Shown here: in pieces, positions 1-64,000 of the stretch
Numbering within the stretch: position 1 is the stretch's first letter
Layout: each line of letters opens with the position of its first letter
Origin: Prevotella sp.
GTDB taxonomy: Bacteria > Bacteroidota > Bacteroidia > Bacteroidales > Bacteroidaceae
NCBI GenBank assembly: GCA_017458225.1
Contig: JAFTFX010000019.1
Coordinates: 33,029-97,028, forward strand
DNA: 64,000 nt
Direction: 5' to 3'
The notes under the pieces: model-generated
Seen by the model: only the letters and a program-made list of their open reading frames with translations
The model's database searches: none
Told to the model about the DNA's origin: nothing
Position numbers and translations under genes: made by a program

Positions 1-155
1 TCGGGTTCCAGCGTATCGTCGTCGATGCTCAGTTCTTTTTTCTTCAAGTCGCGGATGTGTCCGTAACTCGACATCACTTTAAAGTCCTTGCCAAGAAACT
101 TCTCAATCGTCTTTGCCTTGGCAGGCGACTCCACAATGACCAGATTTTTTTCCAT
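1..155 (-). CDS. topA: DNA topoisomerase I, N-terminal part (cut by window edge)
   Basis: Only the first 51 codons are inside the window; the gene runs leftward off the edge. The translated start reads [20 protein letters not shown] and continues with a YGHIRDL segment, which is the Toprim start of bacterial type IA topoisomerase I (conserved [10 protein letters not shown], with the catalytic glutamate in VES). The family relaxes negatively supercoiled DNA through a transient tyrosine-DNA link; the tyrosine lies outside the window. The ATG at 153-155 is about 30 nt downstream of a -7 box at 186-193, which supports this start. Confidence 0.93.
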
Positions 156-185
156 GTTTTGTATACGTTTTGAGTCTTTGGGCTG

Positions 186-193
186 CAAAAGTA
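186..193 (-). promoter_or_regulatory. Bacteroidetes -7 box for topA
   Basis: On the minus strand this reads TACTTTTG, matching the Bacteroidetes primary sigma factor consensus TAnnTTTG. Transcription would start near 178-180, giving a leader of about 25 nt before the topA ATG. Confidence 0.6.
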
Positions 194-290
194 GGCAAAA
201 GTTTTGGTTACACCTTATATATATACTGTTAATTTAGTTTTCTTAACGATTGGGGGCAAAATCGCCGGTTTTTGCGAAGATTTTGCAATA

Positions 291-400
291 AGCGTCAAAT
301 TCCGCTCTGTTTAACGTCAAGTTTCGCTCTAATTAGCGTCAAATCACATTCTAATTTGACGCTAATTAGAGCGAAACTTGACGTTAATTAGAGCATGATT
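291..400. repeat. Five-unit 22-nt repeat array with a 34-bp perfect inverted repeat
   Basis: Units start at 291, 313, 335, 357 and 379, exactly 22 nt apart. The first three share a word of the form [A]GCGTCAA-TT-CGCTCTAATT; the last two carry the reverse complement. As a result 311-344 and 354-387 form a perfect 34-bp inverted repeat around a 9-nt spacer. The TAA stop of the Nudix gene (384-386) lies inside the right arm. The array lies between the Nudix stop and the topA promoter, so it may end transcription or stabilise the Nudix 3' end; there is no clear T-run, so an ordinary intrinsic terminator is not evident. Confidence 0.85.
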
Positions 401-947
401 TGATATTAATTGTTGAGGAGGGCGATAATAGCCGTTTTTCGAGGGCTTTTTTTACCCCCTGGCTGATGCTGTGCAGACCGAATTTCCGATAGTCCACATC
501 CTCCAGCGCCATCCATCTCAGTTCCGCCACGTCGTCGTCGGCTTTGGGCTGAACATTGTCGGGCACGCGCACCAGGAAGAACATGTCGAGTGTATGGATG
601 GTCATGCCCGAATATTCGTACAGGTTCGGTATGGAGAACAGATACTGGTAGTTGTCGACGCTCATACCGGTCTCTTCCTGAATTTCGCGCAGCAGTCCTT
701 CTTCCGCCGTCTCGCCCATGTCTACGAAGCCGCCCACCAGGTCGAGTGTGCCCTTGGCCGGCTCCTTGGCGCGTGTGGCCACCAGCAGCTGGCCGCGCTC
801 GTTCATGATGAAGGCCACCGTGGCCGAGCAGGGGTTGGCATAGTAGGTGAAGCCGCAGTCGCGGCATTTCTTGCTCTTGAAGTTGTTTTCTTCAAAATGG
901 CGGCTGCCGCACACGGGGCAGTAGCCGAACTTGTCTAATGGATGCAA
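384..947 (-). CDS. Nudix hydrolase with N-terminal zinc ribbon
   Basis: Predicted to cleave a nucleoside diphosphate linked to another group; the substrate cannot be told from sequence. The Nudix box GX5EX7REUXEEXGU is complete at residues 73-95 (G73, E79, R87-E88, E91-E92, G94). A four-cysteine zinc ribbon precedes it (C10, C13, C28, C31), an arrangement seen in NudC-like NADH pyrophosphatases and in stand-alone Bacteroidetes Nudix proteins. The length of 187 aa fits the latter. The start is only 4 nt past the end of the lipoprotein gene upstream, so the two are probably co-transcribed. The last dozen residues (Ser/Asn-rich) are encoded by the 22-nt repeat array, so the C-terminal tail is probably a by-product of that array. 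Confidence 0.85.
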   Translation of the reverse strand: MHPLDKFGYCPVCGSRHFEENNFKSKKCRDCGFTYYANPCSATVAFIMNERGQLLVATRAKEPAKGTLDLVGGFVDMGETAEEGLLREIQEETGMSVDNYQYLFSIPNLYEYSGMTIHTLDMFFLVRVPDNVQPKADDDVAELRWMALEDVDYRKFGLHSISQGVKKALEKRLLSPSSTINIKSCSN

Positions 948-951
948 GGCT

Positions 952-2094
952 TTATAAGAGTTTTTTGATTTCTTCCTCCAGGTCGCTCATCTGCGAGGAG
1001 CGTTTGTAGAGCGTGTTGCTGCGGTCTATGAGGAAATACTCGGGCAGCTGGCCCACCCGATAGCTGGCAGCACTCTCGCCGCTGGCATCGCGCACACTGA
1101 TCCACGGCAGTTGCAGCGTCATCTGTCGCCAGAAATGCTCGTCGGGGTCGAGCGACACCTGGTAGATCTCCAGTCCCTGCTCGTGATATTTGTTGTAGAG
1201 TCCGCGCAGCATCAGGATGCGCTGTGGCGAGTCTTGCAGGGTGAAGGTGTGGAAGTCCAGCAGCACCACGCGGCCTTTCAGTTCCGTCAGCGTGCGCTGC
1301 CGCCCCTTGTTGTCGGTCAGGTTGAGGTCTATCACACCCGATTCCACGATGATCGACTCGCCATTGGCGCGCTGCTCGTTACGGGCGTTGATGATGTGCT
1401 GGTCCTTCATGCTCTTGATCACGATGTCGTGCAGGTTCTTCGTGCGCTCGGCCTCGGGGTAGAAGGTGTCCCACGACGTTGCCACAGCGGCAAACACGCG
1501 TAGGTCGCCGTGGTTGGCTTCGGGGTCGAAGATGAGCCACGGGCCCAGGGTCTGGAACAGGGCGAAGTAGGCGTAGGTCATGTTCGGCCCCTGGAAGATA
1601 TACTCCTCGCGCACCTTCTCCTTGTAGGCATCGAGCAGGCGCGACAGCGAGTCTTGCGCTTCCTTGCGCGAGAACAGCCGACTGTCGTCCAGGGCTACGG
1701 TCTTGCGGTGCAGCTCCTGCTGCAGCAGGGCCAGCTCGCGAATCTTCGCGCAGTTCTCCGACCCCTCCACCTCGTAGCGGGCGGCCATGTTGGGCCATTG
1801 TGCCTTCACGCTGACGGTCTCGGTAGAGTCGATAGACAGGTTGATGATCTGGTCGGCAATGCGCAGCACGTAGAATTCGGGTGCCTCGGTGGCTGGTGCC
1901 TTGAAGCAAAAATTGCCCGTTTCATCGAGTTTCACGCTGTCCAGGGTCTTGAAATCTTTCAGTCCCACGTTCTCAAAATAGAGCATCGAGTCTGGTGCGC
2001 CCTCAATGCTTCCCTCCACAGTGAACTTCTCCCTGTTGTCGCAGGCCGTCAGTATCAGTGCAATGCCTAATGTCAGAAGTGCAGTTTTCTTCAT
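952..2094 (-). CDS. Thioredoxin-fold lipoprotein lacking the CXXC site
   Basis: A 380-aa predicted lipoprotein: signal peptide with lipobox LTAC (C18). The N-terminal half resembles the DUF4369-type beta domain that precedes thioredoxin domains in many Bacteroidetes proteins. The C-terminal ~110 residues follow the TlpA/AhpC-TSA pattern: GRVVLLDF at about residue 273, a helix with LRGLYNKYHEQGLEIYQVSLD, and the cis-proline strand LPEYFLIDR. Where active members have WCxxC, this one has HTFTLQDSP, and there is no cysteine in the whole domain. It therefore cannot act as a classical thiol-disulfide oxidoreductase and may be a binding or scaffold protein. Probably co-transcribed with the Nudix gene downstream. 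Confidence 0.8.
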   Translation of the reverse strand: MKKTALLTLGIALILTACDNREKFTVEGSIEGAPDSMLYFENVGLKDFKTLDSVKLDETGNFCFKAPATEAPEFYVLRIADQIINLSIDSTETVSVKAQWPNMAARYEVEGSENCAKIRELALLQQELHRKTVALDDSRLFSRKEAQDSLSRLLDAYKEKVREEYIFQGPNMTYAYFALFQTLGPWLIFDPEANHGDLRVFAAVATSWDTFYPEAERTKNLHDIVIKSMKDQHIINARNEQRANGESIIVESGVIDLNLTDNKGRQRTLTELKGRVVLLDFHTFTLQDSPQRILMLRGLYNKYHEQGLEIYQVSLDPDEHFWRQMTLQLPWISVRDASGESAASYRVGQLPEYFLIDRSNTLYKRSSQMSDLEEEIKKLL

Positions 2095-2377
2095 TTTTTT
2101 TTGTTTAATTTTAAATGAAATATCCCATTCTTTCTATCATGGTTATTTCAGCCAATCCAATATTGTTGTATTGCCTACGGCGTAACACGAATGACCACAA
2201 ATGACCACGAATGAATCATAAATTATTTATGAGTAATTTGTGGATATTCATGGTAATTTATGTAGCGTCGCAGACATATAAAATTCTCATGAATAATATA
2301 GGCTAAATTCATACATTCGTTGTTCTGTTCTTTGCCATTGTTGTGTTCTCTTTTGTTGATTACTGCCTGCAAAGGTA
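2095..2377 (-). promoter_or_regulatory. Long leader with short repeats and -7 box for the lipoprotein gene
   Basis: The only convincing leftward -7 box (TACCTTTG on the minus strand) is at 2370-2377, which would give the lipoprotein an unusually long leader of about 270 nt. The leader contains a 10-nt tandem word (CCACGAATGA-like, about 2190-2213), a perfect palindrome CATAAATTATTTATG at 2217-2231, and flanking ATTTGTGG / CCACAAAT arms. No protein-coding gene is supported in this stretch. A nearer promoter that does not fit the consensus cannot be excluded. Confidence 0.45.
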
Positions 2378-2439
2378 CGCAAAAATCATAAAAAACACAA
2401 ATTGTGGGCATTTTATTCTTTATTTTATATATAAATGAG

Positions 2440-2447
2440 TACCTTTG
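2440..2447 (+). promoter_or_regulatory. Bacteroidetes -7 box for pnp
   Basis: TACCTTTG matches TAnnTTTG. It lies 58 nt before the pnp ATG at 2505 and overlaps an upstream in-frame TTG at 2445, which argues that translation starts at 2505 and not further upstream. Confidence 0.7.
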
Positions 2448-2504
2448 CACCACTTTTTGCGCGAGTGCGCACTTATTATTTATTTTAGATGTTTTATTAA
2501 CAAG

Positions 2505-4907
2505 ATGAACGTAATTACAAAAACCCTTCAACTGGCTGATGGACGCACCATCACCATTGAAACCGGGAAAGTGGCAAAGCAGACCGACGGCAGCGTCATG
2601 CTGAAGATGAACAACACCGTACTTCTGGCCACTGTTTGTGCCGCAAAAGATGCAGTTCCCGGAACCGATTTCATGCCTTTGCAGGTAGACTATCGTGAGC
2701 AGTACAGCGCTGCAGGCCGTTTCCCCGGCGGATTCACCAAGCGCGAAGGCAAAGCCTCTGACAATGAAATCCTGACATCGCGACTGGTGGACCGCGTTCT
2801 CCGTCCACTCTTCCCCAGTAATTATCACGCTGAAGTTTTCGTCAATGTCATGCTGCTCTCAGCCGACGGTGTCGATCAGCCCGATGCGCTGGCCGGCTTT
2901 GCCGCCTCGGCAGCACTGGCATGTTCCGATATCCCCTTCGAGTGCCCCATCAGTGAGGTGCGCGTGGCCCGTGTGAACGGCGAGTATGTCATCGACCCCA
3001 CCTTCGAGCAGATGAAGCAGGCCGACATGGACATCATGGTGGGTGCCTCTGCCGAGAACATCATGATGGTGGAAGGCGAGATGAAGGAAGTCAGTGAGCA
3101 AGACCTGCTCGGAGCCCTGAAGGCTGCCATGGGGGCCATCAAGCCCATGTGCGAGCTGCAGACCGCTCTCAGCAAGGAGCTGGGCAAGGACGTGAAGCGC
3201 GAGTACAACCACGAGGTGAACGACGAGGCCCTGCGCGCCCGCATGAATAAAGAGCTGTACCAGCCCGCCTACGATATCACCAAGCAGGCCCTGCCCAAGC
3301 AGGACCGTGCCGATGCCTTCGAGAAACTGCTGGCCGACTTCAAGGAGAAGTTCTTCGCCGAGCGCAGTCAGGTGCTCAGCGACAGTGTCGCTGAGAACCA
3401 AACCGAGGGGGCCGAGATCAGTGACGACGAGTACTCGGCCATGATGGACCGCTACTACCACGACGTGGAGCGCGATGCCATGCGCCGCTGTATCCTTGAC
3501 GAGGGCATCCGTCTCGATGGCCGCAAGACCACCGATATCCGCCCCATCTGGTGCGAGGTGAGCCCCCTGCCCATGCCTCACGGAAGTGCCATCTTCACCC
3601 GTGGCGAGACGCAGTCGCTCAGCACCTGCACCCTGGGCACCAAGCTCGACGAGAAGATGGTCGACGACGTGCTCGACAAGAGCTACATGCGCTTCCTGCT
3701 GCACTACAACTTCCCCCCGTTCTGCACGGGCGAGGCCAAGGCACAGCGCGGCGTGGGCCGTCGTGAGATTGGTCACGGCCACCTGGCATGGCGCGGCCTG
3801 AAGGGCCAGATTCCCGAGGACTTCCCCTACACGGTGCGTCTGGTCAGCCAGATCCTGGAGTCCAACGGTTCCAGCTCGATGGCTACCGTCTGCGCCGGCA
3901 CGCTGGCCCTGATGGATGCCGGTGTTCCCATGAAGAAGCCCGTCAGCGGTATCGCCATGGGTCTGATCAAGAACCCCGGTGAGGACAAGTATGCTGTGCT
4001 CAGCGATATCCTTGGCGACGAGGACCACTTGGGCGATATGGACTTCAAGACCACCGGTACACGCGACGGTCTGACAGCCACCCAGATGGATATCAAGTGC
4101 GACGGACTGTCGTTCGAGATTCTGGAGAAGGCCCTCATGCAGGCCAAGGCCGGTCGTGAGCACATCCTGAACTGCCTGACCGACACTATCGCCGAGCCAC
4201 GTGCCGAGCTGAAGCCTCAGGTGCCCCGCATCGTACAGATCGAGATACCCAAGGAGTTCATCGGTGCCGTCATCGGCCCTGGCGGCAAGATCATCCAGCA
4301 GATGCAGGAAGACACCCGCACCACCATCACCATCGACGAAGAGGATGGCGTGGGCAAGGTGCAGGTCAGCGGTCCCGACAAGGAGTCTATCGATGCTGCC
4401 CTGCAGAAGATCCGTGCCATTGTGGCCATCCCCGAGGTGGGCGAGGTCTACGAGGGTACCGTGCGCAGCATCATGCCTTACGGCTGCTTCGTTGAGATCA
4501 TGCCTGGCAAGGATGGTCTGCTCCATATCTCGGAGATTGACTGGAAGCGCCTGGAGACCGTCGAGGAGGCTGGCATCAAGGAGGGCGACAAGATCAATGT
4601 CAAGCTGCTTGAGATAGACCCGAAGACCGGCAAGTACAAGCTCTCGCACCGTGTGCTCATCCCGAAGCCCGAGGGCTACGTGGAGCGCGAGCGCCCCGCC
4701 CGTCGTGAGCGTGGCGAGCGTCAGGATCGCGGTGAGCGCGGCGAGCGTCGTCCCCGTCCTGAGCGTGGCGAGCGTCAGGACCGCCAGGAGCGTCGTCCTC
4801 GTCCTGAGCATCAGGAGCGTCGCCCCCGTCCTGAGCAGGAGGAGTATCATGAGCCCGTCAGCGAGCCCAAGGACTTCAACGACAGTCTCGACCACATGGA
4901 CTTCTAA
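2505..4907 (+). CDS. pnp: Polyribonucleotide nucleotidyltransferase (PNPase)
   Basis: Phosphorolytic 3'-5' exoribonuclease of RNA turnover. The protein starts [20 protein letters not shown] and shows two RNase PH domains separated by the helical linker, then a KH domain (GPGG loop at about residue 591) and an S1 domain (about 646-720, [20 protein letters not shown]). The core matches the family. The final ~80 residues are an unusual extension dominated by repeated Arg-Glu-Arg-Gly and RRPRPE words, ending in an acidic stretch; such a tail probably adds RNA or partner binding. The chosen ATG comes after the -7 box and gives the standard N-terminus. Unlike in enterobacteria it is not beside rpsO, and it ends at a strong terminator. 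Confidence 0.97.
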
Positions 4908-4936
4908 CCGAATCATTTTCTTTGACTTTATAGCAG

Positions 4937-4972
4937 GCCGGGTGTTCCCTTTAGCGGAGCGCCCGGCTTTTT
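4937..4972 (+). terminator. Intrinsic terminator after pnp
   Basis: Twelve-base arms at 4937-4948 and 4956-4967 (GCCGGGTGTTCC against GGAGCGCCCGGC, with two G-U pairs) are followed by five T residues. The rest of the 304-nt gap to the next gene holds AT-rich DNA, two ACACCTT words and the promoter at 5110. Confidence 0.88.
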
Positions 4973-5109
4973 CTTGCGCAGAGGTGCAGGGGCCCCAAAA
5001 CTACACCTTATTATATATAACGCGCGCGAGAATTGTGTTAAAATTACACCTTTTTTGAAGGTTCATGAAAAAAAACGTGAAAAATGATTGGAGTTATTAA
5101 ATTTTTGCT

Positions 5110-5117
5110 TATATTTG
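5110..5117 (+). promoter_or_regulatory. Bacteroidetes -7 box for the 1231-aa cargo gene
   Basis: TATATTTG matches TAnnTTTG and predicts a leader of about 90 nt before the ATG at 5212. It is the only consensus-like rightward box seen between pnp and the FAS1/SusCD run, so it may also feed those genes through read-through. Confidence 0.55.
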
Positions 5118-5211
5118 CAACCGATATGGCGGCTAACTGTGAAAGAAGCTGCCAGAACCTAAGAGAAAAACGTTTTTTTTATTACTAACTTTACTAATTT
5201 TTTTTAAGCTT

Positions 5212-8200
5212 ATGAAGTTTTCAAAACTACTCGTTTTGAGTGCACTGTGGCTCATTGGCCTTGGTGCAAACGCACAGGTCGAGCTTATTGATCGTGTAGC
5301 CCCCGTGGCTCCTGATTGGAATCCTAGATTCGATGATCAGGGAACGCTGACCGTTGACGACAATGTGGTGCAGACCCCCGCCACTTTTGAGGTGGGTAAG
5401 TTCTATGTTCTTTTTAATAAAGACAGAGAACTCTATTTCTCTCAGGGATGCAGCTGGTCAACACAGGCTGCTGCTGATGTTACACCTATTGTGGTGCGCT
5501 TCACCCTGCCTGACGGCAAGACTCTTGCTGATGGAGCACTGCTGTTGAACGATTTCAACCTCTACACAGGTAAGTGGAATCTTGCATTCTTCGATTCTGC
5601 AACAGGTATCTTTACTGATCGTAATACTCAGTCCAATTTCTATTGGAATGTAATTGATCAAGGTAATAATACCTATCGTCTGCAGGCATCTGAAGCTAAT
5701 CCCGACTTCACACCCACCAAGAACCCTGGCTTCGTGGGTCTGGATGACGCAACACAACAGGGTGGTGACACCCACGGGCGTGGTATAGGTGCTGATGCCT
5801 ATGCGCTGTCTCCGTTCCTTTCAGAAGGTGACGGTCACAGCATTGACTGGTACTTCTATGCACTGACAGGTATGGAAGAGTGGGATGAGTATCATGCTGG
5901 TCTCGAGATTTACAACCAGTCGGTTAACCTGAAGAAGGCCATCGAGACTGCTGAGGCTGACACTGAAGTTGATATTGCCACTGCTATTGCCGCTGCTGTT
6001 GACGTGTACAACAATGAGGGTGCTACAGCAGCCGAACTTGCTGCTGCCACCGAGGCTCTGAACAATGCTCGCAATGCTGCTCACGAGAACATCCTGAATG
6101 GCGCTTCTGCCAGCAATCCTAAGGATGCTTCTTACTTCATCGTGAACCCCGATTTTGACAACGTGAGCTCTGAAGGTTGGAGTGGCACAGCTCCCGGCTT
6201 GTCTGGTGATGGCAATCATGGAGCTGCCGGTGTTGCTGAGCACTACAATAAGACATTCAACACCTATCAGGAGTTGGAAGGCATGCCTGCAGGTATCTAC
6301 CGTCTGTCGGCTAAGACCGGCTTCCGTGGCTCTTACGACGACTTCAAGAACAATACGAACAACGTGGCCAAGCTCTATGCTGTTGCCGACGGTGACACCC
6401 TAACTACTGACATGAACAACCTGTGGTCTATTCTGAACACGGTTTCATTTGTAGAGAAGTACGGCTCGACCACTTATTTTGAGACACCTAATGCAGAGGG
6501 CTCAACCACTGACGGCGTGACCTACTACATTCCCAACAACCCCTCTACTTTCCGTCTCTATTATGAGGAAGAAGACAAGAACTACTATGACACCAACGTA
6601 TTCTTTGCCGTTGAGGAAGGCAAGGCCGTTGTCGGCGTGAGAAAAGACAGTAAGGTGACCGACACCGACTGGGCTATGTTCGACAAGTTCGCTCTGACCT
6701 ACTACGGAGCTGAGAGTGCCGAAGGATTCCAGGTTTGGCTGCAGAGCGCCAAGAAGAGTTTTGAGGGTCTGACCTATACCACTTCTTACTTTGAGGCTTA
6801 TGCTGAGAAGTTCGACGTGACGGTTACGTCGAAGGCTGATGTACTGGCTGCCATCGCTTCGGCTGAAGAACCCCTTGACTCGCTGAAGAAGAACATCAAC
6901 CTGTGGAGCCAGTATGTTGCCAAGGTAGCTGAGGCCGAGACTTTGGTGGCCGACCTAAATGATGTTGTTTCCGAAATAGTTGATGATTTAAGTGACTATG
7001 TTGAATGGGACTATGAGGAAATTATTGAGGCTCTTGAGTTGACCAATGAGGAAATTTTGGAAGAGATTGCAAAGGTTGAGGCAATGATTAAGGCTACCAA
7101 TAACCTCTACAAGGCTGGTGACGACCTCACCGCTCGCTTCCTGAAGAATGCCGACTTCTCGAATGGCAACACAGGCTGGAACAAGGCGAAAGACTCTCGT
7201 CCCGGACTGGCTTTCCGTGAGACCATTGCTGAGGCCTACGATACCGACTTCGATCTCTATCAGGAAGTGACCAACGTGCAGAAGGGTGTGTACGAGGTAA
7301 GCCTGCAGGGCTTCTTCCGCATGGCTCGTTCATCTGAAGCTTGGACAAAGTATCAGAATAATGAGCAGGTAACTGATGCCGGCGTTTACATCAACGACAA
7401 CAAGACTTCTTTGAAGTGTATCTTCGACGAGGGCCTAGAAATCGGTTCTGATGAAGAGGCTGCCAAGAAGGGCGGTTGGATGAATAACGAAGATGCTGCT
7501 TTCTCGTCGGGCAAGAATTATCCCGACGACATGGCCAGTGCTTCTTATGCATTCGGCCTGGTAAACGGCGATAACGAGCGCTACATGTATCAGAACAAGG
7601 CCTACGGTCTGGTATCTGAAGAAGGTCAGACCATCCGCGTGGGTATCAAGGGCGACGTGAGAGGTGCCAACTGGATTTGCTTCGACAACCTGCACCTGAA
7701 GTTCCTCGGTATGGATGCCAACACCATCGCTCCTATCCTGCAAGCAGCTTTGGATAATCTGCCCCGCACCGACGAGATGATGACCAAGACAACCTACGAG
7801 AAGTTTGCTGCTGTTAAGGCAGATGCCAACGCAGCCATTCAGGCTAATGATGGTAGTGCCATGTTCGAAGCACTGACAAAGATCTATGCTCTGTCTGACG
7901 AGGTGGCCAATTCTGTTGCTATCTGCAAAGCACTGAACGAAAAGGCTGAAGATCTGGCCGCTGAGGCAGATAATCCCGTCAACTCGGCATTTAAAACCGA
8001 TGCTTTACTGCTGGTGGAGGAAATCCAGAACAAGCTGACTGGCAAGCAAATGGAGGATGCTGAGATTGCTACCTATGAGGTGAAACTCATGGAGATGCGC
8101 ACCAACCTGATGCTGAATCCTGAATATGCTGGCGCTACAGTCGACGATCCCGTTGACCAGACCGCTGTCATCGTGACCCCGAGCTACGAGATAGGGGGTG

Positions 8201-8907
8201 CCAACTCTATCAAGGGCTGGAATGCCGATGGCTACAACTTCGGTAACGACGACACTCAGAAGAGTGCACTCCTGCTGGAGTTCTACAACAAGACATTCGA
8301 CCTCAACCAGACCATCTACGGCCTGCCCGCAGGCTACTATCTGCTGGGTGTGAACGCGTTCTGCCGCGTGGGTGGCAATGCCGAGGACTTCGCAGCATAC
8401 GCTGCTAAACCCGACAGCACCGAGGCTTACGTATATGCACAGCATGGCGAAACAATCGACTCTATAGGTGTGGCTTGCATGGCTAAGTTCGCACTGACCG
8501 AGGATCTTGGTATTGACGGTCAAGGTACCTACGAGAAAGACGGCGTAACCTACTATGTTCCTGGCTCTATGGTGTCATCCAATGCTTTCTTCGAGATGGG
8601 CTACTATCAGAACGACCTGCTCGTGAAGATCAATGCTGGTGAGGCTCTGCGCTTCGGCATCATGAAGAAGAAGAATACCAATACCGGTTGGGTGATCATG
8701 GACAACTGGACACTGAAGTATGTGGGCACCAACGACGATGTTGCTACCGCTATCGAAGTGGCCAAGGCCCAGACTGGTGCCGAGAACCTGAAGGTTGAAT
8801 TCTTCTCAGTTGACGGTCGCCGCGTGAACGCTGCCTTCAAGGGCATCGCTATCCAGAAGATCACCAAGGCCGACGGCACAGTGGTCGTGAAGAAAGTGCG
8901 CAAGTAA
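5212..8907 (+). CDS. Large T9SS-secreted protein with three carbohydrate-binding-like modules
   Basis: A 1231-aa protein with a signal peptide ending near GANAQ (residues 1-22). After an N-terminal beta-rich region (about 50-230) it alternates helical linkers with three similar beta-sandwich segments: about 309-501, 644-836 and 991-1172. Each opens with N-[PA]-[DS]-[FY]...GW, contains a Y-x-LxxGxY-type core (for example MPAGIYRLSAKTGF, VQKGVYEVSLQGF, LPAGYYLLGVNAF) and closes with W-x-x-[FM]-D-[NK]-[FLW]-x-L-x-[YF]. This resembles galactose-binding/CBM jelly rolls. The last ~40 residues (FFSVDGRRVN...GIAIQ...VVVKKVRK) look like a type A T9SS sorting tail, so the protein is probably exported and anchored at the cell surface by PorU/PorV. 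It probably binds glycans or adheres; no catalytic domain was recognised. It precedes the FAS1/SusCD operon. Confidence 0.75.
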   Translation: MKFSKLLVLSALWLIGLGANAQVELIDRVAPVAPDWNPRFDDQGTLTVDDNVVQTPATFEVGKFYVLFNKDRELYFSQGCSWSTQAAADVTPIVVRFTLPDGKTLADGALLLNDFNLYTGKWNLAFFDSATGIFTDRNTQSNFYWNVIDQGNNTYRLQASEANPDFTPTKNPGFVGLDDATQQGGDTHGRGIGADAYALSPFLSEGDGHSIDWYFYALTGMEEWDEYHAGLEIYNQSVNLKKAIETAEADTEVDIATAIAAAVDVYNNEGATAAELAAATEALNNARNAAHENILNGASASNPKDASYFIVNPDFDNVSSEGWSGTAPGLSGDGNHGAAGVAEHYNKTFNTYQELEGMPAGIYRLSAKTGFRGSYDDFKNNTNNVAKLYAVADGDTLTTDMNNLWSILNTVSFVEKYGSTTYFETPNAEGSTTDGVTYYIPNNPSTFRLYYEEEDKNYYDTNVFFAVEEGKAVVGVRKDSKVTDTDWAMFDKFALTYYGAESAEGFQVWLQSAKKSFEGLTYTTSYFEAYAEKFDVTVTSKADVLAAIASAEEPLDSLKKNINLWSQYVAKVAEAETLVADLNDVVSEIVDDLSDYVEWDYEEIIEALELTNEEILEEIAKVEAMIKATNNLYKAGDDLTARFLKNADFSNGNTGWNKAKDSRPGLAFRETIAEAYDTDFDLYQEVTNVQKGVYEVSLQGFFRMARSSEAWTKYQNNEQVTDAGVYINDNKTSLKCIFDEGLEIGSDEEAAKKGGWMNNEDAAFSSGKNYPDDMASASYAFGLVNGDNERYMYQNKAYGLVSEEGQTIRVGIKGDVRGANWICFDNLHLKFLGMDANTIAPILQAALDNLPRTDEMMTKTTYEKFAAVKADANAAIQANDGSAMFEALTKIYALSDEVANSVAICKALNEKAEDLAAEADNPVNSAFKTDALLLVEEIQNKLTGKQMEDAEIATYEVKLMEMRTNLMLNPEYAGATVDDPVDQTAVIVTPSYEIGGANSIKGWNADGYNFGNDDTQKSALLLEFYNKTFDLNQTIYGLPAGYYLLGVNAFCRVGGNAEDFAAYAAKPDSTEAYVYAQHGETIDSIGVACMAKFALTEDLGIDGQGTYEKDGVTYYVPGSMVSSNAFFEMGYYQNDLLVKINAGEALRFGIMKKKNTNTGWVIMDNWTLKYVGTNDDVATAIEVAKAQTGAENLKVEFFSVDGRRVNAAFKGIAIQKITKADGTVVVKKVRK

Positions 8908-9261
8908 GCAAGAACATAAAAATGATCAGACATAAAAAACTGACCAATCTCTAAAAAAACAGGGACTGGGGACGGGCAAAACCCGTCTCCAGCTCCTTGG
9001 TTTAAAAAACTTTCAGATTATCTGACTACTCTGATTACTCTGAATATTCTGAATACTCTGAATACTCCGATTATTCTGATTATTCCGACTACTCTGATCA
9101 CTCAGAACCCCCTGCCGCCCAACGGGCAGCCACCAAAAGCGAAACAACCCGGCCTGCTGCAAAAAGGCCGCCACTATAGAAAAACAACGGGCAGCACCCC
9201 TGCCCACCCAGAGAAGACTAAAGAACAATAACTATAAAAATATTAACAAAAAATCAAAACT
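8908..9261 (+). repeat. Intergenic hairpin and nine-base CTGAATACT-type repeats
   Basis: This 354-nt gap contains a hairpin at 8966-8992 (CTGGGGACGGG / CCCGTCTCCAG, one G-U pair) with only a weak T-run after it, so it may be a partial terminator. At 9017-9105 there are about nine copies of a degenerate 9-nt word (TCTGAATAC / TCTGATTAT / TCCGACTAC). Downstream are two small GC hairpins built on GGGCAG / CTGCCC. No TAnnTTTG box was found before the next gene at 9262, suggesting read-through or an alternative sigma factor. Confidence 0.6.
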
Positions 9262-11991
9262 ATGAAGCGAAAAACTATCTTGAAGCAAGGACGATGTGTG
9301 GCCATGGCCGCCTGCGCACTGCTGATAGGGACCGCCGTGATGCAGTCATGCGCCGACCGCGAAGATAATATTCTGACCGGACAACCTGACTGGCTGGGCA
9401 ACTCTATCTACGAGCGACTGGAGCAGGAGGGCAACTACACCACCATGTTGCGCCTCATTGACGACTTGAACATGAAAGAAGTGCTGGGGCACACAGGTTC
9501 GAGGACGCTCTTTCCGGCTAACGACCAAGCTTTCAATGAGTGGTACCGTACCAACCAGTGGGGCATACGCTCCTATGCACAGCTGTCTACCCCCAGGAAA
9601 AAGCTGATGCTCAACAATGCCATGATTAGCAATGCCTACCTCATTGAGCTGCTGTCGAACGTGTCGGGCAATCCCCCCAAGGAAGGTCTGGCCATGCGCC
9701 GTAACAGCTCTGGCTCAGTGCTCGACTCAGTGCTGCTGATGAAGCCAGAGGACATGCCCACCTCGAACGCATGGTGGAACACCCTGCGTAGCCGCGGAAA
9801 GAAGGTGCCGTTCATTGAAAACGGACGCGCCCCGATGATCCACTTCCTCAGACCGTTCATGAAGTATTACAACATTACGGACAACGACCTGTCCATCATG
9901 ACCAACCATAAGTCGAACTCGGTGGCCGACAGCTGGATTAACGGAAGAAAGGTCGTGGAAGCCGACATCACCTGCAAGAACGGATATATTCACCGCGTGG
10001 ACGGCGTGGTTGAGGCTTCGCCCAACATGGCTGAGGCTTTGCGCCAGCACAAGCAGCTGTCAACCTGGTCGCGACTGGTAGACCGCTTCTCGGCACCCTA
10101 TCTGGCCAGTTCTGAAATGCGTGAGAACTATAATCGTATGTATAATAATGAGGACTCACTCTTTGTGCGCCGCTATTTCAGCAAGCAGGCAGGGCACGAA
10201 CTGAATTACGCACCCGACGGCATCACACCGGTGCCCGCACAGCTGTCGTTCGACCCGGGATGGAACGAATATATGTACACCAACACGCTGGGCTACGACC
10301 TGCACTATGATGCCGGCGCTATGATTGTTCCCACCAACGAGGCTGTAGAGAATTGGTGGAACAATGACGGCCGCGACCTGCAGGATGAGTATGGAGAGCT
10401 GGACTCTATTCCATACGAGACACTGGCCAAGCTGATCAACGTGAACATGCTCGACAACTTCACGGAGAAAGTGCCCTCGAAGTTCGACCATGTGCTTGAC
10501 GATGCCAAGGAGGTGCTGGGCATTAAGCCTACCGATATTGACTCTTGCTTTATGTGCTGCAACGGCGTGGTCTATGTGGTGAACAAGGTGTTCTCACCGC
10601 GTGAGTATGCCTCAGTGGCCTATCCCGCACTGGCCCATAAGTCAACCATGGACGTGTTCTACTGGGCCGTCGACGTGTCGGATACCGACAACGGCAAGGG
10701 AACCTTCCTGCCCTACCTGCTCTCTATGGATGCCAAGTATGTGCTGCTGATGCCCACCAACAATGCCATGACGCAGTTCATCGACCCCGCCACCTATGGT
10801 GACGTGCAGACAGGTACCACAACAGAGTCGCCCAAGCTGATTGAATTCTGGCTGGATCCCACAAAAAAGAGATCTAACCAGATGCAGGCTTCGCGCTATA
10901 TCTGCACCGTTGATGAGAACGGCAATATCACGCGCGGCACCCGTACACAGCTGAACGTTGACACGAAAGTGGTCTACAACATGCTGGACAACATGCTTAA
11001 CCAGCAAATCATCGTGCTGCCTCCCAACGGTCCCGACCTGGAGACCTATCTGCAGCAGGGCTACCACTACTTCAAGACCAAGGGCGGCACCCTTATCTAT
11101 GCTGAAATAGGCGGCGACGGCAAGCCCGTCTTCGCCGGCGGCTGGCAGCTGGAGCACAACAAGCGTCTGTCCATCAAGGGCAGTGTTTTCAAGAAGCAGA
11201 ATGGTGATTCATACATGCTCGACGAGCAGATGCCCCTCGGCGCTCAGAAGTCGTTGTTCATGACCCTGAAGGAGCATGAGGAGTATTCGGCATTCCTGAA
11301 CCTGATTTCCTGCGACTACAGCGAAATGCTGAAGGAGAAGATGTCTGACAAATATCCTGCTGGCAACACTAAGCAGGGCAACAAGAACTTCAGCCTGTTT
11401 GACAACTACAACTATACCGTCTTTGTTCCCACCAACCAGTCAATCATCGACCTGCAGACAGCCGGTGTGCTGCCCACTGCACGCGAGCTGACGATTGAAG
11501 AAAAGACAGACTATGACATTATCGACAGTCTGATTGTGGCTGAAAACTGGGCTCCTTCGACTGATAAAATCACTGACAATCTGCGCGATTCGGTGACTAC
11601 TGCCATCCGCAAGGTGATTACCGACTTCGTGCGCTACCACGTGCAAGACCACTCGGTGGCCATCGGTATGGTGCCCGAGCCCGGACAGACCAGCAGTGCA
11701 TACGAGAGTATGCTGCGCAACCCCGATACCGGCCGTTTCTATCAGCTGACGACAAACTTCGATGTCAATCAGCTCACCGTGAAAGACCTGGCTGGCAATA
11801 CGCGCACTGTGCAGAAGACTGACGGACTATATAATAATATGTGTCGCGAATACTACTTCACAGCTACCGGCAATACTGCCCAGCTGTTCATGGGCAGCGA
11901 TGCTATGGTTCATCAGATTGATAAGCCCCTCTTCATTTCAAACGATCTGAAAAAGTGGCGCGATGTGGTGTCTGATTATCTAAAAAAATAA
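9262..11991 (+). CDS. Multi-domain FAS1 (fasciclin) surface lipoprotein
   Basis: A 909-aa lipoprotein with lipobox MQSC (C30). It contains about four FAS1-like units, seen from repeated TxFxPTNxA-type motifs: SRTLFPANDQAFNEW near residue 75, GAMIVPTNEAVENW near 355, YVLLMPTNNAMTQF near 500 and YTVFVPTNQSIIDL near 720. FAS1 domains mediate adhesion or ligand binding and are not catalytic. It is the first gene of the tight run ahead of susC (15-nt gap), in the place where a surface glycan-binding lipoprotein would normally be encoded. I infer it is the exposed ligand-capture component of the SusCD complex. The ligand is unknown. Confidence 0.8.
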   Translation: MKRKTILKQGRCVAMAACALLIGTAVMQSCADREDNILTGQPDWLGNSIYERLEQEGNYTTMLRLIDDLNMKEVLGHTGSRTLFPANDQAFNEWYRTNQWGIRSYAQLSTPRKKLMLNNAMISNAYLIELLSNVSGNPPKEGLAMRRNSSGSVLDSVLLMKPEDMPTSNAWWNTLRSRGKKVPFIENGRAPMIHFLRPFMKYYNITDNDLSIMTNHKSNSVADSWINGRKVVEADITCKNGYIHRVDGVVEASPNMAEALRQHKQLSTWSRLVDRFSAPYLASSEMRENYNRMYNNEDSLFVRRYFSKQAGHELNYAPDGITPVPAQLSFDPGWNEYMYTNTLGYDLHYDAGAMIVPTNEAVENWWNNDGRDLQDEYGELDSIPYETLAKLINVNMLDNFTEKVPSKFDHVLDDAKEVLGIKPTDIDSCFMCCNGVVYVVNKVFSPREYASVAYPALAHKSTMDVFYWAVDVSDTDNGKGTFLPYLLSMDAKYVLLMPTNNAMTQFIDPATYGDVQTGTTTESPKLIEFWLDPTKKRSNQMQASRYICTVDENGNITRGTRTQLNVDTKVVYNMLDNMLNQQIIVLPPNGPDLETYLQQGYHYFKTKGGTLIYAEIGGDGKPVFAGGWQLEHNKRLSIKGSVFKKQNGDSYMLDEQMPLGAQKSLFMTLKEHEEYSAFLNLISCDYSEMLKEKMSDKYPAGNTKQGNKNFSLFDNYNYTVFVPTNQSIIDLQTAGVLPTARELTIEEKTDYDIIDSLIVAENWAPSTDKITDNLRDSVTTAIRKVITDFVRYHVQDHSVAIGMVPEPGQTSSAYESMLRNPDTGRFYQLTTNFDVNQLTVKDLAGNTRTVQKTDGLYNNMCREYYFTATGNTAQLFMGSDAMVHQIDKPLFISNDLKKWRDVVSDYLKK

Positions 11992-12006
11992 GGAGGAACC
12001 TAATAT

Positions 12007-15000
12007 ATGAGTAATCGATTCAATTGCTTCGCTATGCGAGGAATGATAAAATCTGTCATCATGACAATGGCGTTGCTGTTGGCTACGACTGCCAGCGCGC
12101 AGACCATTACGACAGTTCACGGTACGCTGAGCGACGACATGGGCCCGCTGATGGGTGCCACCGTCGTGGAAATAGACAACACGGGACGTATCATCGAATC
12201 GGCCCTGACCGACCTGAATGGTAACTTCACCATGAGGGTACGCAACCAGAAGGATAAGATCCGCTTCAGCTATGTAGGCTTGAAGACGGTGACCCTGCCT
12301 ATCAACAAGACCACCTACAACCTGAAACTGGTGTCGGCCACTGAGCTGAAAGAGGTGGTGGTGAAATCGAAGAAGCGCGCATCGGGTAACGGCCTGCCCA
12401 TCCCTGAGCGAGAAATATCCTACGCTTCGCAGACCCTGTCGATGAAAGAGTTCGAAGGTCTGGGCATTACCTCAGTCGACGAAGCCCTGCAAGGACGTAT
12501 CGCCGGTCTGGATATCGTGGCTAACTCAGGTAACCTGGGTTCCGGCTCTACCATGCGTCTGCGTGGTGCCGGTTCGCTCTCAACACTGACTGACTCGAAC
12601 CCCCTGATCGTGGTCGACGGCAACATCCGTGAGGTGAACCTCGACAACTTCGATATGGCTGGTGCCAACGATGAGAAGTTCGCTGAACTGCTGAACATCA
12701 ACCCTGAGGATATCGCTTCGATCACGGTGAAGAAGGATGCCGCCGCTACGGCCGTCTACGGTTCGCAGGGTGGTAACGGTGTCATTGAGATCACCACCAA
12801 GCGTGGTGTTCGTGGTAAGCCGAAACTTACCTACTCACTGAAACTGACCGGTACCTATCAGCCCGATGGCTATAAGCTGCTGAACGGTGACGACTACACC
12901 ATGCTGCTGAAAGAGGCCTACTTCAACCCCACACAGAACGATGAAGCTGCCAACGAGTCCAACATCCCTGAGATTAACTACTTGGGCGAAGAGTTCCCCG
13001 AATGGCGACAGTATCGTGACAACACCGACTGGGTGGATGCCGTGAAGCAGTGGGGCCTGCGCCAGAACCACTACGTGACTATCTCAGGTGGTGGTGAAAA
13101 GGCTACCTTCCGTATCTCAGGCGGTTTCGACCATGAGACCGGTACGATGATCGAGTCGAAGCTGAAGCGCTTCTCTACTCGTCTGAACCTGGACTACAAC
13201 GTTTCTGAGCGTATTCGCGTCAGCACCAACTTCGCACTGACGTACACGAAGAACAACAAACAGTCGAACGACCTTCTGGGTATTGCCATGAAGAAGATGC
13301 CGAACATGAGCATCTACGAGAAAGACCCCATCACAGGTGAGGATACCGACAGATACTACAACATGCTGCAGAGCGGCAGATATATTGGTTCGGAATTCTT
13401 CAAGAACGACCAGCGCACCTACGTGAACCCCGTGGCTAAGGCTCATCTGGCAAAGGACGACCGTCGCACATACGATATGGCTCCTGAGCTGATCCTGAAC
13501 TACAAGCTGCTGGGCATGGACGAAGACCACTGGCAGTTGAACTGGCGCGGATCGGTCTACATGAGCATTTTCAACCAGTATGACGACTCGTTCTATCCGC
13601 AGGAACTCTCAACAGTGAACTGGGAGTCGGGCGTGAACACTTCGTATGCAGGTTCTTCAAAGAGCGTTTCTATCAACACGAAGCAGACGCTGACGCTGAT
13701 CCCGGCCTTCAAGAACAAGAACCACTCAGCCATGGTCATGGGACGCTTCGAACTCACATCGGGTTCTTCAAGCAGCCAGGGCACAAGCGGTACGGGTCTT
13801 CCCTCTACTAACGGTGCCATCGTGACACCTTCTGCCGGCGGTACCATCAGTAATGTGAACTCCGGTTACAACCAGTGGCGCTCTATGTACTACACGTTCT
13901 CTGGCCACTATGCCTTCAAGGAGCGCTACATCATTGACCTGACACTGCGTGCCGACGGTACTACAAAGTTCGGCCCGAACAGCCGTTGGGGCTACTTCCC
14001 CTCAGTGTCTCTGCGCTGGAATGCCATTGACGAGCCCTTCCTGAAGTGGGCTAAGCCTACGCTCTCAATGCTCTCCGTGCGCCCCAGCTGGGGACGTGTG
14101 GGCCGCCAGCCTGGACAGAACTATCTGTACACCTCTAAGTACGGATCGTCTGACCGCTATCTGGACATGTCGTCAATGGTGCCTCTGAACATTCGTCTGA
14201 CCGACCTGCAGTGGGAAATCAACACCAGCTATAACGTGGGTGTCGACCTGGGCTTCTTTGATGATCGCCTGAACATCACCTTGGAAGGCTATCACTCTAC
14301 AACCTCGAACATGCTGTTGTCGAACTATCGCATTCCTTCGAACGCTGGTTTCCCGACAGTTCCCTATCGCAACAGCGGTAAGATGCGCAACATCGGTTGG
14401 GAGTTCCACATCAACACCAACAAGCTGGTGAAGGTCGGCAAGTTCACCTTCGACCTGAATGCCAACTTCGGTAACAACCGCAACGAGATTCTGGAGATGG
14501 ATGAATATGTGCTGGATGGCTTGAACTCGAAGTTCGGCTATGGCAACGCCGAGTGGCTGCGCCGTGTGCAGCTGCACAACCCGCTGGGTGCTATCTACGG
14601 TTTCAAGTTCAAGGGCGTTTACCAGTATAACTATAACACCTTCGCCAACATGACGGACGCTGAGCGTCAGCAGTTCCTGGCTTCGGGTAAGACCGCTCCT
14701 GTGGCCACCAATGCCAACGGACAACTGATTCTCGATGCAACGGGTGCTCCCCTGCGCATGGTGTACAACTATACTACCGACAATACGGGTAAGAACTATC
14801 GCTTCAGCGGTGGTGATGCCATCTACGAGGACTTGAACCACGACGGTCAGATTAACGCTCTGGATATCACCTACCTGGGCTCTTCACTGCCTAAGCTGAC
14901 CGGTGGTTTCGGCTTCACCTTCAACTATGGCGACTGGCGCCTGAACACGCAGTTCACCTACCGTATCGGCAACAAGATCCTGAATATGGCCCGTCTGCAT

Positions 15001-15408
15001 TCAGAGGCCATGACAGGCAACGACAACCAGAGCCAGGCCGTGAACTATCGCTGGCGCAAGGAAGGCGACGTAACTGATATTCCACGTGCCATGCACACCT
15101 TTGCCACCAGTGAGGATCCCAATGCATTTATTGCCTACAACTCGCTGGTCAGCGACCGCTTCGTGGAAGACGGCTCATATCTGCGTATGAGCTACGCACA
15201 GCTGTCGTATGCCATCAAGAAGAAACACCTGAAGTGGATAGGCCTGAACCGCATATCAATCTATGCAAGTATCAACAACCCGTTTGTCATCACGAAATAC
15301 ACGGGTGTTGACCCCGATATCGTGAACACGGGCTATGATCCTGCTATTGACAACGCACAGACACCACGTGCACGTTCGTACACGCTGGGCCTGACGGTGG
15401 ATTTCTAA
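12007..15408 (+). CDS. SusC-family TonB-linked outer-membrane transporter
   Basis: A 1133-aa beta-barrel importer. After the signal peptide (ending ATTASAQ) comes a carboxypeptidase-regulatory-like domain (VHGTLSDDMGPLMGATV), then the plug with the SusC signature region (KKDAAATAVYGSQGGNGVIE) and a long barrel ending in an aromatic residue (LTVDF). An AGGAGG ribosome-binding site lies about ten bases before the ATG at 12007, although the internal ATG at 12043 (MIKSVIMTMALLL) would give a more usual signal peptide. Partner of the SusD gene that follows by 71 nt. Imports an oligomeric nutrient across the outer membrane; the substrate cannot be read from sequence. Confidence 0.92.
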   Translation: MSNRFNCFAMRGMIKSVIMTMALLLATTASAQTITTVHGTLSDDMGPLMGATVVEIDNTGRIIESALTDLNGNFTMRVRNQKDKIRFSYVGLKTVTLPINKTTYNLKLVSATELKEVVVKSKKRASGNGLPIPEREISYASQTLSMKEFEGLGITSVDEALQGRIAGLDIVANSGNLGSGSTMRLRGAGSLSTLTDSNPLIVVDGNIREVNLDNFDMAGANDEKFAELLNINPEDIASITVKKDAAATAVYGSQGGNGVIEITTKRGVRGKPKLTYSLKLTGTYQPDGYKLLNGDDYTMLLKEAYFNPTQNDEAANESNIPEINYLGEEFPEWRQYRDNTDWVDAVKQWGLRQNHYVTISGGGEKATFRISGGFDHETGTMIESKLKRFSTRLNLDYNVSERIRVSTNFALTYTKNNKQSNDLLGIAMKKMPNMSIYEKDPITGEDTDRYYNMLQSGRYIGSEFFKNDQRTYVNPVAKAHLAKDDRRTYDMAPELILNYKLLGMDEDHWQLNWRGSVYMSIFNQYDDSFYPQELSTVNWESGVNTSYAGSSKSVSINTKQTLTLIPAFKNKNHSAMVMGRFELTSGSSSSQGTSGTGLPSTNGAIVTPSAGGTISNVNSGYNQWRSMYYTFSGHYAFKERYIIDLTLRADGTTKFGPNSRWGYFPSVSLRWNAIDEPFLKWAKPTLSMLSVRPSWGRVGRQPGQNYLYTSKYGSSDRYLDMSSMVPLNIRLTDLQWEINTSYNVGVDLGFFDDRLNITLEGYHSTTSNMLLSNYRIPSNAGFPTVPYRNSGKMRNIGWEFHINTNKLVKVGKFTFDLNANFGNNRNEILEMDEYVLDGLNSKFGYGNAEWLRRVQLHNPLGAIYGFKFKGVYQYNYNTFANMTDAERQQFLASGKTAPVATNANGQLILDATGAPLRMVYNYTTDNTGKNYRFSGGDAIYEDLNHDGQINALDITYLGSSLPKLTGGFGFTFNYGDWRLNTQFTYRIGNKILNMARLHSEAMTGNDNQSQAVNYRWRKEGDVTDIPRAMHTFATSEDPNAFIAYNSLVSDRFVEDGSYLRMSYAQLSYAIKKKHLKWIGLNRISIYASINNPFVITKYTGVDPDIVNTGYDPAIDNAQTPRARSYTLGLTVDF

Positions 15409-15414
15409 TCACGG

Positions 15415-15479
15415 CGTAATCACGAGATAACGATATGACGTAATAACGAAACAACGATATAACGTAATAACGAGACAAT
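15415..15479 (+). repeat. 24-nt tandem word between susC and susD
   Basis: The word CGTAAT recurs at 15415, 15439 and 15463, exactly 24 nt apart, with similar intervening bases (AACGAGATAACGATAT-like). The array fills the gap from just past the susC stop to the ATG of susD, so it also supplies that gene's translation-initiation region; no clear ribosome-binding site is present. Confidence 0.7.
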
Positions 15480-17237
15480 ATGAAGAAGACAATTTATAAT
15501 ATGATATGCGCCGTCTGCCTGGCAGGTACAATGGCCGGCTGCGCCGACTTCCTCGAAATCAAGCCTCAGAGCGAGATTATCGCTGAAGACTTCTGGAATG
15601 AGAAAGCCGACGTGGATGCCGTCATCGCAGGATGCTATGCAGGACTGGAGTCGGATGCTGCCATTCGCCGCATGATGATGTGGGGCGAGTTCCGCAGTGA
15701 GAATGTGATGGCAGGCTCGGGTAGTGGTGACGACTTGGATCTTACCAATGTTTTCAAAGAGAATATCACTGCCAAGAATGCTTATACGTCTTGGGACATC
15801 TTCTACAGGGTGATCAACCGTTGTAATACGGTCATCAAGTACGCTCCTGAAGTGGCAGCCGTTGACCCCGGCTATACCAACAGCGAGCTGAAGGCTACCA
15901 TTGCCGAAGCAACCGCCCTAAGAGCATTGTGCTATTTCTATCTGATCAGGACATTCCGCAATGTGCCTTACGTTACGGATGCCATCACGGATGATGACCA
16001 GGAAGTGGAAATCGCCGCAACCGATTTCTATACTGTTCTGAACCGTTTGATCACAGACCTGGAGAGCATCAAGGGTGATGCCATTGCCCGCTATCCTGAG
16101 AACAAAACAAACTATCAGACTGGTCGCATCACACGCGATGCCATCAACGCCATGCTGTGTGAGATGTATCTCTGGAACAAGGACTATACGAATTGCATCA
16201 ACCGTGCTGAGGATGTGATTGCATCGAAGAAAGCATACGACGAAGAGAACAACAAGAAGACGGGTACGATATCGACCTCGTCTGACCGTCTGAACGGATA
16301 TCCTCTGGAGGACAATGCCATCAGTACAGGCTATTTCGGCAGTGCTTTCAACAACATCTTTGTCGCTGGTGGAAGCAAAGAGACCATCTTTGAGCTGGTG
16401 TTCGACAACACTGAAGCTGGTTACTCCATGTTGAGCAACTCAGCTGCAGGTCTGTGGTATGGTAACTCTAACGTGGTTCAGGGACGTGTGGCTCCTTCTA
16501 ACTATGTTCTTGAGGACAAAGCCAAAGAGACCTCGCGCGGTGTATTTGCTGACGAGAACAAGAAGATGGATGCCCGCATGTACTATAATTTCTCAAGCTC
16601 TTATGAGTGTATCTACAAGATGGTATATCGCGGTTGCATGATTAATGCGACTGGTACTACTCCCAGCGTAGCATCTTCAGCAAAATATAACTATGCAAAG
16701 ATCAATAACGTGGAGCATTGGTATACCAGCAGCAACTGGATTATCTATCGTCTGAGCGACATCATGCTGCTGGAGGCTGAGGCTATCTGCCAGCAGATGC
16801 AGGAAGGCAGCACGGCTGAAATCGTGGCTTACAACCAGCCGCTGATCAGAAAAATTTTCAATCTGGTCAATGCCGTCAACAAGCGCTCTGTATGCCAGAC
16901 GAATCTGACGGACACGCTGGTGCTGAACTTGAATGCCACCAAATCGCAGATGGAGACCTTGACGCTGAGAGAGCGCCAGCGCGAGCTGATGTTCGAAGGA
17001 AAGCGCTGGTATGACCTGGTGCGCCGTTCGCTCCGCGATGGCAACACGCAGGAACTGATTTCTGCCGTGGGTCATCGTGACGGTCCTAATGCCCAGCTGA
17101 TGCAGAACTTCTTCGGAAATGCATCGAAGTGGGAATGGGCTATCTTCTGGCCTTACAACTATGATGAAACCGTCGTGAACAAGAAACTGGTGCAGAACCC
17201 AGCCTTTGGCGATGGTATGAGTAGCAGTATTAAGTAA
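15480..17237 (+). CDS. SusD-family nutrient-binding lipoprotein
   Basis: A 585-aa outer-membrane lipoprotein with lipobox MAGC (C21) followed by ADFLEIKPQS, the standard SusD N-terminus. The helical TPR-type core is visible (for example ALRALCYFYLIRTFRNVPYVTDAI), as is the C-terminal RERQRELMFEGKRWYDLVR block, a hallmark of the RagB/SusD family. It forms the lid over the SusC barrel encoded immediately upstream. Length and motifs are normal for the family. Confidence 0.93.
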   Translation: MKKTIYNMICAVCLAGTMAGCADFLEIKPQSEIIAEDFWNEKADVDAVIAGCYAGLESDAAIRRMMMWGEFRSENVMAGSGSGDDLDLTNVFKENITAKNAYTSWDIFYRVINRCNTVIKYAPEVAAVDPGYTNSELKATIAEATALRALCYFYLIRTFRNVPYVTDAITDDDQEVEIAATDFYTVLNRLITDLESIKGDAIARYPENKTNYQTGRITRDAINAMLCEMYLWNKDYTNCINRAEDVIASKKAYDEENNKKTGTISTSSDRLNGYPLEDNAISTGYFGSAFNNIFVAGGSKETIFELVFDNTEAGYSMLSNSAAGLWYGNSNVVQGRVAPSNYVLEDKAKETSRGVFADENKKMDARMYYNFSSSYECIYKMVYRGCMINATGTTPSVASSAKYNYAKINNVEHWYTSSNWIIYRLSDIMLLEAEAICQQMQEGSTAEIVAYNQPLIRKIFNLVNAVNKRSVCQTNLTDTLVLNLNATKSQMETLTLRERQRELMFEGKRWYDLVRRSLRDGNTQELISAVGHRDGPNAQLMQNFFGNASKWEWAIFWPYNYDETVVNKKLVQNPAFGDGMSSSIK

Positions 17238-17258
17238 CGTCAATCATTTTTAAAAAGG

Positions 17259-19376
17259 ATGAGAACAATGAAAAGTATAAGATATTATTTGACCGCCATG
17301 CTGGCACTGCTGGCCTTTGGCGGACTGTCACTGACAAGTTGCTCTGACGAACCGGATGAAGAGTACTTCTACTCATTTGAAGGCGAGATGATGAGCGACT
17401 ATATGAAGAACAGGCCTGAGTATAGCGAATTTGCAGCTATCGTTGAGCGCGCTCATTTGATGGACCTGCTCTCTGCCTATGGTCAGTACACATGCTTCAT
17501 TCCGTCGAATACTGCTGTTACCGCCTACCTGCACACAAAAGGAGTGGGCAGCGTCAGTGAGTTGAGCGATGCCGATTGTGACACAATCGCACGCACACAC
17601 CTGGTAGCCAATATGTACAGCACCATTGAGATGTCGGAAGACCGACTGGCAACGGCCAACATGCTGGGACGCTATCTGTCAACCGAGATTGACAGTCTGA
17701 CGGCTGAGGTGGTTATCGAGGGCGTGGCCCACGTGTCATACACGCTGAAGGATGACTCCGTGGAGAACGGTATCATGCAGCCCATCGACCGTGTGATTGA
17801 GAAGTCGAACAGCTACATCGCCGATATTCTGCGCGACAATCCTACCATCAGCATATTCTATGAGGCTCTGGCAGCAACAGGCGTCAATGGAGAAATCACT
17901 TTGGTGGAGGATGCCACCTATAACAGGAAGGACTATCCGAAGTATTATTACAAGTCGCACACCTGGAACGAGGTGGCTTGGGTTCCAGATACAAAGAAAT
18001 ATGGCTATACCGTGTTTGTGGAACCGAACTCAGTCTACAACAGTGCCTTTGCCAATGAGGGCATCTCTACCGCCAACGGCAATCTGCGTGCACTCTATGA
18101 CTTGGCATGTAAACTTTATGATCCGGTGTATCCTGAAGACGTGGCCAGTGAAGGCCATAAGTTTGAGAATCTGACCAGCGATGTGAATCCTCTGAAGAGA
18201 TTCGTGCGCTACCATATTCTGAACCGCTATGTGCCTGGAGCTTCCGACCTCACCCCGTTGGTGATGCACGTCGGTTCTGTCAACGAGGCCTTTGGCGTAC
18301 GCACAACCTTGATTAATCCTGTTGACTGGTATGTTACCTTGTTGCCTCACACCATGATGAGAGTGGACCAGCTTACGAGGGAGACCGATGCTGATGGCAA
18401 TGACTGCCTGGGTCATGACTATGACAAGGTGGGTGAGCGCTTTGTGAACCGCCGCTACGAGGGCCAATATCAGCATCGCGGTGCTTTGATTGACGCTGAG
18501 AAAGACAAAGACTATGAGCACGATGCCTTGAATGGACACTATTTCTATGTTGACGAAATCGTGGCTTTCACGAAAAAGGTTCAAGACGAGGTGCAGAACG
18601 TTCGTATGCGTATGGACTTCTCGGCTATCTTCCCCGAGGTTATGACCAATGATATGCGTCTGAAAGGCAGGCCTACTGCTGACGATAGCGCCGATACACC
18701 TGATGATGCATCAACACCTAAGAACGGACGTAACTTCTACTTCCCACTGGGCTATCTTGACGGTGTTACCTTTAGCAACTGTAACGTGGTAATGCGCCGT
18801 CCGCACATCAACTTCTGGTCTTGGCAGGGTGATGAGTGGAACATCTTCGGCGACTATGACTTCACCTTCCGTATTCCACCGGTGCCCTACACAGGTATGT
18901 ATCAGCTGCGCTTAGGATTCTGCGCCCTTGAGACCCGTGGTGTGATGCAGGTCTACTTCGACGGCATTCCACAGGGTATTCCTCTTGACATGACAAAATT
19001 CTTGGATTCAGAGCTCTATATCGGCGACCGTTATACGACTGACGAATCGCTGGCAGACTACAACAAGAAGACTGATGAAGAGAAAGCCGAGGAACAGAAG
19101 CTGCTGAGAAATCTGGGCGCTTACCGCGCAGGAACTTCCACCTATCACTTTAACGGTGATGGTACGAAGTATTTCTTCGCAGGCAATCCGCGTACCTATC
19201 GACGCATTCTTTGCCAGACCATGATTACGGCCAACCAAGATCACTATCTTAGATTCCGTGTGGCCAGTGACGGTAAGCAGGGAAACAACAATGAGTTCAT
19301 GCTCGACTATTTTGAAATCGTTCCAAGTTCAGTCTATGCTGTTGATGGCGATGGCGCAATGGAAGACGATTTGTAA
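17259..19376 (+). CDS. FAS1 lipoprotein with C-terminal beta-sandwich
   Basis: A 705-aa lipoprotein with lipobox LTSC (C28); an alternative ATG lies three codons in, at 17268. The N-terminal part has two FAS1-like units (YTCFIPSNTAVTAYL near residue 80 and YTVFVEPNSVYNSAF near 255). The C-terminal ~200 residues (PHINFWSWQGDEWNIFGDYDF through FRVASDGKQGNNNEFMLDYFEIVP) look like a jelly-roll binding domain. The gene starts 21 nt after susD and is followed by another FAS1 lipoprotein, so three such proteins serve two SusCD pairs. I infer surface ligand binding. Confidence 0.75.
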   Translation: MRTMKSIRYYLTAMLALLAFGGLSLTSCSDEPDEEYFYSFEGEMMSDYMKNRPEYSEFAAIVERAHLMDLLSAYGQYTCFIPSNTAVTAYLHTKGVGSVSELSDADCDTIARTHLVANMYSTIEMSEDRLATANMLGRYLSTEIDSLTAEVVIEGVAHVSYTLKDDSVENGIMQPIDRVIEKSNSYIADILRDNPTISIFYEALAATGVNGEITLVEDATYNRKDYPKYYYKSHTWNEVAWVPDTKKYGYTVFVEPNSVYNSAFANEGISTANGNLRALYDLACKLYDPVYPEDVASEGHKFENLTSDVNPLKRFVRYHILNRYVPGASDLTPLVMHVGSVNEAFGVRTTLINPVDWYVTLLPHTMMRVDQLTRETDADGNDCLGHDYDKVGERFVNRRYEGQYQHRGALIDAEKDKDYEHDALNGHYFYVDEIVAFTKKVQDEVQNVRMRMDFSAIFPEVMTNDMRLKGRPTADDSADTPDDASTPKNGRNFYFPLGYLDGVTFSNCNVVMRRPHINFWSWQGDEWNIFGDYDFTFRIPPVPYTGMYQLRLGFCALETRGVMQVYFDGIPQGIPLDMTKFLDSELYIGDRYTTDESLADYNKKTDEEKAEEQKLLRNLGAYRAGTSTYHFNGDGTKYFFAGNPRTYRRILCQTMITANQDHYLRFRVASDGKQGNNNEFMLDYFEIVPSSVYAVDGDGAMEDDL

Positions 19377-19419
19377 GATTTATCGGCAGTATAACGTTAA
19401 ACACTAATATTTCTGAATC

Positions 19420-21327
19420 ATGAGAAAGAAATCTATGATAAGAATCCTTACCAAAGGAATAACGGCAATGAGTTGTTGTCTGTTGGTCTGGGGATTTACC
19501 GCTTGTGCCGACAAATGGGACGAGCACTATGAAGAAATGCCGGCAGGCTTGAGCAATGAGAGCCTGTGGGAGGCCATTTCAAGCAATCCGGATCTGACAA
19601 ATTTCAAGACGCTTATTGCTGGTGTTGGCTACGACAAACAGTTGGCCAGCAGCCAGATGTTTACCGTCTTTGCCCCGACAAACGATTGCTTGTCGGCGGC
19701 AGAGGTGGCCAACATGATTGCGCTTTACAAATCGGAAAAGGGCAAGGTCAGTGAAGACGAGAACCAAGTGCTCAAGGAGTTTGTGAAGAACCACATTGCT
19801 CTGTATAACCATTCCGTATCGTCAGTCAGCAACGACTCTATCAAGCTGATGAACGGCAAATATGGTGTGCTGACTCCCAACACGATAGCAGGCGTGGACA
19901 TGCTGAGCAAGAACCAGAACTACAAGAACGGTGTGCTCTATACAGTAGGCTCCCAGCTCAGCTACAAGCCCAATCTGTTTGAGCTTATCCGTAAAGATGC
20001 CGACCTGACGAAGTTGTCAGAGTTTATGTACAATCCCAGCTTCTATTACAAGGTGTTCATACCAGAGGAGAGTGTGGAAGGCGGACTTGATGACTATGGT
20101 CGCACGACCTATCTTGACTCTGTGTTCTCACAGCGTAATGAGTTGTTCAGCTATCTTGACAACATCAACCATGAGGACAGCTCGTTCTGGATGGTGGCAC
20201 CTACCGATGCACTCTGGGATCAGCTGATGACTGAGTATAGCGAATACTTCAAGTATCCTGCCGACTGCAAAATCAAAGACTCACTGGAGTATATCCTGCC
20301 TCGTCTGTTCATCGTAATGGGAACGGTGTTTAACCGTACTTTCAATACGGGTGTGTTCAATCAGGAGAAGGCAAACGAAAAGGGTGCCGGCGATATCACG
20401 ATTGATGACTCGCTGATGTCGGTAAACTGCTTTCGCGACTTCGTTACACGCAAACGTGCATGGGCTGGTCAGGCCTTCAACTATTATGAATATTATAATG
20501 CATGGCAGTCAGACGGCGTGCTGGCGAATACACTTGACATAGACAGTTGCAGTAATGGCCTGATGAGAAAGGCTACAGCCAAATGGCCTATTGACAAGCT
20601 TCAGTCTTTTGCACAGTATGTGGTTGTTGAGGCTGATGCCAATATTTGGGAACTGAGTAAAACGGTGAATTCTGCCGGTGACTCTATCGCCACCATCTCG
20701 GCTGTTCAGCGCAATGCCTCAAGAGATACCCTTGATGAGTATAATTTCTACGACAGGGTGTGGAGTAATGGATTTGTTGAATTTGACCCTGTTCAGAACC
20801 GACAGAACCATACCGCTACTTTCCGTATTGACAATGTGCTCTCGAATTTTGGCTACGACATCTATCTCGTAACGGCTCCGGCCATCGCCTATGACCGCAA
20901 TGCTCCCGAAGCCCAGCGCGTTCCTACCAAACTGCGCATCACACTGAACTACAAGCAAGAAAACGGCTCTATGAAGACGGAACGACTTGTCAGCGAAGTT
21001 ACGACAGATGCCAATTCGATGGGCTATATCCAACTGGCAAGCGATTTCAAGTTCCCCGTAACGAACTATGGCCTGTATAATTATGACACGAAGCCTTCTG
21101 TGACGCTGGATGTGGAGACACGTGTGAGCAACAGTGAGTTGAACAGAGGAACGTTTACCCGTAATATGCGCATTGACTGCATTCTGCTGGTGCCACATGG
21201 CACGATGGAAGAAGGTGTTGTACCGGCCGGCAGCAAAATACCCACTGTTGACCAAGGTAAACCCGCTATGTTGATGAAGCCTCATGGCGACACGCCTCAG
21301 GCTACAACTTTCTATATGCGTCGCTAA
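19420..21327 (+). CDS. FAS1 lipoprotein
   Basis: A 635-aa lipoprotein with lipobox FTAC (C29). FAS1 signatures are FTVFAPTNDCLSAAEV near residue 83 and a second, more divergent unit around residues 185-330 (YYKVFIPEESV and SFWMVAPTDALWDQL). The C-terminal ~180 residues are beta-rich (FRIDNVLSNFGYDIYLVTAP...) and resemble the ligand-binding-like tail of the preceding gene. It is separated by 43 nt from that gene and by 15 nt from the second susC, so it is in the same operon. No enzyme signature was found. Confidence 0.75.
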   Translation: MRKKSMIRILTKGITAMSCCLLVWGFTACADKWDEHYEEMPAGLSNESLWEAISSNPDLTNFKTLIAGVGYDKQLASSQMFTVFAPTNDCLSAAEVANMIALYKSEKGKVSEDENQVLKEFVKNHIALYNHSVSSVSNDSIKLMNGKYGVLTPNTIAGVDMLSKNQNYKNGVLYTVGSQLSYKPNLFELIRKDADLTKLSEFMYNPSFYYKVFIPEESVEGGLDDYGRTTYLDSVFSQRNELFSYLDNINHEDSSFWMVAPTDALWDQLMTEYSEYFKYPADCKIKDSLEYILPRLFIVMGTVFNRTFNTGVFNQEKANEKGAGDITIDDSLMSVNCFRDFVTRKRAWAGQAFNYYEYYNAWQSDGVLANTLDIDSCSNGLMRKATAKWPIDKLQSFAQYVVVEADANIWELSKTVNSAGDSIATISAVQRNASRDTLDEYNFYDRVWSNGFVEFDPVQNRQNHTATFRIDNVLSNFGYDIYLVTAPAIAYDRNAPEAQRVPTKLRITLNYKQENGSMKTERLVSEVTTDANSMGYIQLASDFKFPVTNYGLYNYDTKPSVTLDVETRVSNSELNRGTFTRNMRIDCILLVPHGTMEEGVVPAGSKIPTVDQGKPAMLMKPHGDTPQATTFYMRR

Positions 21328-21342
21328 TATTCACCTAATAAT

Positions 21343-24300
21343 ATGAAGGAAAATATGTATATGAAACGATATATCTTATTTGGACTATCACTGTTGATGG
21401 CTTTTCCTCTGACCGTCAGTGCTCAAGATGATGATTCAGAAGAAGAGGGTTCGCAGACTGCCATCCGCGGCTTTGCAGTGAAACAGAAAAACTATGAGAC
21501 ACGAGTCGTCAAGGGAGTTGTGCGCGATGCAACCACCCAGCAACCTCTGGCAGGTGCTATGGTTCGTGCTGGTCAGATAGAAGGATACAGTGTGCTGACC
21601 GAGGACGACGGATCGTACGAACTGAAGTTGCCCGTCTTCGCAACGAGTATCTTTGTGTCATCGCCTGACTACAACCCCATCCAGATTGGTCTTATGAAGG
21701 GGGAGAAGCAGAAGGTGGCCTACCTTTATCCGACAACATTCTCATCTGAATATGCGCCCAAGACCAATGTGCGCGGTGATGCTGTTGCCAGCAATTTCAA
21801 TTATTCTGGTGCCATCAATATCAAAGATGAAATCCAGAAACAGTTGGGTGCTCAGGTGCATACAATCAGCAGAAGCGGCACTCCCGGTGTGGGAAGTGTG
21901 ATGTTTATGCAGGGCTTGAACTCGCTGAACGTCAATGCACAGCCGTTGGTTGTGGTTGATGACGTGATTATCGACCAGCAGTATAATCGTGACCTGCTGC
22001 ACGACGGATTCTTCAATGATATCCTGACAGGTATAAATCCTGCCGACATCGAGAAGGTGACCGTGATGCGCAATGGTACGGCTCTCTATGGTGCCAAGGG
22101 TGCCAATGGCGTGATTCTGATTCAGACTCGCCGCAACAAGTCGATGGCTACCCGTATTACTGCCACTGCTTCGGCCGGTGTAACACTGAAGCCTAAGTTC
22201 CTTCCTGTGATGAATGCTGATGAGTATCGTGGCTATGCATCAGAAATGCTGAAGACTACGAACACCAAGCTTCAGTCGTTCAAGTTCCTGGACGAGCGTC
22301 AGGTTCTGGACAACGGACAGCAGAACTACTACTATCCGCTCTATCACCAGAGCACCGACTGGAAAGATCTGGTCTATCATACTGCCATTACGCAGAACTA
22401 CGGTATTAACGTAGAAGGTGGTGACGCTGTGGCCAACTACAACCTGTCGGTAGGCTATTCATCGGCACAGAGCACGCTGAAATACAACGACATGGATCGT
22501 TTGAGCGTTCGCTTCAATACCGATATCTCGCTGACCAAGAACCTTGACGTGCGTTTCGATGCTTCGTTCTCTAACCAGACTCGCAACATCCGTAACGACG
22601 GCGCACCTGAAAACTACGACAGCGGCACTCCCACTTCGCCTGCTTTCTTGGCATACGTGAAGAGCCCCTTCCTGAGCCCCTACAGCTATGGTCGTGGTAT
22701 GTTCTCAGAGAGCCACTATAATATTGATGCCGAGGACTACCTGAACGAGGCACTGGCCAACTACAGCGGCTATAACTGGCGTTTGGGTAACCCTGCTGCC
22801 ATTAATGAATATGGTGATGCTGAAAACAAGAACCGCTTTGAGAACTCTATGCTGAATCTTACGGTAACACCGAAGTACCAGTTTACCCGTAACCTCTTCT
22901 TGCAGGAACACTTCAGCTATAACCTGGTGAATACCAATGAGATGTTCTACATCCCTGTCAACGGAACTCCGTCATACTATGTGGAGAGCATTGGTGCCAA
23001 CCGTGACAACGAGGTGCGCTCGCTGGCTTCAAGACAGAATTCGGTGATGAGCGACACCCGACTTGACTGGCAGAATCGCTACGGTGCACACTTCGTGCAT
23101 CTGTTTGGTGGCGCTCGTATCAACTGGGAAAGCTATAGTTCTAATTCGCAGTTGGGCTACAACACAGGTAACGATAAGACCCCGTTCATGCGTAAGGACC
23201 TGAAAGATGTTTCAGTGACTGGTATCAATGAGAGTTGGAACTCGTTGGCATGGTATGCTCAGGCAGAGTATGACTATCTGAGCCGCTATTATCTGCAGGC
23301 TAACTTGACCGTTGAAGGCTCTTCACGTTTTGGCAAGAATGCCGACGGACTGAAGATGGCCGGTGTGCCCTGGGCCGTATTCCCCAGTGTACAGGCAGCT
23401 TGGGTCATCAGCAACGAGCCCTGGATGGCCAAGGTCGACGGCATTGACTATCTGCGTCTGAACGTGGGCTATGATGTCAGTGGTAACGACGATATTGATT
23501 TCTATGCTGCGCGCAGCTATTTCAAGGCAGGTCTGTTCCTGCATGCCATTTCCGGTCTTACCTTTGGTGGCATCGGTAATACCGAGATACAGTGGGAGAC
23601 CACTCGCCGACTGAATGCCGGACTGGAGGGTAGTTTCATGAACAATCGTCTGAGCGTAGGACTGAACTACTTCCGTTCAACGACCGACAATCTGCTTACT
23701 CTTCAGTCAGTAAGCTTCCTTTCTGGTAAGGACAAGGCTTGGTCAAACGACGGTAAACTGCAGAATGAAGGCTTCGACGTGAATTTCACGGCTAAGGTGT
23801 TGGCCCTGAAAGACTGGCAGTGGCAGATTGGCGCCAGCGCAGGTCACTATAAGAATAAGATTACGGCGCTGCCTGACGGTGCAGAGTATATCGACAATAC
23901 AGTCTATGGTGCCACCATTCGTACACAGGTGGGACAGGCTGCCAACTTGTTCTACGGCTACAGGACGCTGGGCGTGTTCTCTACTACCGAGGAAGCCATG
24001 GCTGCTGGTACAGCCGATCCCAAGGGCCTGTATTTCTTGGCAGAAAATGGTGTCGACAGGAACTACTTCGGTGCCGGCGACGTGCACTTTGATGATCTGA
24101 ATGGTGATGGTCAGATCACTGATGATGACCGAACTGTTATTGGCGATCCGAACCCAGACATCTTTGGTAATATTTACACCTCTATTGCTTGGAAGCACCT
24201 GAAGCTCGACGTTCGTTTCAATTACTCGCTGGGCAATGATGTTTACAACTACATGCGCTCACAGATGGAGTCGGGCAGCCGCTTCATGAACCAGTCTACA

Positions 24301-24642
24301 GCCTTGAATGCCCGTTGGCAGGCAGAAGGCCAGACGGCCAGTATCCCCCGAGTCAGTTTCCAGGATCCGATGGGCAATGCCCGTTTCAGTGACCGTTGGA
24401 TTGAGGACGGCAGCTATCTGCGTCTGAAGACCGTTACGCTGAGCTATGACTTGCCTTTGAAGTCGCAGTACATTCAGGGACTGCAGTTCTGGATTCAGGG
24501 TAACAATCTGCTCACCTTCTCGAAGTATCTGGGTACCGATCCTGAGTTCACCATGACTTCAAGCGTCATTGGCCAGGGCATCGATCTCGGACTGCTGGGA
24601 CAAAGCCGTTCGGTGGTTGCTGGTGTGAAGATAAATCTGTAA
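21343..24642 (+). CDS. Second SusC-family TonB-linked transporter
   Basis: A 1099-aa protein: signal peptide ending PLTVSAQ, carboxypeptidase-regulatory-like domain (VVKGVVRDATTQQPLAGAMV), plug with RNGTALYGAKGANGVILIQT, and a long barrel. In-frame ATGs at 21343, 21355 and 21361 are all possible starts; the last (MKRYILFGLSLLM) gives the most typical signal peptide. It is clearly different from the first SusC of the locus, so it is not a recent duplicate. It probably takes up a related or partly processed ligand. Confidence 0.9.
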   Translation: MKENMYMKRYILFGLSLLMAFPLTVSAQDDDSEEEGSQTAIRGFAVKQKNYETRVVKGVVRDATTQQPLAGAMVRAGQIEGYSVLTEDDGSYELKLPVFATSIFVSSPDYNPIQIGLMKGEKQKVAYLYPTTFSSEYAPKTNVRGDAVASNFNYSGAINIKDEIQKQLGAQVHTISRSGTPGVGSVMFMQGLNSLNVNAQPLVVVDDVIIDQQYNRDLLHDGFFNDILTGINPADIEKVTVMRNGTALYGAKGANGVILIQTRRNKSMATRITATASAGVTLKPKFLPVMNADEYRGYASEMLKTTNTKLQSFKFLDERQVLDNGQQNYYYPLYHQSTDWKDLVYHTAITQNYGINVEGGDAVANYNLSVGYSSAQSTLKYNDMDRLSVRFNTDISLTKNLDVRFDASFSNQTRNIRNDGAPENYDSGTPTSPAFLAYVKSPFLSPYSYGRGMFSESHYNIDAEDYLNEALANYSGYNWRLGNPAAINEYGDAENKNRFENSMLNLTVTPKYQFTRNLFLQEHFSYNLVNTNEMFYIPVNGTPSYYVESIGANRDNEVRSLASRQNSVMSDTRLDWQNRYGAHFVHLFGGARINWESYSSNSQLGYNTGNDKTPFMRKDLKDVSVTGINESWNSLAWYAQAEYDYLSRYYLQANLTVEGSSRFGKNADGLKMAGVPWAVFPSVQAAWVISNEPWMAKVDGIDYLRLNVGYDVSGNDDIDFYAARSYFKAGLFLHAISGLTFGGIGNTEIQWETTRRLNAGLEGSFMNNRLSVGLNYFRSTTDNLLTLQSVSFLSGKDKAWSNDGKLQNEGFDVNFTAKVLALKDWQWQIGASAGHYKNKITALPDGAEYIDNTVYGATIRTQVGQAANLFYGYRTLGVFSTTEEAMAAGTADPKGLYFLAENGVDRNYFGAGDVHFDDLNGDGQITDDDRTVIGDPNPDIFGNIYTSIAWKHLKLDVRFNYSLGNDVYNYMRSQMESGSRFMNQSTALNARWQAEGQTASIPRVSFQDPMGNARFSDRWIEDGSYLRLKTVTLSYDLPLKSQYIQGLQFWIQGNNLLTFSKYLGTDPEFTMTSSVIGQGIDLGLLGQSRSVVAGVKINL

Positions 24643-24672
24643 TTGAAAATTGATCATTGAAATATAATAATT

Positions 24673-26601
24673 ATGATTACAAAGATAAATAACAAGGTGG
24701 TTGCAGGAGTCTTCTCTCTCCTCCTTCCATTTTCCGCTTTCCTCTTTGCAGGTTGTGAGGACTTCTTCGAGCAAGAGTCAGAGGATGTGGTCTATGCCGA
24801 CAAGGCCCACTTGAACAATGCTGTAGATACGATCTATTCTGTGACTGGTATCATGAATAAGATGCAGGTGATTGCCGACCGCACCATTCTGTTTGGCGAG
24901 GTGAGAGGCGACTTGGTGACTTTGACCAAAGATGCCAGCAATGACCTGCGCGAGTTGGCTGAGTTCAACGTTAGCGACGACAATAAGTATAATAGCCCTC
25001 GCGATTACTATGAGATTATTAACAACTGCAACTACTTCCTTGCTAATGTCAATCCCGACATGAAGAATAACCGCAATGAGAACATCTTCATGAAGGAGTA
25101 TGCTGCCGTCAAGGCTTTCCGTGCATGGACTTATTTGCAGCTGGCCCTGGTCTACGGACGGGTGCCATTTGTCACTGATCCTATCCTGACGAAGGACGAT
25201 GCTGAGCGTGACTACCCGTTCTATTCTGTGGAAGATGTCTGCCGTTATTTCCTGAACGATCTCAGTGGAATTCCTGAAGAGTACAACTGTAAGTTCCCTG
25301 GCTATCGTACCATTCGCGGCACAGCTTCAAGCCTGTTCTACTTCCCACTGAGTATTCTCCGTGGTGAACTCTACCTCTGGCTGGCTTCTTACACGCAGAA
25401 CAAGGAGTACTACCGCCAGGCCGCATTGAACTACTATAAGTATATCTCGGAGCGCAATGGCACGGGTGGTTTCTATTCAACAGGCTTGAGCACCGTTATG
25501 TGGAATCCCGGTTCATCTACGTGGTCGAGCTATTTCTCGATTAACTATACCACCTCCTTGACATCAAGGTATCCTGATATCTTCGATTCGTCAGTAGAAA
25601 CACCAACATCTCAGGGTGAGTTGATAACGATGATTCCTGGTGACTCTATCCCTGCTGAAGGATACTATAGCGAACTGCGTAATCTTTTCAACTCTACCAG
25701 CTTGAACGACAACAAGTACAGCATCACCCCGTCGACGAATATGATTGAAATTTCTGAGGCGCAGAAGAACTGCTGTTTGAGCAAGATTCGTACTGACGGA
25801 ACTTATTCAGTCTCTTATGCTCCTACCGGTCTCAATCAGCGCCGTACGGGTGACCTCCGCTTGAAGTATATATGGCAGGAAGGTACCACACGCGACTACT
25901 ATACCGGTGACCGCATTGAAACGCAGAACATCGTCAAGTATCAGACGCGCAATGTGCATATCTATCGCAAGCAGATGCTCTATTTGCGCATGGCCGAAGC
26001 ACTCAACATGGCCGGTTATCCGCGTATGGCTTTCCAGATTTTGTCGAACGGTATCAACGATAAGGTGATGAACGACTCTATCTATCCCTTCTATAGCAAG
26101 ACCGACTCTATCGACTTCCTGTCGAAGTTCAAGTTCTCTACAGGATCATACAAACTGTTGCTGCCTGAGCAATTCGCCGGTACTACCGTGTCGATTACGG
26201 GCAACACAATGGGTATGCATAGCCGTGGTTCAGGCTGGACTCCCGACAACGAGTACTATTCATTTACCGACTCAGTGCCCGAGACCAGAACGATTACACT
26301 GGACGATGGAACCACGAAGGATACTATCGTGATGAATCGTGTGCCTGTGGCCGATCAGCAAGCCTACGTCGACAGTCTGATTCTGAATGAGAGCGCACTG
26401 GAGTTTGCTTTCGAGGGTACTCGTTACTACGATGTGATGCGCTATGCATTGCGACAGCCCAACCCGGGAGCTGCCATGGCCAAGATCATCTATGGTCGTC
26501 GTGGTAAAGACAATGCTGCCCAGGTGCAGGGCGAAATCAAGAAAGACCTGAACAATCAGCAGAACTGGTATCTGAACTGGAAAGGAAAGATTGGATTTTA
26601 A
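24673..26601 (+). CDS. Second SusD-family lipoprotein
   Basis: A 642-aa lipoprotein with lipobox FAGC (C28) and the SusD-like start EDFFEQESEDVV. Family blocks include KAFRAWTYLQLALVYGRVPF and the C-terminal ESALEFAFEGTRYYDVMRYA. It is larger than the first SusD and pairs with the susC 30 nt upstream. It is the last gene of the FAS1/SusCD run; a 21-nt palindrome array follows its stop. Confidence 0.92.
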   Translation: MITKINNKVVAGVFSLLLPFSAFLFAGCEDFFEQESEDVVYADKAHLNNAVDTIYSVTGIMNKMQVIADRTILFGEVRGDLVTLTKDASNDLRELAEFNVSDDNKYNSPRDYYEIINNCNYFLANVNPDMKNNRNENIFMKEYAAVKAFRAWTYLQLALVYGRVPFVTDPILTKDDAERDYPFYSVEDVCRYFLNDLSGIPEEYNCKFPGYRTIRGTASSLFYFPLSILRGELYLWLASYTQNKEYYRQAALNYYKYISERNGTGGFYSTGLSTVMWNPGSSTWSSYFSINYTTSLTSRYPDIFDSSVETPTSQGELITMIPGDSIPAEGYYSELRNLFNSTSLNDNKYSITPSTNMIEISEAQKNCCLSKIRTDGTYSVSYAPTGLNQRRTGDLRLKYIWQEGTTRDYYTGDRIETQNIVKYQTRNVHIYRKQMLYLRMAEALNMAGYPRMAFQILSNGINDKVMNDSIYPFYSKTDSIDFLSKFKFSTGSYKLLLPEQFAGTTVSITGNTMGMHSRGSGWTPDNEYYSFTDSVPETRTITLDDGTTKDTIVMNRVPVADQQAYVDSLILNESALEFAFEGTRYYDVMRYALRQPNPGAAMAKIIYGRRGKDNAAQVQGEIKKDLNNQQNWYLNWKGKIGF

Positions 26602-26627
26602 ACAGAACTAAAACTACTTTTTCATAG

Positions 26628-26685
26628 AATTATGGCCATAATTTTCGCAATTATGGCCATAATTCATTCAATTTTCGCCAAAATT
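26628..26685. repeat. Three-unit 21-nt palindrome array, word AATTATGGCCATAATT
   Basis: Units begin at 26628, 26649 and 26670, exactly 21 nt apart. The first two carry the identical perfect 16-bp palindrome AATTATGGCCATAATT; the third is the related AATTTTCGCCAAAATT. Spacers are 5 nt. The array starts 27 nt after the susD stop and ends before the rimP promoter. Confidence 0.88.
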
Positions 26686-26709
26686 GTTTGTAGTATGCAA
26701 AAAATGTAG

Positions 26710-26759
26710 TACCTTTGCAGCGTTCAGTGGAATGAGGGGCTTGACAAAAGCTCCTCATT
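26710..26759 (+). promoter_or_regulatory. rimP-nusA-infB promoter and leader hairpin
   Basis: TACCTTTG at 26710-26717 is a -7 box. The leader then forms a 10-bp stem (26731-26740 with 26750-26759, AATGAGGGGC / GCTCCTCATT with one G-U pair) followed by a short T-rich stretch. A hairpin at this place could act as an attenuator; in other bacteria this operon is autoregulated, but I infer nothing firmer. Confidence 0.55.
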
Positions 26760-26780
26760 TCTGTTATAAATCAATCACGA

Positions 26781-27245
26781 ATGATCAACAAGGACACAAT
26801 TAAGACGTTGGTGGAAGAGTGGCTCAAGAAGGGCAACTACTTCCTGGTAGACATTATGATGGACGGCGACCGCATCGCCGTGGAGATTGACCATGCCGAA
26901 GGCGTGTGGATCGAAGACTGTGCCGAACTGAGCCGCTACTTACAGGAGCAGTTGGGCGAAGAAATGGACGACTATGAGCTGGAGGTAGGCTCGGCTGGCA
27001 TCGGACAGCCCTTCAAGGTGGAACAACAGTATCAGAACCATGTGGGCGACGAAGTGGAGGTGCTTATGGCCGACGGCAAAAAGCTGACAGGCATTCTGAA
27101 GAGCGTCGAAGGACGGCAGTTCGTTGTCACCACAAAGGAGAAACAGGTTCCTGAGGGCAAGAAACGCCCCGTGCTGGTCGAGGTGGACAAGCCATTCTCG
27201 ATGGACGAGGTGAAATCGACGAAATATGTGCTGAATTTCAAATAG
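26781..27245 (+). CDS. rimP: Ribosome maturation factor RimP
   Basis: A 154-aa protein that assists 30S subunit maturation. Family features are the N-terminal alpha/beta domain with VDIMMDGDRIAVEIDHAEGVWIEDCAELSRYL and LEVGSAGIGQPFK (the LEVSSPGLDRPLK equivalent), then the small SH3-like C-terminal domain. It is first in the conserved rimP-nusA-infB order, with a 37-nt gap to nusA. Its middle motif is more divergent than in enterobacteria, as is usual for Bacteroidetes. Confidence 0.93.
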   Translation: MINKDTIKTLVEEWLKKGNYFLVDIMMDGDRIAVEIDHAEGVWIEDCAELSRYLQEQLGEEMDDYELEVGSAGIGQPFKVEQQYQNHVGDEVEVLMADGKKLTGILKSVEGRQFVVTTKEKQVPEGKKRPVLVEVDKPFSMDEVKSTKYVLNFK

Positions 27246-27282
27246 TCAAATAGCAAAAAAGTAAAATAGAAAAAATATAGAA

Positions 27283-28545
27283 ATGGCAACAAGAAAAGAT
27301 GCGAAAGGTCCCAGCATGTTTGAGACCTTTCAAGAGTTTAAGGAGACCAAGAACATTGACCGTACCACATTGGTGAGCGTGCTCGAAGAGAGCTTTCGCA
27401 ATGTGCTGGCCAAGATGTTCGGCAGCGACGAGAACTTCGACGTGATTGTGAACCCCGATAAGGGCGACTTCGAGATTCATCGTAACCGCGTGGTGGTAGA
27501 AGACGGCGAGGTGCGCGACGAGAACAAGGAGATAGCCCTCTCAGAGGCTCAGAAGATTGAGCCCGACTACGAGGTGGGCGAGGAAGTGTCTGAGGAGGTG
27601 GACTTCCAGAAGTTTGGCCGCCGTGCCATCTTGAACCTGCGCCAAACACTGGCTTCGAAGATTTTGGAACTGGACCACGATGCCCTCTATCAGAAATACA
27701 AGGACAAGGTGGGAACCGTCGTATCAGGCGAGGTCTATCAGATGTGGAAGCGCGAGGTGCTGCTCATGGACGATGAGGGCAACGAACTCCATTTGCCGAA
27801 GTCGGAGCAGATTCCTGCCGACAACTACCGCAAGGGCGAGACCATCCGTGCCCTCGTCAAGGAGGTGCAGAACGAGAACAACAACCCACGCATCATCCTG
27901 TCGCGCACCAGCCCTGACTTCCTGAAGCGCCTGCTGGAGGCTGAGGTGCCCGAGATTAATGATGGTCTGATTGCCATCCGTCGCGTGGCCCGTATGCCGG
28001 GCGAGCGTGCCAAGGTGGCCGTGGAAAGCTTCGATGACCGCATAGATCCTGTAGGAGCCTGCGTGGGTGTGAAGGGTAGCCGTGTGCACGGCATCGTTCG
28101 CGAGCTGCAGAACGAGAATATCGATGTCATCAACTTCTCGAGCAACATCCAACTCTTCATTCAGCGTGCCCTCTCGCCTGCCAAGGTGACCAGCATCAAG
28201 CTCGACGAAGAGAACCATAAGGCCGAAGTCTATCTGCAGCCCGAGGAGGTGAGCTTGGCCATTGGTAAGGGCGGCATCAACATCAAGCTGGCCTCTATGC
28301 TTACCGAGCATACCATCGACGTATTCCGTGTGGTGCCCGAAGGTGCCGATGACGACGAGGATATCTACCTCGACGAGTTCAGCGACGAAATCGACCAGTG
28401 GGTTATCGACAGCATCAAAGCCATCGGTCTCGATACGGCTAAGGCTGTGCTCAACGCTCCGCGCGAGATGCTCATTGAAAAGGCCGACCTTGAGGAAGAA
28501 ACCGTCGACCATCTGATAGAGGTGCTGAAAGCAGAATTTGAATAA
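27283..28545 (+). CDS. nusA: Transcription termination/antitermination factor NusA
   Basis: A 420-aa RNA polymerase-binding factor that controls pausing, termination and antitermination. Visible domains are the N-terminal RNAP-binding region (1-130, SVLEESFRNVLAKMFG), S1 (about 138-205, GTVVSGEVYQMWKREVLLM), KH1 (DPVGACVGVKGSRVHGIVRE, about 247-266) and KH2 (EEVSLAIGKGGINIKLAS, about 320-338), followed by a helical tail. It lacks the extra acidic repeats of enterobacterial NusA, normal for this phylum. It lies between rimP and infB in an apparent operon. Confidence 0.96.
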   Translation: MATRKDAKGPSMFETFQEFKETKNIDRTTLVSVLEESFRNVLAKMFGSDENFDVIVNPDKGDFEIHRNRVVVEDGEVRDENKEIALSEAQKIEPDYEVGEEVSEEVDFQKFGRRAILNLRQTLASKILELDHDALYQKYKDKVGTVVSGEVYQMWKREVLLMDDEGNELHLPKSEQIPADNYRKGETIRALVKEVQNENNNPRIILSRTSPDFLKRLLEAEVPEINDGLIAIRRVARMPGERAKVAVESFDDRIDPVGACVGVKGSRVHGIVRELQNENIDVINFSSNIQLFIQRALSPAKVTSIKLDEENHKAEVYLQPEEVSLAIGKGGINIKLASMLTEHTIDVFRVVPEGADDDEDIYLDEFSDEIDQWVIDSIKAIGLDTAKAVLNAPREMLIEKADLEEETVDHLIEVLKAEFE

Positions 28546-28560
28546 AACACAAAAGTATTT

Positions 28561-31455
28561 ATGGGAATTAGACTAAATAAAGTATTAACAGAACTGAACA
28601 TAGGACTTCAAACGGCAGTTGATTTCCTGAGAAACAAGAAGAGCCTGGGCGAAATTCGCGACGATGCCACCTCGAACACCAAGATCTCAGACGAGCAGTA
28701 CGAGGCGCTGGTCAGTGAGTTCAGCGGCGACAAAGCCGTGAAGACACAGGCCGCCAACCTCTTCCCAAAGAAGAGGGAAAAGAAGGTGGAGCCCGTGAAG
28801 CCCCAGATTGAGGAGACTCCGCTGCGCCAAACCTATACTCCTTTAGGAAAGATTGACCTGGACAGCATTGGGAAACCGAAGCCCGTGGCTAAGACAGCTC
28901 AGGTTCAGAAGCCTGAGCCTGAAATAAAACCGGAAACGACTGCCGAAACTCCGGTTGTAGAGGTGGAAGAACCGAAGGTGGAACAGGTCGAAGAACCTGT
29001 GGTAGAACAGAAGGCTGAGCCTGTAGTAAAGCAGGAGCCTGAACCCGTGGCCGATGACGAGCCGGAACAAGTTGAGGACGAAGTTGACGACGAGGAACTT
29101 CAGGACGAAGAAGACGCTCTGGCAGAAGAGAATGCTCCCGAGGAGCCTGCAACCCCTGCTGCTGTCGGTCAGGGGCCTGCCATCTACACCTTGAAGAGCG
29201 AGGCTAAACTGGCTCCGAAGGTGAACGTGCTGGGCAAGATTGACCTGTCGACCTTGAATCAGAGCACTCGTCCGAAGAAAAAGTCGAAGGAGGAGAAGCG
29301 CAAACAGCGCGAGGAGAAAGCTGCCCAGCAGCGCGGTGGTGCTACTGGGAACAACGGTGAGAAGCGCAAGCGCGAGCGTATCCGCAACGATAAGGTGGAC
29401 ATCGAGGCAGCTGCCAAGCAGCAGAACCCGTCAAGCGGTGCCAAGAAAAAGAATAAGGGCGGCAACCAGAACTTCTCTGAACAGCCCCAACAGCAGGGTG
29501 GCAAGAACAAGAAGAAGGCTGCTAAGCCCGTCATGAAGCCCTTGGAGGTGAACGAAGAAGATGTGGCCCGTCAGGTGAAAGAAACATTGGCCCGTCTGAC
29601 CTCGAAGACCGCCCTGAACAAGAAGGGTGCCAAATATCGTAAGGAGAAGCGCGATGCTGTGGCTGAGCGCATGCATGAGGAGATGGAGTCGCAGGCAGCA
29701 GAGAGCAAGGTGCTGAAGTTGACCGAGTTCGTCACCGTCAGCGAGTTGGCCACGATGATGGACGTTCCCGTGGTGAAGGTCATCGGCACCTGTATGTCGG
29801 TAGGCATCATGGTGTCTATCAACCAGCGTCTGAATGCCGAGACTATCAATTTGGTGGCCGAGGAGTTCGGCTTCACTACCGAATATGTCTCTGCCGAGGT
29901 GCAAGAGGCTATCACCGAGGAGGTCGATGACGAGAACGATCTGATGAGTCGTGCCCCGATTGTGACCGTGATGGGTCATGTCGACCACGGTAAGACCTCG
30001 CTGCTCGACTTCATCCGCAACACCAATGTGATTGCCGGCGAGGCCGGTGGCATCACGCAGCACATCGGTGCCTACAACGTGAAGCTGAAGGACGGTCGAC
30101 AGATCACCTTCCTCGATACCCCTGGTCATGAGGCGTTCACTGCCATGCGTGCCCGTGGTGCACAGGTCACCGATATCGCCATTATCATCATTGCAGCCGA
30201 CGACTCGGTGATGCCTACTACCAAGGAGGCCATAGCCCATGCACAGGCTGCCAATGTGCCCATGGTGTTTGCCATCAATAAGATAGACAAGCCCGGTGCT
30301 AACCCCGACAAGATTCGTGAGGACTTGGCCAACATGAACCTGCTCGTCGAAGAGTGGGGCGGCAAGTACCAGTGTCAGGAAATCAGTGCCAAGAAGGGCA
30401 TTGGTGTCGACGAACTGCTGGAGAAGGTGCTCCTTGAGGCCGAAATGCTCGACCTGAAGGCTAATCCCAACCGCAAGGCTACAGGCTCCATCATCGAGAG
30501 TTCGCTCGACAAGGGTCGTGGTTATGTCAGCACGGTGCTTGTCAGCAACGGTACGCTTCGTGTGGGCGACGTGGTCATTGCTGGTACGGCTTGGGGTAAG
30601 ATCAAGGCCATGTTCAACGAGCGCAACCAGCGTATCGAGACGGCAGGGCCTGCCGAGCCTGCTATCATCCTGGGTCTGAACGGTGCTCCTACCGCCGGCG
30701 ACTCCTTCCATGTGATGGAGACCGAGCAGGAGGCACGCGACATTGCTAACAAGCGTGTGCAGCTGCAACGCGAACAGTCGTTGCGCACCACCACCAAACT
30801 GGGTCTCGACGAGCTGTCGCATCGCATCGCACTGGGTGAGTTCCATGAGCTGAATATCATCGTCAAGGGCGATACCGACGGTTCTATCGAGGCACTTAGC
30901 GACTCGTTCATCAAGCTCTCTACCGAGAAGGTGCAGGTGAATGTGATTGCGAAGGCTGTGGGCCAGATTTCCGAGAACGATGTCATGCTGGCCAGTGCTT
31001 CACAGGCCATCATCGTGGGCTTCCAGGTGCGTCCTTCCAGCGAAGCACGCAAACTGGCTGAGCGCGAAGGCGTGGAGATCAACACCTATTCTATCATCTA
31101 CGATGCCATCGATGATGTGAAGAGCACCATGCAGGGTATGCTCGACAAGGTGAAGAAGGAAGTTGTCTCGGGTATGATTGAGGTGAAGCAGGTGTTCAAG
31201 ATTTCGAAGGTGGGCACTGTTGCCGGTGGTCTTGTCACCGAAGGCAAGGTGCACAACAAGGACAAGGCTCGCGTTATCCGCGACGGTATCGTGATCCACA
31301 CCGCCAACATCGATGCCCTGAAGCGCTACAAGGACGATGCCAAGGAAGTGGCAACTGGCTTGGAGTGTGGTATCTCACTGGTTAACTTCAACGATATCCA
31401 GGTGGGCGATATGATTGAGACGTTCACCGAGATTGAGGTGGAACAGAAACTCTAA
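28561..31455 (+). CDS. infB: Translation initiation factor IF-2
   Basis: A 964-aa GTPase that brings initiator tRNA to the ribosome. G-motifs are G1 GHVDHGKT (about residue 471), G3 DTPGHE (about 518) and G4 NKID (about 572), followed by domains II-IV. Residues about 60-330 are a long low-complexity linker rich in Glu, Pro, Val, Lys and Gln, typical of IF-2 but highly variable. It starts 15 nt after nusA and ends at a bidirectional terminator. Confidence 0.97.
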
Positions 31456-31460
31456 TTATA

Positions 31461-31496
31461 AAAGCGGCTCTTTCCCGAACGGGAGAGAGCCGCTTT
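31461..31496. terminator. Bidirectional terminator between infB and thiN
   Basis: Seventeen-base arms at 31461-31477 and 31480-31496 (AAAGCGGCTCTTTCCCG / CGGGAGAGAGCCGCTTT, one G-U pair) lie between the convergent infB and thiN stops. The GAGCCGCTTTCAGTTA end of this element recurs at the terminator near 45040. Confidence 0.88.
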
Positions 31497-31499
31497 CAG

Positions 31500-32231
31500 T
31501 TATTTCTTATCGTAAGTACGGAAAATCAGATAGTCACCGTCGGCCACAATGCGAAAGTGGTCGGCGGTGGCTTCGTTTAGGGTGCCCTGCCACCAAGAGG
31601 TGAAAGGGTAGCCGTCGTATTTCAGACCCTCGGTCTGAAGAATGGAGCATCCGAAGTTGATAATGCTGACCTGCTGGCCGGGGAAAGAGCGGAAAACGCG
31701 AGTGTGGCACTGGGGGGAACCCGATGGAGAACCATCGGGCACAGCGGCAGGAGCGTTGGGCACAGCGGCAGGAGCGTTGGACACAGCGGCAGGAGCGTTG
31801 GACACAGCGGCAACGAACCATCCATAGTTGGTGGCCAGGAGGGGCTCGATGCCGAACTCACGGGCATAACGCACCAACAGCGAGATGTTGCCCAGTGTGT
31901 GGTCTTCGCGGCGGCCGGTGGCACCCAAGTAGACAATGCGGCGGAAACCTTTCCTGATGCAATGGCGCGTAGCCTTCGTCAGGTCGTTGTCGTCCTGCTC
32001 GTCCACCTGCTCGAAGATATCCTCATATTCCTCACGAGCCCAGGAGGGAATGCTGTCGCCGTCGCCTACCACAGCATCGGCCCAGTCGCACCGCTGGATG
32101 GCCCCATCGCAGCAAACAATGTAGGGGGCTTCCTGCAGCAGGCGCAGGGGGATGGCATGCTCGGGCTGTTCGCCATCGGCCAGAACAACGGCATCGTAGT
32201 CAAACGCTATCTTCAGGTCAATATCTTCCAT
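31500..32231 (-). CDS. thiN: Thiamine pyrophosphokinase
   Basis: Transfers pyrophosphate from ATP to thiamine to make TPP. The 243-aa protein shows the family's VCCDGAIQRC, VVGDGDSIP, DEQDDNDLTKA and GATGRREDHTLGNI motifs. Translation is set at the ATG 32229-32231 (MEDIDLKIAFDYDAVVLADG): the open frame continues upstream but only as a shadow of pnuT. It is third in the riboswitch-controlled thiamine operon, 20 nt after pnuT. Odd feature: a 7-aa repeat (NAPAAVS/P) inserted after FVA, from an expanded 21-nt tandem repeat in a loop before the conserved FPGQQVSI strand. Confidence 0.92.
   Translation of the reverse strand: MEDIDLKIAFDYDAVVLADGEQPEHAIPLRLLQEAPYIVCCDGAIQRCDWADAVVGDGDSIPSWAREEYEDIFEQVDEQDDNDLTKATRHCIRKGFRRIVYLGATGRREDHTLGNISLLVRYAREFGIEPLLATNYGWFVAAVSNAPAAVSNAPAAVPNAPAAVPDGSPSGSPQCHTRVFRSFPGQQVSIINFGCSILQTEGLKYDGYPFTSWWQGTLNEATADHFRIVADGDYLIFRTYDKK
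31740..31812. repeat. 21-nt tandem repeat inside thiN
   Basis: Three 21-nt units (31740-31760, 31761-31781, 31782-31802) differ only at the last base, and a partial fourth ends at 31812. The repeat stays in frame and adds NAPAAV heptapeptides. Near-identity suggests recent slippage expansion, so copy number may vary among strains. Confidence 0.9.
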
Positions 32232-32251
32232 ACAGGCTTGTTTTTCACTTT

Positions 32252-32845
32252 TCACTCTTCCCTTTTCTCTCCACTCTTCACTACCATCATCGTTTTCCAC
32301 TTTCGGTAGCCCATCACGGCTATCACTACATAGAGACCGTAGAGTCCGGCCTTGAAGGGAATGCCTTTCTGGATGTAGAGCACCGTGCAAACAGCATCGA
32401 CCACAATCCAGAAAAACCACTGCTCCAAGTACTTGCGTGCCAAGGCCCAGAGACCCACGAACGACAATGCATTGGTGAACGAGTCGAGCAGGGGCACTGT
32501 CGAGTTGGTCCATGTTATTAATATATAATAGGTGGCAGCCCAGGCAATAACGAAAAATACTATTACGGGCAGGTACTGGCGGCCTGGTATGTGGATGATA
32601 GGCAAATCCTGATGTTCTTTCTTTGTCTTCTTGAACTTCCAAATGCACAGTCCGTAGACGGCAGCCAGCGTGTAGTAGACGGCCATGCCGGCATCGCCAT
32701 ACAGGCCATGCTGCCAGTAAAGTACTACGTCGAGGGCCGGCATCACGATGCCCACCACCCACAGAGCGATATGTGCACGATACTCCAGCCAGATATAAAT
32801 CAGGCCGAGTATCGTGGTTGTTATGTCAAGCCAGTCGAGGGACAT
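32252..32845 (-). CDS. pnuT: PnuC-family thiamine transporter (PnuT type)
   Basis: A 197-aa inner-membrane protein with about seven hydrophobic segments and the PnuC-family pattern (ITTTILGLIYIWLEYRAHI, YGDAGMAVYYTLAAVYGLCIW, SFVGLWALARKYLEQWFFWI). PnuC proteins usually carry nicotinamide riboside; the location between a TPP-riboswitch-led receptor gene and thiN indicates thiamine as substrate, the known role of the PnuT branch. The C-terminal tail MVVKSGEKREE is encoded by a purine-rich word (GTGAAGAGTGAAAAG-like) of the sort repeated elsewhere in the window, so it is probably not conserved. Confidence 0.88.
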   Translation of the reverse strand: MSLDWLDITTTILGLIYIWLEYRAHIALWVVGIVMPALDVVLYWQHGLYGDAGMAVYYTLAAVYGLCIWKFKKTKKEHQDLPIIHIPGRQYLPVIVFFVIAWAATYYILITWTNSTVPLLDSFTNALSFVGLWALARKYLEQWFFWIVVDAVCTVLYIQKGIPFKAGLYGLYVVIAVMGYRKWKTMMVVKSGEKREE

Positions 32846-32909
32846 TGTTAGAGGAGTTTAGGAGTATAGGAGTTCTTTGCAAGTGAAGCGGCATAGCCGA
32901 GTGTAGACG

Positions 32910-35219
32910 TTAGAAGTTCAGACTCAGATGGGCCATCCAGTTGAAGGGTGCTGAGGGCGCAAATCCAACGGCCTGGTCATCGCGTGTGCCCCAGGTGTTG
33001 ACGGCGATGATGCTGCCGTCGGTCAGTTGGCGATACTGTGGTGCTGCCCAGCCGTTGTTATCATATTTGGCACTCAGCAGGTTGTAGAGCGTTACGCCGA
33101 TAGTGGCATCCTTGATGGCCAGTACTTTCAGTGAGAAATTGTACGACAGGTCCAGGTTGGTCGTGAGGTGTTTCTTCAGCAGCAGTGTCTCGTCAGTTGG
33201 GTTGCCGTTATCGTCTGTGCACAGCATAGTCTTGAAGCCCGTGTTTGTCAGGTACTGGTCGCCCACATATTGCCCCTGCACAGAGGCTTTCAGACCGCGA
33301 TGGCTGAATGTTAGAATGGTGTTGGCAATCAGGTCGGGCGAGAAGGCCAGCGGCTTCTCACCGTTGAGTGTCACGGTGGTCACCCCGTCTTCCAGCTGTA
33401 CGGCAATGTCTTTCACGCGGTTCTTCGAGTAGGTGGCGTTCACGTCCCAGCGCAGCCAGTCGATGGGCTGCCAGGCGGCCTCCAGTTCCACGCCCATGCG
33501 ATAGCTCTTGTCCAGATTGCGTGTGATGGCCTCGCCGATGGCATCGATTTCACCAGTCAGCACGAACTGGTCCTTATAGTCCATGCGGTAGACGTTCAGT
33601 CCGGCTGTGAAGCGAGGGCTCTGGAAACGGTAGCCAACCTCCAAATCATTCAGCCGCTCCTGTCGTGGCATGTCCATGCTGGCGTTGTAGTTATTCTCGA
33701 AGTTGTTGCGCACAGGCTCTTTGTGAGCGATGGCATACGAAGCATAGACGCGGTGGTTGGGCGTGATCTGATAGTTCAGTCCGAACTTCGGGTTGAAGAA
33801 GTCGTAGTTCTGGTCGATGACATAGTCACCTGTGGTGTTGCAGCCATACCAGTCGCCAGGTTCCTGCATTTTCAGTCCCACGTGGCGGTATTGCAGGTCG
33901 GCGTAGGCGCTCAGTCCCTTCAGAAACTCATAGCTTGCCTTGCCGTAGACGTTCATGTCGGTCTTCTGGGTGTTGTTGCGGTAGTATTCGTATTCGTCGG
34001 TATAGGCGGCCGGTGCATTTTTCACCCAAGCCAGACGACCGAAGTGGTCGCCGTCGTATTTGTTCCAGCCGCCGCCGAGGGTCAGTTCCAGCCCCTGGCG
34101 GTTGTCGTAGAGCAGCGAGGCCACCACGCCATAGAAGTCGTTGGCCATCATCTTCTTGCGCACCAAGTCGCTTCTCATGCCCGTCTCGGCAGCAGTCAGC
34201 GGCAGATAGTCTTTCAGTTTCTTGTTACCCTTGAACTGCTCGTAGTAGCCGTCGCCACGTGTGTAGTGGAGGGCGGCGTTGAGTGACAGCTTCTGCGAGA
34301 AGCGCTCGTTCCACACCAGCTGGTAGTTCTGCTGGTGATAGTTGTCGGTCTGCTTGTCGTAGTAGAGGGGATTGCCGGCGGCATCGTCGCCCATGTAGCC
34401 GCAGGGGTTATAAGTGCGCCCATTGATGTCCTGTGCATAGTGGGAAGCATAGTCCCAGGCGTGATAGGTCTGCTCCTCGCCGTTCCAGGTGATGAACTTC
34501 ACGGCGCGGTGATCGTCGAAGTAGCCATACTGCAGCAAGTAGTTGTACAGTTGCGTCTTGGCACGGTCTATATAGCCCTTCGAGCCGATGTGCGACAGTC
34601 GGCCCTGCAGTCCCCAGTGGCCTTCGTCGGGCAGACCGCTGGAGAAACGCACGGTCTCTTTGTTCGAGTAGTAGCTGCCGCCGCTGAGGTCGATACCCAC
34701 ATAAGGCTTCATACCGATGTTTTCGGTCTGCATGTTGATGGTGGCACCGAAGGCACCGGCACCGTTGGTCGATGTGCCCACACCGCGCTGAATCTGCATC
34801 GACTGCACCGACGAGGCGAAGTCGCCCATGTTCACCCAGAACACCGAGTTGCTCTCGGCATCGTTCATGGGCACACCGTTGGCTGTGATGTTGATTCGCT
34901 CGGCAGCCGTGCCGCGTACGCGTAGTGTGGTGTAGCCGATGCCGTTGCCGGCATCGCTGGTCACCGTCACTGAGGGCGTGAGCGACAGCAGGTAGGGAAT
35001 GTCCTGCCCGTGGTTCACCTGTTTGATTTGGTCGCGGTTCATGTCGGTGAAGGCCATAGGTGTCTTCTTCGAGGCACGTGTGGAGCGCACCTGCACATTT
35101 TGAAGTTCCACTGTCTTCAGCGAGTCAACGGGTTGGTTCTCGGCTGCCTCCGTTTCACGGGCAGCATTCATGTTTGCGGCACTGGTCAGTGCACACAGGA
35201 AAACGAAAAATTTCTTCAT
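32910..35219 (-). CDS. TonB-dependent receptor for thiamine
   Basis: An outer-membrane importer of 769 aa: signal peptide MKKFFVFLCALTSAANMNA, plug domain (about 50-160, with QDIPYLLSLTPSVTVTSDAG and TLRVRGT), and a barrel ending HLSLNF. Unlike SusC proteins it lacks the carboxypeptidase-regulatory domain. The ATG at 35217-35219 is preferred over an upstream GTG at 35243. The TPP riboswitch upstream and pnuT-thiN downstream mark it as the thiamine (or TPP) receptor known from Bacteroidetes thiamine regulons; it is not an iron siderophore receptor. Confidence 0.9.
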   Translation of the reverse strand: MKKFFVFLCALTSAANMNAARETEAAENQPVDSLKTVELQNVQVRSTRASKKTPMAFTDMNRDQIKQVNHGQDIPYLLSLTPSVTVTSDAGNGIGYTTLRVRGTAAERINITANGVPMNDAESNSVFWVNMGDFASSVQSMQIQRGVGTSTNGAGAFGATINMQTENIGMKPYVGIDLSGGSYYSNKETVRFSSGLPDEGHWGLQGRLSHIGSKGYIDRAKTQLYNYLLQYGYFDDHRAVKFITWNGEEQTYHAWDYASHYAQDINGRTYNPCGYMGDDAAGNPLYYDKQTDNYHQQNYQLVWNERFSQKLSLNAALHYTRGDGYYEQFKGNKKLKDYLPLTAAETGMRSDLVRKKMMANDFYGVVASLLYDNRQGLELTLGGGWNKYDGDHFGRLAWVKNAPAAYTDEYEYYRNNTQKTDMNVYGKASYEFLKGLSAYADLQYRHVGLKMQEPGDWYGCNTTGDYVIDQNYDFFNPKFGLNYQITPNHRVYASYAIAHKEPVRNNFENNYNASMDMPRQERLNDLEVGYRFQSPRFTAGLNVYRMDYKDQFVLTGEIDAIGEAITRNLDKSYRMGVELEAAWQPIDWLRWDVNATYSKNRVKDIAVQLEDGVTTVTLNGEKPLAFSPDLIANTILTFSHRGLKASVQGQYVGDQYLTNTGFKTMLCTDDNGNPTDETLLLKKHLTTNLDLSYNFSLKVLAIKDATIGVTLYNLLSAKYDNNGWAAPQYRQLTDGSIIAVNTWGTRDDQAVGFAPSAPFNWMAHLSLNF

Positions 35220-35304
35220 CCCTTTCTTTAAACTTTTAAACACTAATACTTTAAACTTTTAAAAAGGGGGTTACAATTGCGTGTGAATTGTGATTTGACC
35301 TACT

Positions 35305-35395
35305 ATCCATCCCTACGTCGGCATTATCCGCATCAGGTTCTGAAGGGTATGATCTCAGCAGCCCCATGGCAGGGCAGCACCCCTTGATAAGCCTT
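35305..35395 (-). ncRNA. TPP riboswitch
   Basis: Read on the minus strand, this 5' leader contains the THI-box elements in order: AAGGGGTGC, then GGCTGCTGAGA, ATACCC, GAACCTGATGCGGATAATGC, and CGACGTAGGGA. These correspond to the conserved pyrimidine- and pyrophosphate-sensing helices of the thiamine pyrophosphate aptamer. It starts right after a -7 box and ends about 85 nt before the receptor ATG. TPP binding should lower expression of receptor, transporter and kinase. The expression platform was not resolved by eye. Confidence 0.96.
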
Positions 35396-35412
35396 CTCTG
35401 GCAAATCGGGTG

Positions 35413-35420
35413 CAAAGGTA
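35413..35420 (-). promoter_or_regulatory. Bacteroidetes -7 box for the thiamine operon
   Basis: TACCTTTG on the minus strand, a few bases upstream of the riboswitch 5' end, as expected for a riboswitch beginning at the transcript start. Confidence 0.7.
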
Positions 35421-35455
35421 AGCAGATTTTCTCGTTTGCCCAAATTTTATGGTTA

Positions 35456-35501
35456 AAAAGAATAGCAGCAGGAATCTGAAACTGTCAGATTCCTGCTGCT
35501 A
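35456..35501 (-). terminator. Intrinsic terminator after gyrB
   Basis: Perfect 17-bp arms at 35463-35479 and 35485-35501 (word TAGCAGCAGGAATCTGA) are followed leftward by a T-rich run (ATTCTTTTTAA on the minus strand). Confidence 0.88.
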
Positions 35502-35540
35502 CATATATATTATATTGGTTTCTGCCGATTTATTGCTGCC

Positions 35541-37538
35541 TTATGCGTCGATGTTAGCGTAGGTGGCGTTCTTCTCAATGAACTCGCGGCGCGGCTCCAC
35601 GTCGTCGCCCATCAGCATGGAGAATATCTCGTCGGCCTCGGCGGCGTTCTCGATGGTCACCTGCTTCAGCAGTCGATTCTCGGGATTCATGGTGGTCTCC
35701 CACAGTTGCTCGGGGTTCATCTCACCCAGACCTTTGTAGCGCTGGGTGTGCAGGGCTGAGCTGTTCTCGTCGCCAGCCACATATTTGTCGATGAACATCT
35801 GGCGCTGCTGCTCGGTGTAGCAGTACTCCGACACTTTCTTGTAGGTGCACTTGTAGAGTGGGGGAGTAGCGATGTAGAGGTGACCGCCCTGAATGACCTG
35901 CGGCATGAAGCGGTAGAAGAGCGTCATGATGAGCGTGTCGATGTGCGAGCCATCGACGTCGGCATCGGTCATGATGATAATCTTGTCGTAGCGCAGTTTG
36001 TCGATATTAGCCTCGCGGTCGCCTTCGCCGTCAACGCCGAAACGAACACCGATTGACTGAATGATGTTCATGACCGACTCAGCCTCAAATACGCGGTGCC
36101 ACTGCACTTTCTCCACATTCAGAATTTTTCCGCGAAGGGGCAGGATGGCCTGGAAGTGACGGTCGCGTCCCTGCTTGGCCGAGCCGCCTGCCGAGTCACC
36201 CTCGACGAGGAATATCTCGCAGTTTTTCGGGTCTTTGTTCGAGCAGTCGGCCAGTTTGCCAGGCAGTCCGCCGCCGCTCATGGGGTTCTTGCGCTGCACG
36301 CTTTCGCGAGCCTTACGGGCTGCAATACGTGCTGTAGCGGCCAGCACCACCTTGTCGCAGATGAGTTTGGCTTCCTTCGGGTGCTCCTCAAGATAGTTCG
36401 ACAGTGCCTCGCCCACGGCCTGCTGCACGGCACCTGTCACTTCCGAGTTGCCCAGCTTGGTCTTGGTCTGTCCCTCGAACTGAGGCTCGGCCACCTTGAT
36501 ACTGATGACAGCCGTCAGTCCCTCGCGGAAGTCCTCGCCGGCAATCTCAATCTTAGCCTTCTCAATCTGTTTTGAAATCTGTGGGTCGGCATCAGCGTAG
36601 GCCTTCAGTGTGCGAGTGAGCGCCATGCGGAAGCCCGTCAGGTGTGTGCCGCCTTCGATGGTGTTGATGTTGTTTACGTATGAATGGATGTTCTCCGTAT
36701 AGTCAGTGTTGTACATCACAGCCACTTCGATGGGGGTGCCCTGCTTCTCAGTCTTCAGATAGATCACATCATCGAACAGGTGGGTGCGGTGACGGTCCAC
36801 GTAGCGAACGAACTCCTTCAGACCCTCTTTGGCGTGGAACACCTCGGGCTCCTTCAGGTTGCCCTCTTCGTCAGGACGCAGGTCGGTCAGCGTGATGGTG
36901 ATGCCGGCATTCAGGTAGGCCAGCTCGCGCATGCGCTTGGCAATGATGTCATACTTATACTCGGTGGTGGTGAAGATGGTGCCGTCGGGCCAGAACTGCT
37001 GACGGGTACCAGTCAGGTTGGTGTCACCCACGATCTTCACGTCGTAGAGGGGCTTTCCCTTCTCGTACTCCTGCTGGTAGATATGTCCGTTGCGGAATAC
37101 CTGCGAGAGCATGTGCGTAGAGAGCGCGTTCACGCAGCTCACACCTACGCCGTGCAGACCGCCCGACACCTTGTAGCTGCCCTTGTCGAACTTACCGCCG
37201 GCATGCAGCACGGTCATCACCACTTCGAGGGCCGACTTGTGCATCTTCTCATGCTCGTCAACGGGAATACCACGGCCGTTGTCCTGTACGGTGATGCTGT
37301 TATCTTCGTTGATGGTCACCTCGATGTGCGTGCAATAGCCTGCCATGGCTTCGTCGATAGAGTTGTCGACGGTCTCGTTCACGAGGTGGTGCAGTCCTTT
37401 CTCACTGATATCGCCGATGTACATTGCGGGACGCTTGCGCACAGCCTCCAGTCCTTCAAGCACCTGAATGTTACTCGCTGAATAGTTTTCTTGTTCCTGC
37501 CCGGCTTGGCCGAGCTCTTGGTTCAATTCTTCTGCCAT
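35541..37538 (-). CDS. gyrB: DNA gyrase subunit B
   Basis: ATPase subunit of DNA gyrase, which introduces negative supercoils. The 665-aa protein contains the GHKL ATPase motifs (NETVDNSIDEAMAG, VQDNGRGIPVD, GGLHGVGVSCVNAL), the transducer domain, and the Toprim region (EIFLVEGDSAGGSAKQGRDR, IIIMTDADVDGSHI), then a C-terminal block with QRYKGLGEMNPEQLWETTM. The length is typical outside enterobacteria. A -7 box lies about 60 nt upstream. Confidence 0.97.
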   Translation of the reverse strand: MAEELNQELGQAGQEQENYSASNIQVLEGLEAVRKRPAMYIGDISEKGLHHLVNETVDNSIDEAMAGYCTHIEVTINEDNSITVQDNGRGIPVDEHEKMHKSALEVVMTVLHAGGKFDKGSYKVSGGLHGVGVSCVNALSTHMLSQVFRNGHIYQQEYEKGKPLYDVKIVGDTNLTGTRQQFWPDGTIFTTTEYKYDIIAKRMRELAYLNAGITITLTDLRPDEEGNLKEPEVFHAKEGLKEFVRYVDRHRTHLFDDVIYLKTEKQGTPIEVAVMYNTDYTENIHSYVNNINTIEGGTHLTGFRMALTRTLKAYADADPQISKQIEKAKIEIAGEDFREGLTAVISIKVAEPQFEGQTKTKLGNSEVTGAVQQAVGEALSNYLEEHPKEAKLICDKVVLAATARIAARKARESVQRKNPMSGGGLPGKLADCSNKDPKNCEIFLVEGDSAGGSAKQGRDRHFQAILPLRGKILNVEKVQWHRVFEAESVMNIIQSIGVRFGVDGEGDREANIDKLRYDKIIIMTDADVDGSHIDTLIMTLFYRFMPQVIQGGHLYIATPPLYKCTYKKVSEYCYTEQQRQMFIDKYVAGDENSSALHTQRYKGLGEMNPEQLWETTMNPENRLLKQVTIENAAEADEIFSMLMGDDVEPRREFIEKNATYANIDA

Positions 37539-37597
37539 TTTCTTCTTTTTGTCCTAAGTGTGTTCCGCTTCTGCAAGCAAAACTACGTTTTGAGTTG

Positions 37598-37605
37598 CAA
37601 AATTA
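37598..37605 (-). promoter_or_regulatory. Bacteroidetes -7 box for gyrB
   Basis: TAATTTTG on the minus strand matches TAnnTTTG and lies 60 nt from the gyrB ATG. Confidence 0.6.
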
Positions 37606-37650
37606 CAAAAAAAATGCCATTTGTGGGTATTTTGCATGCTAAAAAAGCAC

Positions 37651-37688
37651 AAAAAAGAGCCTGAAATCACAAAAAAGATTTAGGCTCT
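37651..37688 (-). terminator. Intrinsic terminator after the SpoU methyltransferase gene
   Basis: On the minus strand AGAGCCTAAATC pairs with GATTTCAGGCTCT (one bulged C) and is followed by TTTTTT. It lies just past the stop of the methyltransferase gene and before the gyrB promoter. Confidence 0.82.
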
Positions 37689-37711
37689 ATGTCGTGTGGG
37701 GGCATTCGTTG

Positions 37712-38518
37712 TCAGCCTTGTCGCTGGCGAACGGCTTCGAAGAGCAGGATGGCGGCTGAAACAGAGACGTTCAGCGAGTCGAGGCGGCCCAGCATGGGAA
37801 TGCGGATATGGGCGGTTGCAGCCTTGCGCCACTGGTCGGTCAGACCGGTCGACTCGGTGCCCATCACGATGGCTGTACCCTGCGTCATCGGCGTGTCGTA
37901 GTAGAGGCGTGAGTCTTGCAGCTGGGCGGTGAGAACCTGAATGCCGTGCTTCTGGAAGAATGCGATGGCTTCCTCGCTGCTGCATGCCACGGTGGGCACG
38001 GTGAAGATGGCTCCGATGCTGGAACGGATGAGGTTAGGGTTGTAGAGGTCGGTGAGTGGGTCGCACACGATGACGGCATCGGCCTGTGCGGCATCGGCCG
38101 AACGCAGTACGGCTCCCAGGTTGCCAGGCTTCTCCACGCTCTCTAGCACCACGATGAGTGGGTTCTCCCTTAGGTGCAGGTCTTCCAACCGGTGTCGCTT
38201 TGCTTTTACAATAGCAATCACACCCTCGGTGCTGCCGCGATAGGCCATCTTTTCGTAGAGTGAAGAGTTTACAGTGAATAGTGAATAGTTTTGATTAGAT
38301 GGTGCCAGTGTGGGCAACCACGACTCTTCACTATTCACTGTAAACTGCTCACTGACAAAGATGCTCTCCACCTCGTAGCCAGCCTCTATGCAGTGCTCCA
38401 GTTCACGGCGGCCTTCCACCACGAACAGTCCTTCCTTGCGGCGCACAGATGATTTTTGCTGCAGTTCCAGCAGGTGTTTAATTTTCGGATTCTTGGTGCT
38501 TGTTATTGTTTCTACCAT
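37712..38518 (-). CDS. TrmH/SpoU-family RNA 2'-O-methyltransferase
   Basis: A 268-aa SAM-dependent enzyme with the SPOUT knot. Motif 1 EKPGNLGAVLRSADA (catalytic Asn-Arg), motif 2 VMGTESTGL and motif 3 IRIPMLGRLDSLNVSVSAAI are all present. An N-terminal substrate-binding domain (NPKIKHLLELQQKSSVRRKEGLFVVEGRRE) resembles RlmB and TsnR relatives, so 23S rRNA is the likely target, but the exact nucleotide cannot be assigned. Odd feature: residues about 57-91 form an in-frame insert whose two ends (FTVNSEE and SLFTVNSS) come from a 20-bp DNA inverted repeat. Confidence 0.88.
   Translation of the reverse strand: MVETITSTKNPKIKHLLELQQKSSVRRKEGLFVVEGRRELEHCIEAGYEVESIFVSEQFTVNSEESWLPTLAPSNQNYSLFTVNSSLYEKMAYRGSTEGVIAIVKAKRHRLEDLHLRENPLIVVLESVEKPGNLGAVLRSADAAQADAVIVCDPLTDLYNPNLIRSSIGAIFTVPTVACSSEEAIAFFQKHGIQVLTAQLQDSRLYYDTPMTQGTAIVMGTESTGLTDQWRKAATAHIRIPMLGRLDSLNVSVSAAILLFEAVRQRQG
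38266..38346. repeat. 20-bp perfect inverted repeat inside the SpoU gene
   Basis: Arms at 38266-38285 and 38327-38346 are perfect reverse complements (core ACAGTGAATAGTGAA), separated by 41 nt. They lie within coding sequence in a loop region. The same GTGAATAGTGAA style of word is found at the pnuT/thiN junction. Confidence 0.9.
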
Positions 38519-38550
38519 TTTGTCATGTCGTTTGCATGGACTCCGTTTGG

Positions 38551-38558
38551 CAAAGATA
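38551..38558 (-). promoter_or_regulatory. Bacteroidetes -7 box for the SpoU gene
   Basis: TATCTTTG on the minus strand, 33 nt from the ATG and just downstream of the rpsT terminator. Confidence 0.6.
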
Positions 38559-38563
38559 AAACA

Positions 38564-38596
38564 AAAATTCCGAACTGCAAAGCAATTCGGAATTTT
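38564..38596 (-). terminator. Intrinsic terminator after rpsT
   Basis: Perfect 11-bp arms AAAATTCCGAA / TTCGGAATTTT at 38564-38574 and 38586-38596. On the minus strand a TTTTTG-TTTTA run follows. Confidence 0.85.
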
Positions 38597-38649
38597 ATTG
38601 ATGATTTCGGCCTGTTTTGCTTGCCGAAAAGCTATGTGCTTGCCTTGTC

Positions 38650-38904
38650 TTAGCCCAGCTTGTTGATGTGCTTGCAGAGGCTTGACTTCAGGTTGGCTGC
38701 CTTGTTCTTGTGGATGATGTTCGTCTTAGCGAGCTTGTCCAGCATCTTCTGAACTTTGGGATAGAGGGCAACAGCCTCTTCCTTGATGGTCATTGCGCGC
38801 AGCTTGCGAACAGCGTTACGCATGGTCTTGGCATAGTACTTGTTGTGCAGTGCCTTTTTCTTGTCCTGGCGAATTCTCTTCACCGATGATTTGTGGTTTG
38901 CCAT
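38650..38904 (-). CDS. rpsT: 30S ribosomal protein S20
   Basis: An 84-aa basic protein starting [20 protein letters not shown], the standard bS20 N-terminus, with the helical [14 protein letters not shown]-type C-terminal block (here [20 protein letters not shown]). Structural protein of the small subunit binding 16S rRNA. No clear -7 box lies between it and the tRNA-Glu gene upstream on the same strand, so the two may share a transcript. Confidence 0.97.
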
Positions 38905-39084
38905 TTTTTTTAATGTTTTAATTGTGTTGTTGTTAAATAAAGCTTGTGGGTCTTGCGCTTTTTAGGGCTGCCCTGAGCGGACTCCTGTAAGCAGGCGGGC
39001 CTATTTACAAAAATCCTCCGTCACCCTTTCCCGTCTTGCTGGCGGTAGCGCATCGCTGCGCAGATGGCGGATTTAAGTTTTTTG
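38905..39084 (-). promoter_or_regulatory. Structured spacer between tRNA-Glu and rpsT
   Basis: Read on the minus strand the spacer has nested inverted repeats: GCCC-G-CCTG-CTTA-CAGG...GGGC around 38965-39002, and a GCGCAGCGATGCGC-like near-palindrome around 39047-39060 enclosed by AAATCC / GGATTT. It could hold an rpsT leader or tRNA-processing signals. I do not recognise a described ribosomal-protein leader, and no gene is supported. Confidence 0.4.
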
Positions 39085-39156
39085 TAGTCCCTAGGAGAGT
39101 CGAACTCCTCTTTAGAGAATGAAAATCTCTCGTCCTAACCGATAGACGAAGGGACC
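39085..39156 (-). tRNA. tRNA-Glu (anticodon TTC)
   Basis: On the minus strand the 72-nt sequence folds as a cloverleaf: acceptor GGTCCCT / AGGGACT, D-arm with GGTTAGG, anticodon stem GAGA / TCTC around loop TTTTCAT (anticodon TTC), and T-arm AGGAG-TTCGACT-CTCCT. The first acceptor pair would be G-U in this register. CCA is not encoded. The cloverleaf and the glutamate-type acceptor make the identity secure. Confidence 0.96.
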
Positions 39157-39177
39157 AACGCTTGCTTAAAGCGGGTG

Positions 39178-39185
39178 CAAAAGTA
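39178..39185 (-). promoter_or_regulatory. Bacteroidetes -7 box for tRNA-Glu
   Basis: TACTTTTG on the minus strand, about 22 nt upstream of the mature 5' end. Confidence 0.6.
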
Positions 39186-39269
39186 CTTCTTTTTTCTTGT
39201 TCAGCCAAATTTTTCTTAATAAAATTTACTTTTAGACCTTTGTTTTAATATATTTTTCGAAAAATGTTG

Positions 39270-39277
39270 TATCTTTG
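39270..39277 (+). promoter_or_regulatory. Bacteroidetes -7 box for recO (very short leader)
   Basis: TATCTTTG ends only 5 nt before the recO ATG at 39283. A start site 5-8 nt after the box would place the transcript start on or next to the start codon. Confidence 0.65.
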
Positions 39278-39282
39278 TCGCA

Positions 39283-40038
39283 ATGTTGAGCAAGACCGAA
39301 GCCATTGTGCTACACGCTATCAAGTACGGCGACAAGAAAGTCATCGTCGACATGTTCACCCGTCAGCACGGGCGGCTGTCGTTTGTTGTGACGCTGCCGA
39401 AGACGGCGCAGGGCAAACTGAAGAAGCAGTATTTCCAGCCGCTGACGCTCCTGACTATCGAGGCCGACGTGCGTCCGCAACTGCAACTGCAGAAATTGCG
39501 CGATGCCTCTATCCTGACGCCGCTGCCCACGCTGCTGAGCAATCCTGCCAAACTGTCCATCAGTCTGTTCCTTTCCGAGTTTCTCTTTCATGCACTGAAA
39601 GGCGAACAACAGAACGCACCACTCTTCGACTATGTGGCATCTGGCATCCAGTGGCTCGACGAGAGCGAACGCGGCTATGCCAATTTTCATCTTACTTTCT
39701 TGATGCACCTGTCGCGATTTCTGGGCTTCTATCCGAATTTGGAGGAGAGAGGAGAGTTGAGAGTGGAAAGTGGAGAGCGAGTACAAAATCTTTATTTCGA
39801 TTTGCGGGCAGCAACTTTCTGTGGGGCACCCCCGTTGCACCGCGACTTTCTGATGCCCGACGAGGCCGGCATGCTCCGGCTGATGATGCGCATGGACTTC
39901 GCTACAATGCACCTGTTCCGCCTGAGCCGCGAACAGCGGGGGCGCTGTATCGAGGTGGCCCTGCAGTTCTATCGCCTTCATTTACCTGACTTTCCCGACC
40001 TTCGTTCGCTGGATGTGCTCAAAGAACTATGGGCGTGA
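39283..40038 (+). CDS. recO: DNA repair protein RecO
   Basis: A 251-aa recombination mediator that helps load RecA onto SSB-covered DNA. The N-terminal OB-fold region starts MLSKTEAIVLHAIKYGDKKVIVDMFTRQHGRLSFVV, as in the family. No four-cysteine zinc-binding motif is visible in the C-terminal part. A purine-rich DNA stretch at about 39743-39782 inserts EERGELRVESGERV before a loop, another example of the low-complexity inserts in this window. The start is constrained by the promoter immediately upstream. Confidence 0.92.
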   Translation: MLSKTEAIVLHAIKYGDKKVIVDMFTRQHGRLSFVVTLPKTAQGKLKKQYFQPLTLLTIEADVRPQLQLQKLRDASILTPLPTLLSNPAKLSISLFLSEFLFHALKGEQQNAPLFDYVASGIQWLDESERGYANFHLTFLMHLSRFLGFYPNLEERGELRVESGERVQNLYFDLRAATFCGAPPLHRDFLMPDEAGMLRLMMRMDFATMHLFRLSREQRGRCIEVALQFYRLHLPDFPDLRSLDVLKELWA

Positions 40039-40043
40039 TTTCC

Positions 40044-40101
40044 AATTTATGCGTAAATTGAACTAATTTATGCAAAAATTGGAGCGATTTATGCATAAAT
40101 T
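40044..40101. repeat. Three-unit 21-nt palindrome array, word AATTTATGCATAAATT
   Basis: Units begin at 40044, 40065 and 40086, exactly 21 nt apart: AATTTATGCGTAAATT, AATTTATGCAAAAATT and GATTTATGCATAAATT. Each is a near-perfect 16-nt palindrome followed by a 5-nt spacer. It starts 6 nt after the recO stop and ends before the ribD promoter. Confidence 0.87.
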
Positions 40102-40147
40102 CATTTTAATATCCGTGATGTCGTATGGTCGAAAGACGGAAATGTTG

Positions 40148-40155
40148 TATCTTTG
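40148..40155 (+). promoter_or_regulatory. Bacteroidetes -7 box for ribD
   Basis: TATCTTTG, 21 nt before the ribD ATG at 40177. Confidence 0.65.
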
Positions 40156-40176
40156 TGGCATAAATTGTAAGACGAG

Positions 40177-41094
40177 ATGATAAACAACGACGAGAAATAC
40201 ATGCGCCGCTGCCTGCAACTGGCACGCTGCGGACGGCAGAACGCCAAGCCGAACCCCATGGTGGGGGCCGTTATTGTGGCGGATAACCGCATCATTGGCG
40301 AGGGCTATCATGTGCGCTGCGGACAGGGACATGCCGAGGTGAACGCCTTTGCATCGGTGAAGACTGAAGACGAGCCCCTGCTGAGTGCGGCCACCATCTA
40401 CGTGTCGCTGGAACCATGTTCCCATTACGGCAAGACTCCGCCTTGTGCCGATCTTATTATTAAAAAAGGTGTAAGGCGTGTGGTCGTAGGGTGCATCGAC
40501 GAGTTTGCCGAGGTGCAGGGCCGTGGCATTAGGAAGTTGCGTGATGCTGGCATCGAGGTCACCGTGGGCGTGCTCGAAGCCGAGTGCAAGGCCCTGAACC
40601 GTCGGTTCTTCACCTACCACCGCGAGCAGCGCCCCTATATCATTCTGAAATGGGCGCAGACCGCCAACGGCTTCATTGACGATCATGGTCAGCCGCTGGC
40701 CATCTCTACCCCCTTCACCAAGATGCTCTCCCACAAGTTGCGTGCCGAAGAAGATGCCATCTTGGTGGGGCGCGTGACCGACGAGCGTGAACATCCGCAG
40801 CTGACGGTGCGCGAGTGGTGCGGCAACGACCCCAAGCGGCTGGTTGTCGACCGCCAGCATCCGCTCAATCTTGAAGTGCTGCATGCCCACGGCATACAGT
40901 CGCTCATCGTGGAGGGCGGTGCCCGCACGCTTCAGTCGTTCTTGGAAAAAGAGTGTTGGGATGAAATTCGTGTAGAGACCGCTCCTCTGACGGTCGACGG
41001 CGGCACCCTGGCTCCGCAGGTTCCTGCCAATGTGCAGTTGCTGAGTACTGCCTGCTACGACGGCAACGTGATTGCTACCTACGTCCGCAAATAG
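40177..41094 (+). CDS. ribD: Bifunctional riboflavin biosynthesis deaminase/reductase RibD
   Basis: Carries out the deamination and side-chain reduction steps of riboflavin synthesis. The deaminase half has the zinc site HAEVNA (about 52-57) and PCSHYGKTPPC (about 80-90). The reductase half begins at PYIILKWAQTANGFIDD and includes VGRVTDEREHPQLTVRE and VEGGARTLQSFLE. At 305 aa it is shorter than the ~360-aa enzymes of model organisms, mainly in the reductase domain, as in other Bacteroidetes versions. It is a single gene here, without other rib genes nearby. Confidence 0.94.
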   Translation: MINNDEKYMRRCLQLARCGRQNAKPNPMVGAVIVADNRIIGEGYHVRCGQGHAEVNAFASVKTEDEPLLSAATIYVSLEPCSHYGKTPPCADLIIKKGVRRVVVGCIDEFAEVQGRGIRKLRDAGIEVTVGVLEAECKALNRRFFTYHREQRPYIILKWAQTANGFIDDHGQPLAISTPFTKMLSHKLRAEEDAILVGRVTDEREHPQLTVREWCGNDPKRLVVDRQHPLNLEVLHAHGIQSLIVEGGARTLQSFLEKECWDEIRVETAPLTVDGGTLAPQVPANVQLLSTACYDGNVIATYVRK

Positions 41095-41163
41095 CCGCTT
41101 TCAAGCGTCTTTTGACAATGTCGTAGATATTCTTTTAGAATATTGTTTCAATGAGATCGTTTT

Positions 41164-41227
41164 ACAAACTCGTCGACTTTGTTGAACAAACTCGTCGACT
41201 TTGTTAGACAAACTCGACGACTTTGTA
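41164..41227. repeat. Three-unit 22-nt array, word ACAAACTCGTCGACTTTGTT
   Basis: Copies begin at 41164, 41186 and 41208, exactly 22 nt apart. The first two are identical over 20 nt and the third differs at two positions. The outer flanks ATCGTTTTAC and GTAAAACGAT are exact reverse complements, so the whole array is a near-palindrome. It lies between the convergent ribD and RNase H stops. A small AT-rich hairpin (ATATTCT / AGAATAT, near 41127-41143) precedes it. Confidence 0.87.
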
Positions 41228-41240
41228 AAACGATAAGCAT

Positions 41241-41708
41241 TTACTTTCTGCCAAAATCGGCAGGAACCTCACCCCATTTCTGCGTTTCCCATTTCAGCAA
41301 TGGGTTGCGGTAGTCGTGCGTCTGCAGCCATCGCTCGGCACGCTCAATAATCTGGTAGAGCTGTTCCGTCTTGGGTGTGCGCTCCAGTTTGGTCTTGCAC
41401 TTGCGCTTCTTCACCCATAGAATGGCATTATAGCTGTCGCTGTAGATGGTCTTCTGGTGCAGACCGTGCTGCCAGCATAGGGCCAAGGCATGCACGATAG
41501 CCAGGAACTCGCCAATGTTGTTGGTGCCGTGCACGGGTCCGAAGTGAAACACCCTTGTTCCTGTCTGCAGGTCGATGGCCTGATACTCCATGGGTCCGGG
41601 ATTGCCCGAGCAGGCCGCGTCGACGGCCCAGGCATCGCCCGTCACTTCCGGTGGCAACGGCAGCACCGTGTCGTGGCGGTAGTCGGGTGGGTTCTGTAGG
41701 GATGTCAT
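41241..41708 (-). CDS. Type I ribonuclease H-like protein
   Basis: A 155-aa protein with the RNase H fold. Catalytic residues can be placed: D30 (AWAVDAACSGNPG), E67 (TNNIGEFLAIVHAL), D91 (IYSDSYNAILWVK) and D152 (VPADFGRK). It would degrade the RNA strand of RNA-DNA hybrids. It lacks the N-terminal viroplasmin domain found in some Bacteroidetes RNases H and carries the extra basic loop KKRKCKTKLERTP. A -7 box at 41759-41766 supports the start. Confidence 0.88.
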   Translation of the reverse strand: MTSLQNPPDYRHDTVLPLPPEVTGDAWAVDAACSGNPGPMEYQAIDLQTGTRVFHFGPVHGTNNIGEFLAIVHALALCWQHGLHQKTIYSDSYNAILWVKKRKCKTKLERTPKTEQLYQIIERAERWLQTHDYRNPLLKWETQKWGEVPADFGRK

Positions 41709-41758
41709 TTGTGCGTTGAAAAGTCTTAATGAATGCGCCAGAATGTTTTTTCAGGGGG

Positions 41759-41766
41759 CAAAGGTA
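41759..41766 (-). promoter_or_regulatory. Bacteroidetes -7 box for the RNase H gene
   Basis: TACCTTTG on the minus strand, 50 nt from the ATG at 41708. Confidence 0.6.
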
Positions 41767-41809
41767 CGAAAAAAAAGACAAAAAAGTTGTCACTCTTCCT
41801 AAAAAGTAG

Positions 41810-41817
41810 TAATTTTG
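41810..41817 (+). promoter_or_regulatory. Bacteroidetes -7 box for the rhamnogalacturonan lyase gene
   Basis: TAATTTTG, 33 nt before the ATG at 41850; divergent from the RNase H promoter. Confidence 0.6.
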
Positions 41818-41849
41818 CCCGCGAAACGTTTCAATTACTACTATAAACT

Positions 41850-44800
41850 ATGATGAAAAGACTATTACTCTTCGTGCTTGTGGCAATTTCGGCCATAAGC
41901 GGAAAGTCACAAAACGTGTCAGTGAAATGGGAGATGGGCAATATTGAGAATCTTGCCGCTACCGTGGTGACCGGCGACGAAGCCTACACCTCGCTGCTGT
42001 CCAGCAGTTATGCTCAGGGCAACAATATTGCGTCGGTCAAGGCACTGGCCAAGAGTGGTGCCGATACGGGAAACGGCTATGTGGCTGTCGACTATGTGCC
42101 GCCGTTTGCCATCTATACCCCCACCACCAAGGTTACTTCGGCCACCGACGGCCACAATGTGACCTTCGGTCTGAAGCCGGCAACGGGGCATACCATGAAG
42201 ATTGCGCGCGTCAGCTTCGACTGTGTGAAAGTGGGAACCGACGGCGGCAACATTGATGTAGCCTTGAAGCCGGCTGGTGCTTATCAGAAACTGTTGACCC
42301 CCGTGACCATTCTGCGCAACAAGATTCAGGAAGGCAATAGCATTGGCTATGGTCATAACGAATATGAGCCCAGTGATGTGTATGTGGGCGAGGGCGGCAT
42401 GACCCTGGTGTTCTCACTCTACAATATCAACGGTGCCGACGATGCAAACCCCAAGCAGTTGGGCCTGCGCAATGTGCAGGTGGAAGTGGTGATGGATGCC
42501 GAACAGCCCGAAGAGCCCGAGAAACCTGTGAACCCGAAGGGAGAGGCCGTGCCACTGAAGCGCGGACTGATGGCCCTGCACCAGTCGTCGGGCAACCTGG
42601 TGTCGTGGCGTGCGCGCAAGAGCGACTCGCGCAACTACAAGTTCAAGCTCTATCGCGGAACAACGGCTACCGCGCAGACCACGAAGGTGAACAGCGGCAA
42701 CTTTATTATGGGCAAGACCAACTTTCTTGATGCCAGCGGCGCTGCCGGCAACTACTACAAACTGGAGGTCTACGACGATCGCAATCAAGTGATTGAGACC
42801 GAAGTGAGCAGACCCACATGGGCGAACCAGACGCAATATATCACCCTGCAGGGCGGTGCACCCACCGACCCCACATCGGCAGGGGCCACCTATACGCCCA
42901 ACGATGCCTCGTTCTGCGATATGGACGGCGATGGCGAATACGAGATTGTCCTGAAGTGGGCTCCCTCGAACGAGAAGGATGCTGCCAGCAGCGGCATCAC
43001 CTCGCCGGCGTTCTACAGCTGTTATAAGCTCGACGGTACTCGTCTGTGGATGCTCCACACGGGTGCCAACATGTTCAACTCGGCCCACACCACACCTTTC
43101 GTGGCCTGGGATATGGACGGCGACGGCTTTGGCGAGTTCATGGTGAAGACGGCTCCCGGTGCCATCGACGGCAAGGGCAACTATGTGCTCTTAGGCAACG
43201 ACAGCCCCACGGAGAATCTGAAGAGCAGTCGCGGCAAGCAGGATCATGGTTCGGAGTATATCACCGTGTTCGATGGTACAACCGGTGAAGAGCTGAAGAC
43301 CATTCCCTATCACACCGCCTATGGTGACGTGTCGACCTCATTCTGGGGCGACAGCAACCAGAACCGCTCCGAGCGCTATCTGGCCGGCATTGCCTGGCTG
43401 AGCGGAGAGAACGAGAATCCATCGGCCATCTTCGCGCGCGGATATTATAGTGGTTGTAACATTGGAGCCTACGACTGGGACGGTCGCAACCTTACCTTGC
43501 GCTGGCTGCATCGCGGAACGGCCAAGAATGCCGGCACGGTGACATACGCCGACGGTACGGTGAAGACCTTGAACAGCTCTGTCTATGGCGAAGGTGCCCA
43601 CTCGTTCTCCGTGGGCGACGTCACTGGCGACGGCAAGCAGGAGATTACCTACGGTTCAGGTGCCTTGAATGTTGACGGCACCACGCTCTACCGTACGGGT
43701 CTGGAGCACGGCGATGCCACCCATCTGGGCGACTTCATCCCCTCGCGCCCCGGTCAGGAGTTCTTCATGGCCCACGAGCACAAACCCTATGGTGTTGACC
43801 TGCGTGATGCGCGTACTGGCGAGATTCTGTTGCGCACCACGGCCAGCGGTGATACGGGCCGCGGACTGATGGGGCACTTCAACCCCGAGGCTGAGGATGC
43901 CTACTGGCAGTCATCGGCCGATGCCGGACTTTATGACACCAGCGGCAAGACCATTCTCGCCGAATGTGGTCATGGTGGCGGTGCAGGCCTGAGCTTCCGC
44001 ATTTTCTGGAACGAGACGCTGGCCGACGACTTCTACGGCAAGAACATCATCGAGTATTGGAACGCTGAGGCCAATGGATTCTGGCGCATGCAGATCAATG
44101 GCGGAAACTATGTGGTGGGCAACTACAATAACTCGTCGAAGCAGAACCCCTGCGTGTCGGGCGACCTGCTGGGCGACTGGCGCGAGGAAATCGTCACCTG
44201 GGATCAGTCGGGCAGTGACTATCGGCTCATCATCAATGCCACGAACTACCAGACCGACTACACCCTTCCCCACCTGATGGACGATTATGCCTATCGTGCT
44301 CAGCTGGTGGCCGAGAATAGCGTCTACAACCAGCCGCCTCACGTTAGCTACGACCCACGCACCGAGAAGACCATCGTGCCCGAGACCTTCGTGGCTGAGT
44401 TGCCTGCAGGAACCATCGACGGCGCATTCGGCAAGTATTGGGGCTCGCTCTACACCACCTATGCCGTGTATGTTCCCGAGGGTGTCACGGCGTGGTCGGT
44501 GACGAATCGTTCTACCGAAGGTGCCGATACGCTGAAGCTTACTAAGATTGCTGCTGGCAAGATTATTCCAAAGGACCGTGCCATCATCTTCAACACTGAT
44601 AATGCTGCTCCAAAGTTCGTGCCCACATCGCTGGCTGCAAATGCAACGGTAAGCAGTACTTATGCCAAAGGCTTCTATTGTGACTCGCTGGTGGCCGATG
44701 CCAATGATTATAAGTTCACCTACGAGTTCCGCAACGGCGACCGAGGACCTGGCTTCTACCGCACCAACGGCGAGAAAGTCATCAAGGGCGGCACGGCCTA

Positions 44801-45005
44801 CGCTTCATTTGGCTTGACAGCAACCCCAGGTGCAGAATCGTATATCGTAGGACTGTTCCAAAAGGTGGCAACGGGCATTGAGCACGTGGGCGATGAACAG
44901 GTCGATCGGCATGGCGATGCCATCTACAGCATCGAGGGCGTGCGCCTGACAGCAGAACCTGTTCGTGGCATCTATATCAAGAACGGACGGAAATATGTGA
45001 AATAG
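41850..45005 (+). CDS. Rhamnogalacturonan lyase (PL11-like) with T9SS sorting tail
   Basis: A 1051-aa secreted enzyme expected to cut the rhamnogalacturonan I backbone of pectin by beta-elimination. A signal peptide (MMKRLLLFVLVAISAISGKSQ) is followed by a ~200-aa beta-rich region. The lyase part starts near residue 235 (VPLKRGLMALHQSSGNLVSWR) and has repeated calcium-binding motifs (DMDGDGEYEIVLKW, DMDGDGFGEFMVKT, VGDVTGDGKQEI) and GHGGGAGLSFRIFW, characteristic of PL11 propeller lyases. After DPRTEKT the protein continues with ~150 further residues, then the T9SS-type tail IYSIEGVRL...GIYIKNGRKYVK. It is a lone gene, with no SusCD or other pectinase beside it. Confidence 0.9.
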   Translation: MMKRLLLFVLVAISAISGKSQNVSVKWEMGNIENLAATVVTGDEAYTSLLSSSYAQGNNIASVKALAKSGADTGNGYVAVDYVPPFAIYTPTTKVTSATDGHNVTFGLKPATGHTMKIARVSFDCVKVGTDGGNIDVALKPAGAYQKLLTPVTILRNKIQEGNSIGYGHNEYEPSDVYVGEGGMTLVFSLYNINGADDANPKQLGLRNVQVEVVMDAEQPEEPEKPVNPKGEAVPLKRGLMALHQSSGNLVSWRARKSDSRNYKFKLYRGTTATAQTTKVNSGNFIMGKTNFLDASGAAGNYYKLEVYDDRNQVIETEVSRPTWANQTQYITLQGGAPTDPTSAGATYTPNDASFCDMDGDGEYEIVLKWAPSNEKDAASSGITSPAFYSCYKLDGTRLWMLHTGANMFNSAHTTPFVAWDMDGDGFGEFMVKTAPGAIDGKGNYVLLGNDSPTENLKSSRGKQDHGSEYITVFDGTTGEELKTIPYHTAYGDVSTSFWGDSNQNRSERYLAGIAWLSGENENPSAIFARGYYSGCNIGAYDWDGRNLTLRWLHRGTAKNAGTVTYADGTVKTLNSSVYGEGAHSFSVGDVTGDGKQEITYGSGALNVDGTTLYRTGLEHGDATHLGDFIPSRPGQEFFMAHEHKPYGVDLRDARTGEILLRTTASGDTGRGLMGHFNPEAEDAYWQSSADAGLYDTSGKTILAECGHGGGAGLSFRIFWNETLADDFYGKNIIEYWNAEANGFWRMQINGGNYVVGNYNNSSKQNPCVSGDLLGDWREEIVTWDQSGSDYRLIINATNYQTDYTLPHLMDDYAYRAQLVAENSVYNQPPHVSYDPRTEKTIVPETFVAELPAGTIDGAFGKYWGSLYTTYAVYVPEGVTAWSVTNRSTEGADTLKLTKIAAGKIIPKDRAIIFNTDNAAPKFVPTSLAANATVSSTYAKGFYCDSLVADANDYKFTYEFRNGDRGPGFYRTNGEKVIKGGTAYASFGLTATPGAESYIVGLFQKVATGIEHVGDEQVDRHGDAIYSIEGVRLTAEPVRGIYIKNGRKYVK

Positions 45006-45010
45006 TAAAT

Positions 45011-45085
45011 AACTGAAAGCGGCTCGACAAACAATCGAGCCGCTTTCAGTTAGTATGGGTACGCACGTTATTTCGTAACGTGCGT
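45011..45085. terminator. Strong terminator plus second hairpin between the lyase and ispF genes
   Basis: Perfect 17-bp arms at 45011-45027 and 45035-45051 (AACTGAAAGCGGCTCGA) with a 7-nt loop lie just past the lyase stop and serve both convergent genes. A second perfect 10-bp hairpin (ACGCACGTTA / TAACGTGCGT, 45061-45070 and 45076-45085) is followed by TATTTTGTTG and suits the rightward transcript. Its GTTATTTCGTAA word recurs across the ispF stop codon at about 45113-45124. Confidence 0.87.
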
Positions 45086-45113
45086 TATTTTGTTGTCAGA
45101 ACGGTGGTGCTCG

Positions 45114-45590
45114 TTATTTCGTAATCAGTACGGTGGCGTAGGCGGAAATTCCTTCTTCACGGCCGGTGAAGCCCAGTTTCTCGGTGGTGGTCGCCTTGAT
45201 GGAGATATCGTCGACATCGCAGCCTATGACCGCCGCCATACATTCTTTCATGGCCGGTATGTGTGGATTCATCTTCGGGCGTTCGGCACAGATGGTGGCA
45301 TCGATGTTGCCCAGTCGGTAGCCCTTGGTGGCTATCAGCTCGATGGTCTTTTTCAGAATGATTTTGCTGTCCATGCCGTCGGTTTCAGCCGAGGTGTCGG
45401 GAAAATGATAGCCAATGTCGCGCATGTTAGCGGCACCTAAGAGGGCATCGCAGATGGCATGAATCAGCACGTCGGCATCGCTATGGCCCAGCAGGCCCTT
45501 GCTATGCTCTAACTTGATGCCTCCCATCCACAGGTCGCGCCCTTCCACCAACTGGTGGACATCGAATCCAAAGCCAACTCTAATATTCAT
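45114..45590 (-). CDS. ispF: 2-C-methyl-D-erythritol 2,4-cyclodiphosphate synthase
   Basis: A 158-aa enzyme of the MEP isoprenoid pathway that releases CMP to form the cyclic diphosphate. The start at the ATG 45588-45590 gives MNIRVGFGFDVHQLVEGRDL with the metal ligands in DVH; then GHSDADVLIHAICDALLGAA, DIGYHFPDTS and a C-terminal KATTTEKLGFTGREEGI follow the family. The frame stays open upstream, but that part overlaps porV. It ends the porU-porV-ispF cluster. Confidence 0.95.
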   Translation of the reverse strand: MNIRVGFGFDVHQLVEGRDLWMGGIKLEHSKGLLGHSDADVLIHAICDALLGAANMRDIGYHFPDTSAETDGMDSKIILKKTIELIATKGYRLGNIDATICAERPKMNPHIPAMKECMAAVIGCDVDDISIKATTTEKLGFTGREEGISAYATVLITK

Positions 45591-45642
45591 AAGCAAATTT
45601 GTCTGTTTTCCCATCCCCTCGGGAGGGGCTGTGGTTGGGTCT

Positions 45643-46821
45643 CTATCTCCTGAACAGGTCTTTAATGCCGTCCATGTCGAAGGCCAGGGTGAAGCGCAAC
45701 GTCTGGTCGAGAGGATTGCTCTGCGCCGTCGAGATAACGTAGCCCACATCAAGCGAGAACACGCTCATGCGGAAGCCGCCACCCACGGTGAAATATTTAC
45801 GGTTACCTTTCGACTCCGACTCATGGTGATAGCCGGCACGCAGCGAGAACTGGTCGTGATAGACATACTCCAGACCGGCACTCCACTGCACCTCCTCCAA
45901 CTCCTCCTTGAAGCCGCCGGGAGCATCGCTGAAACTCCTGAAGATACCGGCAATACTGCCTACGTCGGAATATTCGCGGCGCACGCGGTCCTGATAGTCG
46001 CTGTTGTTCTCGTCGACACCCTGCACAGGCACGGTGGGCACCATCAGTTTGTTGGCATCGGCAGCTATCGTGAAGCGGTTGAACTCGTCGATGGGCACCA
46101 TCAGCGAGGCTCCCAAACGCAGGTTAGCGGGGATGAACTGGCTCTCCTCATCGCCATAGTAGGAAATCTTACTACCGATGTTTGTTGCTGTCAGGCCCAA
46201 GCCCAACTGGCACTCGCGGTTGCCCAGCATGATATAGTTGTTGTAGTAGAAGGCCAGGTCGGCGGCAAAGGCCGATGCCGGCTTCGAGTCTTCGCTGTAG
46301 TCATAGCGCAGGTCGGAGTAAATCCAGCGCAGACCCACACCGAACGAGAACTTCTCGCTCAGCATCATGGAGTAGGCTGCATCAATCGACATCTCGTAAG
46401 GCTTGACGGTCATCGAGGCATCCTCGCCACTGATGTCGGTATAGACCTCGCCGAGTGAGAAATAGCGTAGCGAGCCCGACAGTGCACCATATTCGCCGAT
46501 GCGGTAGTAGCCGGCCACATAGGCCAGGTCGATGTCGTTGACCAGCTGGCGCAGCCACGGCGTGTAGTTGAGTGCCACGCCGGCACGGCTGATGCAGAAT
46601 GGATATTTGGCAATGTTCCAAGCCTGCGAGTTTACGTCGGGATCGGTGGCACAGCCCACATCGCCCAGACCGGCAGAGCGTGCGTCGGGAGCGATGGTCT
46701 GCGAGATGACGGCATGTTGCACGGGGTTGAACGTGCTGGTCTTATAGTCGTCGTCGGCCTGTGCCGACAGGGCGAAGAGCAAGGCAAATGCCGTCAGGGA
46801 AGTCTTTGTCTGTATATTCAT
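45643..46821 (-). CDS. porV: T9SS outer-membrane shuttle protein PorV
   Basis: A 392-aa outer-membrane beta-barrel of the FadL-like PorV/LptO family. It begins with a signal peptide (MNIQTKTSLTAFALLFALSAQA) followed by the conserved PDARSAGLGDVGCATDPDVNSQAWNIAKYPF segment and ends GIKDLFRR. PorV receives cargo C-terminal domains from the translocon and delivers them to the PorU sortase. It follows porU by 25 nt. I am confident of PorV over the paralogue PorQ because of the length and the adjacency to porU. Confidence 0.92.
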   Translation of the reverse strand: MNIQTKTSLTAFALLFALSAQADDDYKTSTFNPVQHAVISQTIAPDARSAGLGDVGCATDPDVNSQAWNIAKYPFCISRAGVALNYTPWLRQLVNDIDLAYVAGYYRIGEYGALSGSLRYFSLGEVYTDISGEDASMTVKPYEMSIDAAYSMMLSEKFSFGVGLRWIYSDLRYDYSEDSKPASAFAADLAFYYNNYIMLGNRECQLGLGLTATNIGSKISYYGDEESQFIPANLRLGASLMVPIDEFNRFTIAADANKLMVPTVPVQGVDENNSDYQDRVRREYSDVGSIAGIFRSFSDAPGGFKEELEEVQWSAGLEYVYHDQFSLRAGYHHESESKGNRKYFTVGGGFRMSVFSLDVGYVISTAQSNPLDQTLRFTLAFDMDGIKDLFRR

Positions 46822-46846
46822 CGTGTTATAAAACGGAGGAAAAGTC

Positions 46847-49800
46847 TTAATTATTGCCTGTGATAATCAGTTTTTGGGCAACGGTGGCTTCCGAACTACC
46901 ATTCGAACTGACCAAAATGCGGTAGAGATAGACACCTGAAGGCAGGCGACGGCCATTAGTCGTGAGGTCCCAGTCTATCGTGTAGGTCTGGTCGGAGGGC
47001 ATGCCCGTCTCTGTTCTGCGCCAGAGAATGCGGCCCGACGTGTCGAAGATTTCAAGAGTCACGTCAATCTGACTGCCTATGCGGTCGTGGGTGATCAGGA
47101 AACGCGTGTTGGTATTAGCTGGGTTGCGCACGCAGACGATGCCTACAATGTCGGGCGTGAGCTTCGGATCAACAACGAACGCCAGCTCTGTGGTCGACGA
47201 GTTGTTCAGCACATCCCATGCCCTGAGCATCAGTTTGTGAGGACCTGCCGTCATTTCAGGTATGCTATAGCCGAGGGTTCCACTGTGATAGTCGCCGAAG
47301 TTATACTTGAAATAGCTGTTCAGCACATACGTCTGCGACATATCGCCGTCGATGATCAGTTCCAAGTCGTGACCGATGCCGCTGCCGGCAGCATTGATGC
47401 CGTCGTTGTCGGTCAGTTCGGCATAGAAATAAGGCGTGCTGTTCACCGTTCCGCCGTTGACGAACGAGCGAGTGTTCAGATAGCAGTAGACTGATGGCCC
47501 TGTGCCGCTGTTGCCGCCCTCGTCGGTGCCGTTCATCGTGAAACTCTGCTCCACGCCGTGTGCCTCGCACGTCTTGTCGTTGTTGACGGCATAGACCAGC
47601 ATCTGTCCCGACTGCTCGCTGTAGCTGATGTCGTAGGGGATGGCGAAGGTGAACTTGAACTCTCCGTTGCTGATGCTGTCGCTGCCGGCATAGATGGTGC
47701 TGGGGCGGTCCTTGAAGGTGAAGGCGCTGGTGCTGTTGTTCATCTTGCAGATAACGGTCTCCTCTTCATCGCGCACGATGATGGTGGCCACGCCATTGAA
47801 GTCTTCTTGTCCCTCGATGTGTCCCTCAACGGTGACCAGCGAGCCGGCTTTCAGTTGCTGGCTGCCCTCACTGGGGACTTGACCATTGATCTTGTCGACG
47901 GTGGCGGTCAGTGTGGGGGCTGCCAGCACGAGTGCCGGGTCGCCCAACAGACTGTAGTTCAGCTTATTCACTGTGCGATCGGTCTTCTCGTCCACCAGGT
48001 CGTTCTTGGCCAGGCGCACGGCCTCGCCTATCGAGATGCGCTTGCCGTTGGCATCGGTGGCCAGCACGTGCTTCATGAAGGCCAGGTTGATCACCTTGTT
48101 CTTGTCCATGAACACAGTGCGCGGTGTGCTGAAGAAGGCGATGGCACCGCCTTTTTTGTTGAAGAAGGCCTTCTCGCCGATGTTGTCGGTCTGACGGTCG
48201 AAGGGCATGATGTCGCAGGAAGCGCACACCCAGAGCGGTAATCGCATTGAGGAGGCATCGCCGAAGTCGGACAGCACCAGCACTTGTTCGTGCGAGATGC
48301 TATAGGGGCCGCCGTGGCCGTTGTAGTTCATGATGAGTGCGCCGTCGCGCATCTGCTGTTTCACCATGCGCGTGACGGTGGGATAGCCGTTGCCGGTCGA
48401 GGTGGCCTCGCGAGTGTAGGCATCCCAGTATATTTTCTTGACGTTGTAGGCAGGATACTGTTGCTGCACTTGGTTGGCAATGTCGTCGGCAGCCTGCATG
48501 TGCTGGTTGTTGTCGCCGTCGTCGCCCATCATGCAGATCAGGTTCTGCCAGGCACCAGCCTCTTCGTTCTCCACGTAGCCGATAATCTTGTCGACGGCAA
48601 TCTTGGCTTCGGCCTCGGTGCGTGCAGGAATGCGTCCCACGGCCACGTCGGACTTGCCCAGGTAATTGTCAATGCGCTCGCCGTCGTCCAGCAGGCAGAA
48701 GAAGTCGTCGCTCACGTAGCAGTACACCTGACTGAACGAGTTCTCACTTTCATAGCACAGCAGGAAGTCTTCGGGCGACGTGTTTTTCCAGTCGGCCGTC
48801 AGCATGCGGTTGTCCCATGCACCGTCGCCAAACAGCAGCAGGTATTTGGGCATGTCGTCGTCAGTTTCGGCGCGGTCGTAGAGCATCTTCAGGTAGCGGC
48901 GGTAGGCGCTGCCGTCAGGTGTACCGCTGGAGAACTCGTTGTAGAGCTCGTCGACGGCTATCAGCCTGACGCGCAGGCCATCGCGTGTCTCGTGCATCTG
49001 TTTCAGTCGTTCGGCCTGAGCCTGCAGCTTGCGCGATGAGGGTATCAGAATGACCATGTCGACAGGCGAGTCGGCATGATGGTCCTGGTTGGCTATCTGG
49101 CCCATCACGATGGGCTCGGCAAAGTCGGCTGACAGGTCGTAGCTGCGCGGCTGACTGTTGGTCAGTGTGACATAGTCCAGACGCATTTTGGTCGATGTGT
49201 TTGATGTCTGCGTGACGGTCACAGTGTTGAGGCCTACGTTGAGCCCTGTGGCTGCGAAGTTCCACGTGTAGCTGGCCACCGAGCTGTAGGTGGTCTTCTT
49301 GAAGTAGTCGACACCCTGTGCCACGGTTGTGGCGTTCACGGTGATGGTGCCGATGTTCTTTCCGTTGACGGCAACCACGGCATCACAATAGCCGTCATAG
49401 GTCATGGCTACCGAGAGGGTGCCGCTGGTGCTGTTCGAACGGAGGGTGTAGCTGCTGGCCGAGTTGGGTGTCAGCGGTGTCTTGGCATAGAGGTTGCGGC
49501 CGCCGTTGTACCACGAATATTCTTCGGGCTCCACGTGCGAGTGGTAGCTATAGGGATTCAACTGGGCTGTCTTGAGGAATGTCTCACTGTCAACGGTCAG
49601 GGGGGCGGCATCGTTCTCCGTCAGGAAATAGTAGGCATACAGCGAGTAGTTGTTGCGCGTGCGCACTTTGTCGCTGGCTTTTTCCCAGTTCACGGTGCCG
49701 ATGCCATAGAACAGCCGACGGCCGTCTACCGTGCAGGTAGGCACCTCCATGAGGTCGTCGGTATCCTTCAGGTAGTCGCTCGTCAAAGCCTCGGGCTGCA

Positions 49801-50401
49801 AGGCTCCGCCATAACCATAGATTTTCACTTTCGCAGGGTCGGAGAAACCGGCCTGTACAATCACTTCGTTGCTCAGGTGGTAGATGCCAGTCGCAGGAAT
49901 GCATATCTTCACCCAGCGGCCACTGGCCAGCACAGAGTGGGCGGCATAGCGCTCGCTGGCTTCAGAAACGGCGGCTGTGGCAGGGTCGGTCGACAGTCGT
50001 GCAGTTGTCACGGGCTTCGACTTCACGCTGAGCTTGAAACTGACTAGCTTCTGGTAGCGCCCTTCGCGCATCACCAGCGGCATGAACGACAGGCAGAGCG
50101 TGCCCTGTTTGCGCGACACGGCGACATACTGGTTCACCTGTGGCATCTCGGGCAGTGCGTCGCTGGTCAGACTCTGATAGCGAGCTATGTCGGTAGGCGA
50201 CATGTCGATGAACTCAGGATAGTCTATCGACACCTCATAGACGGAGTCGGCATAGTTGCGGCCCAACTCTATCTGATGGGTGAAATAGGGTAGCAGACTG
50301 TCAATCTTCACCTCGTTAGCTGTCAGATTGAAGAACTGCTGTGCTGAGGCCGTGAGGGCAACGCACAGTATGTAAAGTGTGGAAAGGACAAATCTCTTCA
50401 T
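46847..50401 (-). CDS. porU: T9SS sortase PorU (C25-like cysteine protease fold)
   Basis: A 1184-aa outer-membrane sortase that removes cargo C-terminal domains and joins the cargo to surface lipopolysaccharide. After the signal peptide (ending TASAQ) and an N-terminal beta region, the gingipain-like catalytic domain shows the expected His in NYNGHGG (about residue 695) and Cys in WVCASCDIMPF (about residue 729). The C-terminal ~450 residues are Ig-like/beta domains ending in VYLYRILVSS...AQKLIITGN, itself resembling a sorting tail, as in known PorU. First gene of a probable operon with porV and ispF. The -7 box at 50481 lies inside a palindrome array. Confidence 0.93.
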   Translation of the reverse strand: MKRFVLSTLYILCVALTASAQQFFNLTANEVKIDSLLPYFTHQIELGRNYADSVYEVSIDYPEFIDMSPTDIARYQSLTSDALPEMPQVNQYVAVSRKQGTLCLSFMPLVMREGRYQKLVSFKLSVKSKPVTTARLSTDPATAAVSEASERYAAHSVLASGRWVKICIPATGIYHLSNEVIVQAGFSDPAKVKIYGYGGALQPEALTSDYLKDTDDLMEVPTCTVDGRRLFYGIGTVNWEKASDKVRTRNNYSLYAYYFLTENDAAPLTVDSETFLKTAQLNPYSYHSHVEPEEYSWYNGGRNLYAKTPLTPNSASSYTLRSNSTSGTLSVAMTYDGYCDAVVAVNGKNIGTITVNATTVAQGVDYFKKTTYSSVASYTWNFAATGLNVGLNTVTVTQTSNTSTKMRLDYVTLTNSQPRSYDLSADFAEPIVMGQIANQDHHADSPVDMVILIPSSRKLQAQAERLKQMHETRDGLRVRLIAVDELYNEFSSGTPDGSAYRRYLKMLYDRAETDDDMPKYLLLFGDGAWDNRMLTADWKNTSPEDFLLCYESENSFSQVYCYVSDDFFCLLDDGERIDNYLGKSDVAVGRIPARTEAEAKIAVDKIIGYVENEEAGAWQNLICMMGDDGDNNQHMQAADDIANQVQQQYPAYNVKKIYWDAYTREATSTGNGYPTVTRMVKQQMRDGALIMNYNGHGGPYSISHEQVLVLSDFGDASSMRLPLWVCASCDIMPFDRQTDNIGEKAFFNKKGGAIAFFSTPRTVFMDKNKVINLAFMKHVLATDANGKRISIGEAVRLAKNDLVDEKTDRTVNKLNYSLLGDPALVLAAPTLTATVDKINGQVPSEGSQQLKAGSLVTVEGHIEGQEDFNGVATIIVRDEEETVICKMNNSTSAFTFKDRPSTIYAGSDSISNGEFKFTFAIPYDISYSEQSGQMLVYAVNNDKTCEAHGVEQSFTMNGTDEGGNSGTGPSVYCYLNTRSFVNGGTVNSTPYFYAELTDNDGINAAGSGIGHDLELIIDGDMSQTYVLNSYFKYNFGDYHSGTLGYSIPEMTAGPHKLMLRAWDVLNNSSTTELAFVVDPKLTPDIVGIVCVRNPANTNTRFLITHDRIGSQIDVTLEIFDTSGRILWRRTETGMPSDQTYTIDWDLTTNGRRLPSGVYLYRILVSSNGSSEATVAQKLIITGNN

Positions 50402-50471
50402 AACGTTATATATAACGAACGAGTACCTCTTTTATTGTAGAATGCGATGGGGTATGTGAGGCATAAACATA

Positions 50472-50529
50472 AATTTTGGCCAAAATTAATCAAATTCTGG
50501 CCAAAATTCAAATAATTCTGGCAAAATTT
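50472..50529. repeat. Three-unit 21-nt palindrome array, word AATTTTGGCCAAAATT, overlapping the porU promoter
   Basis: Units begin at 50472, 50493 and 50514, exactly 21 nt apart: a perfect palindrome AATTTTGGCCAAAATT, then AATTCTGGCCAAAATT and AATTCTGGCAAAATTT, with 5-nt spacers. A further TTTTGGCCAG remnant follows at 50532. On the minus strand the first unit contains TAATTTTG (50481-50488), with a TTG about 20 nt upstream, so porU's probable promoter is embedded in the array. The array also lies 14-29 nt beyond the stop of the cargo gene to the right. Confidence 0.85.
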
Positions 50530-50557
50530 AGTTTTGGCCAGAAGAAACGATTGTGTT

Positions 50558-52159
50558 TTACTTGCGCACCACCTTGATGGTCTCCATGTTGCCGTCGGCC
50601 CGGCGCACCTGTTTGATGAGCAGGCCCTTACGCGCACCGTAGGCCTTCCGTCCCTGCAGGTCGAAGTACTCGGCAGCGGCACTGCGGTTCACCGACGGCC
50701 CGCCGATGCTGTTCAAGGCATCGTTGGTGAGCGTCAGGGAGTAGTAGTCCTGGATAGACAGGAAGCCCGTCTTGTTGATGCCCACGCTGAGGGGCGACGA
50801 AGGCGAACCGAAGCTGCGCGTAGTGCTGTCGTAGCTGAGCGTGAGGCTGGGCAGCAGTGCGCCCGTCTTCGCATCGAAGGCAGTGAGATACATGGCATAG
50901 CGGCCCGTCTCAGGGTCGGTGTAGTCGCCAAGATACTGGGGCAGTTCGATCGTGGCAGAGCCGTCGCCGCCGATGGTGCCGCTCACCCAACTTTCGGGCA
51001 GACCTTCCCAGATGCCCTTCACGTAGAAGTTGTCGTCGCTGAAGCCAACGGCCACCGATCGGCTCACGGCCTTGTTGTTCTCGTCCTTGTAGGCCAATGT
51101 GTAGGCTTTGGTAGAGAGATTGACAGGTGCTACCACGAGCGTGTCGGGCTGCTCGTCGAAGGTGGCACCCATGTAGAAGTTCACGTACTCTATCTGGTCG
51201 CGGTTGGTGCTCAGGAAGATGTAGTCGAACGTCTGGTAGCGCTGTCCGTCGAAGGTCATCTCTACGTTCTTCAGCTCAATCTCCTGCCCCGAGGCATCGG
51301 GACCACCGCCCTGCATGTAGATGGGGTAGTCGGCGTAGGCACCGAGATACTGGCCGCTGCTGAACAACAGACGCTCGCCCTCCCAATGACCGCGGATCCA
51401 GGCGTTGGGCAGGTACTTGCACAGCCCCTGCACCCAGACGTCGTCGCCGTTTTGGCCGATAAGGACGGTCGACGAGAAACTCGAGTAAGATGCTCCGTCG
51501 TATTCGGCCGAGGTGAAGTAGTAGGTCTGCGTCTGCAGGTCGGCAGGTGCCTGTTGCGGCTGCTCGTCAGCGTAGGTGAGCACTGTGTCGTAGTCGCCAT
51601 AGCCTATCCACATGTTGTTCAGATAATCAAAGCTCTGGCCGATGGCTGCCCCTTGCGGATTGCCGAAGGTGCGGATGACAAAGCCTAACAGTCTGTTCTG
51701 CGATGTGCCGTTGAGCCGTAGGTCATTGCCGTCGACGGTGAGGGTCACCTCGGTGGTAAGTGAGTCACGTTTGTAGGTGTTGTCAGTGGAATCGAAGTCG
51801 AACATGGCTAGCTGGTAGGCCATGTCGAACGAACGGGTATAGTCGACATATTGTCCCATGGCCACGGTAATTGTTGTTCCGTCGTTGCTCAGTGAGCCTT
51901 TTAGCCATGAGTTGCTTACGTCTTTGGCTACCAGCCCCTGTATGTAGACAGAATTGTCGGCAGAGAATACCACGTTCAACTTGCCTTCCTGATAGAGTGT
52001 GTCTAATGCTCCTTCTCCATTCTCATCAATGGTTCTGCCGTGCCGTTCGTAGACGTATAGGCGGCCTTCGGGCTGCGTGTAGATGATAGGTGGAGCATCA
52101 GCATGGGCCGTGGCTGCAGCCACGACCCATGCAATAAGAGTTAACAGTGTTTTGCCCAT
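50558..52159 (-). CDS. T9SS cargo with three copies of a GDDVYVQG repeat module
   Basis: A 533-aa secreted protein with signal peptide (ending AAATAHA). It is built from three modules of about 115-130 aa: residues about 28-160, 207-330 and 347-478. Each carries a strand-turn [NDG]-[DN]-x-[VF]-[YW]-[VI]-[QK]-G-[LI], then a [NE]-[AS]-W-[LIV]-x-G segment and a [GP]-Q-Y-[VL] strand. The end (EYFDLQGRKAYGARKGLLIK...IKVVRK) is a T9SS type A-like sorting tail. No catalytic motif was seen; an all-beta binding protein is likely. It is 27 nt downstream of a larger protein with the same modules, so the pair is probably one operon. I do not recognise a named family. Confidence 0.72.
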   Translation of the reverse strand: MGKTLLTLIAWVVAAATAHADAPPIIYTQPEGRLYVYERHGRTIDENGEGALDTLYQEGKLNVVFSADNSVYIQGLVAKDVSNSWLKGSLSNDGTTITVAMGQYVDYTRSFDMAYQLAMFDFDSTDNTYKRDSLTTEVTLTVDGNDLRLNGTSQNRLLGFVIRTFGNPQGAAIGQSFDYLNNMWIGYGDYDTVLTYADEQPQQAPADLQTQTYYFTSAEYDGASYSSFSSTVLIGQNGDDVWVQGLCKYLPNAWIRGHWEGERLLFSSGQYLGAYADYPIYMQGGGPDASGQEIELKNVEMTFDGQRYQTFDYIFLSTNRDQIEYVNFYMGATFDEQPDTLVVAPVNLSTKAYTLAYKDENNKAVSRSVAVGFSDDNFYVKGIWEGLPESWVSGTIGGDGSATIELPQYLGDYTDPETGRYAMYLTAFDAKTGALLPSLTLSYDSTTRSFGSPSSPLSVGINKTGFLSIQDYYSLTLTNDALNSIGGPSVNRSAAAEYFDLQGRKAYGARKGLLIKQVRRADGNMETIKVVRK

Positions 52160-52186
52160 GATATATATGCTATATCATTATTGTTT

Positions 52187-55100
52187 TTACTTGCGTACTA
52201 CCTTGACGGTCTTGCCGTCGCTGGTCTTCATGATGAGCAGACCCTTCTGGTTCTTTTCAACAGCGCGGCCCTGCAGGTCGAAGAAGCGTGCGTTGGCAGT
52301 GTCGGTGTTTACAGAACGCAGACCCAAGGTCTTGTAGTATTCCGCAATGTCTAACCATCCGATGCTTGACTTGCGGGTCTCACCGCCACCGTAGTAGATG
52401 CTCTGGATGCCAATCTTCGTCCACGACTCCAGTTCGTTAAGGCTGTCCTCGAAGTAGACGCGAGAACCGCCGGCATAGAAGTCATAGCCATCGTAGCTGT
52501 AGGGAACCTCGGTCACATCCTCGGTGAAGTCCTCATTGTAGACCTCGGCGGTGAAGACGTAAGGCTGCTGTTCGCCGTCCTTCTCAATCCAGACGGTGTA
52601 GAACAGCTTGTTGGTCAGCAGGATTTCGCCCTCAGTGCCTACGGTAGGAATGCTGAACTGTACGTTAGGATAGGTGGATTCGAAGTTCAGTGCTACCACC
52701 TCTGGAGTGGCAGGTGTGGCAGCCACTTCAGTGATCTTTGTGATGGTCACATCCTGATAGAGCAGGTAGTAGTCGAGAGAGTTCTTTGATTCATTCAGTG
52801 CCAGCCACTGGTCGGTGCTGAAAGTGTTGGTCTCAGCATTGTAGTCGAGCACTACGTCGAGCAGGGCGTTGGTGCCATCGGTAGCTGTGAAGAAATAGGG
52901 GAAGGTGTAGCCCCAGGACTCAAGGCTGCCCATGTACTGGTTGGCCGGAATGACATACTTGCCTTCGTCGTTCTTAGTAGCTTTTACCCACAGTTCAGGA
53001 GCATCTGCAGCAATGCCCTGAATATAGGCATCGTTACCGTCGAAGCCTACCTGTACCTGAATCTCGTAGTCCTGGAAGCCGTCGTCCTCATAACCGTATA
53101 CCAGTGCCTGAGCCTTGAAGTTGTAAGTCTCGGTAGCCAGGTCGGCAGGAGCCTCGACGGGCTCGAGCACCTCAGGAGCGCCGGCATAGAGCTGCACATT
53201 ATACCAGTAGCCATAGAAGCTCAGCTCTTCGCGGCTGTCGCCATTCTCCAGGATATAGTTGGTCTTTTGCGTCAGCGTCTTTGCCTCAGCATCATAGGTG
53301 AACTGGATGTCAGTGATTGTGCTGTTGTCATATCCCAGCAGATATTCCTTTCCATAATCATCTTCTCCGACAAACTGACCGGTGGGGAAGGTGGCTACGC
53401 CATTGGCAATAGTACCCTTAATCCAAGCCTCTTCGAAATAATAGGCCAGACCCTGTACGTAGATATCATTGCCGTCGAAGGCCACCTGAGTGGCAAATTG
53501 TAGTGCCTGTGAGCCTTTGTTTGTTGCATAGGTACCCTCGAGTGTCCACTCCTCAATAGTAGCTGTCTCAGGAACCTCTACGAGTACATCTTCCTGGGCA
53601 GGCTCGCTGGCATCGATAGTGTAGTTGAATGCCAGTTCGGGCAGGAAGGAGTCGTCGATGGTCTTCTTCAGCGATCCGTCCAAGATAATGAGCTGATAGG
53701 CACCAGGAGTGGTCACTTCACTGGCCAGCGTCACGTAGACGGCCTTGCCGCCGTTGATGGCATATACATAGCCATCTACCTCAGCTTCGGTCTCTGTGTT
53801 GAACAGGATGGCAGCAGCTTCGTCGGTCTCCTCAACCATATAGTTGTTGAAGGTGATGGTGAACGAGCTCAGGCTTTCCACCTTGCCCTCGGCGGGATTG
53901 ATGGTGTAGTCGGGCAGAGCACCCACGGTGTATTTGAATGATAATGGGCTCAAGGCGTTGCCCTGGAAGAGAATGGCACCTGCAGGGATGTTCAGCGTGT
54001 ACTTGCCGTCGGTCGTTACCTTGTCAGCCAGGCCTATGCTTGCGGTGCCGTCGTTGAGCAACTCAATGCCGCCGTCGATAGCCTCGCCGTTTTCCGGAGT
54101 GAGCGTAATCAGTGCATCTTCGTTGACGGTCACGACCTGTCCGCCGAACGAGAGCACGAAGTTCTCCAGGCTCTCTACATAACCCTCGGCAGGAGAAATG
54201 CTAATCTTCTCGTAGTCGAAGACTTCTTCAGGAGTGGGTACATAGCTGATTGTAAGACCAGGGGCAAAATATCTGAAATAGTAGAGATCATTGGGCTTTC
54301 CGTTCTCGAGAAGATAGGTGTCGAGTGTGTAGAGGTCTTCGTCGGTAATGGTAAATGTGAAGTTAGTAACGTTTGTTCCGTCATAGCCTATAGCATATAC
54401 GTCCATACCGCTATAGGTGCCAACATACTGTCCGCTGGGGAATAACAGTTTGCCCTCTTGCTTCTGACCTTTCACCCATGCTTCGGGGAGAAGACTAATA
54501 AGGCCTTGAATGTAAACGTCGTCGCCATCGAAGCCTACTTTTACTTGTGACTTCACCGTGTTCCACTGTGAACTGTAATAGCTCTTGCCTTCGAGTGTGA
54601 GTTCCTTGGTCTTCAAATTATCGGGAACAGTAACCGTCTGAGGAATGTCGTCAGCACTCAATTCGGTCAGTACTATGTTTGCATAGGCATCTAACCATCC
54701 GTAGGAGGGGTTGTAGTTGATGATGATGTTTCGGGCGGTGAACTTCTGGGCAGTAGCGTCATAGTCGAACACTAAGTCTGTATAAGTGTCATCGTCCAGA
54801 CTGTTTGCGCCAGCCACATAGAAGTCTATGCCATAGTTGGGATGTGTTCCCACGTTCTGATCGGCTATGGTCAGCACGTTGTTCTCAAGTGTACCCTTGG
54901 CCCATGCGTCAGGCATATAGTAGGCAACAAGTCCTTTCACGTAGACATCGCTACCGTCAACAACAACCGTTACGCGGCTTTCCCACTCAGCTTCAGTAAT
55001 TGAGCCGGAATTGGTCTCGTATTGATTGACACCGGCCATCAGGTAAATTTTCTCCTCAGCATTGGTAGGGGGGGTAACTTGTGCTTTGGGCGCAGCCTTG

Positions 55101-55255
55101 CGCGCCACGTTGGGTAACGACCTTGCTGGCACCTTTTTGTTTACCTTGACAGGCTGAGTCTTCAGTGTGTAAGGCGAAGAAAGTTGCACCGGTTTCTGTG
55201 CAAATGACACTACGGCTACGAAAGCCGCAATCAGCATAAGAGTAAATTTCTTCAT
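52187..55255 (-). CDS. T9SS cargo with four GDDVYVQG repeat modules and two Ig-like domains
   Basis: A 1022-aa secreted protein: signal peptide 1-19 (ending VVSFAQ), basic linker to about 65, module 1 (66-190, DGSDVYVKGL), module 2 (214-330, DGDDVYIQGL), two Ig-like/Big domains with SPAEGYVESLENF and NPAEGKVESLSSF starts (about 350-445 and 450-548), module 3 (565-690, DGNDIYVQGL), module 4 (704-833, DGNDAYIQGI), a beta-rich region and the sorting tail FFDLQGRAVEKNQKGLLIM...KVVRK. It is expected at the cell surface through PorU/PorV, encoded directly downstream. Binding or adhesion is inferred from the all-beta layout only. A -7 box lies at 55332-55339. Confidence 0.73.
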   Translation of the reverse strand: MKKFTLMLIAAFVAVVSFAQKPVQLSSPYTLKTQPVKVNKKVPARSLPNVARKAAPKAQVTPPTNAEEKIYLMAGVNQYETNSGSITEAEWESRVTVVVDGSDVYVKGLVAYYMPDAWAKGTLENNVLTIADQNVGTHPNYGIDFYVAGANSLDDDTYTDLVFDYDATAQKFTARNIIINYNPSYGWLDAYANIVLTELSADDIPQTVTVPDNLKTKELTLEGKSYYSSQWNTVKSQVKVGFDGDDVYIQGLISLLPEAWVKGQKQEGKLLFPSGQYVGTYSGMDVYAIGYDGTNVTNFTFTITDEDLYTLDTYLLENGKPNDLYYFRYFAPGLTISYVPTPEEVFDYEKISISPAEGYVESLENFVLSFGGQVVTVNEDALITLTPENGEAIDGGIELLNDGTASIGLADKVTTDGKYTLNIPAGAILFQGNALSPLSFKYTVGALPDYTINPAEGKVESLSSFTITFNNYMVEETDEAAAILFNTETEAEVDGYVYAINGGKAVYVTLASEVTTPGAYQLIILDGSLKKTIDDSFLPELAFNYTIDASEPAQEDVLVEVPETATIEEWTLEGTYATNKGSQALQFATQVAFDGNDIYVQGLAYYFEEAWIKGTIANGVATFPTGQFVGEDDYGKEYLLGYDNSTITDIQFTYDAEAKTLTQKTNYILENGDSREELSFYGYWYNVQLYAGAPEVLEPVEAPADLATETYNFKAQALVYGYEDDGFQDYEIQVQVGFDGNDAYIQGIAADAPELWVKATKNDEGKYVIPANQYMGSLESWGYTFPYFFTATDGTNALLDVVLDYNAETNTFSTDQWLALNESKNSLDYYLLYQDVTITKITEVAATPATPEVVALNFESTYPNVQFSIPTVGTEGEILLTNKLFYTVWIEKDGEQQPYVFTAEVYNEDFTEDVTEVPYSYDGYDFYAGGSRVYFEDSLNELESWTKIGIQSIYYGGGETRKSSIGWLDIAEYYKTLGLRSVNTDTANARFFDLQGRAVEKNQKGLLIMKTSDGKTVKVVRK

Positions 55256-55331
55256 AAGCTTCTTCTTTGTGTTGAATGAATAAATATGTAAATTTTAATA
55301 CAAAGTCTTTGCTGTTTGCTTTTGTGAACTG

Positions 55332-55339
55332 CAAAATTA
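55332..55339 (-). promoter_or_regulatory. Bacteroidetes -7 box for the repeat-module cargo pair
   Basis: TAATTTTG on the minus strand, 77 nt from the ATG at 55255. The 310-nt divergent gap (55256-55565) is AT-rich and holds this box and the argS box, but no further gene. Confidence 0.55.
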
Positions 55340-55533
55340 TGAATAAATGTGATAAACGCAAAGAAAAAAATGGAAAATTATTTCAATTTACAAGAAAAAT
55401 ACCACATTCTTGTTATAAATCAATCGCATAAACATGCACTTTGTATAACTAAGTTGAAGCAAAAACTTAGCGAAAGTACCTATGTTCTACAAAAAAAGTA
55501 ATCTGAATTCTTTGTTTTGTTCTCGCTTAATCG

Positions 55534-55541
55534 TACCTTTG
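55534..55541 (+). promoter_or_regulatory. Bacteroidetes -7 box for argS
   Basis: TACCTTTG, 25 nt before the ATG at 55566; it rules out an in-frame start further upstream at 55482. Confidence 0.7.
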
Positions 55542-55565
55542 CACCTGAAATTCAAAATAGCTATT

Positions 55566-57380
55566 ATGAACATTGAGACATTGATCAGCAATAGTGTGGC
55601 CGAAGCCGTGAAGACGCTCTATGGTATGGAGGCTACTGAAAAGATGCTGCAGTTGCAGAAGACGCGCAGCGAGTTTGAGGGTAACCTGACCCTGGTGGTC
55701 TTTCCCTTTGTAAAGGCCGCCAAGAAGTCGCCCGAACAAACGGCAGAAGAGATCGGACAGTATTTGGTGGAACACTGCTCGGCAGTAGATAAATATAATG
55801 TGGTGAAAGGCTTCTTGAACCTCAGCGTGGGGCAGGGTGCTTGGCTGCAACTGCTGGAGGCTATCGACCGCGATGAGCACTTCGGCATGAAAAAGGCTGA
55901 CGAGAAGGCTCCGCTCGTCATGATTGAATATTCATCGCCCAACACCAACAAGCCCCTGCACTTAGGACATGTGCGCAACAACCTGCTGGGTTGGTCGTTG
56001 GCGCAGATCATGCAGGCCAACGGCAACCGTGTGGTGAAGACCAATATTGTGAACGATCGCGGCATACACATCTGCAAGTCTATGTTGGCTTGGCTGAAGT
56101 ATGGCAATGGCGAGACTCCCGAAAGCAGCGGCAAGAAGGGCGACCACCTCATTGGCGACTACTACGTGGCCTTCGACAAGCACTACCGCGAGGAGGTAAA
56201 AACACTGCAGGCGAAGTTTGAGGCCGAGGGCGTTCCTGCTGAAGAGGCCGAGAAACGCGCCAAAGACGAGGCTCCGCTCATCAAGGAGGCTCACGAGATG
56301 CTGGTGAAATGGGAACAGGGCGACCCTGAGGTGCGTGCCTTGTGGGAGAAAATGAACAACTGGGTGTATGCCGGCTTCGACGAGACCTACAAGCGACTGG
56401 GTGTCTCGTTCGACAAGATTTACTACGAGAGTCAGACCTACTTGAAGGGCAAGGCCAAGGTGGAAGAGGGCTTGGCAAAGGGTCTTTTTGAACGTCACGA
56501 CGACGGCAGCGTATGGGCCGATCTTACCAACGAGGGGCTTGACCAGAAACTGCTGCTGCGCAGCGACGGCACCTCGGTCTATATGACGCAGGACATCGGT
56601 ACCGCCGAGATGCGCTTCCAGGACTATCCCATCGACAAGATGATCTACGTGGTGGGCAACGAACAGAACTATCACTTCCAGGTGCTCTCCATTCTGCTCG
56701 ACCGTCTGGGCTTCAAGTGGGGCAAGGAGCTCACCCACTTCTCTTACGGCATGGTGGAACTGCCCAACGGCAAGATGAAGAGCCGCGAAGGCACCGTGGT
56801 CGATGCCGACGACCTGATGCAGTTGATGATCGACGACGCCTACAAGACCTCCATGGAGCTGGGCAAGTTCGACGATATGACTGAAGAGGAGCGCTGCGAG
56901 ATTGCACGCATCGTGGGTCTGGGTGCCCTGAAATATTTCATTCTGAAGGTCGATGCCCGCAAGAACATGCTGTTCAACCCCGAGGAGTCTATCGACTTCA
57001 ACGGCAACACTGGTCCCTTTATACAATATACGTACGCGCGTATACGCAGCATCCTGAGAAAGGCTCAGGGTAATCAGAACACTTTGAATACTCAGAGTAA
57101 TCTGAATACTTTGAATTCTAAGGAAATCGAGCTCATTCAGAAAATGAACGAGTTTGGCGCTGCCGTTGAGCAGGCAGGCAAGGACTACAGCCCCTCGGGC
57201 ATTGCCAACTACAGCTACGAGCTGACCAAGGTGTTCAACCAGTTCTACCACGACTACAGCATCTTGAACGAACCCGACGAGCAGAAACGCGCCGTTCGAC
57301 TGATGCTGGCACGCAATGTGGCTAAGATCATCAAGAACGGCATGTCGCTGCTGGGCATCGAAGTGCCGGAGCGCATGTAG
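55566..57380 (+). CDS. argS: Arginyl-tRNA synthetase
   Basis: A 604-aa class I synthetase that charges tRNA-Arg. It shows the N-terminal Add-1 region, the HIGH-type motif in SSPNTNKPLHLGHVRNNLLG, the KMSKS-equivalent GKMKSREGTVV, and the C-terminal anticodon-binding DALR domain ending SLLGIEVPERM. Odd feature: between the catalytic part and the DALR domain, an in-frame Asn/Thr-rich insert (NQNTLNTQSNLNTLNS, DNA 57070-57118) is encoded by CTTTGAATACTC-type words like those in the gap at 9017-9105. The start follows the promoter at 55534. Confidence 0.96.
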   Translation: MNIETLISNSVAEAVKTLYGMEATEKMLQLQKTRSEFEGNLTLVVFPFVKAAKKSPEQTAEEIGQYLVEHCSAVDKYNVVKGFLNLSVGQGAWLQLLEAIDRDEHFGMKKADEKAPLVMIEYSSPNTNKPLHLGHVRNNLLGWSLAQIMQANGNRVVKTNIVNDRGIHICKSMLAWLKYGNGETPESSGKKGDHLIGDYYVAFDKHYREEVKTLQAKFEAEGVPAEEAEKRAKDEAPLIKEAHEMLVKWEQGDPEVRALWEKMNNWVYAGFDETYKRLGVSFDKIYYESQTYLKGKAKVEEGLAKGLFERHDDGSVWADLTNEGLDQKLLLRSDGTSVYMTQDIGTAEMRFQDYPIDKMIYVVGNEQNYHFQVLSILLDRLGFKWGKELTHFSYGMVELPNGKMKSREGTVVDADDLMQLMIDDAYKTSMELGKFDDMTEEERCEIARIVGLGALKYFILKVDARKNMLFNPEESIDFNGNTGPFIQYTYARIRSILRKAQGNQNTLNTQSNLNTLNSKEIELIQKMNEFGAAVEQAGKDYSPSGIANYSYELTKVFNQFYHDYSILNEPDEQKRAVRLMLARNVAKIIKNGMSLLGIEVPERM

Positions 57381-57382
57381 GT

Positions 57383-59185
57383 TTACTGTTTGTTGGCCTT
57401 TTTGCGCTGGTCGTGATCAAGAATAATCTTGCGCATACGCATCGATTTGGGGGTCACTTCCACCAACTCGTCTTCCTTGATATACTCCAGGCACTCCTCC
57501 AGGCTCATCACCGTCTTGGGGATGATGCGGGCCTTATCGTCGGTGCCCGAAGCGCGCACGTTGGTGAGCTGCTTGGCCTTGCAGACGTTGATGACCAGGT
57601 CGTTGTCGTGTACGTGCTCGCCGACGACCTCGCCCAGATAGACATCCTCGCCCGGATCGATGAAGAACTTACCGCGATCCTGCAGCTTGTCGATGGCATA
57701 GGCGTAGGCAGTGCCCGTCTCCAGAGCAATCATCGAGCCGTTCACACGACGCTCAATCTCGCCCTTATAGGGCTGGTACTCCTTGAAGCGGTGGGCCATG
57801 ATGGCCTCGCCCTGACTGGCGGTGAGCACATTGGTGCGCAGCCCGATAATGCCGCGCGAAGGAATATTGAACTCGATATTCACTCGCTCACCCTGACTCT
57901 CCATCGAGGTCATTTCGCCCTTGCGGCGCGTCACCATGTCAATCATCTTTGAGGCGAACTCCTCAGGCACGTTGATGGTCAGCTCCTCGATGGGTTCGCA
58001 TTTCTGGCCGTCAATTTCCTTGTATATCACCTGCGGCTGGCCCACCTGCAGCTCGTAGCCCTCGCGGCGCATGGTCTCGATGAGCACGCTCAGGTGCAGC
58101 ACACCGCGACCGCTGACCACCCACTTGTCGGTAGAGTCCTCGAAGGGCTCCACGCGCAGAGCCAGGTTCTTCTCCAGTTCCTTCTCCAGACGGTCGTTGA
58201 TGTGGCGCGAGGTGACGAACTTGCCTTCCTTGCCGAAGAAGGGCGAGTCGTTGATGGTGAAGAGCATCGACATAGTATGCTCGTCGATGGCTATTGGGGG
58301 TAGCGGCTCGGGATTCTCCAGGTCGCAGATGGTGTCGCCGATTTCGAACTTCTCCAAACCGATGACAGCACAGATGTCGCCGCAGTCCACCTGGTCGGTG
58401 CGGCTGTGGCCCATGCCGTCGAAGGTGTGCAATTCCTTGATCTTCGTCTTCTCCATCGAGCCGTCGCGGTGGCATAGTGTCACCTGCATGCCGTCCTTCA
58501 GGGTGCCGCGGTGCACGCGGCCCACGGCGATACGGCCCGTATAGCTCGAGTAGTCGAGCGACGTGATGAGCATCTGCGGTGTTCCCTCTATCTGCTTCGG
58601 AGCAGGAATCACCTCAACAATCTTGTCGAGCAGATAGGTGATGTCGGTGGTGGGCTTGTTGTAGTCCTCACCCATCCAGCCGTTCTTGGCCGAGCCATAC
58701 ACCACGGGGAAGTCCAGCTGGTCTTCAGTGGCGTTGAGCGAGAACATCAGGTCGAACACCATCTCGTAGACCTCCTCGGGACGGCAGTTGGGCTTGTCCA
58801 CCTTGTTCACCACCACGATGGGCTTCAGACCTATCTGCAGAGCCTTCTGTAGCACGAAGCGCGTCTGCGGCATGGGGCCCTCGAAGGCATCGACGAGCAG
58901 TAGACAGCCGTCGGCCATATTGAGCACGCGCTCCACCTCGCCGCCGAAGTCGGAGTGTCCCGGAGTGTCAATGATATTGATTTTGGTGCCTTTCCAGTTG
59001 ATACTGACGTTCTTGGAAAGGATGGTGATGCCTCGTTCGCGTTCCAGGTCGTTAGCATCGAGTACCTGACTGCTCAGGTTCTGTCCCTCACGGAAGAGAT
59101 TGCCTGCCAGCATCATCTTGTCCACAAGCGTTGTTTTGCCGTGGTCTACGTGCGCTATAATCGCAATGTTTCGAATATCCTGCAT
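57383..59185 (-). CDS. typA: Ribosome-associated GTPase TypA/BipA
   Basis: A 600-aa translational GTPase involved in ribosome assembly and stress adaptation. G-motifs are [10 protein letters not shown], the switch [18 protein letters not shown] and [13 protein letters not shown], then EF-G-like domains and the TypA-specific C-terminus ([28 protein letters not shown]). The ATG at 59183-59185 ([16 protein letters not shown]) is chosen because the frame further upstream overlaps the -7 box. Its stop is 2 nt from the argS stop on the other strand. Confidence 0.96.
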
Positions 59186-59209
59186 AAGTCTTTTACGTAA
59201 AATCGGGTG

Positions 59210-59217
59210 CAAAGGTA
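59210..59217 (-). promoter_or_regulatory. Bacteroidetes -7 box for typA
   Basis: TACCTTTG on the minus strand, 25 nt from the chosen ATG. Confidence 0.68.
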
Positions 59218-59291
59218 CACTTTTTTTTCTGATAAGTTGCTATTCTTATCGAAAAAGACGCGCTTTTTGCTTCAATCTGCGTCATTTTTAG

Positions 59292-59299
59292 TAATTTTG
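59292..59299 (+). promoter_or_regulatory. Bacteroidetes -7 box for the EamA transporter gene
   Basis: TAATTTTG, 41 nt before the ATG at 59340. Confidence 0.6.
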
Positions 59300-59339
59300 C
59301 CGCGCTTTCTTAAGCGACAACATCGAAAACGGAATCATC

Positions 59340-60215
59340 ATGAACGAAACGAAGAAAGGCTTCCTGCAACTGCATCTCAGCGTGCTGCTGGCAGGCTTTA
59401 CGGGTCTGTTTGGCAAACTGATCACGCTGAACGAGGTCGATATTGTGTGGTATCGCATGCTGTTCACCAGTCTCATCCTGCTGGTGTTCACGGGCCTGCC
59501 GAAGGTGAGCGGGCGGAAGTTTCTGGAACTGAGCGGCTGCGGAGCCCTGCTGGGCCTGCACTGGATGTTGTTTTACGGCAGCATCAAGGCATCGAATGTC
59601 AGCATCGGCGTGGTGTGTTTCTCACTCATAGGCTTCTTCACCGCCATCTGCGAACCGCTCATTCTGAAGCGCAAGTTCTCCTGGGCCGAGTTGCTGCTGT
59701 CGCTTATCACAGTCGCTGGCGTGCTCTGCATCTTCTCTTTCGATGCCCGCTATCGCTACGGTATCATGATTGGCATCGTGTCGTCGCTGGTGTGCGCCCT
59801 CTACGTCATCTTCAACAAACGGGCCTCTGTGGGCGTGCGCAGTCGCGACGTACTCATGTCGCAGATGTCGGGCGGCTTGCTGGCTGTCACCGCCATCATC
59901 CCCGTCTACCTGTGGTTCTTCCCCAGTCAGCAACCCGTGGTGGTTGTGCCCGAAGGTTCCAACGTGTGGTTCATGCTCTGCCACGCCCTGTTCTGCACCG
60001 TGGGCATGTACCTGCTGCAGATTCAAGCCTTGAAGCGCCTGTCGGCCTTCACCGTCAACCTGACCTACAACCTTGAGCCCTGCTACACCATCATCCTGGC
60101 CTTCCTCATCTTCGGCGAGGGTCGCGAGGTCAACTTCTCGTTCTATCTGGGCATCATCCTCATCGTGCTGAGCGTGCTGCTGCAGACGCTCCGCGCCATG
60201 CAGAAAAGCAGATAG
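59340..60215 (+). CDS. EamA/DMT-family membrane transporter
   Basis: A 291-aa inner-membrane protein with about ten hydrophobic segments in two EamA repeats (first from LHLSVLLAGFTGLFGKLI, second from GIMIGIVSSLVCALYVIFNKR). Members of this drug/metabolite transporter superfamily mostly export small metabolites; the substrate here cannot be inferred. Single gene with its own -7 box, convergent with a decayed BspA-like gene 30 nt away. Confidence 0.88.
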   Translation: MNETKKGFLQLHLSVLLAGFTGLFGKLITLNEVDIVWYRMLFTSLILLVFTGLPKVSGRKFLELSGCGALLGLHWMLFYGSIKASNVSIGVVCFSLIGFFTAICEPLILKRKFSWAELLLSLITVAGVLCIFSFDARYRYGIMIGIVSSLVCALYVIFNKRASVGVRSRDVLMSQMSGGLLAVTAIIPVYLWFFPSQQPVVVVPEGSNVWFMLCHALFCTVGMYLLQIQALKRLSAFTVNLTYNLEPCYTIILAFLIFGEGREVNFSFYLGIILIVLSVLLQTLRAMQKSR

Positions 60216-60245
60216 CGAAATAAACGCAATTTTACTTCGATTGTC

Positions 60246-61855
60246 TTACTTGGCAACAAACTTGCGGCCATCGACGATGTAGACGGCTGGGGGCAACTGG
60301 CGGAGCACGGCACCGATGCTGGCCTGCGTGGCGGTGGCCACCTTTGTTCCACTTAGTGTGTAGATGGCTATGGAAGCATCGTTGTCTATCTCTCTCACCA
60401 GATTGTCTATGTGTGTGGGCTCTTCGTCGAAGTCGATGTCCTCAATCTGTGTGGCCTTTACAAACGAGGAACCATTCAGTGAGTACAGCCAGAACGGCAG
60501 TTGGTCGCTTCCAGTAGTATAGTTGGCCATTGGTATGATTTCGCCCTTCTGTTCATGTCGTATGGTTCTAACATTGAATGGCAGTGTCAGCGTCTCCCAT
60601 CCCTAACAGGTTCCCTTCACTGTAGGCATCGTGTAGTTGTGCGTATAGCTGACCTTGCCTGCCGTGAAGCTCTGTGGACAGTAGAATTCCCCTCCGTCGT
60701 CAGAGAGCGTAATCTCATTGGCTCGCGAGTTCACCACAACGTTTCGCACGTTGCCGGGGTCGTTGTGATGTATAGCAGTCCGTTGCCATCTTTCTCAAAG
60801 GTGGTGTTGTCGATCACCGCTGCTGGCAGAGCAGTCTTTGCATTCCATACCAAAGTTTTCATTTTGCACTTGGCAAGTGCCTTTGATGCAATAGAAGTGA
60901 TGTCGGAGGGAATGGTGAGCATGTCGAAATCGCCCGTAAGGCAATTGTCGGCCATCCCCACAACCCGGTAGCTGATACCTTCATAGGAGGTGGTAGTAGG
61001 AATGGTGTACTCTTTTGCTCCGCTTGATGCTGACAGCAAGGTGGCTGTTTGTTCCACATAGTCGCCCCGATAGTTGTTGCCTTCGTAGACAAACTCTTCC
61101 ACGGTCGTATTATTGCTTTCGGCTATCTGAGGGAAAGCCGTCTTCCAGTATTGCGCTGATGCATAAACCGATTTGCGTCCTTTCGGAACAGTCAGCGTGG
61201 CGTTGCTGTCAATACCACTGAAAGTGTAGCTGTTAGCTGAAATGAAGGTAGGATGTTTTGAGACTGTCGACACCTCTTTCAGATTAGCACAGTTATTAAA
61301 TGCATAGGGATGAATATCCACTACGCTACTGGGTATGGTGATTGATGTAAGTCCAGTACAGTTATGAAAAGAATTTCCAGCTATCTCTTTAACACTAGAT
61401 GGAATAGTAGTGTTTTTGCAACCTATTCTCAAGGCATCATCTGCTGTCTCGATAACGGCGTTGCAGTTGTCGCGCGAATCGTATCTCGAATTGCCTGCTT
61501 CTACTTGTATAGATGAAAGATTGCTACAGCCAGAAAAGGAAAACGCATCTATATATCTAACACTGTTCGGAATAACGATAGAGGTGATTTTTGTGTTATC
61601 CATAAAGGCAAACGATTCAATAGATGTAACCGTAATGGTTTTCCCTGAAAAAGTCAACTTGAATTCTTTCAGAATAGTTACGTCTCCGCTTACATTATTT
61701 GTGTTTTGACTGCATTGTTCAACAGAGGCTTCTCCAGTGTCTACTGAGTATGTGTATACAACCTTCGTTTGGGGGTCGGTGTAAGTACTGGCATCGGCCT
61801 TTGAAGATAGCAGAGTCAGCAGGACTAAAACGATAGATGATATATACTTTTTCAT
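60246..61855 (-). pseudogene. BspA-like leucine-rich-repeat T9SS cargo, broken by frameshift and stop
   Basis: The gene starts with a signal peptide at 61855 (MKKYISSIVLVLLTLLSSKADA) and encodes LRR_5/BspA repeats (for example FAFMDNTKITSIVIPNSVRYIDAFSFSGCSNL in pieces of ~23 aa). Near 60765 one base appears to be missing: the frame ends at W-TGA (60731), while the next frame continues sensibly (NDPGNVRNVVVNSRANEI). That frame then meets TAG at 60603-60605, followed without a shift by GWETLTLPFNVRTIRHEQKG and the final part with IAIYTLSGTKV...VYIVDGRKFVAK, a T9SS-type tail. The segment expected between the ETLTLPF domain and the tail is also short. Two disabling changes make a pseudogene likely; sequencing error is possible. 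Confidence 0.82.
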
Positions 61856-61874
61856 GTTGCTATCGGTGGTTGGG

Positions 61875-62591
61875 TTAGTAATTCGGTGTCGGATTGTCGC
61901 TGTCGCCAGGGGCGTTAACCTTTGGCGTGGTGAAGGTCGACACGTTGCCATAGGTGGTTCCGCGGTTGGTGGTGGCGTAGCCGCGAACATAATATTGCGT
62001 CAGTGGCGTTAGCTGGTTGAGTGTGAATGTAACGGTTCCTGAGTTGATGTTCTCACCAACGGTCTTTTCACTGTTCTCCAATGTGGGCTCAGCTTCAGTA
62101 GCGCTGTAGCAAACGCCGTGGGCAGAAACCACGAAGTCGGCCGAACTGAACGAAAAGGTGCACGACGCCGATGACTTCGACAACACTTCTGTTGTAACAT
62201 TGCCGACGGTTGGCGGAACAAATGGCAGTGTGGCCTGCGAGACGGCCACCTCGGTGGTGGTAATGCCGTTGGTTATGGTGAAACTGCCTGTGCGTGCAGC
62301 TGTAGATACGTTCTTTTGCAGGCTGATGCTGATAAGGCCGTCGCCTTTGCCCTCTGTGGGACTGATGCTGATCCAGGAGTCTTTTCGTGCGGCTTTCCAG
62401 TAGCCGTTGCAACTCACACTAACGGTCTTGGAGAGCTCGGTCTCTGAAAACTCCAGAAAGGTGGTTTCTGCATTCAGCGTGGGGCTTAGCGCTTCATACT
62501 GGCTGGCATCGTCGTCCATCTTGTTCTCGCAGGCGGTGAAAGCCAGTGCCACCGCCATCGTGATGATATAGTAATACTGTTTCATGAGCAT
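61875..62591 (-). CDS. BACON-domain lipoprotein with Fn3-like domain
   Basis: A 238-aa lipoprotein with lipobox FTAC (C21); ATGs at 62591 and 62585 are both possible starts. Residues about 45-120 fit the BACON domain (FLEFSETELSKTVSVSCNGYWKA, then SWISISPTEGKGDGLISISLQKN), a Bacteroidetes beta-sandwich often tied to glycan or mucin binding. Residues about 125-225 look like a fibronectin type III domain (LTPLTQYYVRGYATTNRGTTYGN). It starts 6 nt after the outer-membrane protein gene upstream and is followed by the BspA-like gene, so the three probably formed one operon. Confidence 0.82.
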   Translation of the reverse strand: MLMKQYYYIITMAVALAFTACENKMDDDASQYEALSPTLNAETTFLEFSETELSKTVSVSCNGYWKAARKDSWISISPTEGKGDGLISISLQKNVSTAARTGSFTITNGITTTEVAVSQATLPFVPPTVGNVTTEVLSKSSASCTFSFSSADFVVSAHGVCYSATEAEPTLENSEKTVGENINSGTVTFTLNQLTPLTQYYVRGYATTNRGTTYGNVSTFTTPKVNAPGDSDNPTPNY

Positions 62592-62597
62592 GAAGAT

Positions 62598-63566
62598 TTA
62601 AAAACGTAACTGTATGCCGCCGGCCAACTGGAATCCTTTTGACCACGACTCCATATCGCAGGCTCCGTTGCAAACCACTTTATAGTAGTCGTCCTTGCCT
62701 AAGTCAAAGCAAAACTGGGGGGTGACGTTCACCTGAACAAGTTTGCCGATGGGGAACGACAGGCGCACACCGGCTATGAAAGCGCTGGGCTTGAGCTCTT
62801 CGAAATCGGTGGTGGCTGCCCCTGCCAGCAGGCTCTCACCTTTTATGACGTAGCTGTTGAAGCCAAGATAGGGTGTCACCAGCAGATAGTCGAAGTCGGC
62901 CATGTAGCCCACCTTGAAGCCCAGACTGCGCTTGGCCTTGTAGTTGTAAGCCTCGTGCAGGGTGGTGGCTCCGTTGCTGGTCTTGTAGATGGCTATGTTG
63001 TCCATGGTGTTGGTGCCTATTCCCAATGTGGCTTCTGCGTAGACAGGGCCAAAGCTGAGGCCGAAATTCAGTTCAGGGCCGCTGAAGCCCATCAGCTGAT
63101 AGCTGGCTCCTACAAAAGTGTGGAAGCCCTTGTTCAGCTTGGCACGGCGCAGTTTCAGGTCGGTGCGCCGCAGGTTCAAGATGTAGGTACAGCGTTCTTT
63201 CAGTTTGGCATCGTCCATGTGGTCTCTGAAAATAACGTCCAGAAAGTCGTGACCAGGCAGTTTGACTGCCAGATGGTAGGCTCCGGGGTTCATGTATACC
63301 CAGTACTCGTTGGTCTTGAATTCTGGCTCGCCAATCATGTTGCCTTCGAACACGCAGTCGGCTTGGTTGATGCGTACTTTCACCACGGGGCAGTAGCGCC
63401 CGTTTTCGGTCTTGCGACAGGTCTCGGGGTTCCATGCCGTGTTGTCCCTTAGCGCAGGCTCCATGCCTACCACTTCCAGTATCTGGGCATTGGCGGGGAG
63501 CATGAATAGCAGGGCAATCAGAAAGATGATGGTCTTAGGTGAGGCATTGCTGCAGTGCACTCTCAT
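62598..63566 (-). CDS. Outer-membrane beta-barrel protein, unknown function
   Basis: A 322-aa protein starting at the ATG 63564-63566, with a signal peptide (hydrophobic TIIFLIALLFMLPANAQ). Residues after it form a small beta domain with ENGRYCPVVKVRINQADCVFEG and a PEGA-like YWVYMNPGAYHLAVKLPGH segment. The C-terminal ~190 residues are alternating amphipathic strands (GFHTFVGASYQLMGF... through GGIQLRF) ending in Phe, as in outer-membrane barrels. No assigned function; it heads the BACON/BspA cluster. An earlier in-frame ATG at 63602 would add a charged segment that does not suit a signal peptide. Confidence 0.7.
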   Translation of the reverse strand: MRVHCSNASPKTIIFLIALLFMLPANAQILEVVGMEPALRDNTAWNPETCRKTENGRYCPVVKVRINQADCVFEGNMIGEPEFKTNEYWVYMNPGAYHLAVKLPGHDFLDVIFRDHMDDAKLKERCTYILNLRRTDLKLRRAKLNKGFHTFVGASYQLMGFSGPELNFGLSFGPVYAEATLGIGTNTMDNIAIYKTSNGATTLHEAYNYKAKRSLGFKVGYMADFDYLLVTPYLGFNSYVIKGESLLAGAATTDFEELKPSAFIAGVRLSFPIGKLVQVNVTPQFCFDLGKDDYYKVVCNGACDMESWSKGFQLAGGIQLRF

Positions 63567-64000
63567 GTTGTTCACACGTTTTTTATTAACCTCCCTGCCC
63601 ACCCAAGCAGAGAAAAATTGTTTTTGAACGGATTACTGATACATAAAAATGAAGACGTGGGAGTTCTACCTGTTACTCGTCCCACGTTCAAAGGCTCTGG
63701 CATCGCCCATCAGTCAGAAACGAGCAACGCCGAAGCCCACGCCTGTATGTATATACGGCCATATTGCATTGAGCCAATCATGGCTTTCTGCAATCGTGGC
63801 ACGGATATTACATACCCATGAGCGTCATTGTTGCTTTGTATTCTTGACTGATGTTTCACGAACTGCCAGATTCCTGCGCGTCAAGCACAAAGCGTCAAGT
63901 AACGCCTTTTCCTATATATAGGTTCCCGTTCCCCTTCTGCTTCTTGCCTTGCAAGCGGCAATCCGTAGAGCGCCTCCCTTGGGGCTTCGGCATCAAGTTA
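63567..64000. other. Right-edge region with inverted repeats, no supported gene
   Basis: I find no convincing gene in these 434 bases. Short frames exist on both strands (for example 63649-63921 on plus) but overlap each other and lack family motifs. Structure is present: GACGTGGGA at about 63653 can pair with TCCCACGTT at about 63679, and GGCATCG / CGAAGCC arms follow. A palindromic TATATATA stretch is near 63914. It could be a non-coding RNA or the edge of a multicopy element continuing past the window. Confidence 0.35.

What the first reader, a model, noticed from the sequence alone, without database searches (positions are those of the whole stretch)
291..50529. Family of intergenic arrays with 21-22 nt period and locus-specific palindrome words
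Five gaps hold short arrays with strict spacing: 291-400 (22 nt, five units), 26628-26685 (21 nt, three), 40044-40101 (21 nt, three), 41164-41227 (22 nt, three) and 50472-50529 (21 nt, three). In the three 21-nt cases each unit is a ~16-nt palindrome starting and ending AATT plus a 5-nt spacer, yet the core differs: ATGGCCAT, TTGGCCAA, TATGCATA. The word is thus conserved within a locus but not between loci, unlike REP elements or binding sites for one factor. Every array lies within about 70 nt of a stop codon. Twenty-one bp is two helical turns. A mechanism that copies or palindromises a local word would explain this; I know of no description of such a family.
Basis: seen in the sequence. 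Interest (0 to 1): 0.85.

Follow-up and report, generated by a model that had tools for sequence, protein, structure and literature searches.

The report
Two-helical-turn repeat arrays between genes
The evenly spaced repeats between genes of this Prevotella-like bacterium belong to a large class of 21-22 base-pair arrays; one of the five here matches the array beside a replication-type helicase gene inside a small element with inverted ends, and the other four are three-unit copies built on a similar plan whose partner protein is not known.

Summary
The five arrays are real, and period 21-22 dominates intergenic repeats in this genome: 27 of 45 in a 705-kb sample, none in three shuffles. The 'locus-specific word' claim is wrong. 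Word A (40044) recurs at 16 loci and word C (41164) at 15, as three units each at the search threshold; A has no match in 59 other genus genomes, C has one. The 291-411 word is that of the array before a VapE/DUF3874 gene in the same genome. In 80 vapE loci of named genomes, a lag-21/22/44 array lies in the 500 nt before the gene in 43 of 78, against 14 of 1031 other 500-nt bins. Words differ; the period stays. About half of these loci have inverted, hairpin-forming ends around two genes, DUF6078 and vapE. The vapE protein resembles the SaPI5 primase-helicase PriRep1. I read the arrays as iteron-like initiator sites: well supported for 291-411; for the four triplets inferred from architecture only, since no cognate vapE word was found. 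Ten searches of an open-access library showed no description of such elements, though VirE proteins in mobile elements are known.

The parts
291..411 (.). Family B array: about 3 direct 22-nt units (293-356, CGTCAAATTCCGCTCTGATTAA type) followed by inverted units (353-411). Same word as the array upstream of the vapE gene at G000:C3 (15712-15829 and on)
   Evidence: blast to the vapE array 51.8 bits, best of 100 shuffles 24.7; no inverted repeat of the element within 400 nt
26628..26685 (.). Triplet array, dyads AATTATGGCCATAATT (twice) and AATTTTCGCCAAAATT, period 21; between a SusD-like gene (stop 26601) and a RimP gene
   Evidence: dyad score reached by 0 of 300 column shuffles
40044..40101 (.). 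Family A triplet array, AATTTATGCATAAATT, period 21; between recO and ribD
   Evidence: one of 16 loci of this word; dyad 0 of 300
41156..41163 (.). Left short inverted flank ATCGTTTT of the family C array
   Evidence: read
41164..41226 (.). Family C triplet array, ACAAACTCGTCGACTTTGT, period 22; between the convergent ribD and RNase H-like genes
   Evidence: one of 15 loci; dyad 0 of 300
41227..41234 (.). Right short inverted flank AAAACGAT of the family C array
   Evidence: read; short similar flanks at other family C loci
50471..50529 (.). Triplet array, AATTTTGGCCAAAATT type, period 21; between the start of a C25 peptidase gene and the stop of the next gene, both on the minus strand
   Evidence: dyad 0 of 300

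Best explanation
The arrays are iteron-like sites: tandem protein-binding sites about two helical turns apart, recognised by VapE/DUF3874 (primase-)helicase replication initiators of small mobile elements of Prevotella and its kin. The usual element, about 2.8 kb, is: inverted repeat that itself folds as a hairpin, a DUF6078 gene, the 21-22-nt array (median 66 nt before the start codon), the vapE gene, and the second inverted repeat just after its stop. The spacing is set by how the initiator packs along DNA and so is constant; the half-sites are read by each protein's own DNA-binding domain and so differ. Arrays without a gene are non-autonomous or residual copies. Shown by sequence: the array-vapE linkage, the inverted hairpin ends, the sharing of words between vapE arrays and dispersed arrays of the same genome for several words. 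Inferred: that the vapE protein binds the array, that the elements replicate and move, and that the four triplets of the window (26628, 40044, 41164, 50471) serve an initiator of this kind. The array at 291-411 has the word of this genome's own vapE locus.
For: Period: lags 21-22 are 27 of 45 intergenic repeats here, 9 of 16 in G016 and 10 of 29 in other genus members (plus 4 at 44), no hits in shuffles. Linkage: 16 of 31 vapE loci carry a lag 21/22/44 array within 1.5 kb on either side, against 114 of 2000 random genus windows. 36 of 44 of these arrays are dyads; protein pairs of 60-90% identity have more similar words than any of 2000 permutations. Same-genome sharing: TTCCCAn3TGGGAA pairs 46 in G035, 29 in G020, 12 in G033, all with such an array beside a vapE gene, and 0 in G024, G027, G034; control 0. 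TTACCn7GGTAA pairs 20 in G024 and 24 in G027, whose vapE arrays have this word, 0 in G035, G020, G033, G034, G016. Non-autonomous copies: 38 matches to the G024 repeat; of nine copies examined, five have both ends 0.8-1.1 kb apart, and three of these hold the array at threshold and no DUF6078 homologue. In G000, 8 of 12 family B loci of the sample have the 21-nt inverted repeat nearby. Ends: inverted match of 40 bits or more in 33 of 67 loci, direct in 3; 15 of 16 long arms fold at z<-2 (RNA parameters), controls 0 of 16. Protein: VapE and DUF3874 in 7 of 7 relatives, BT4734-like_N in 6 of 7; best solved relative 7pds PriRep1. Precedent: SaPI Rep recognises origin iterons by its C-terminal domain (PMC7581432, passages). 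Family A: 29 different 7-mers fill 32 spacers while half-sites stay; 28 single-sided, 3 compensatory changes (loci were picked by half-site match).
Against: The words of the four triplets, and family D, match no sampled vapE array better than column-shuffled words. The triplets have no such inverted repeat nearby, little shared flank, and three units where vapE arrays have 2.2 to 5.9. G000's own vapE protein lacks the N-terminal primase domain and its locus has no DUF6078 homologue, so it may be a decayed element. The second vapE of G000 (C5) has no array near it. 35 of 78 named loci show no array in the first 500 nt and 34 of 67 no strong inverted ends. Word E is in G028 (15 pairs, control 1) and G000 (10), where no vapE with that word was seen. 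Over all pairs word and protein similarity hardly correlate (rho 0.066, 99 of 500 permutations as high), and not at 50-60% identity. The array also lies where a vapE operator would lie. Family B is not a dyad. No target-site duplication was evident at six G024 elements. Nothing was measured at the bench; vapE loci share descent, so counts are not independent.
Confidence: 0.55

Rival explanations
1. The triplets (families A, C and the GGCC type) are binding sites of a chromosomal, species-specific protein, such as a nucleoid-associated protein, unrelated to VapE elements; three dyads on one helical face load a fixed oligomer.
For: Three units at 16 of 16 A loci and 15 of 15 C loci at the search threshold (one A locus, C19, has a partial fourth unit) and at 8 of 8 examined loci of a G028 word. 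Family A spacers are random while half-sites are kept. No vapE word matches.
Against: 19 proteins beside 14 of the 31 A and C loci are mostly housekeeping genes without a common theme, and some arrays lie between convergent genes. Words are nearly private: 0 of 59 genomes (A), 1 (C), 0 (G028 word), odd for a core protein. Family C words are nearly identical (28 of 30 matches without mismatch), which looks like recent copying.
Confidence: 0.27
2. Near vapE genes the array is only an operator: the vapE product, DUF6078 or another protein binds it to control vapE, and the dispersed copies are titrating or stray sites.
For: The array ends 19-504 nt (median 66) before the vapE start in 44 loci; dyads suit a dimeric repressor; a DUF6078 homologue is present in 61 of 80 loci.
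Against: In G024 gene-less copies keep inverted ends and array together, which suits an origin or end-recognition role; G000 has family B arrays without DUF6078 at its vapE locus.
Confidence: 0.12
3. REP/BIME-like palindromes or terminators acting as RNA hairpins at gene ends.
For: Preference for stop codons (15 of 18; 1 of 24 divergent); many words are dyads.
Against: Family B is not dyadic; family A changes are single-sided (28) rather than compensatory (3); no Rfam family at gathering threshold other than a TPP riboswitch and a tRNA.
Confidence: 0.08
4. Ordinary minisatellites made by replication slippage, the period being accidental.
For: Tandem arrangement; BrickBuilt of Porphyromonas gingivalis is described as a 23-nt minisatellite inside a MITE (PMC4596501, passages).
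Against: Period stays at 21-22 for unrelated words in many species; unit number is three in the triplets; spacers differ between units that keep their half-sites.
Confidence: 0.05

Closest known systems
SaPI replication module (PriRep1/Rep of SaPI5 and its origin iterons)
   Different: Here the array is upstream of the gene, repeats are 21-22 nt, and the unit is about 2.8 kb between hairpin-forming inverted repeats with DUF6078. SaPI origins lie downstream of rep (PMC7581432, passages).
BrickBuilt MITE of Porphyromonas gingivalis
   Same: Intergenic element with spacerless 23-nt tandem repeats, leader and tail with small inverted ends, 19 copies (PMC4596501, passages), like the G024 copies without vapE.
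   Different: One word, 23 nt; no initiator gene named in the passages read.
VirE/VapE proteins of mobile elements
   Same: A paper on CRISPR-associated primases says that VirE N-terminal domains are Prim-Pol domains and that VirE proteins occur in mobile and transposable elements (PMC8211822, passages).
   Different: No repeat array or inverted ends are mentioned in the passages read.
Plasmid iterons (R6K, F, P1, pSC101; recalled)
   Same: Tandem initiator sites about two helical turns apart, cognate to one protein.
   Different: Different initiator fold; these arrays are chromosomal and dispersed.
CGTC/GTAG-tagged REP families
   Same: Short dispersed intergenic palindromes (PMC3733652, passages).
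   Different: Described as 20-40-bp palindromes with an unpaired tag, often as dimers; no 21-22-nt tandem register in the passages read.
P4 alpha protein (primase-helicase-origin binding; recalled)
   Different: P4 is a phage satellite with integrase and many genes (recalled).

Membership tests
SaPI/PICI-type replication module | Initiator with VapE/D5-type helicase domain | tested here: met
   PF05272 E 4e-32 in the G000 protein and present in 7 of 7 relatives scanned; 7pds match
SaPI/PICI-type replication module | Repeated sites next to the initiator gene | tested here: met
   43 of 78 loci within 500 nt, upstream and not downstream
SaPI/PICI-type replication module | Initiator binds the repeats | not testable with these tools
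   needs a binding assay
SaPI/PICI-type replication module | Integrase and packaging genes in the element | tested here: inconclusive
   between the inverted ends of 33 elements the other ORFs of 100 aa or more (28 of 33) lie mostly upstream of the array; 9 of 10 scanned are DUF6078, no integrase family among them; regions outside the ends not surveyed
MITE / BrickBuilt type | Inverted repeats enclosing a tandem array without vapE | tested here: met
   G024 copies L217-L219; G000 C24:3681-3926
MITE / BrickBuilt type | Target-site duplication | tested here: inconclusive
   none evident by eye at six G024 elements, whose ends are fuzzy
MITE / BrickBuilt type | Window triplets enclosed by long inverted repeats | tested here: not met
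   no G000 repeat within 400 nt; no shared flanks by blast; family C has only short inverted flanks
REP / BIME | Hairpin kept by compensatory change | tested here: not met
   family A: 28 single-sided, 3 compensatory changes in 48 units
Iteron array | Tandem direct sites at about two helical turns | tested here: met
Iteron array | Drives replication initiation | not testable with these tools
   needs an assay

The most novel reading that the evidence does not exclude
A new class of mobile element: a two-gene, linear-replicon-like unit (a PrimPol-helicase initiator and the uncharacterised DUF6078 protein) bounded by hairpin-forming inverted repeats reminiscent of parvovirus ends, copied by its own replication without a known transposase. 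Its iteron arrays, including the three-unit triplets, spread as non-autonomous copies, so that Prevotella species carry tens of arrays with private words at one common spacing.
Probability: 0.3. Interest if true: 0.9.

Novelty: new variant of a known kind. Interest (0 to 1): 0.78.

Why it matters
It turns a puzzling repeat class into a testable initiator-site system with dozens of natural protein/word pairs at constant spacing, a ready data set for the DNA-recognition code of VapE/DUF3874 proteins. It gives DUF6078, a family of unknown function, a home next to a replication gene. If the elements move without a known recombinase, they would be an unusual way for genes to spread in a major gut genus. 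The private three-unit arrays also pose a clear question: which protein needs exactly three sites?

Tried and rejected
Locus-specific copying of a word: rejected, words recur at many loci. RNA families: only a TPP riboswitch and a tRNA at gathering threshold. Regulon: no theme among 19 proteins beside 14 of 31 A and C loci. Orthologous-gap comparison at recO-ribD: no match other than the window's own spans both genes, and the best relative had 79% identity, so empty and filled sites could not be compared. Triplet and family D words against vapE arrays: no match; E matched (0 of 100 shuffles) and F at p=0.02, which would not survive correction for eight words. Overall word/protein correlation weak. 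The C-terminal piece folded alone was useless, pLDDT 43. I mended this, and lowered the main odds from 0.6 to 0.55 and the novel case from 0.35 to 0.3. A note in the notebook that the 88-bp elements have unrelated interiors is too strong: L136, L152 and L154 are alike. The 2.00 bits at TTACC half-sites are by construction, as only matches without mismatch were used. Ten paper searches; of these 63, 64, 83 and 89 asked for VapE/VirE elements, and only listings and the passages named above were seen. The library is open-access only.
Full report
What is in the window. The five arrays are present. Three are 16-nt dyads plus 5-nt spacers (period 21), one is a 19-nt near-dyad with period 22, and the one at 291-411 is a non-dyad 22-nt word in direct and then inverted orientation. 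The window belongs to G000, an unnamed 2.24-Mb, 46-contig genome, 75% complete. Its genes are of Bacteroidales type (SusD, C25 peptidase). The named relatives of the vapE genes are mostly Prevotella or Prevotellaceae, the rest Bacteroidaceae, Bacteroidales, Segatella or uncultured bacteria.

Chance. A lag scan of intergenic DNA, lags 10-60, found 45 repeats in 705 kb of G000, 20 at lag 22 and 7 at lag 21. In 400 kb of the genus member G016 there were 16, 9 at lag 22 and 2 at 44. In 273 kb pooled from 20 genomes of other families of the order there were 8, of which 1 at 22, 1 at 20 and 2 at 23. Three dinucleotide shuffles of each set gave none. In 503 kb from genus members (20 stretches of 20 kb and 29 loci from the ribD search) there were 29 repeats, 9 at 22, 1 at 21 and 4 at 44, none in shuffles. 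A tandem repeat of any lag beats the shuffles, so the evidence lies in the concentration on 21-22.

Words are shared, not local. Word A pairs: 32 matches in G000, which fall into 16 loci with two overlapping pairs each, hence three units; 0 in 59 other genus genomes; control 0. At this threshold degenerate further units are missed: the C19 locus has a partial fourth. Word C: 30 matches, 15 loci, again three units; one match in G065, none in 58. In G028 the word AAAATAGCCTATTTTA gives 85 forward and 70 reverse matches, which overlap in part, and none in 59 other genomes; 8 of 8 loci examined have three units. A word first seen in G010 gave two matches each in G010 and G026 only. By eye the B word is at 12 loci of the sample. 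Of these, 8 have the 21-nt inverted repeat nearby; window 293, L015, L017 and L070 do not.

What is conserved. In 48 family A units 29 different 7-mers fill 32 spacers while half-sites are kept, with 28 single-sided and 3 compensatory changes. The loci were picked by half-site match, so the half-site conservation is partly built in; the randomness of the spacers beside it is not. In 11 TTACC pairs with perfect half-sites the loops and spacers carry mostly 0-0.8 bits, 1.2-1.6 at the bases next to the half-sites. This suits protein half-sites better than pairing. The common plan is a 5-nt half-site, 6-7 nt, an inverted half-site and about 5 nt of spacer. Not all fit: 24 of 56 sampled arrays are dyads at p<=0.05.

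The link to a gene. The 21-nt repeat TTTGCATACACTGCTGTCACT has 39 sites in G000 with up to three mismatches, control 0. Eight pairs lie 88-89 nt apart and three 229-248 nt apart. One pair on C3 encloses a family B array and one gene, the right copy lying inside the gene's last codons. The product has VapE-like (4e-32) and DUF3874 (2e-16) domains and no N-terminal primase domain. The window array 291-411 matches this array (51.8 bits; best of 100 shuffles 24.7). Homologues at E<=1e-40 are in 25 of 60 relatives. Of 31 such loci, 16 have a lag 21/22/44 array within 1.5 kb on either side, against 114 of 2000 random windows; two of the 16 are lag 21 and one lag 44. An array lies in the first 500 nt upstream in 43 of 78, in all other 500-nt bins in 14 of 1031, and within the gene in 8 of 80. 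The lags within 600 nt upstream were 38 at 22, 7 at 21, 3 at 23, 3 at 44 and 3 others. The array ends 19-504 nt before the start, median 66, in 44 loci. 36 of 44 are dyads. Pairs of proteins with 60-90% identity have more similar words than any of 2000 permutations, pairs of 50-60% do not, and the overall rank correlation is weak.

Same genome, same word. TTCCCAn3TGGGAA pairs are frequent in G035, G020 and G033, each of which has such an array beside a vapE gene, and absent in three others. TTACCn7GGTAA pairs are frequent in G024 and G027, whose vapE arrays have this word, and also occur in G028 and G000, where I saw no vapE with it; five others have none.

The element. In 67 of the 80 loci with enough flank, the best upstream-downstream inverted match reaches 40 bits in 33, the best direct match in 3, mismatched loci in 1%. 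In these 33 the span is 2163-3307 nt, median 2762; the left arm begins 500-1000 nt before the start in 29 and the right arm begins within 150 nt of the stop in 32. All 16 arms chosen for length of at least 70 nt and 70 bits were folded: 15 at z<-2, mean -5.5, against 0 of 16 control stretches inside the same elements (RNA parameters). Between left arm and array most elements hold a second gene: 28 of 33 have another ORF of 100 aa or more, 9 of 10 scanned are DUF6078, and a homologue is found in 61 of 80 loci but not in the G000 C3 stretch nor in the five G024 copies tested. PHROGs gave nothing useful. The family is rich in conserved cysteines. In G024 the inverted repeat occurs 38 times; of nine fetched copies besides the vapE element's own left end, five show both ends and three hold the array at threshold. 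No target-site duplication was evident.

The protein. Six of seven relatives scanned have BT4734-like_N, VapE and DUF3874; the seventh, like the G000 protein, lacks the first. A paper on CRISPR-associated primases states that the VirE N-terminal domain is a Prim-Pol domain and that VirE proteins occur in mobile elements (PMC8211822, passages). The model of L262 (pLDDT 77, pTM 0.48) matches SaPI5 PriRep1 best. Its last 80 residues resemble winged helices, the P4 origin-binding domain among them, at middling Z. SaPI Rep recognises origin iterons by its C-terminal domain (PMC7581432, passages).

Reading. The period is a property of how an initiator packs on DNA, the word a property of its reading head. 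That fits family B, which is beside this genome's vapE, and E, whose word is beside vapE genes of other genomes. For the four triplets of the window no cognate was found, and their three units set them apart; they may serve another protein. The genome is a quarter incomplete, so a missing vapE cannot be excluded. Near vapE the array could also be an operator.

Known or new. SaPI-type initiation is known, VirE proteins in mobile elements are known, and BrickBuilt is a close relative in form (PMC4596501, passages). The combination of hairpin ends, DUF6078, PrimPol-helicase gene and private-word arrays I did not find in my searches of an open-access library; it may be described elsewhere.

Noticed in passing
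G000 C10:19045-19132, C29:59304-59391, C34:98562-98650, C35:3788-3875 and four more (loci L136-L162): Eight 88-89-bp elements made of the 21-nt inverted repeat TTTGCATACACTGCTGTCACT; the 46-47-nt interiors are alike in some copies (L136, L152, L154) and different in others. Possibly solo hairpin ends.
   Followed up: partly
L262 3306-3743 and the same place in other vapE elements: DUF6078 gene between the left inverted repeat and the array, homologue in 61 of 80 vapE loci; function unknown.
   Followed up: partly
L064 286-343 (G000 C30): A second 22-nt array (CAAAGCAAGGCAAACCGCATGG) directly beside a family C triplet, with another word.
   Followed up: no
L007 15566-15641 (G000 C3): A 12-nt tandem repeat (ACATGTCTCCCC) between the left inverted repeat and the B array; lag 11-12 repeats occur near some other vapE genes.
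   Followed up: no
L105 8231-8298 and 9647-9751 (G053, same order, other family): Two 23-nt arrays with one word (CTCACAAnnTTGTCA), the period of BrickBuilt, outside this genus.
   Followed up: no
G028 whole genome (L346-L351): 85 forward and 70 reverse pair matches of one private triplet word, a larger expansion than in the window's genome.
   Followed up: partly
window 35292-35394, minus strand: TPP riboswitch by Rfam (59.6 bits).
   Followed up: no
window 31740-31812: A 98% identical 21-nt tandem repeat inside open reading frames; same period as the arrays but in coding DNA (7 codons).
   Followed up: no
window 15415-15478: A 24-nt period array (CGTAATAACGAGACAACGATATAA) between two co-directional ORFs.
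   Followed up: no
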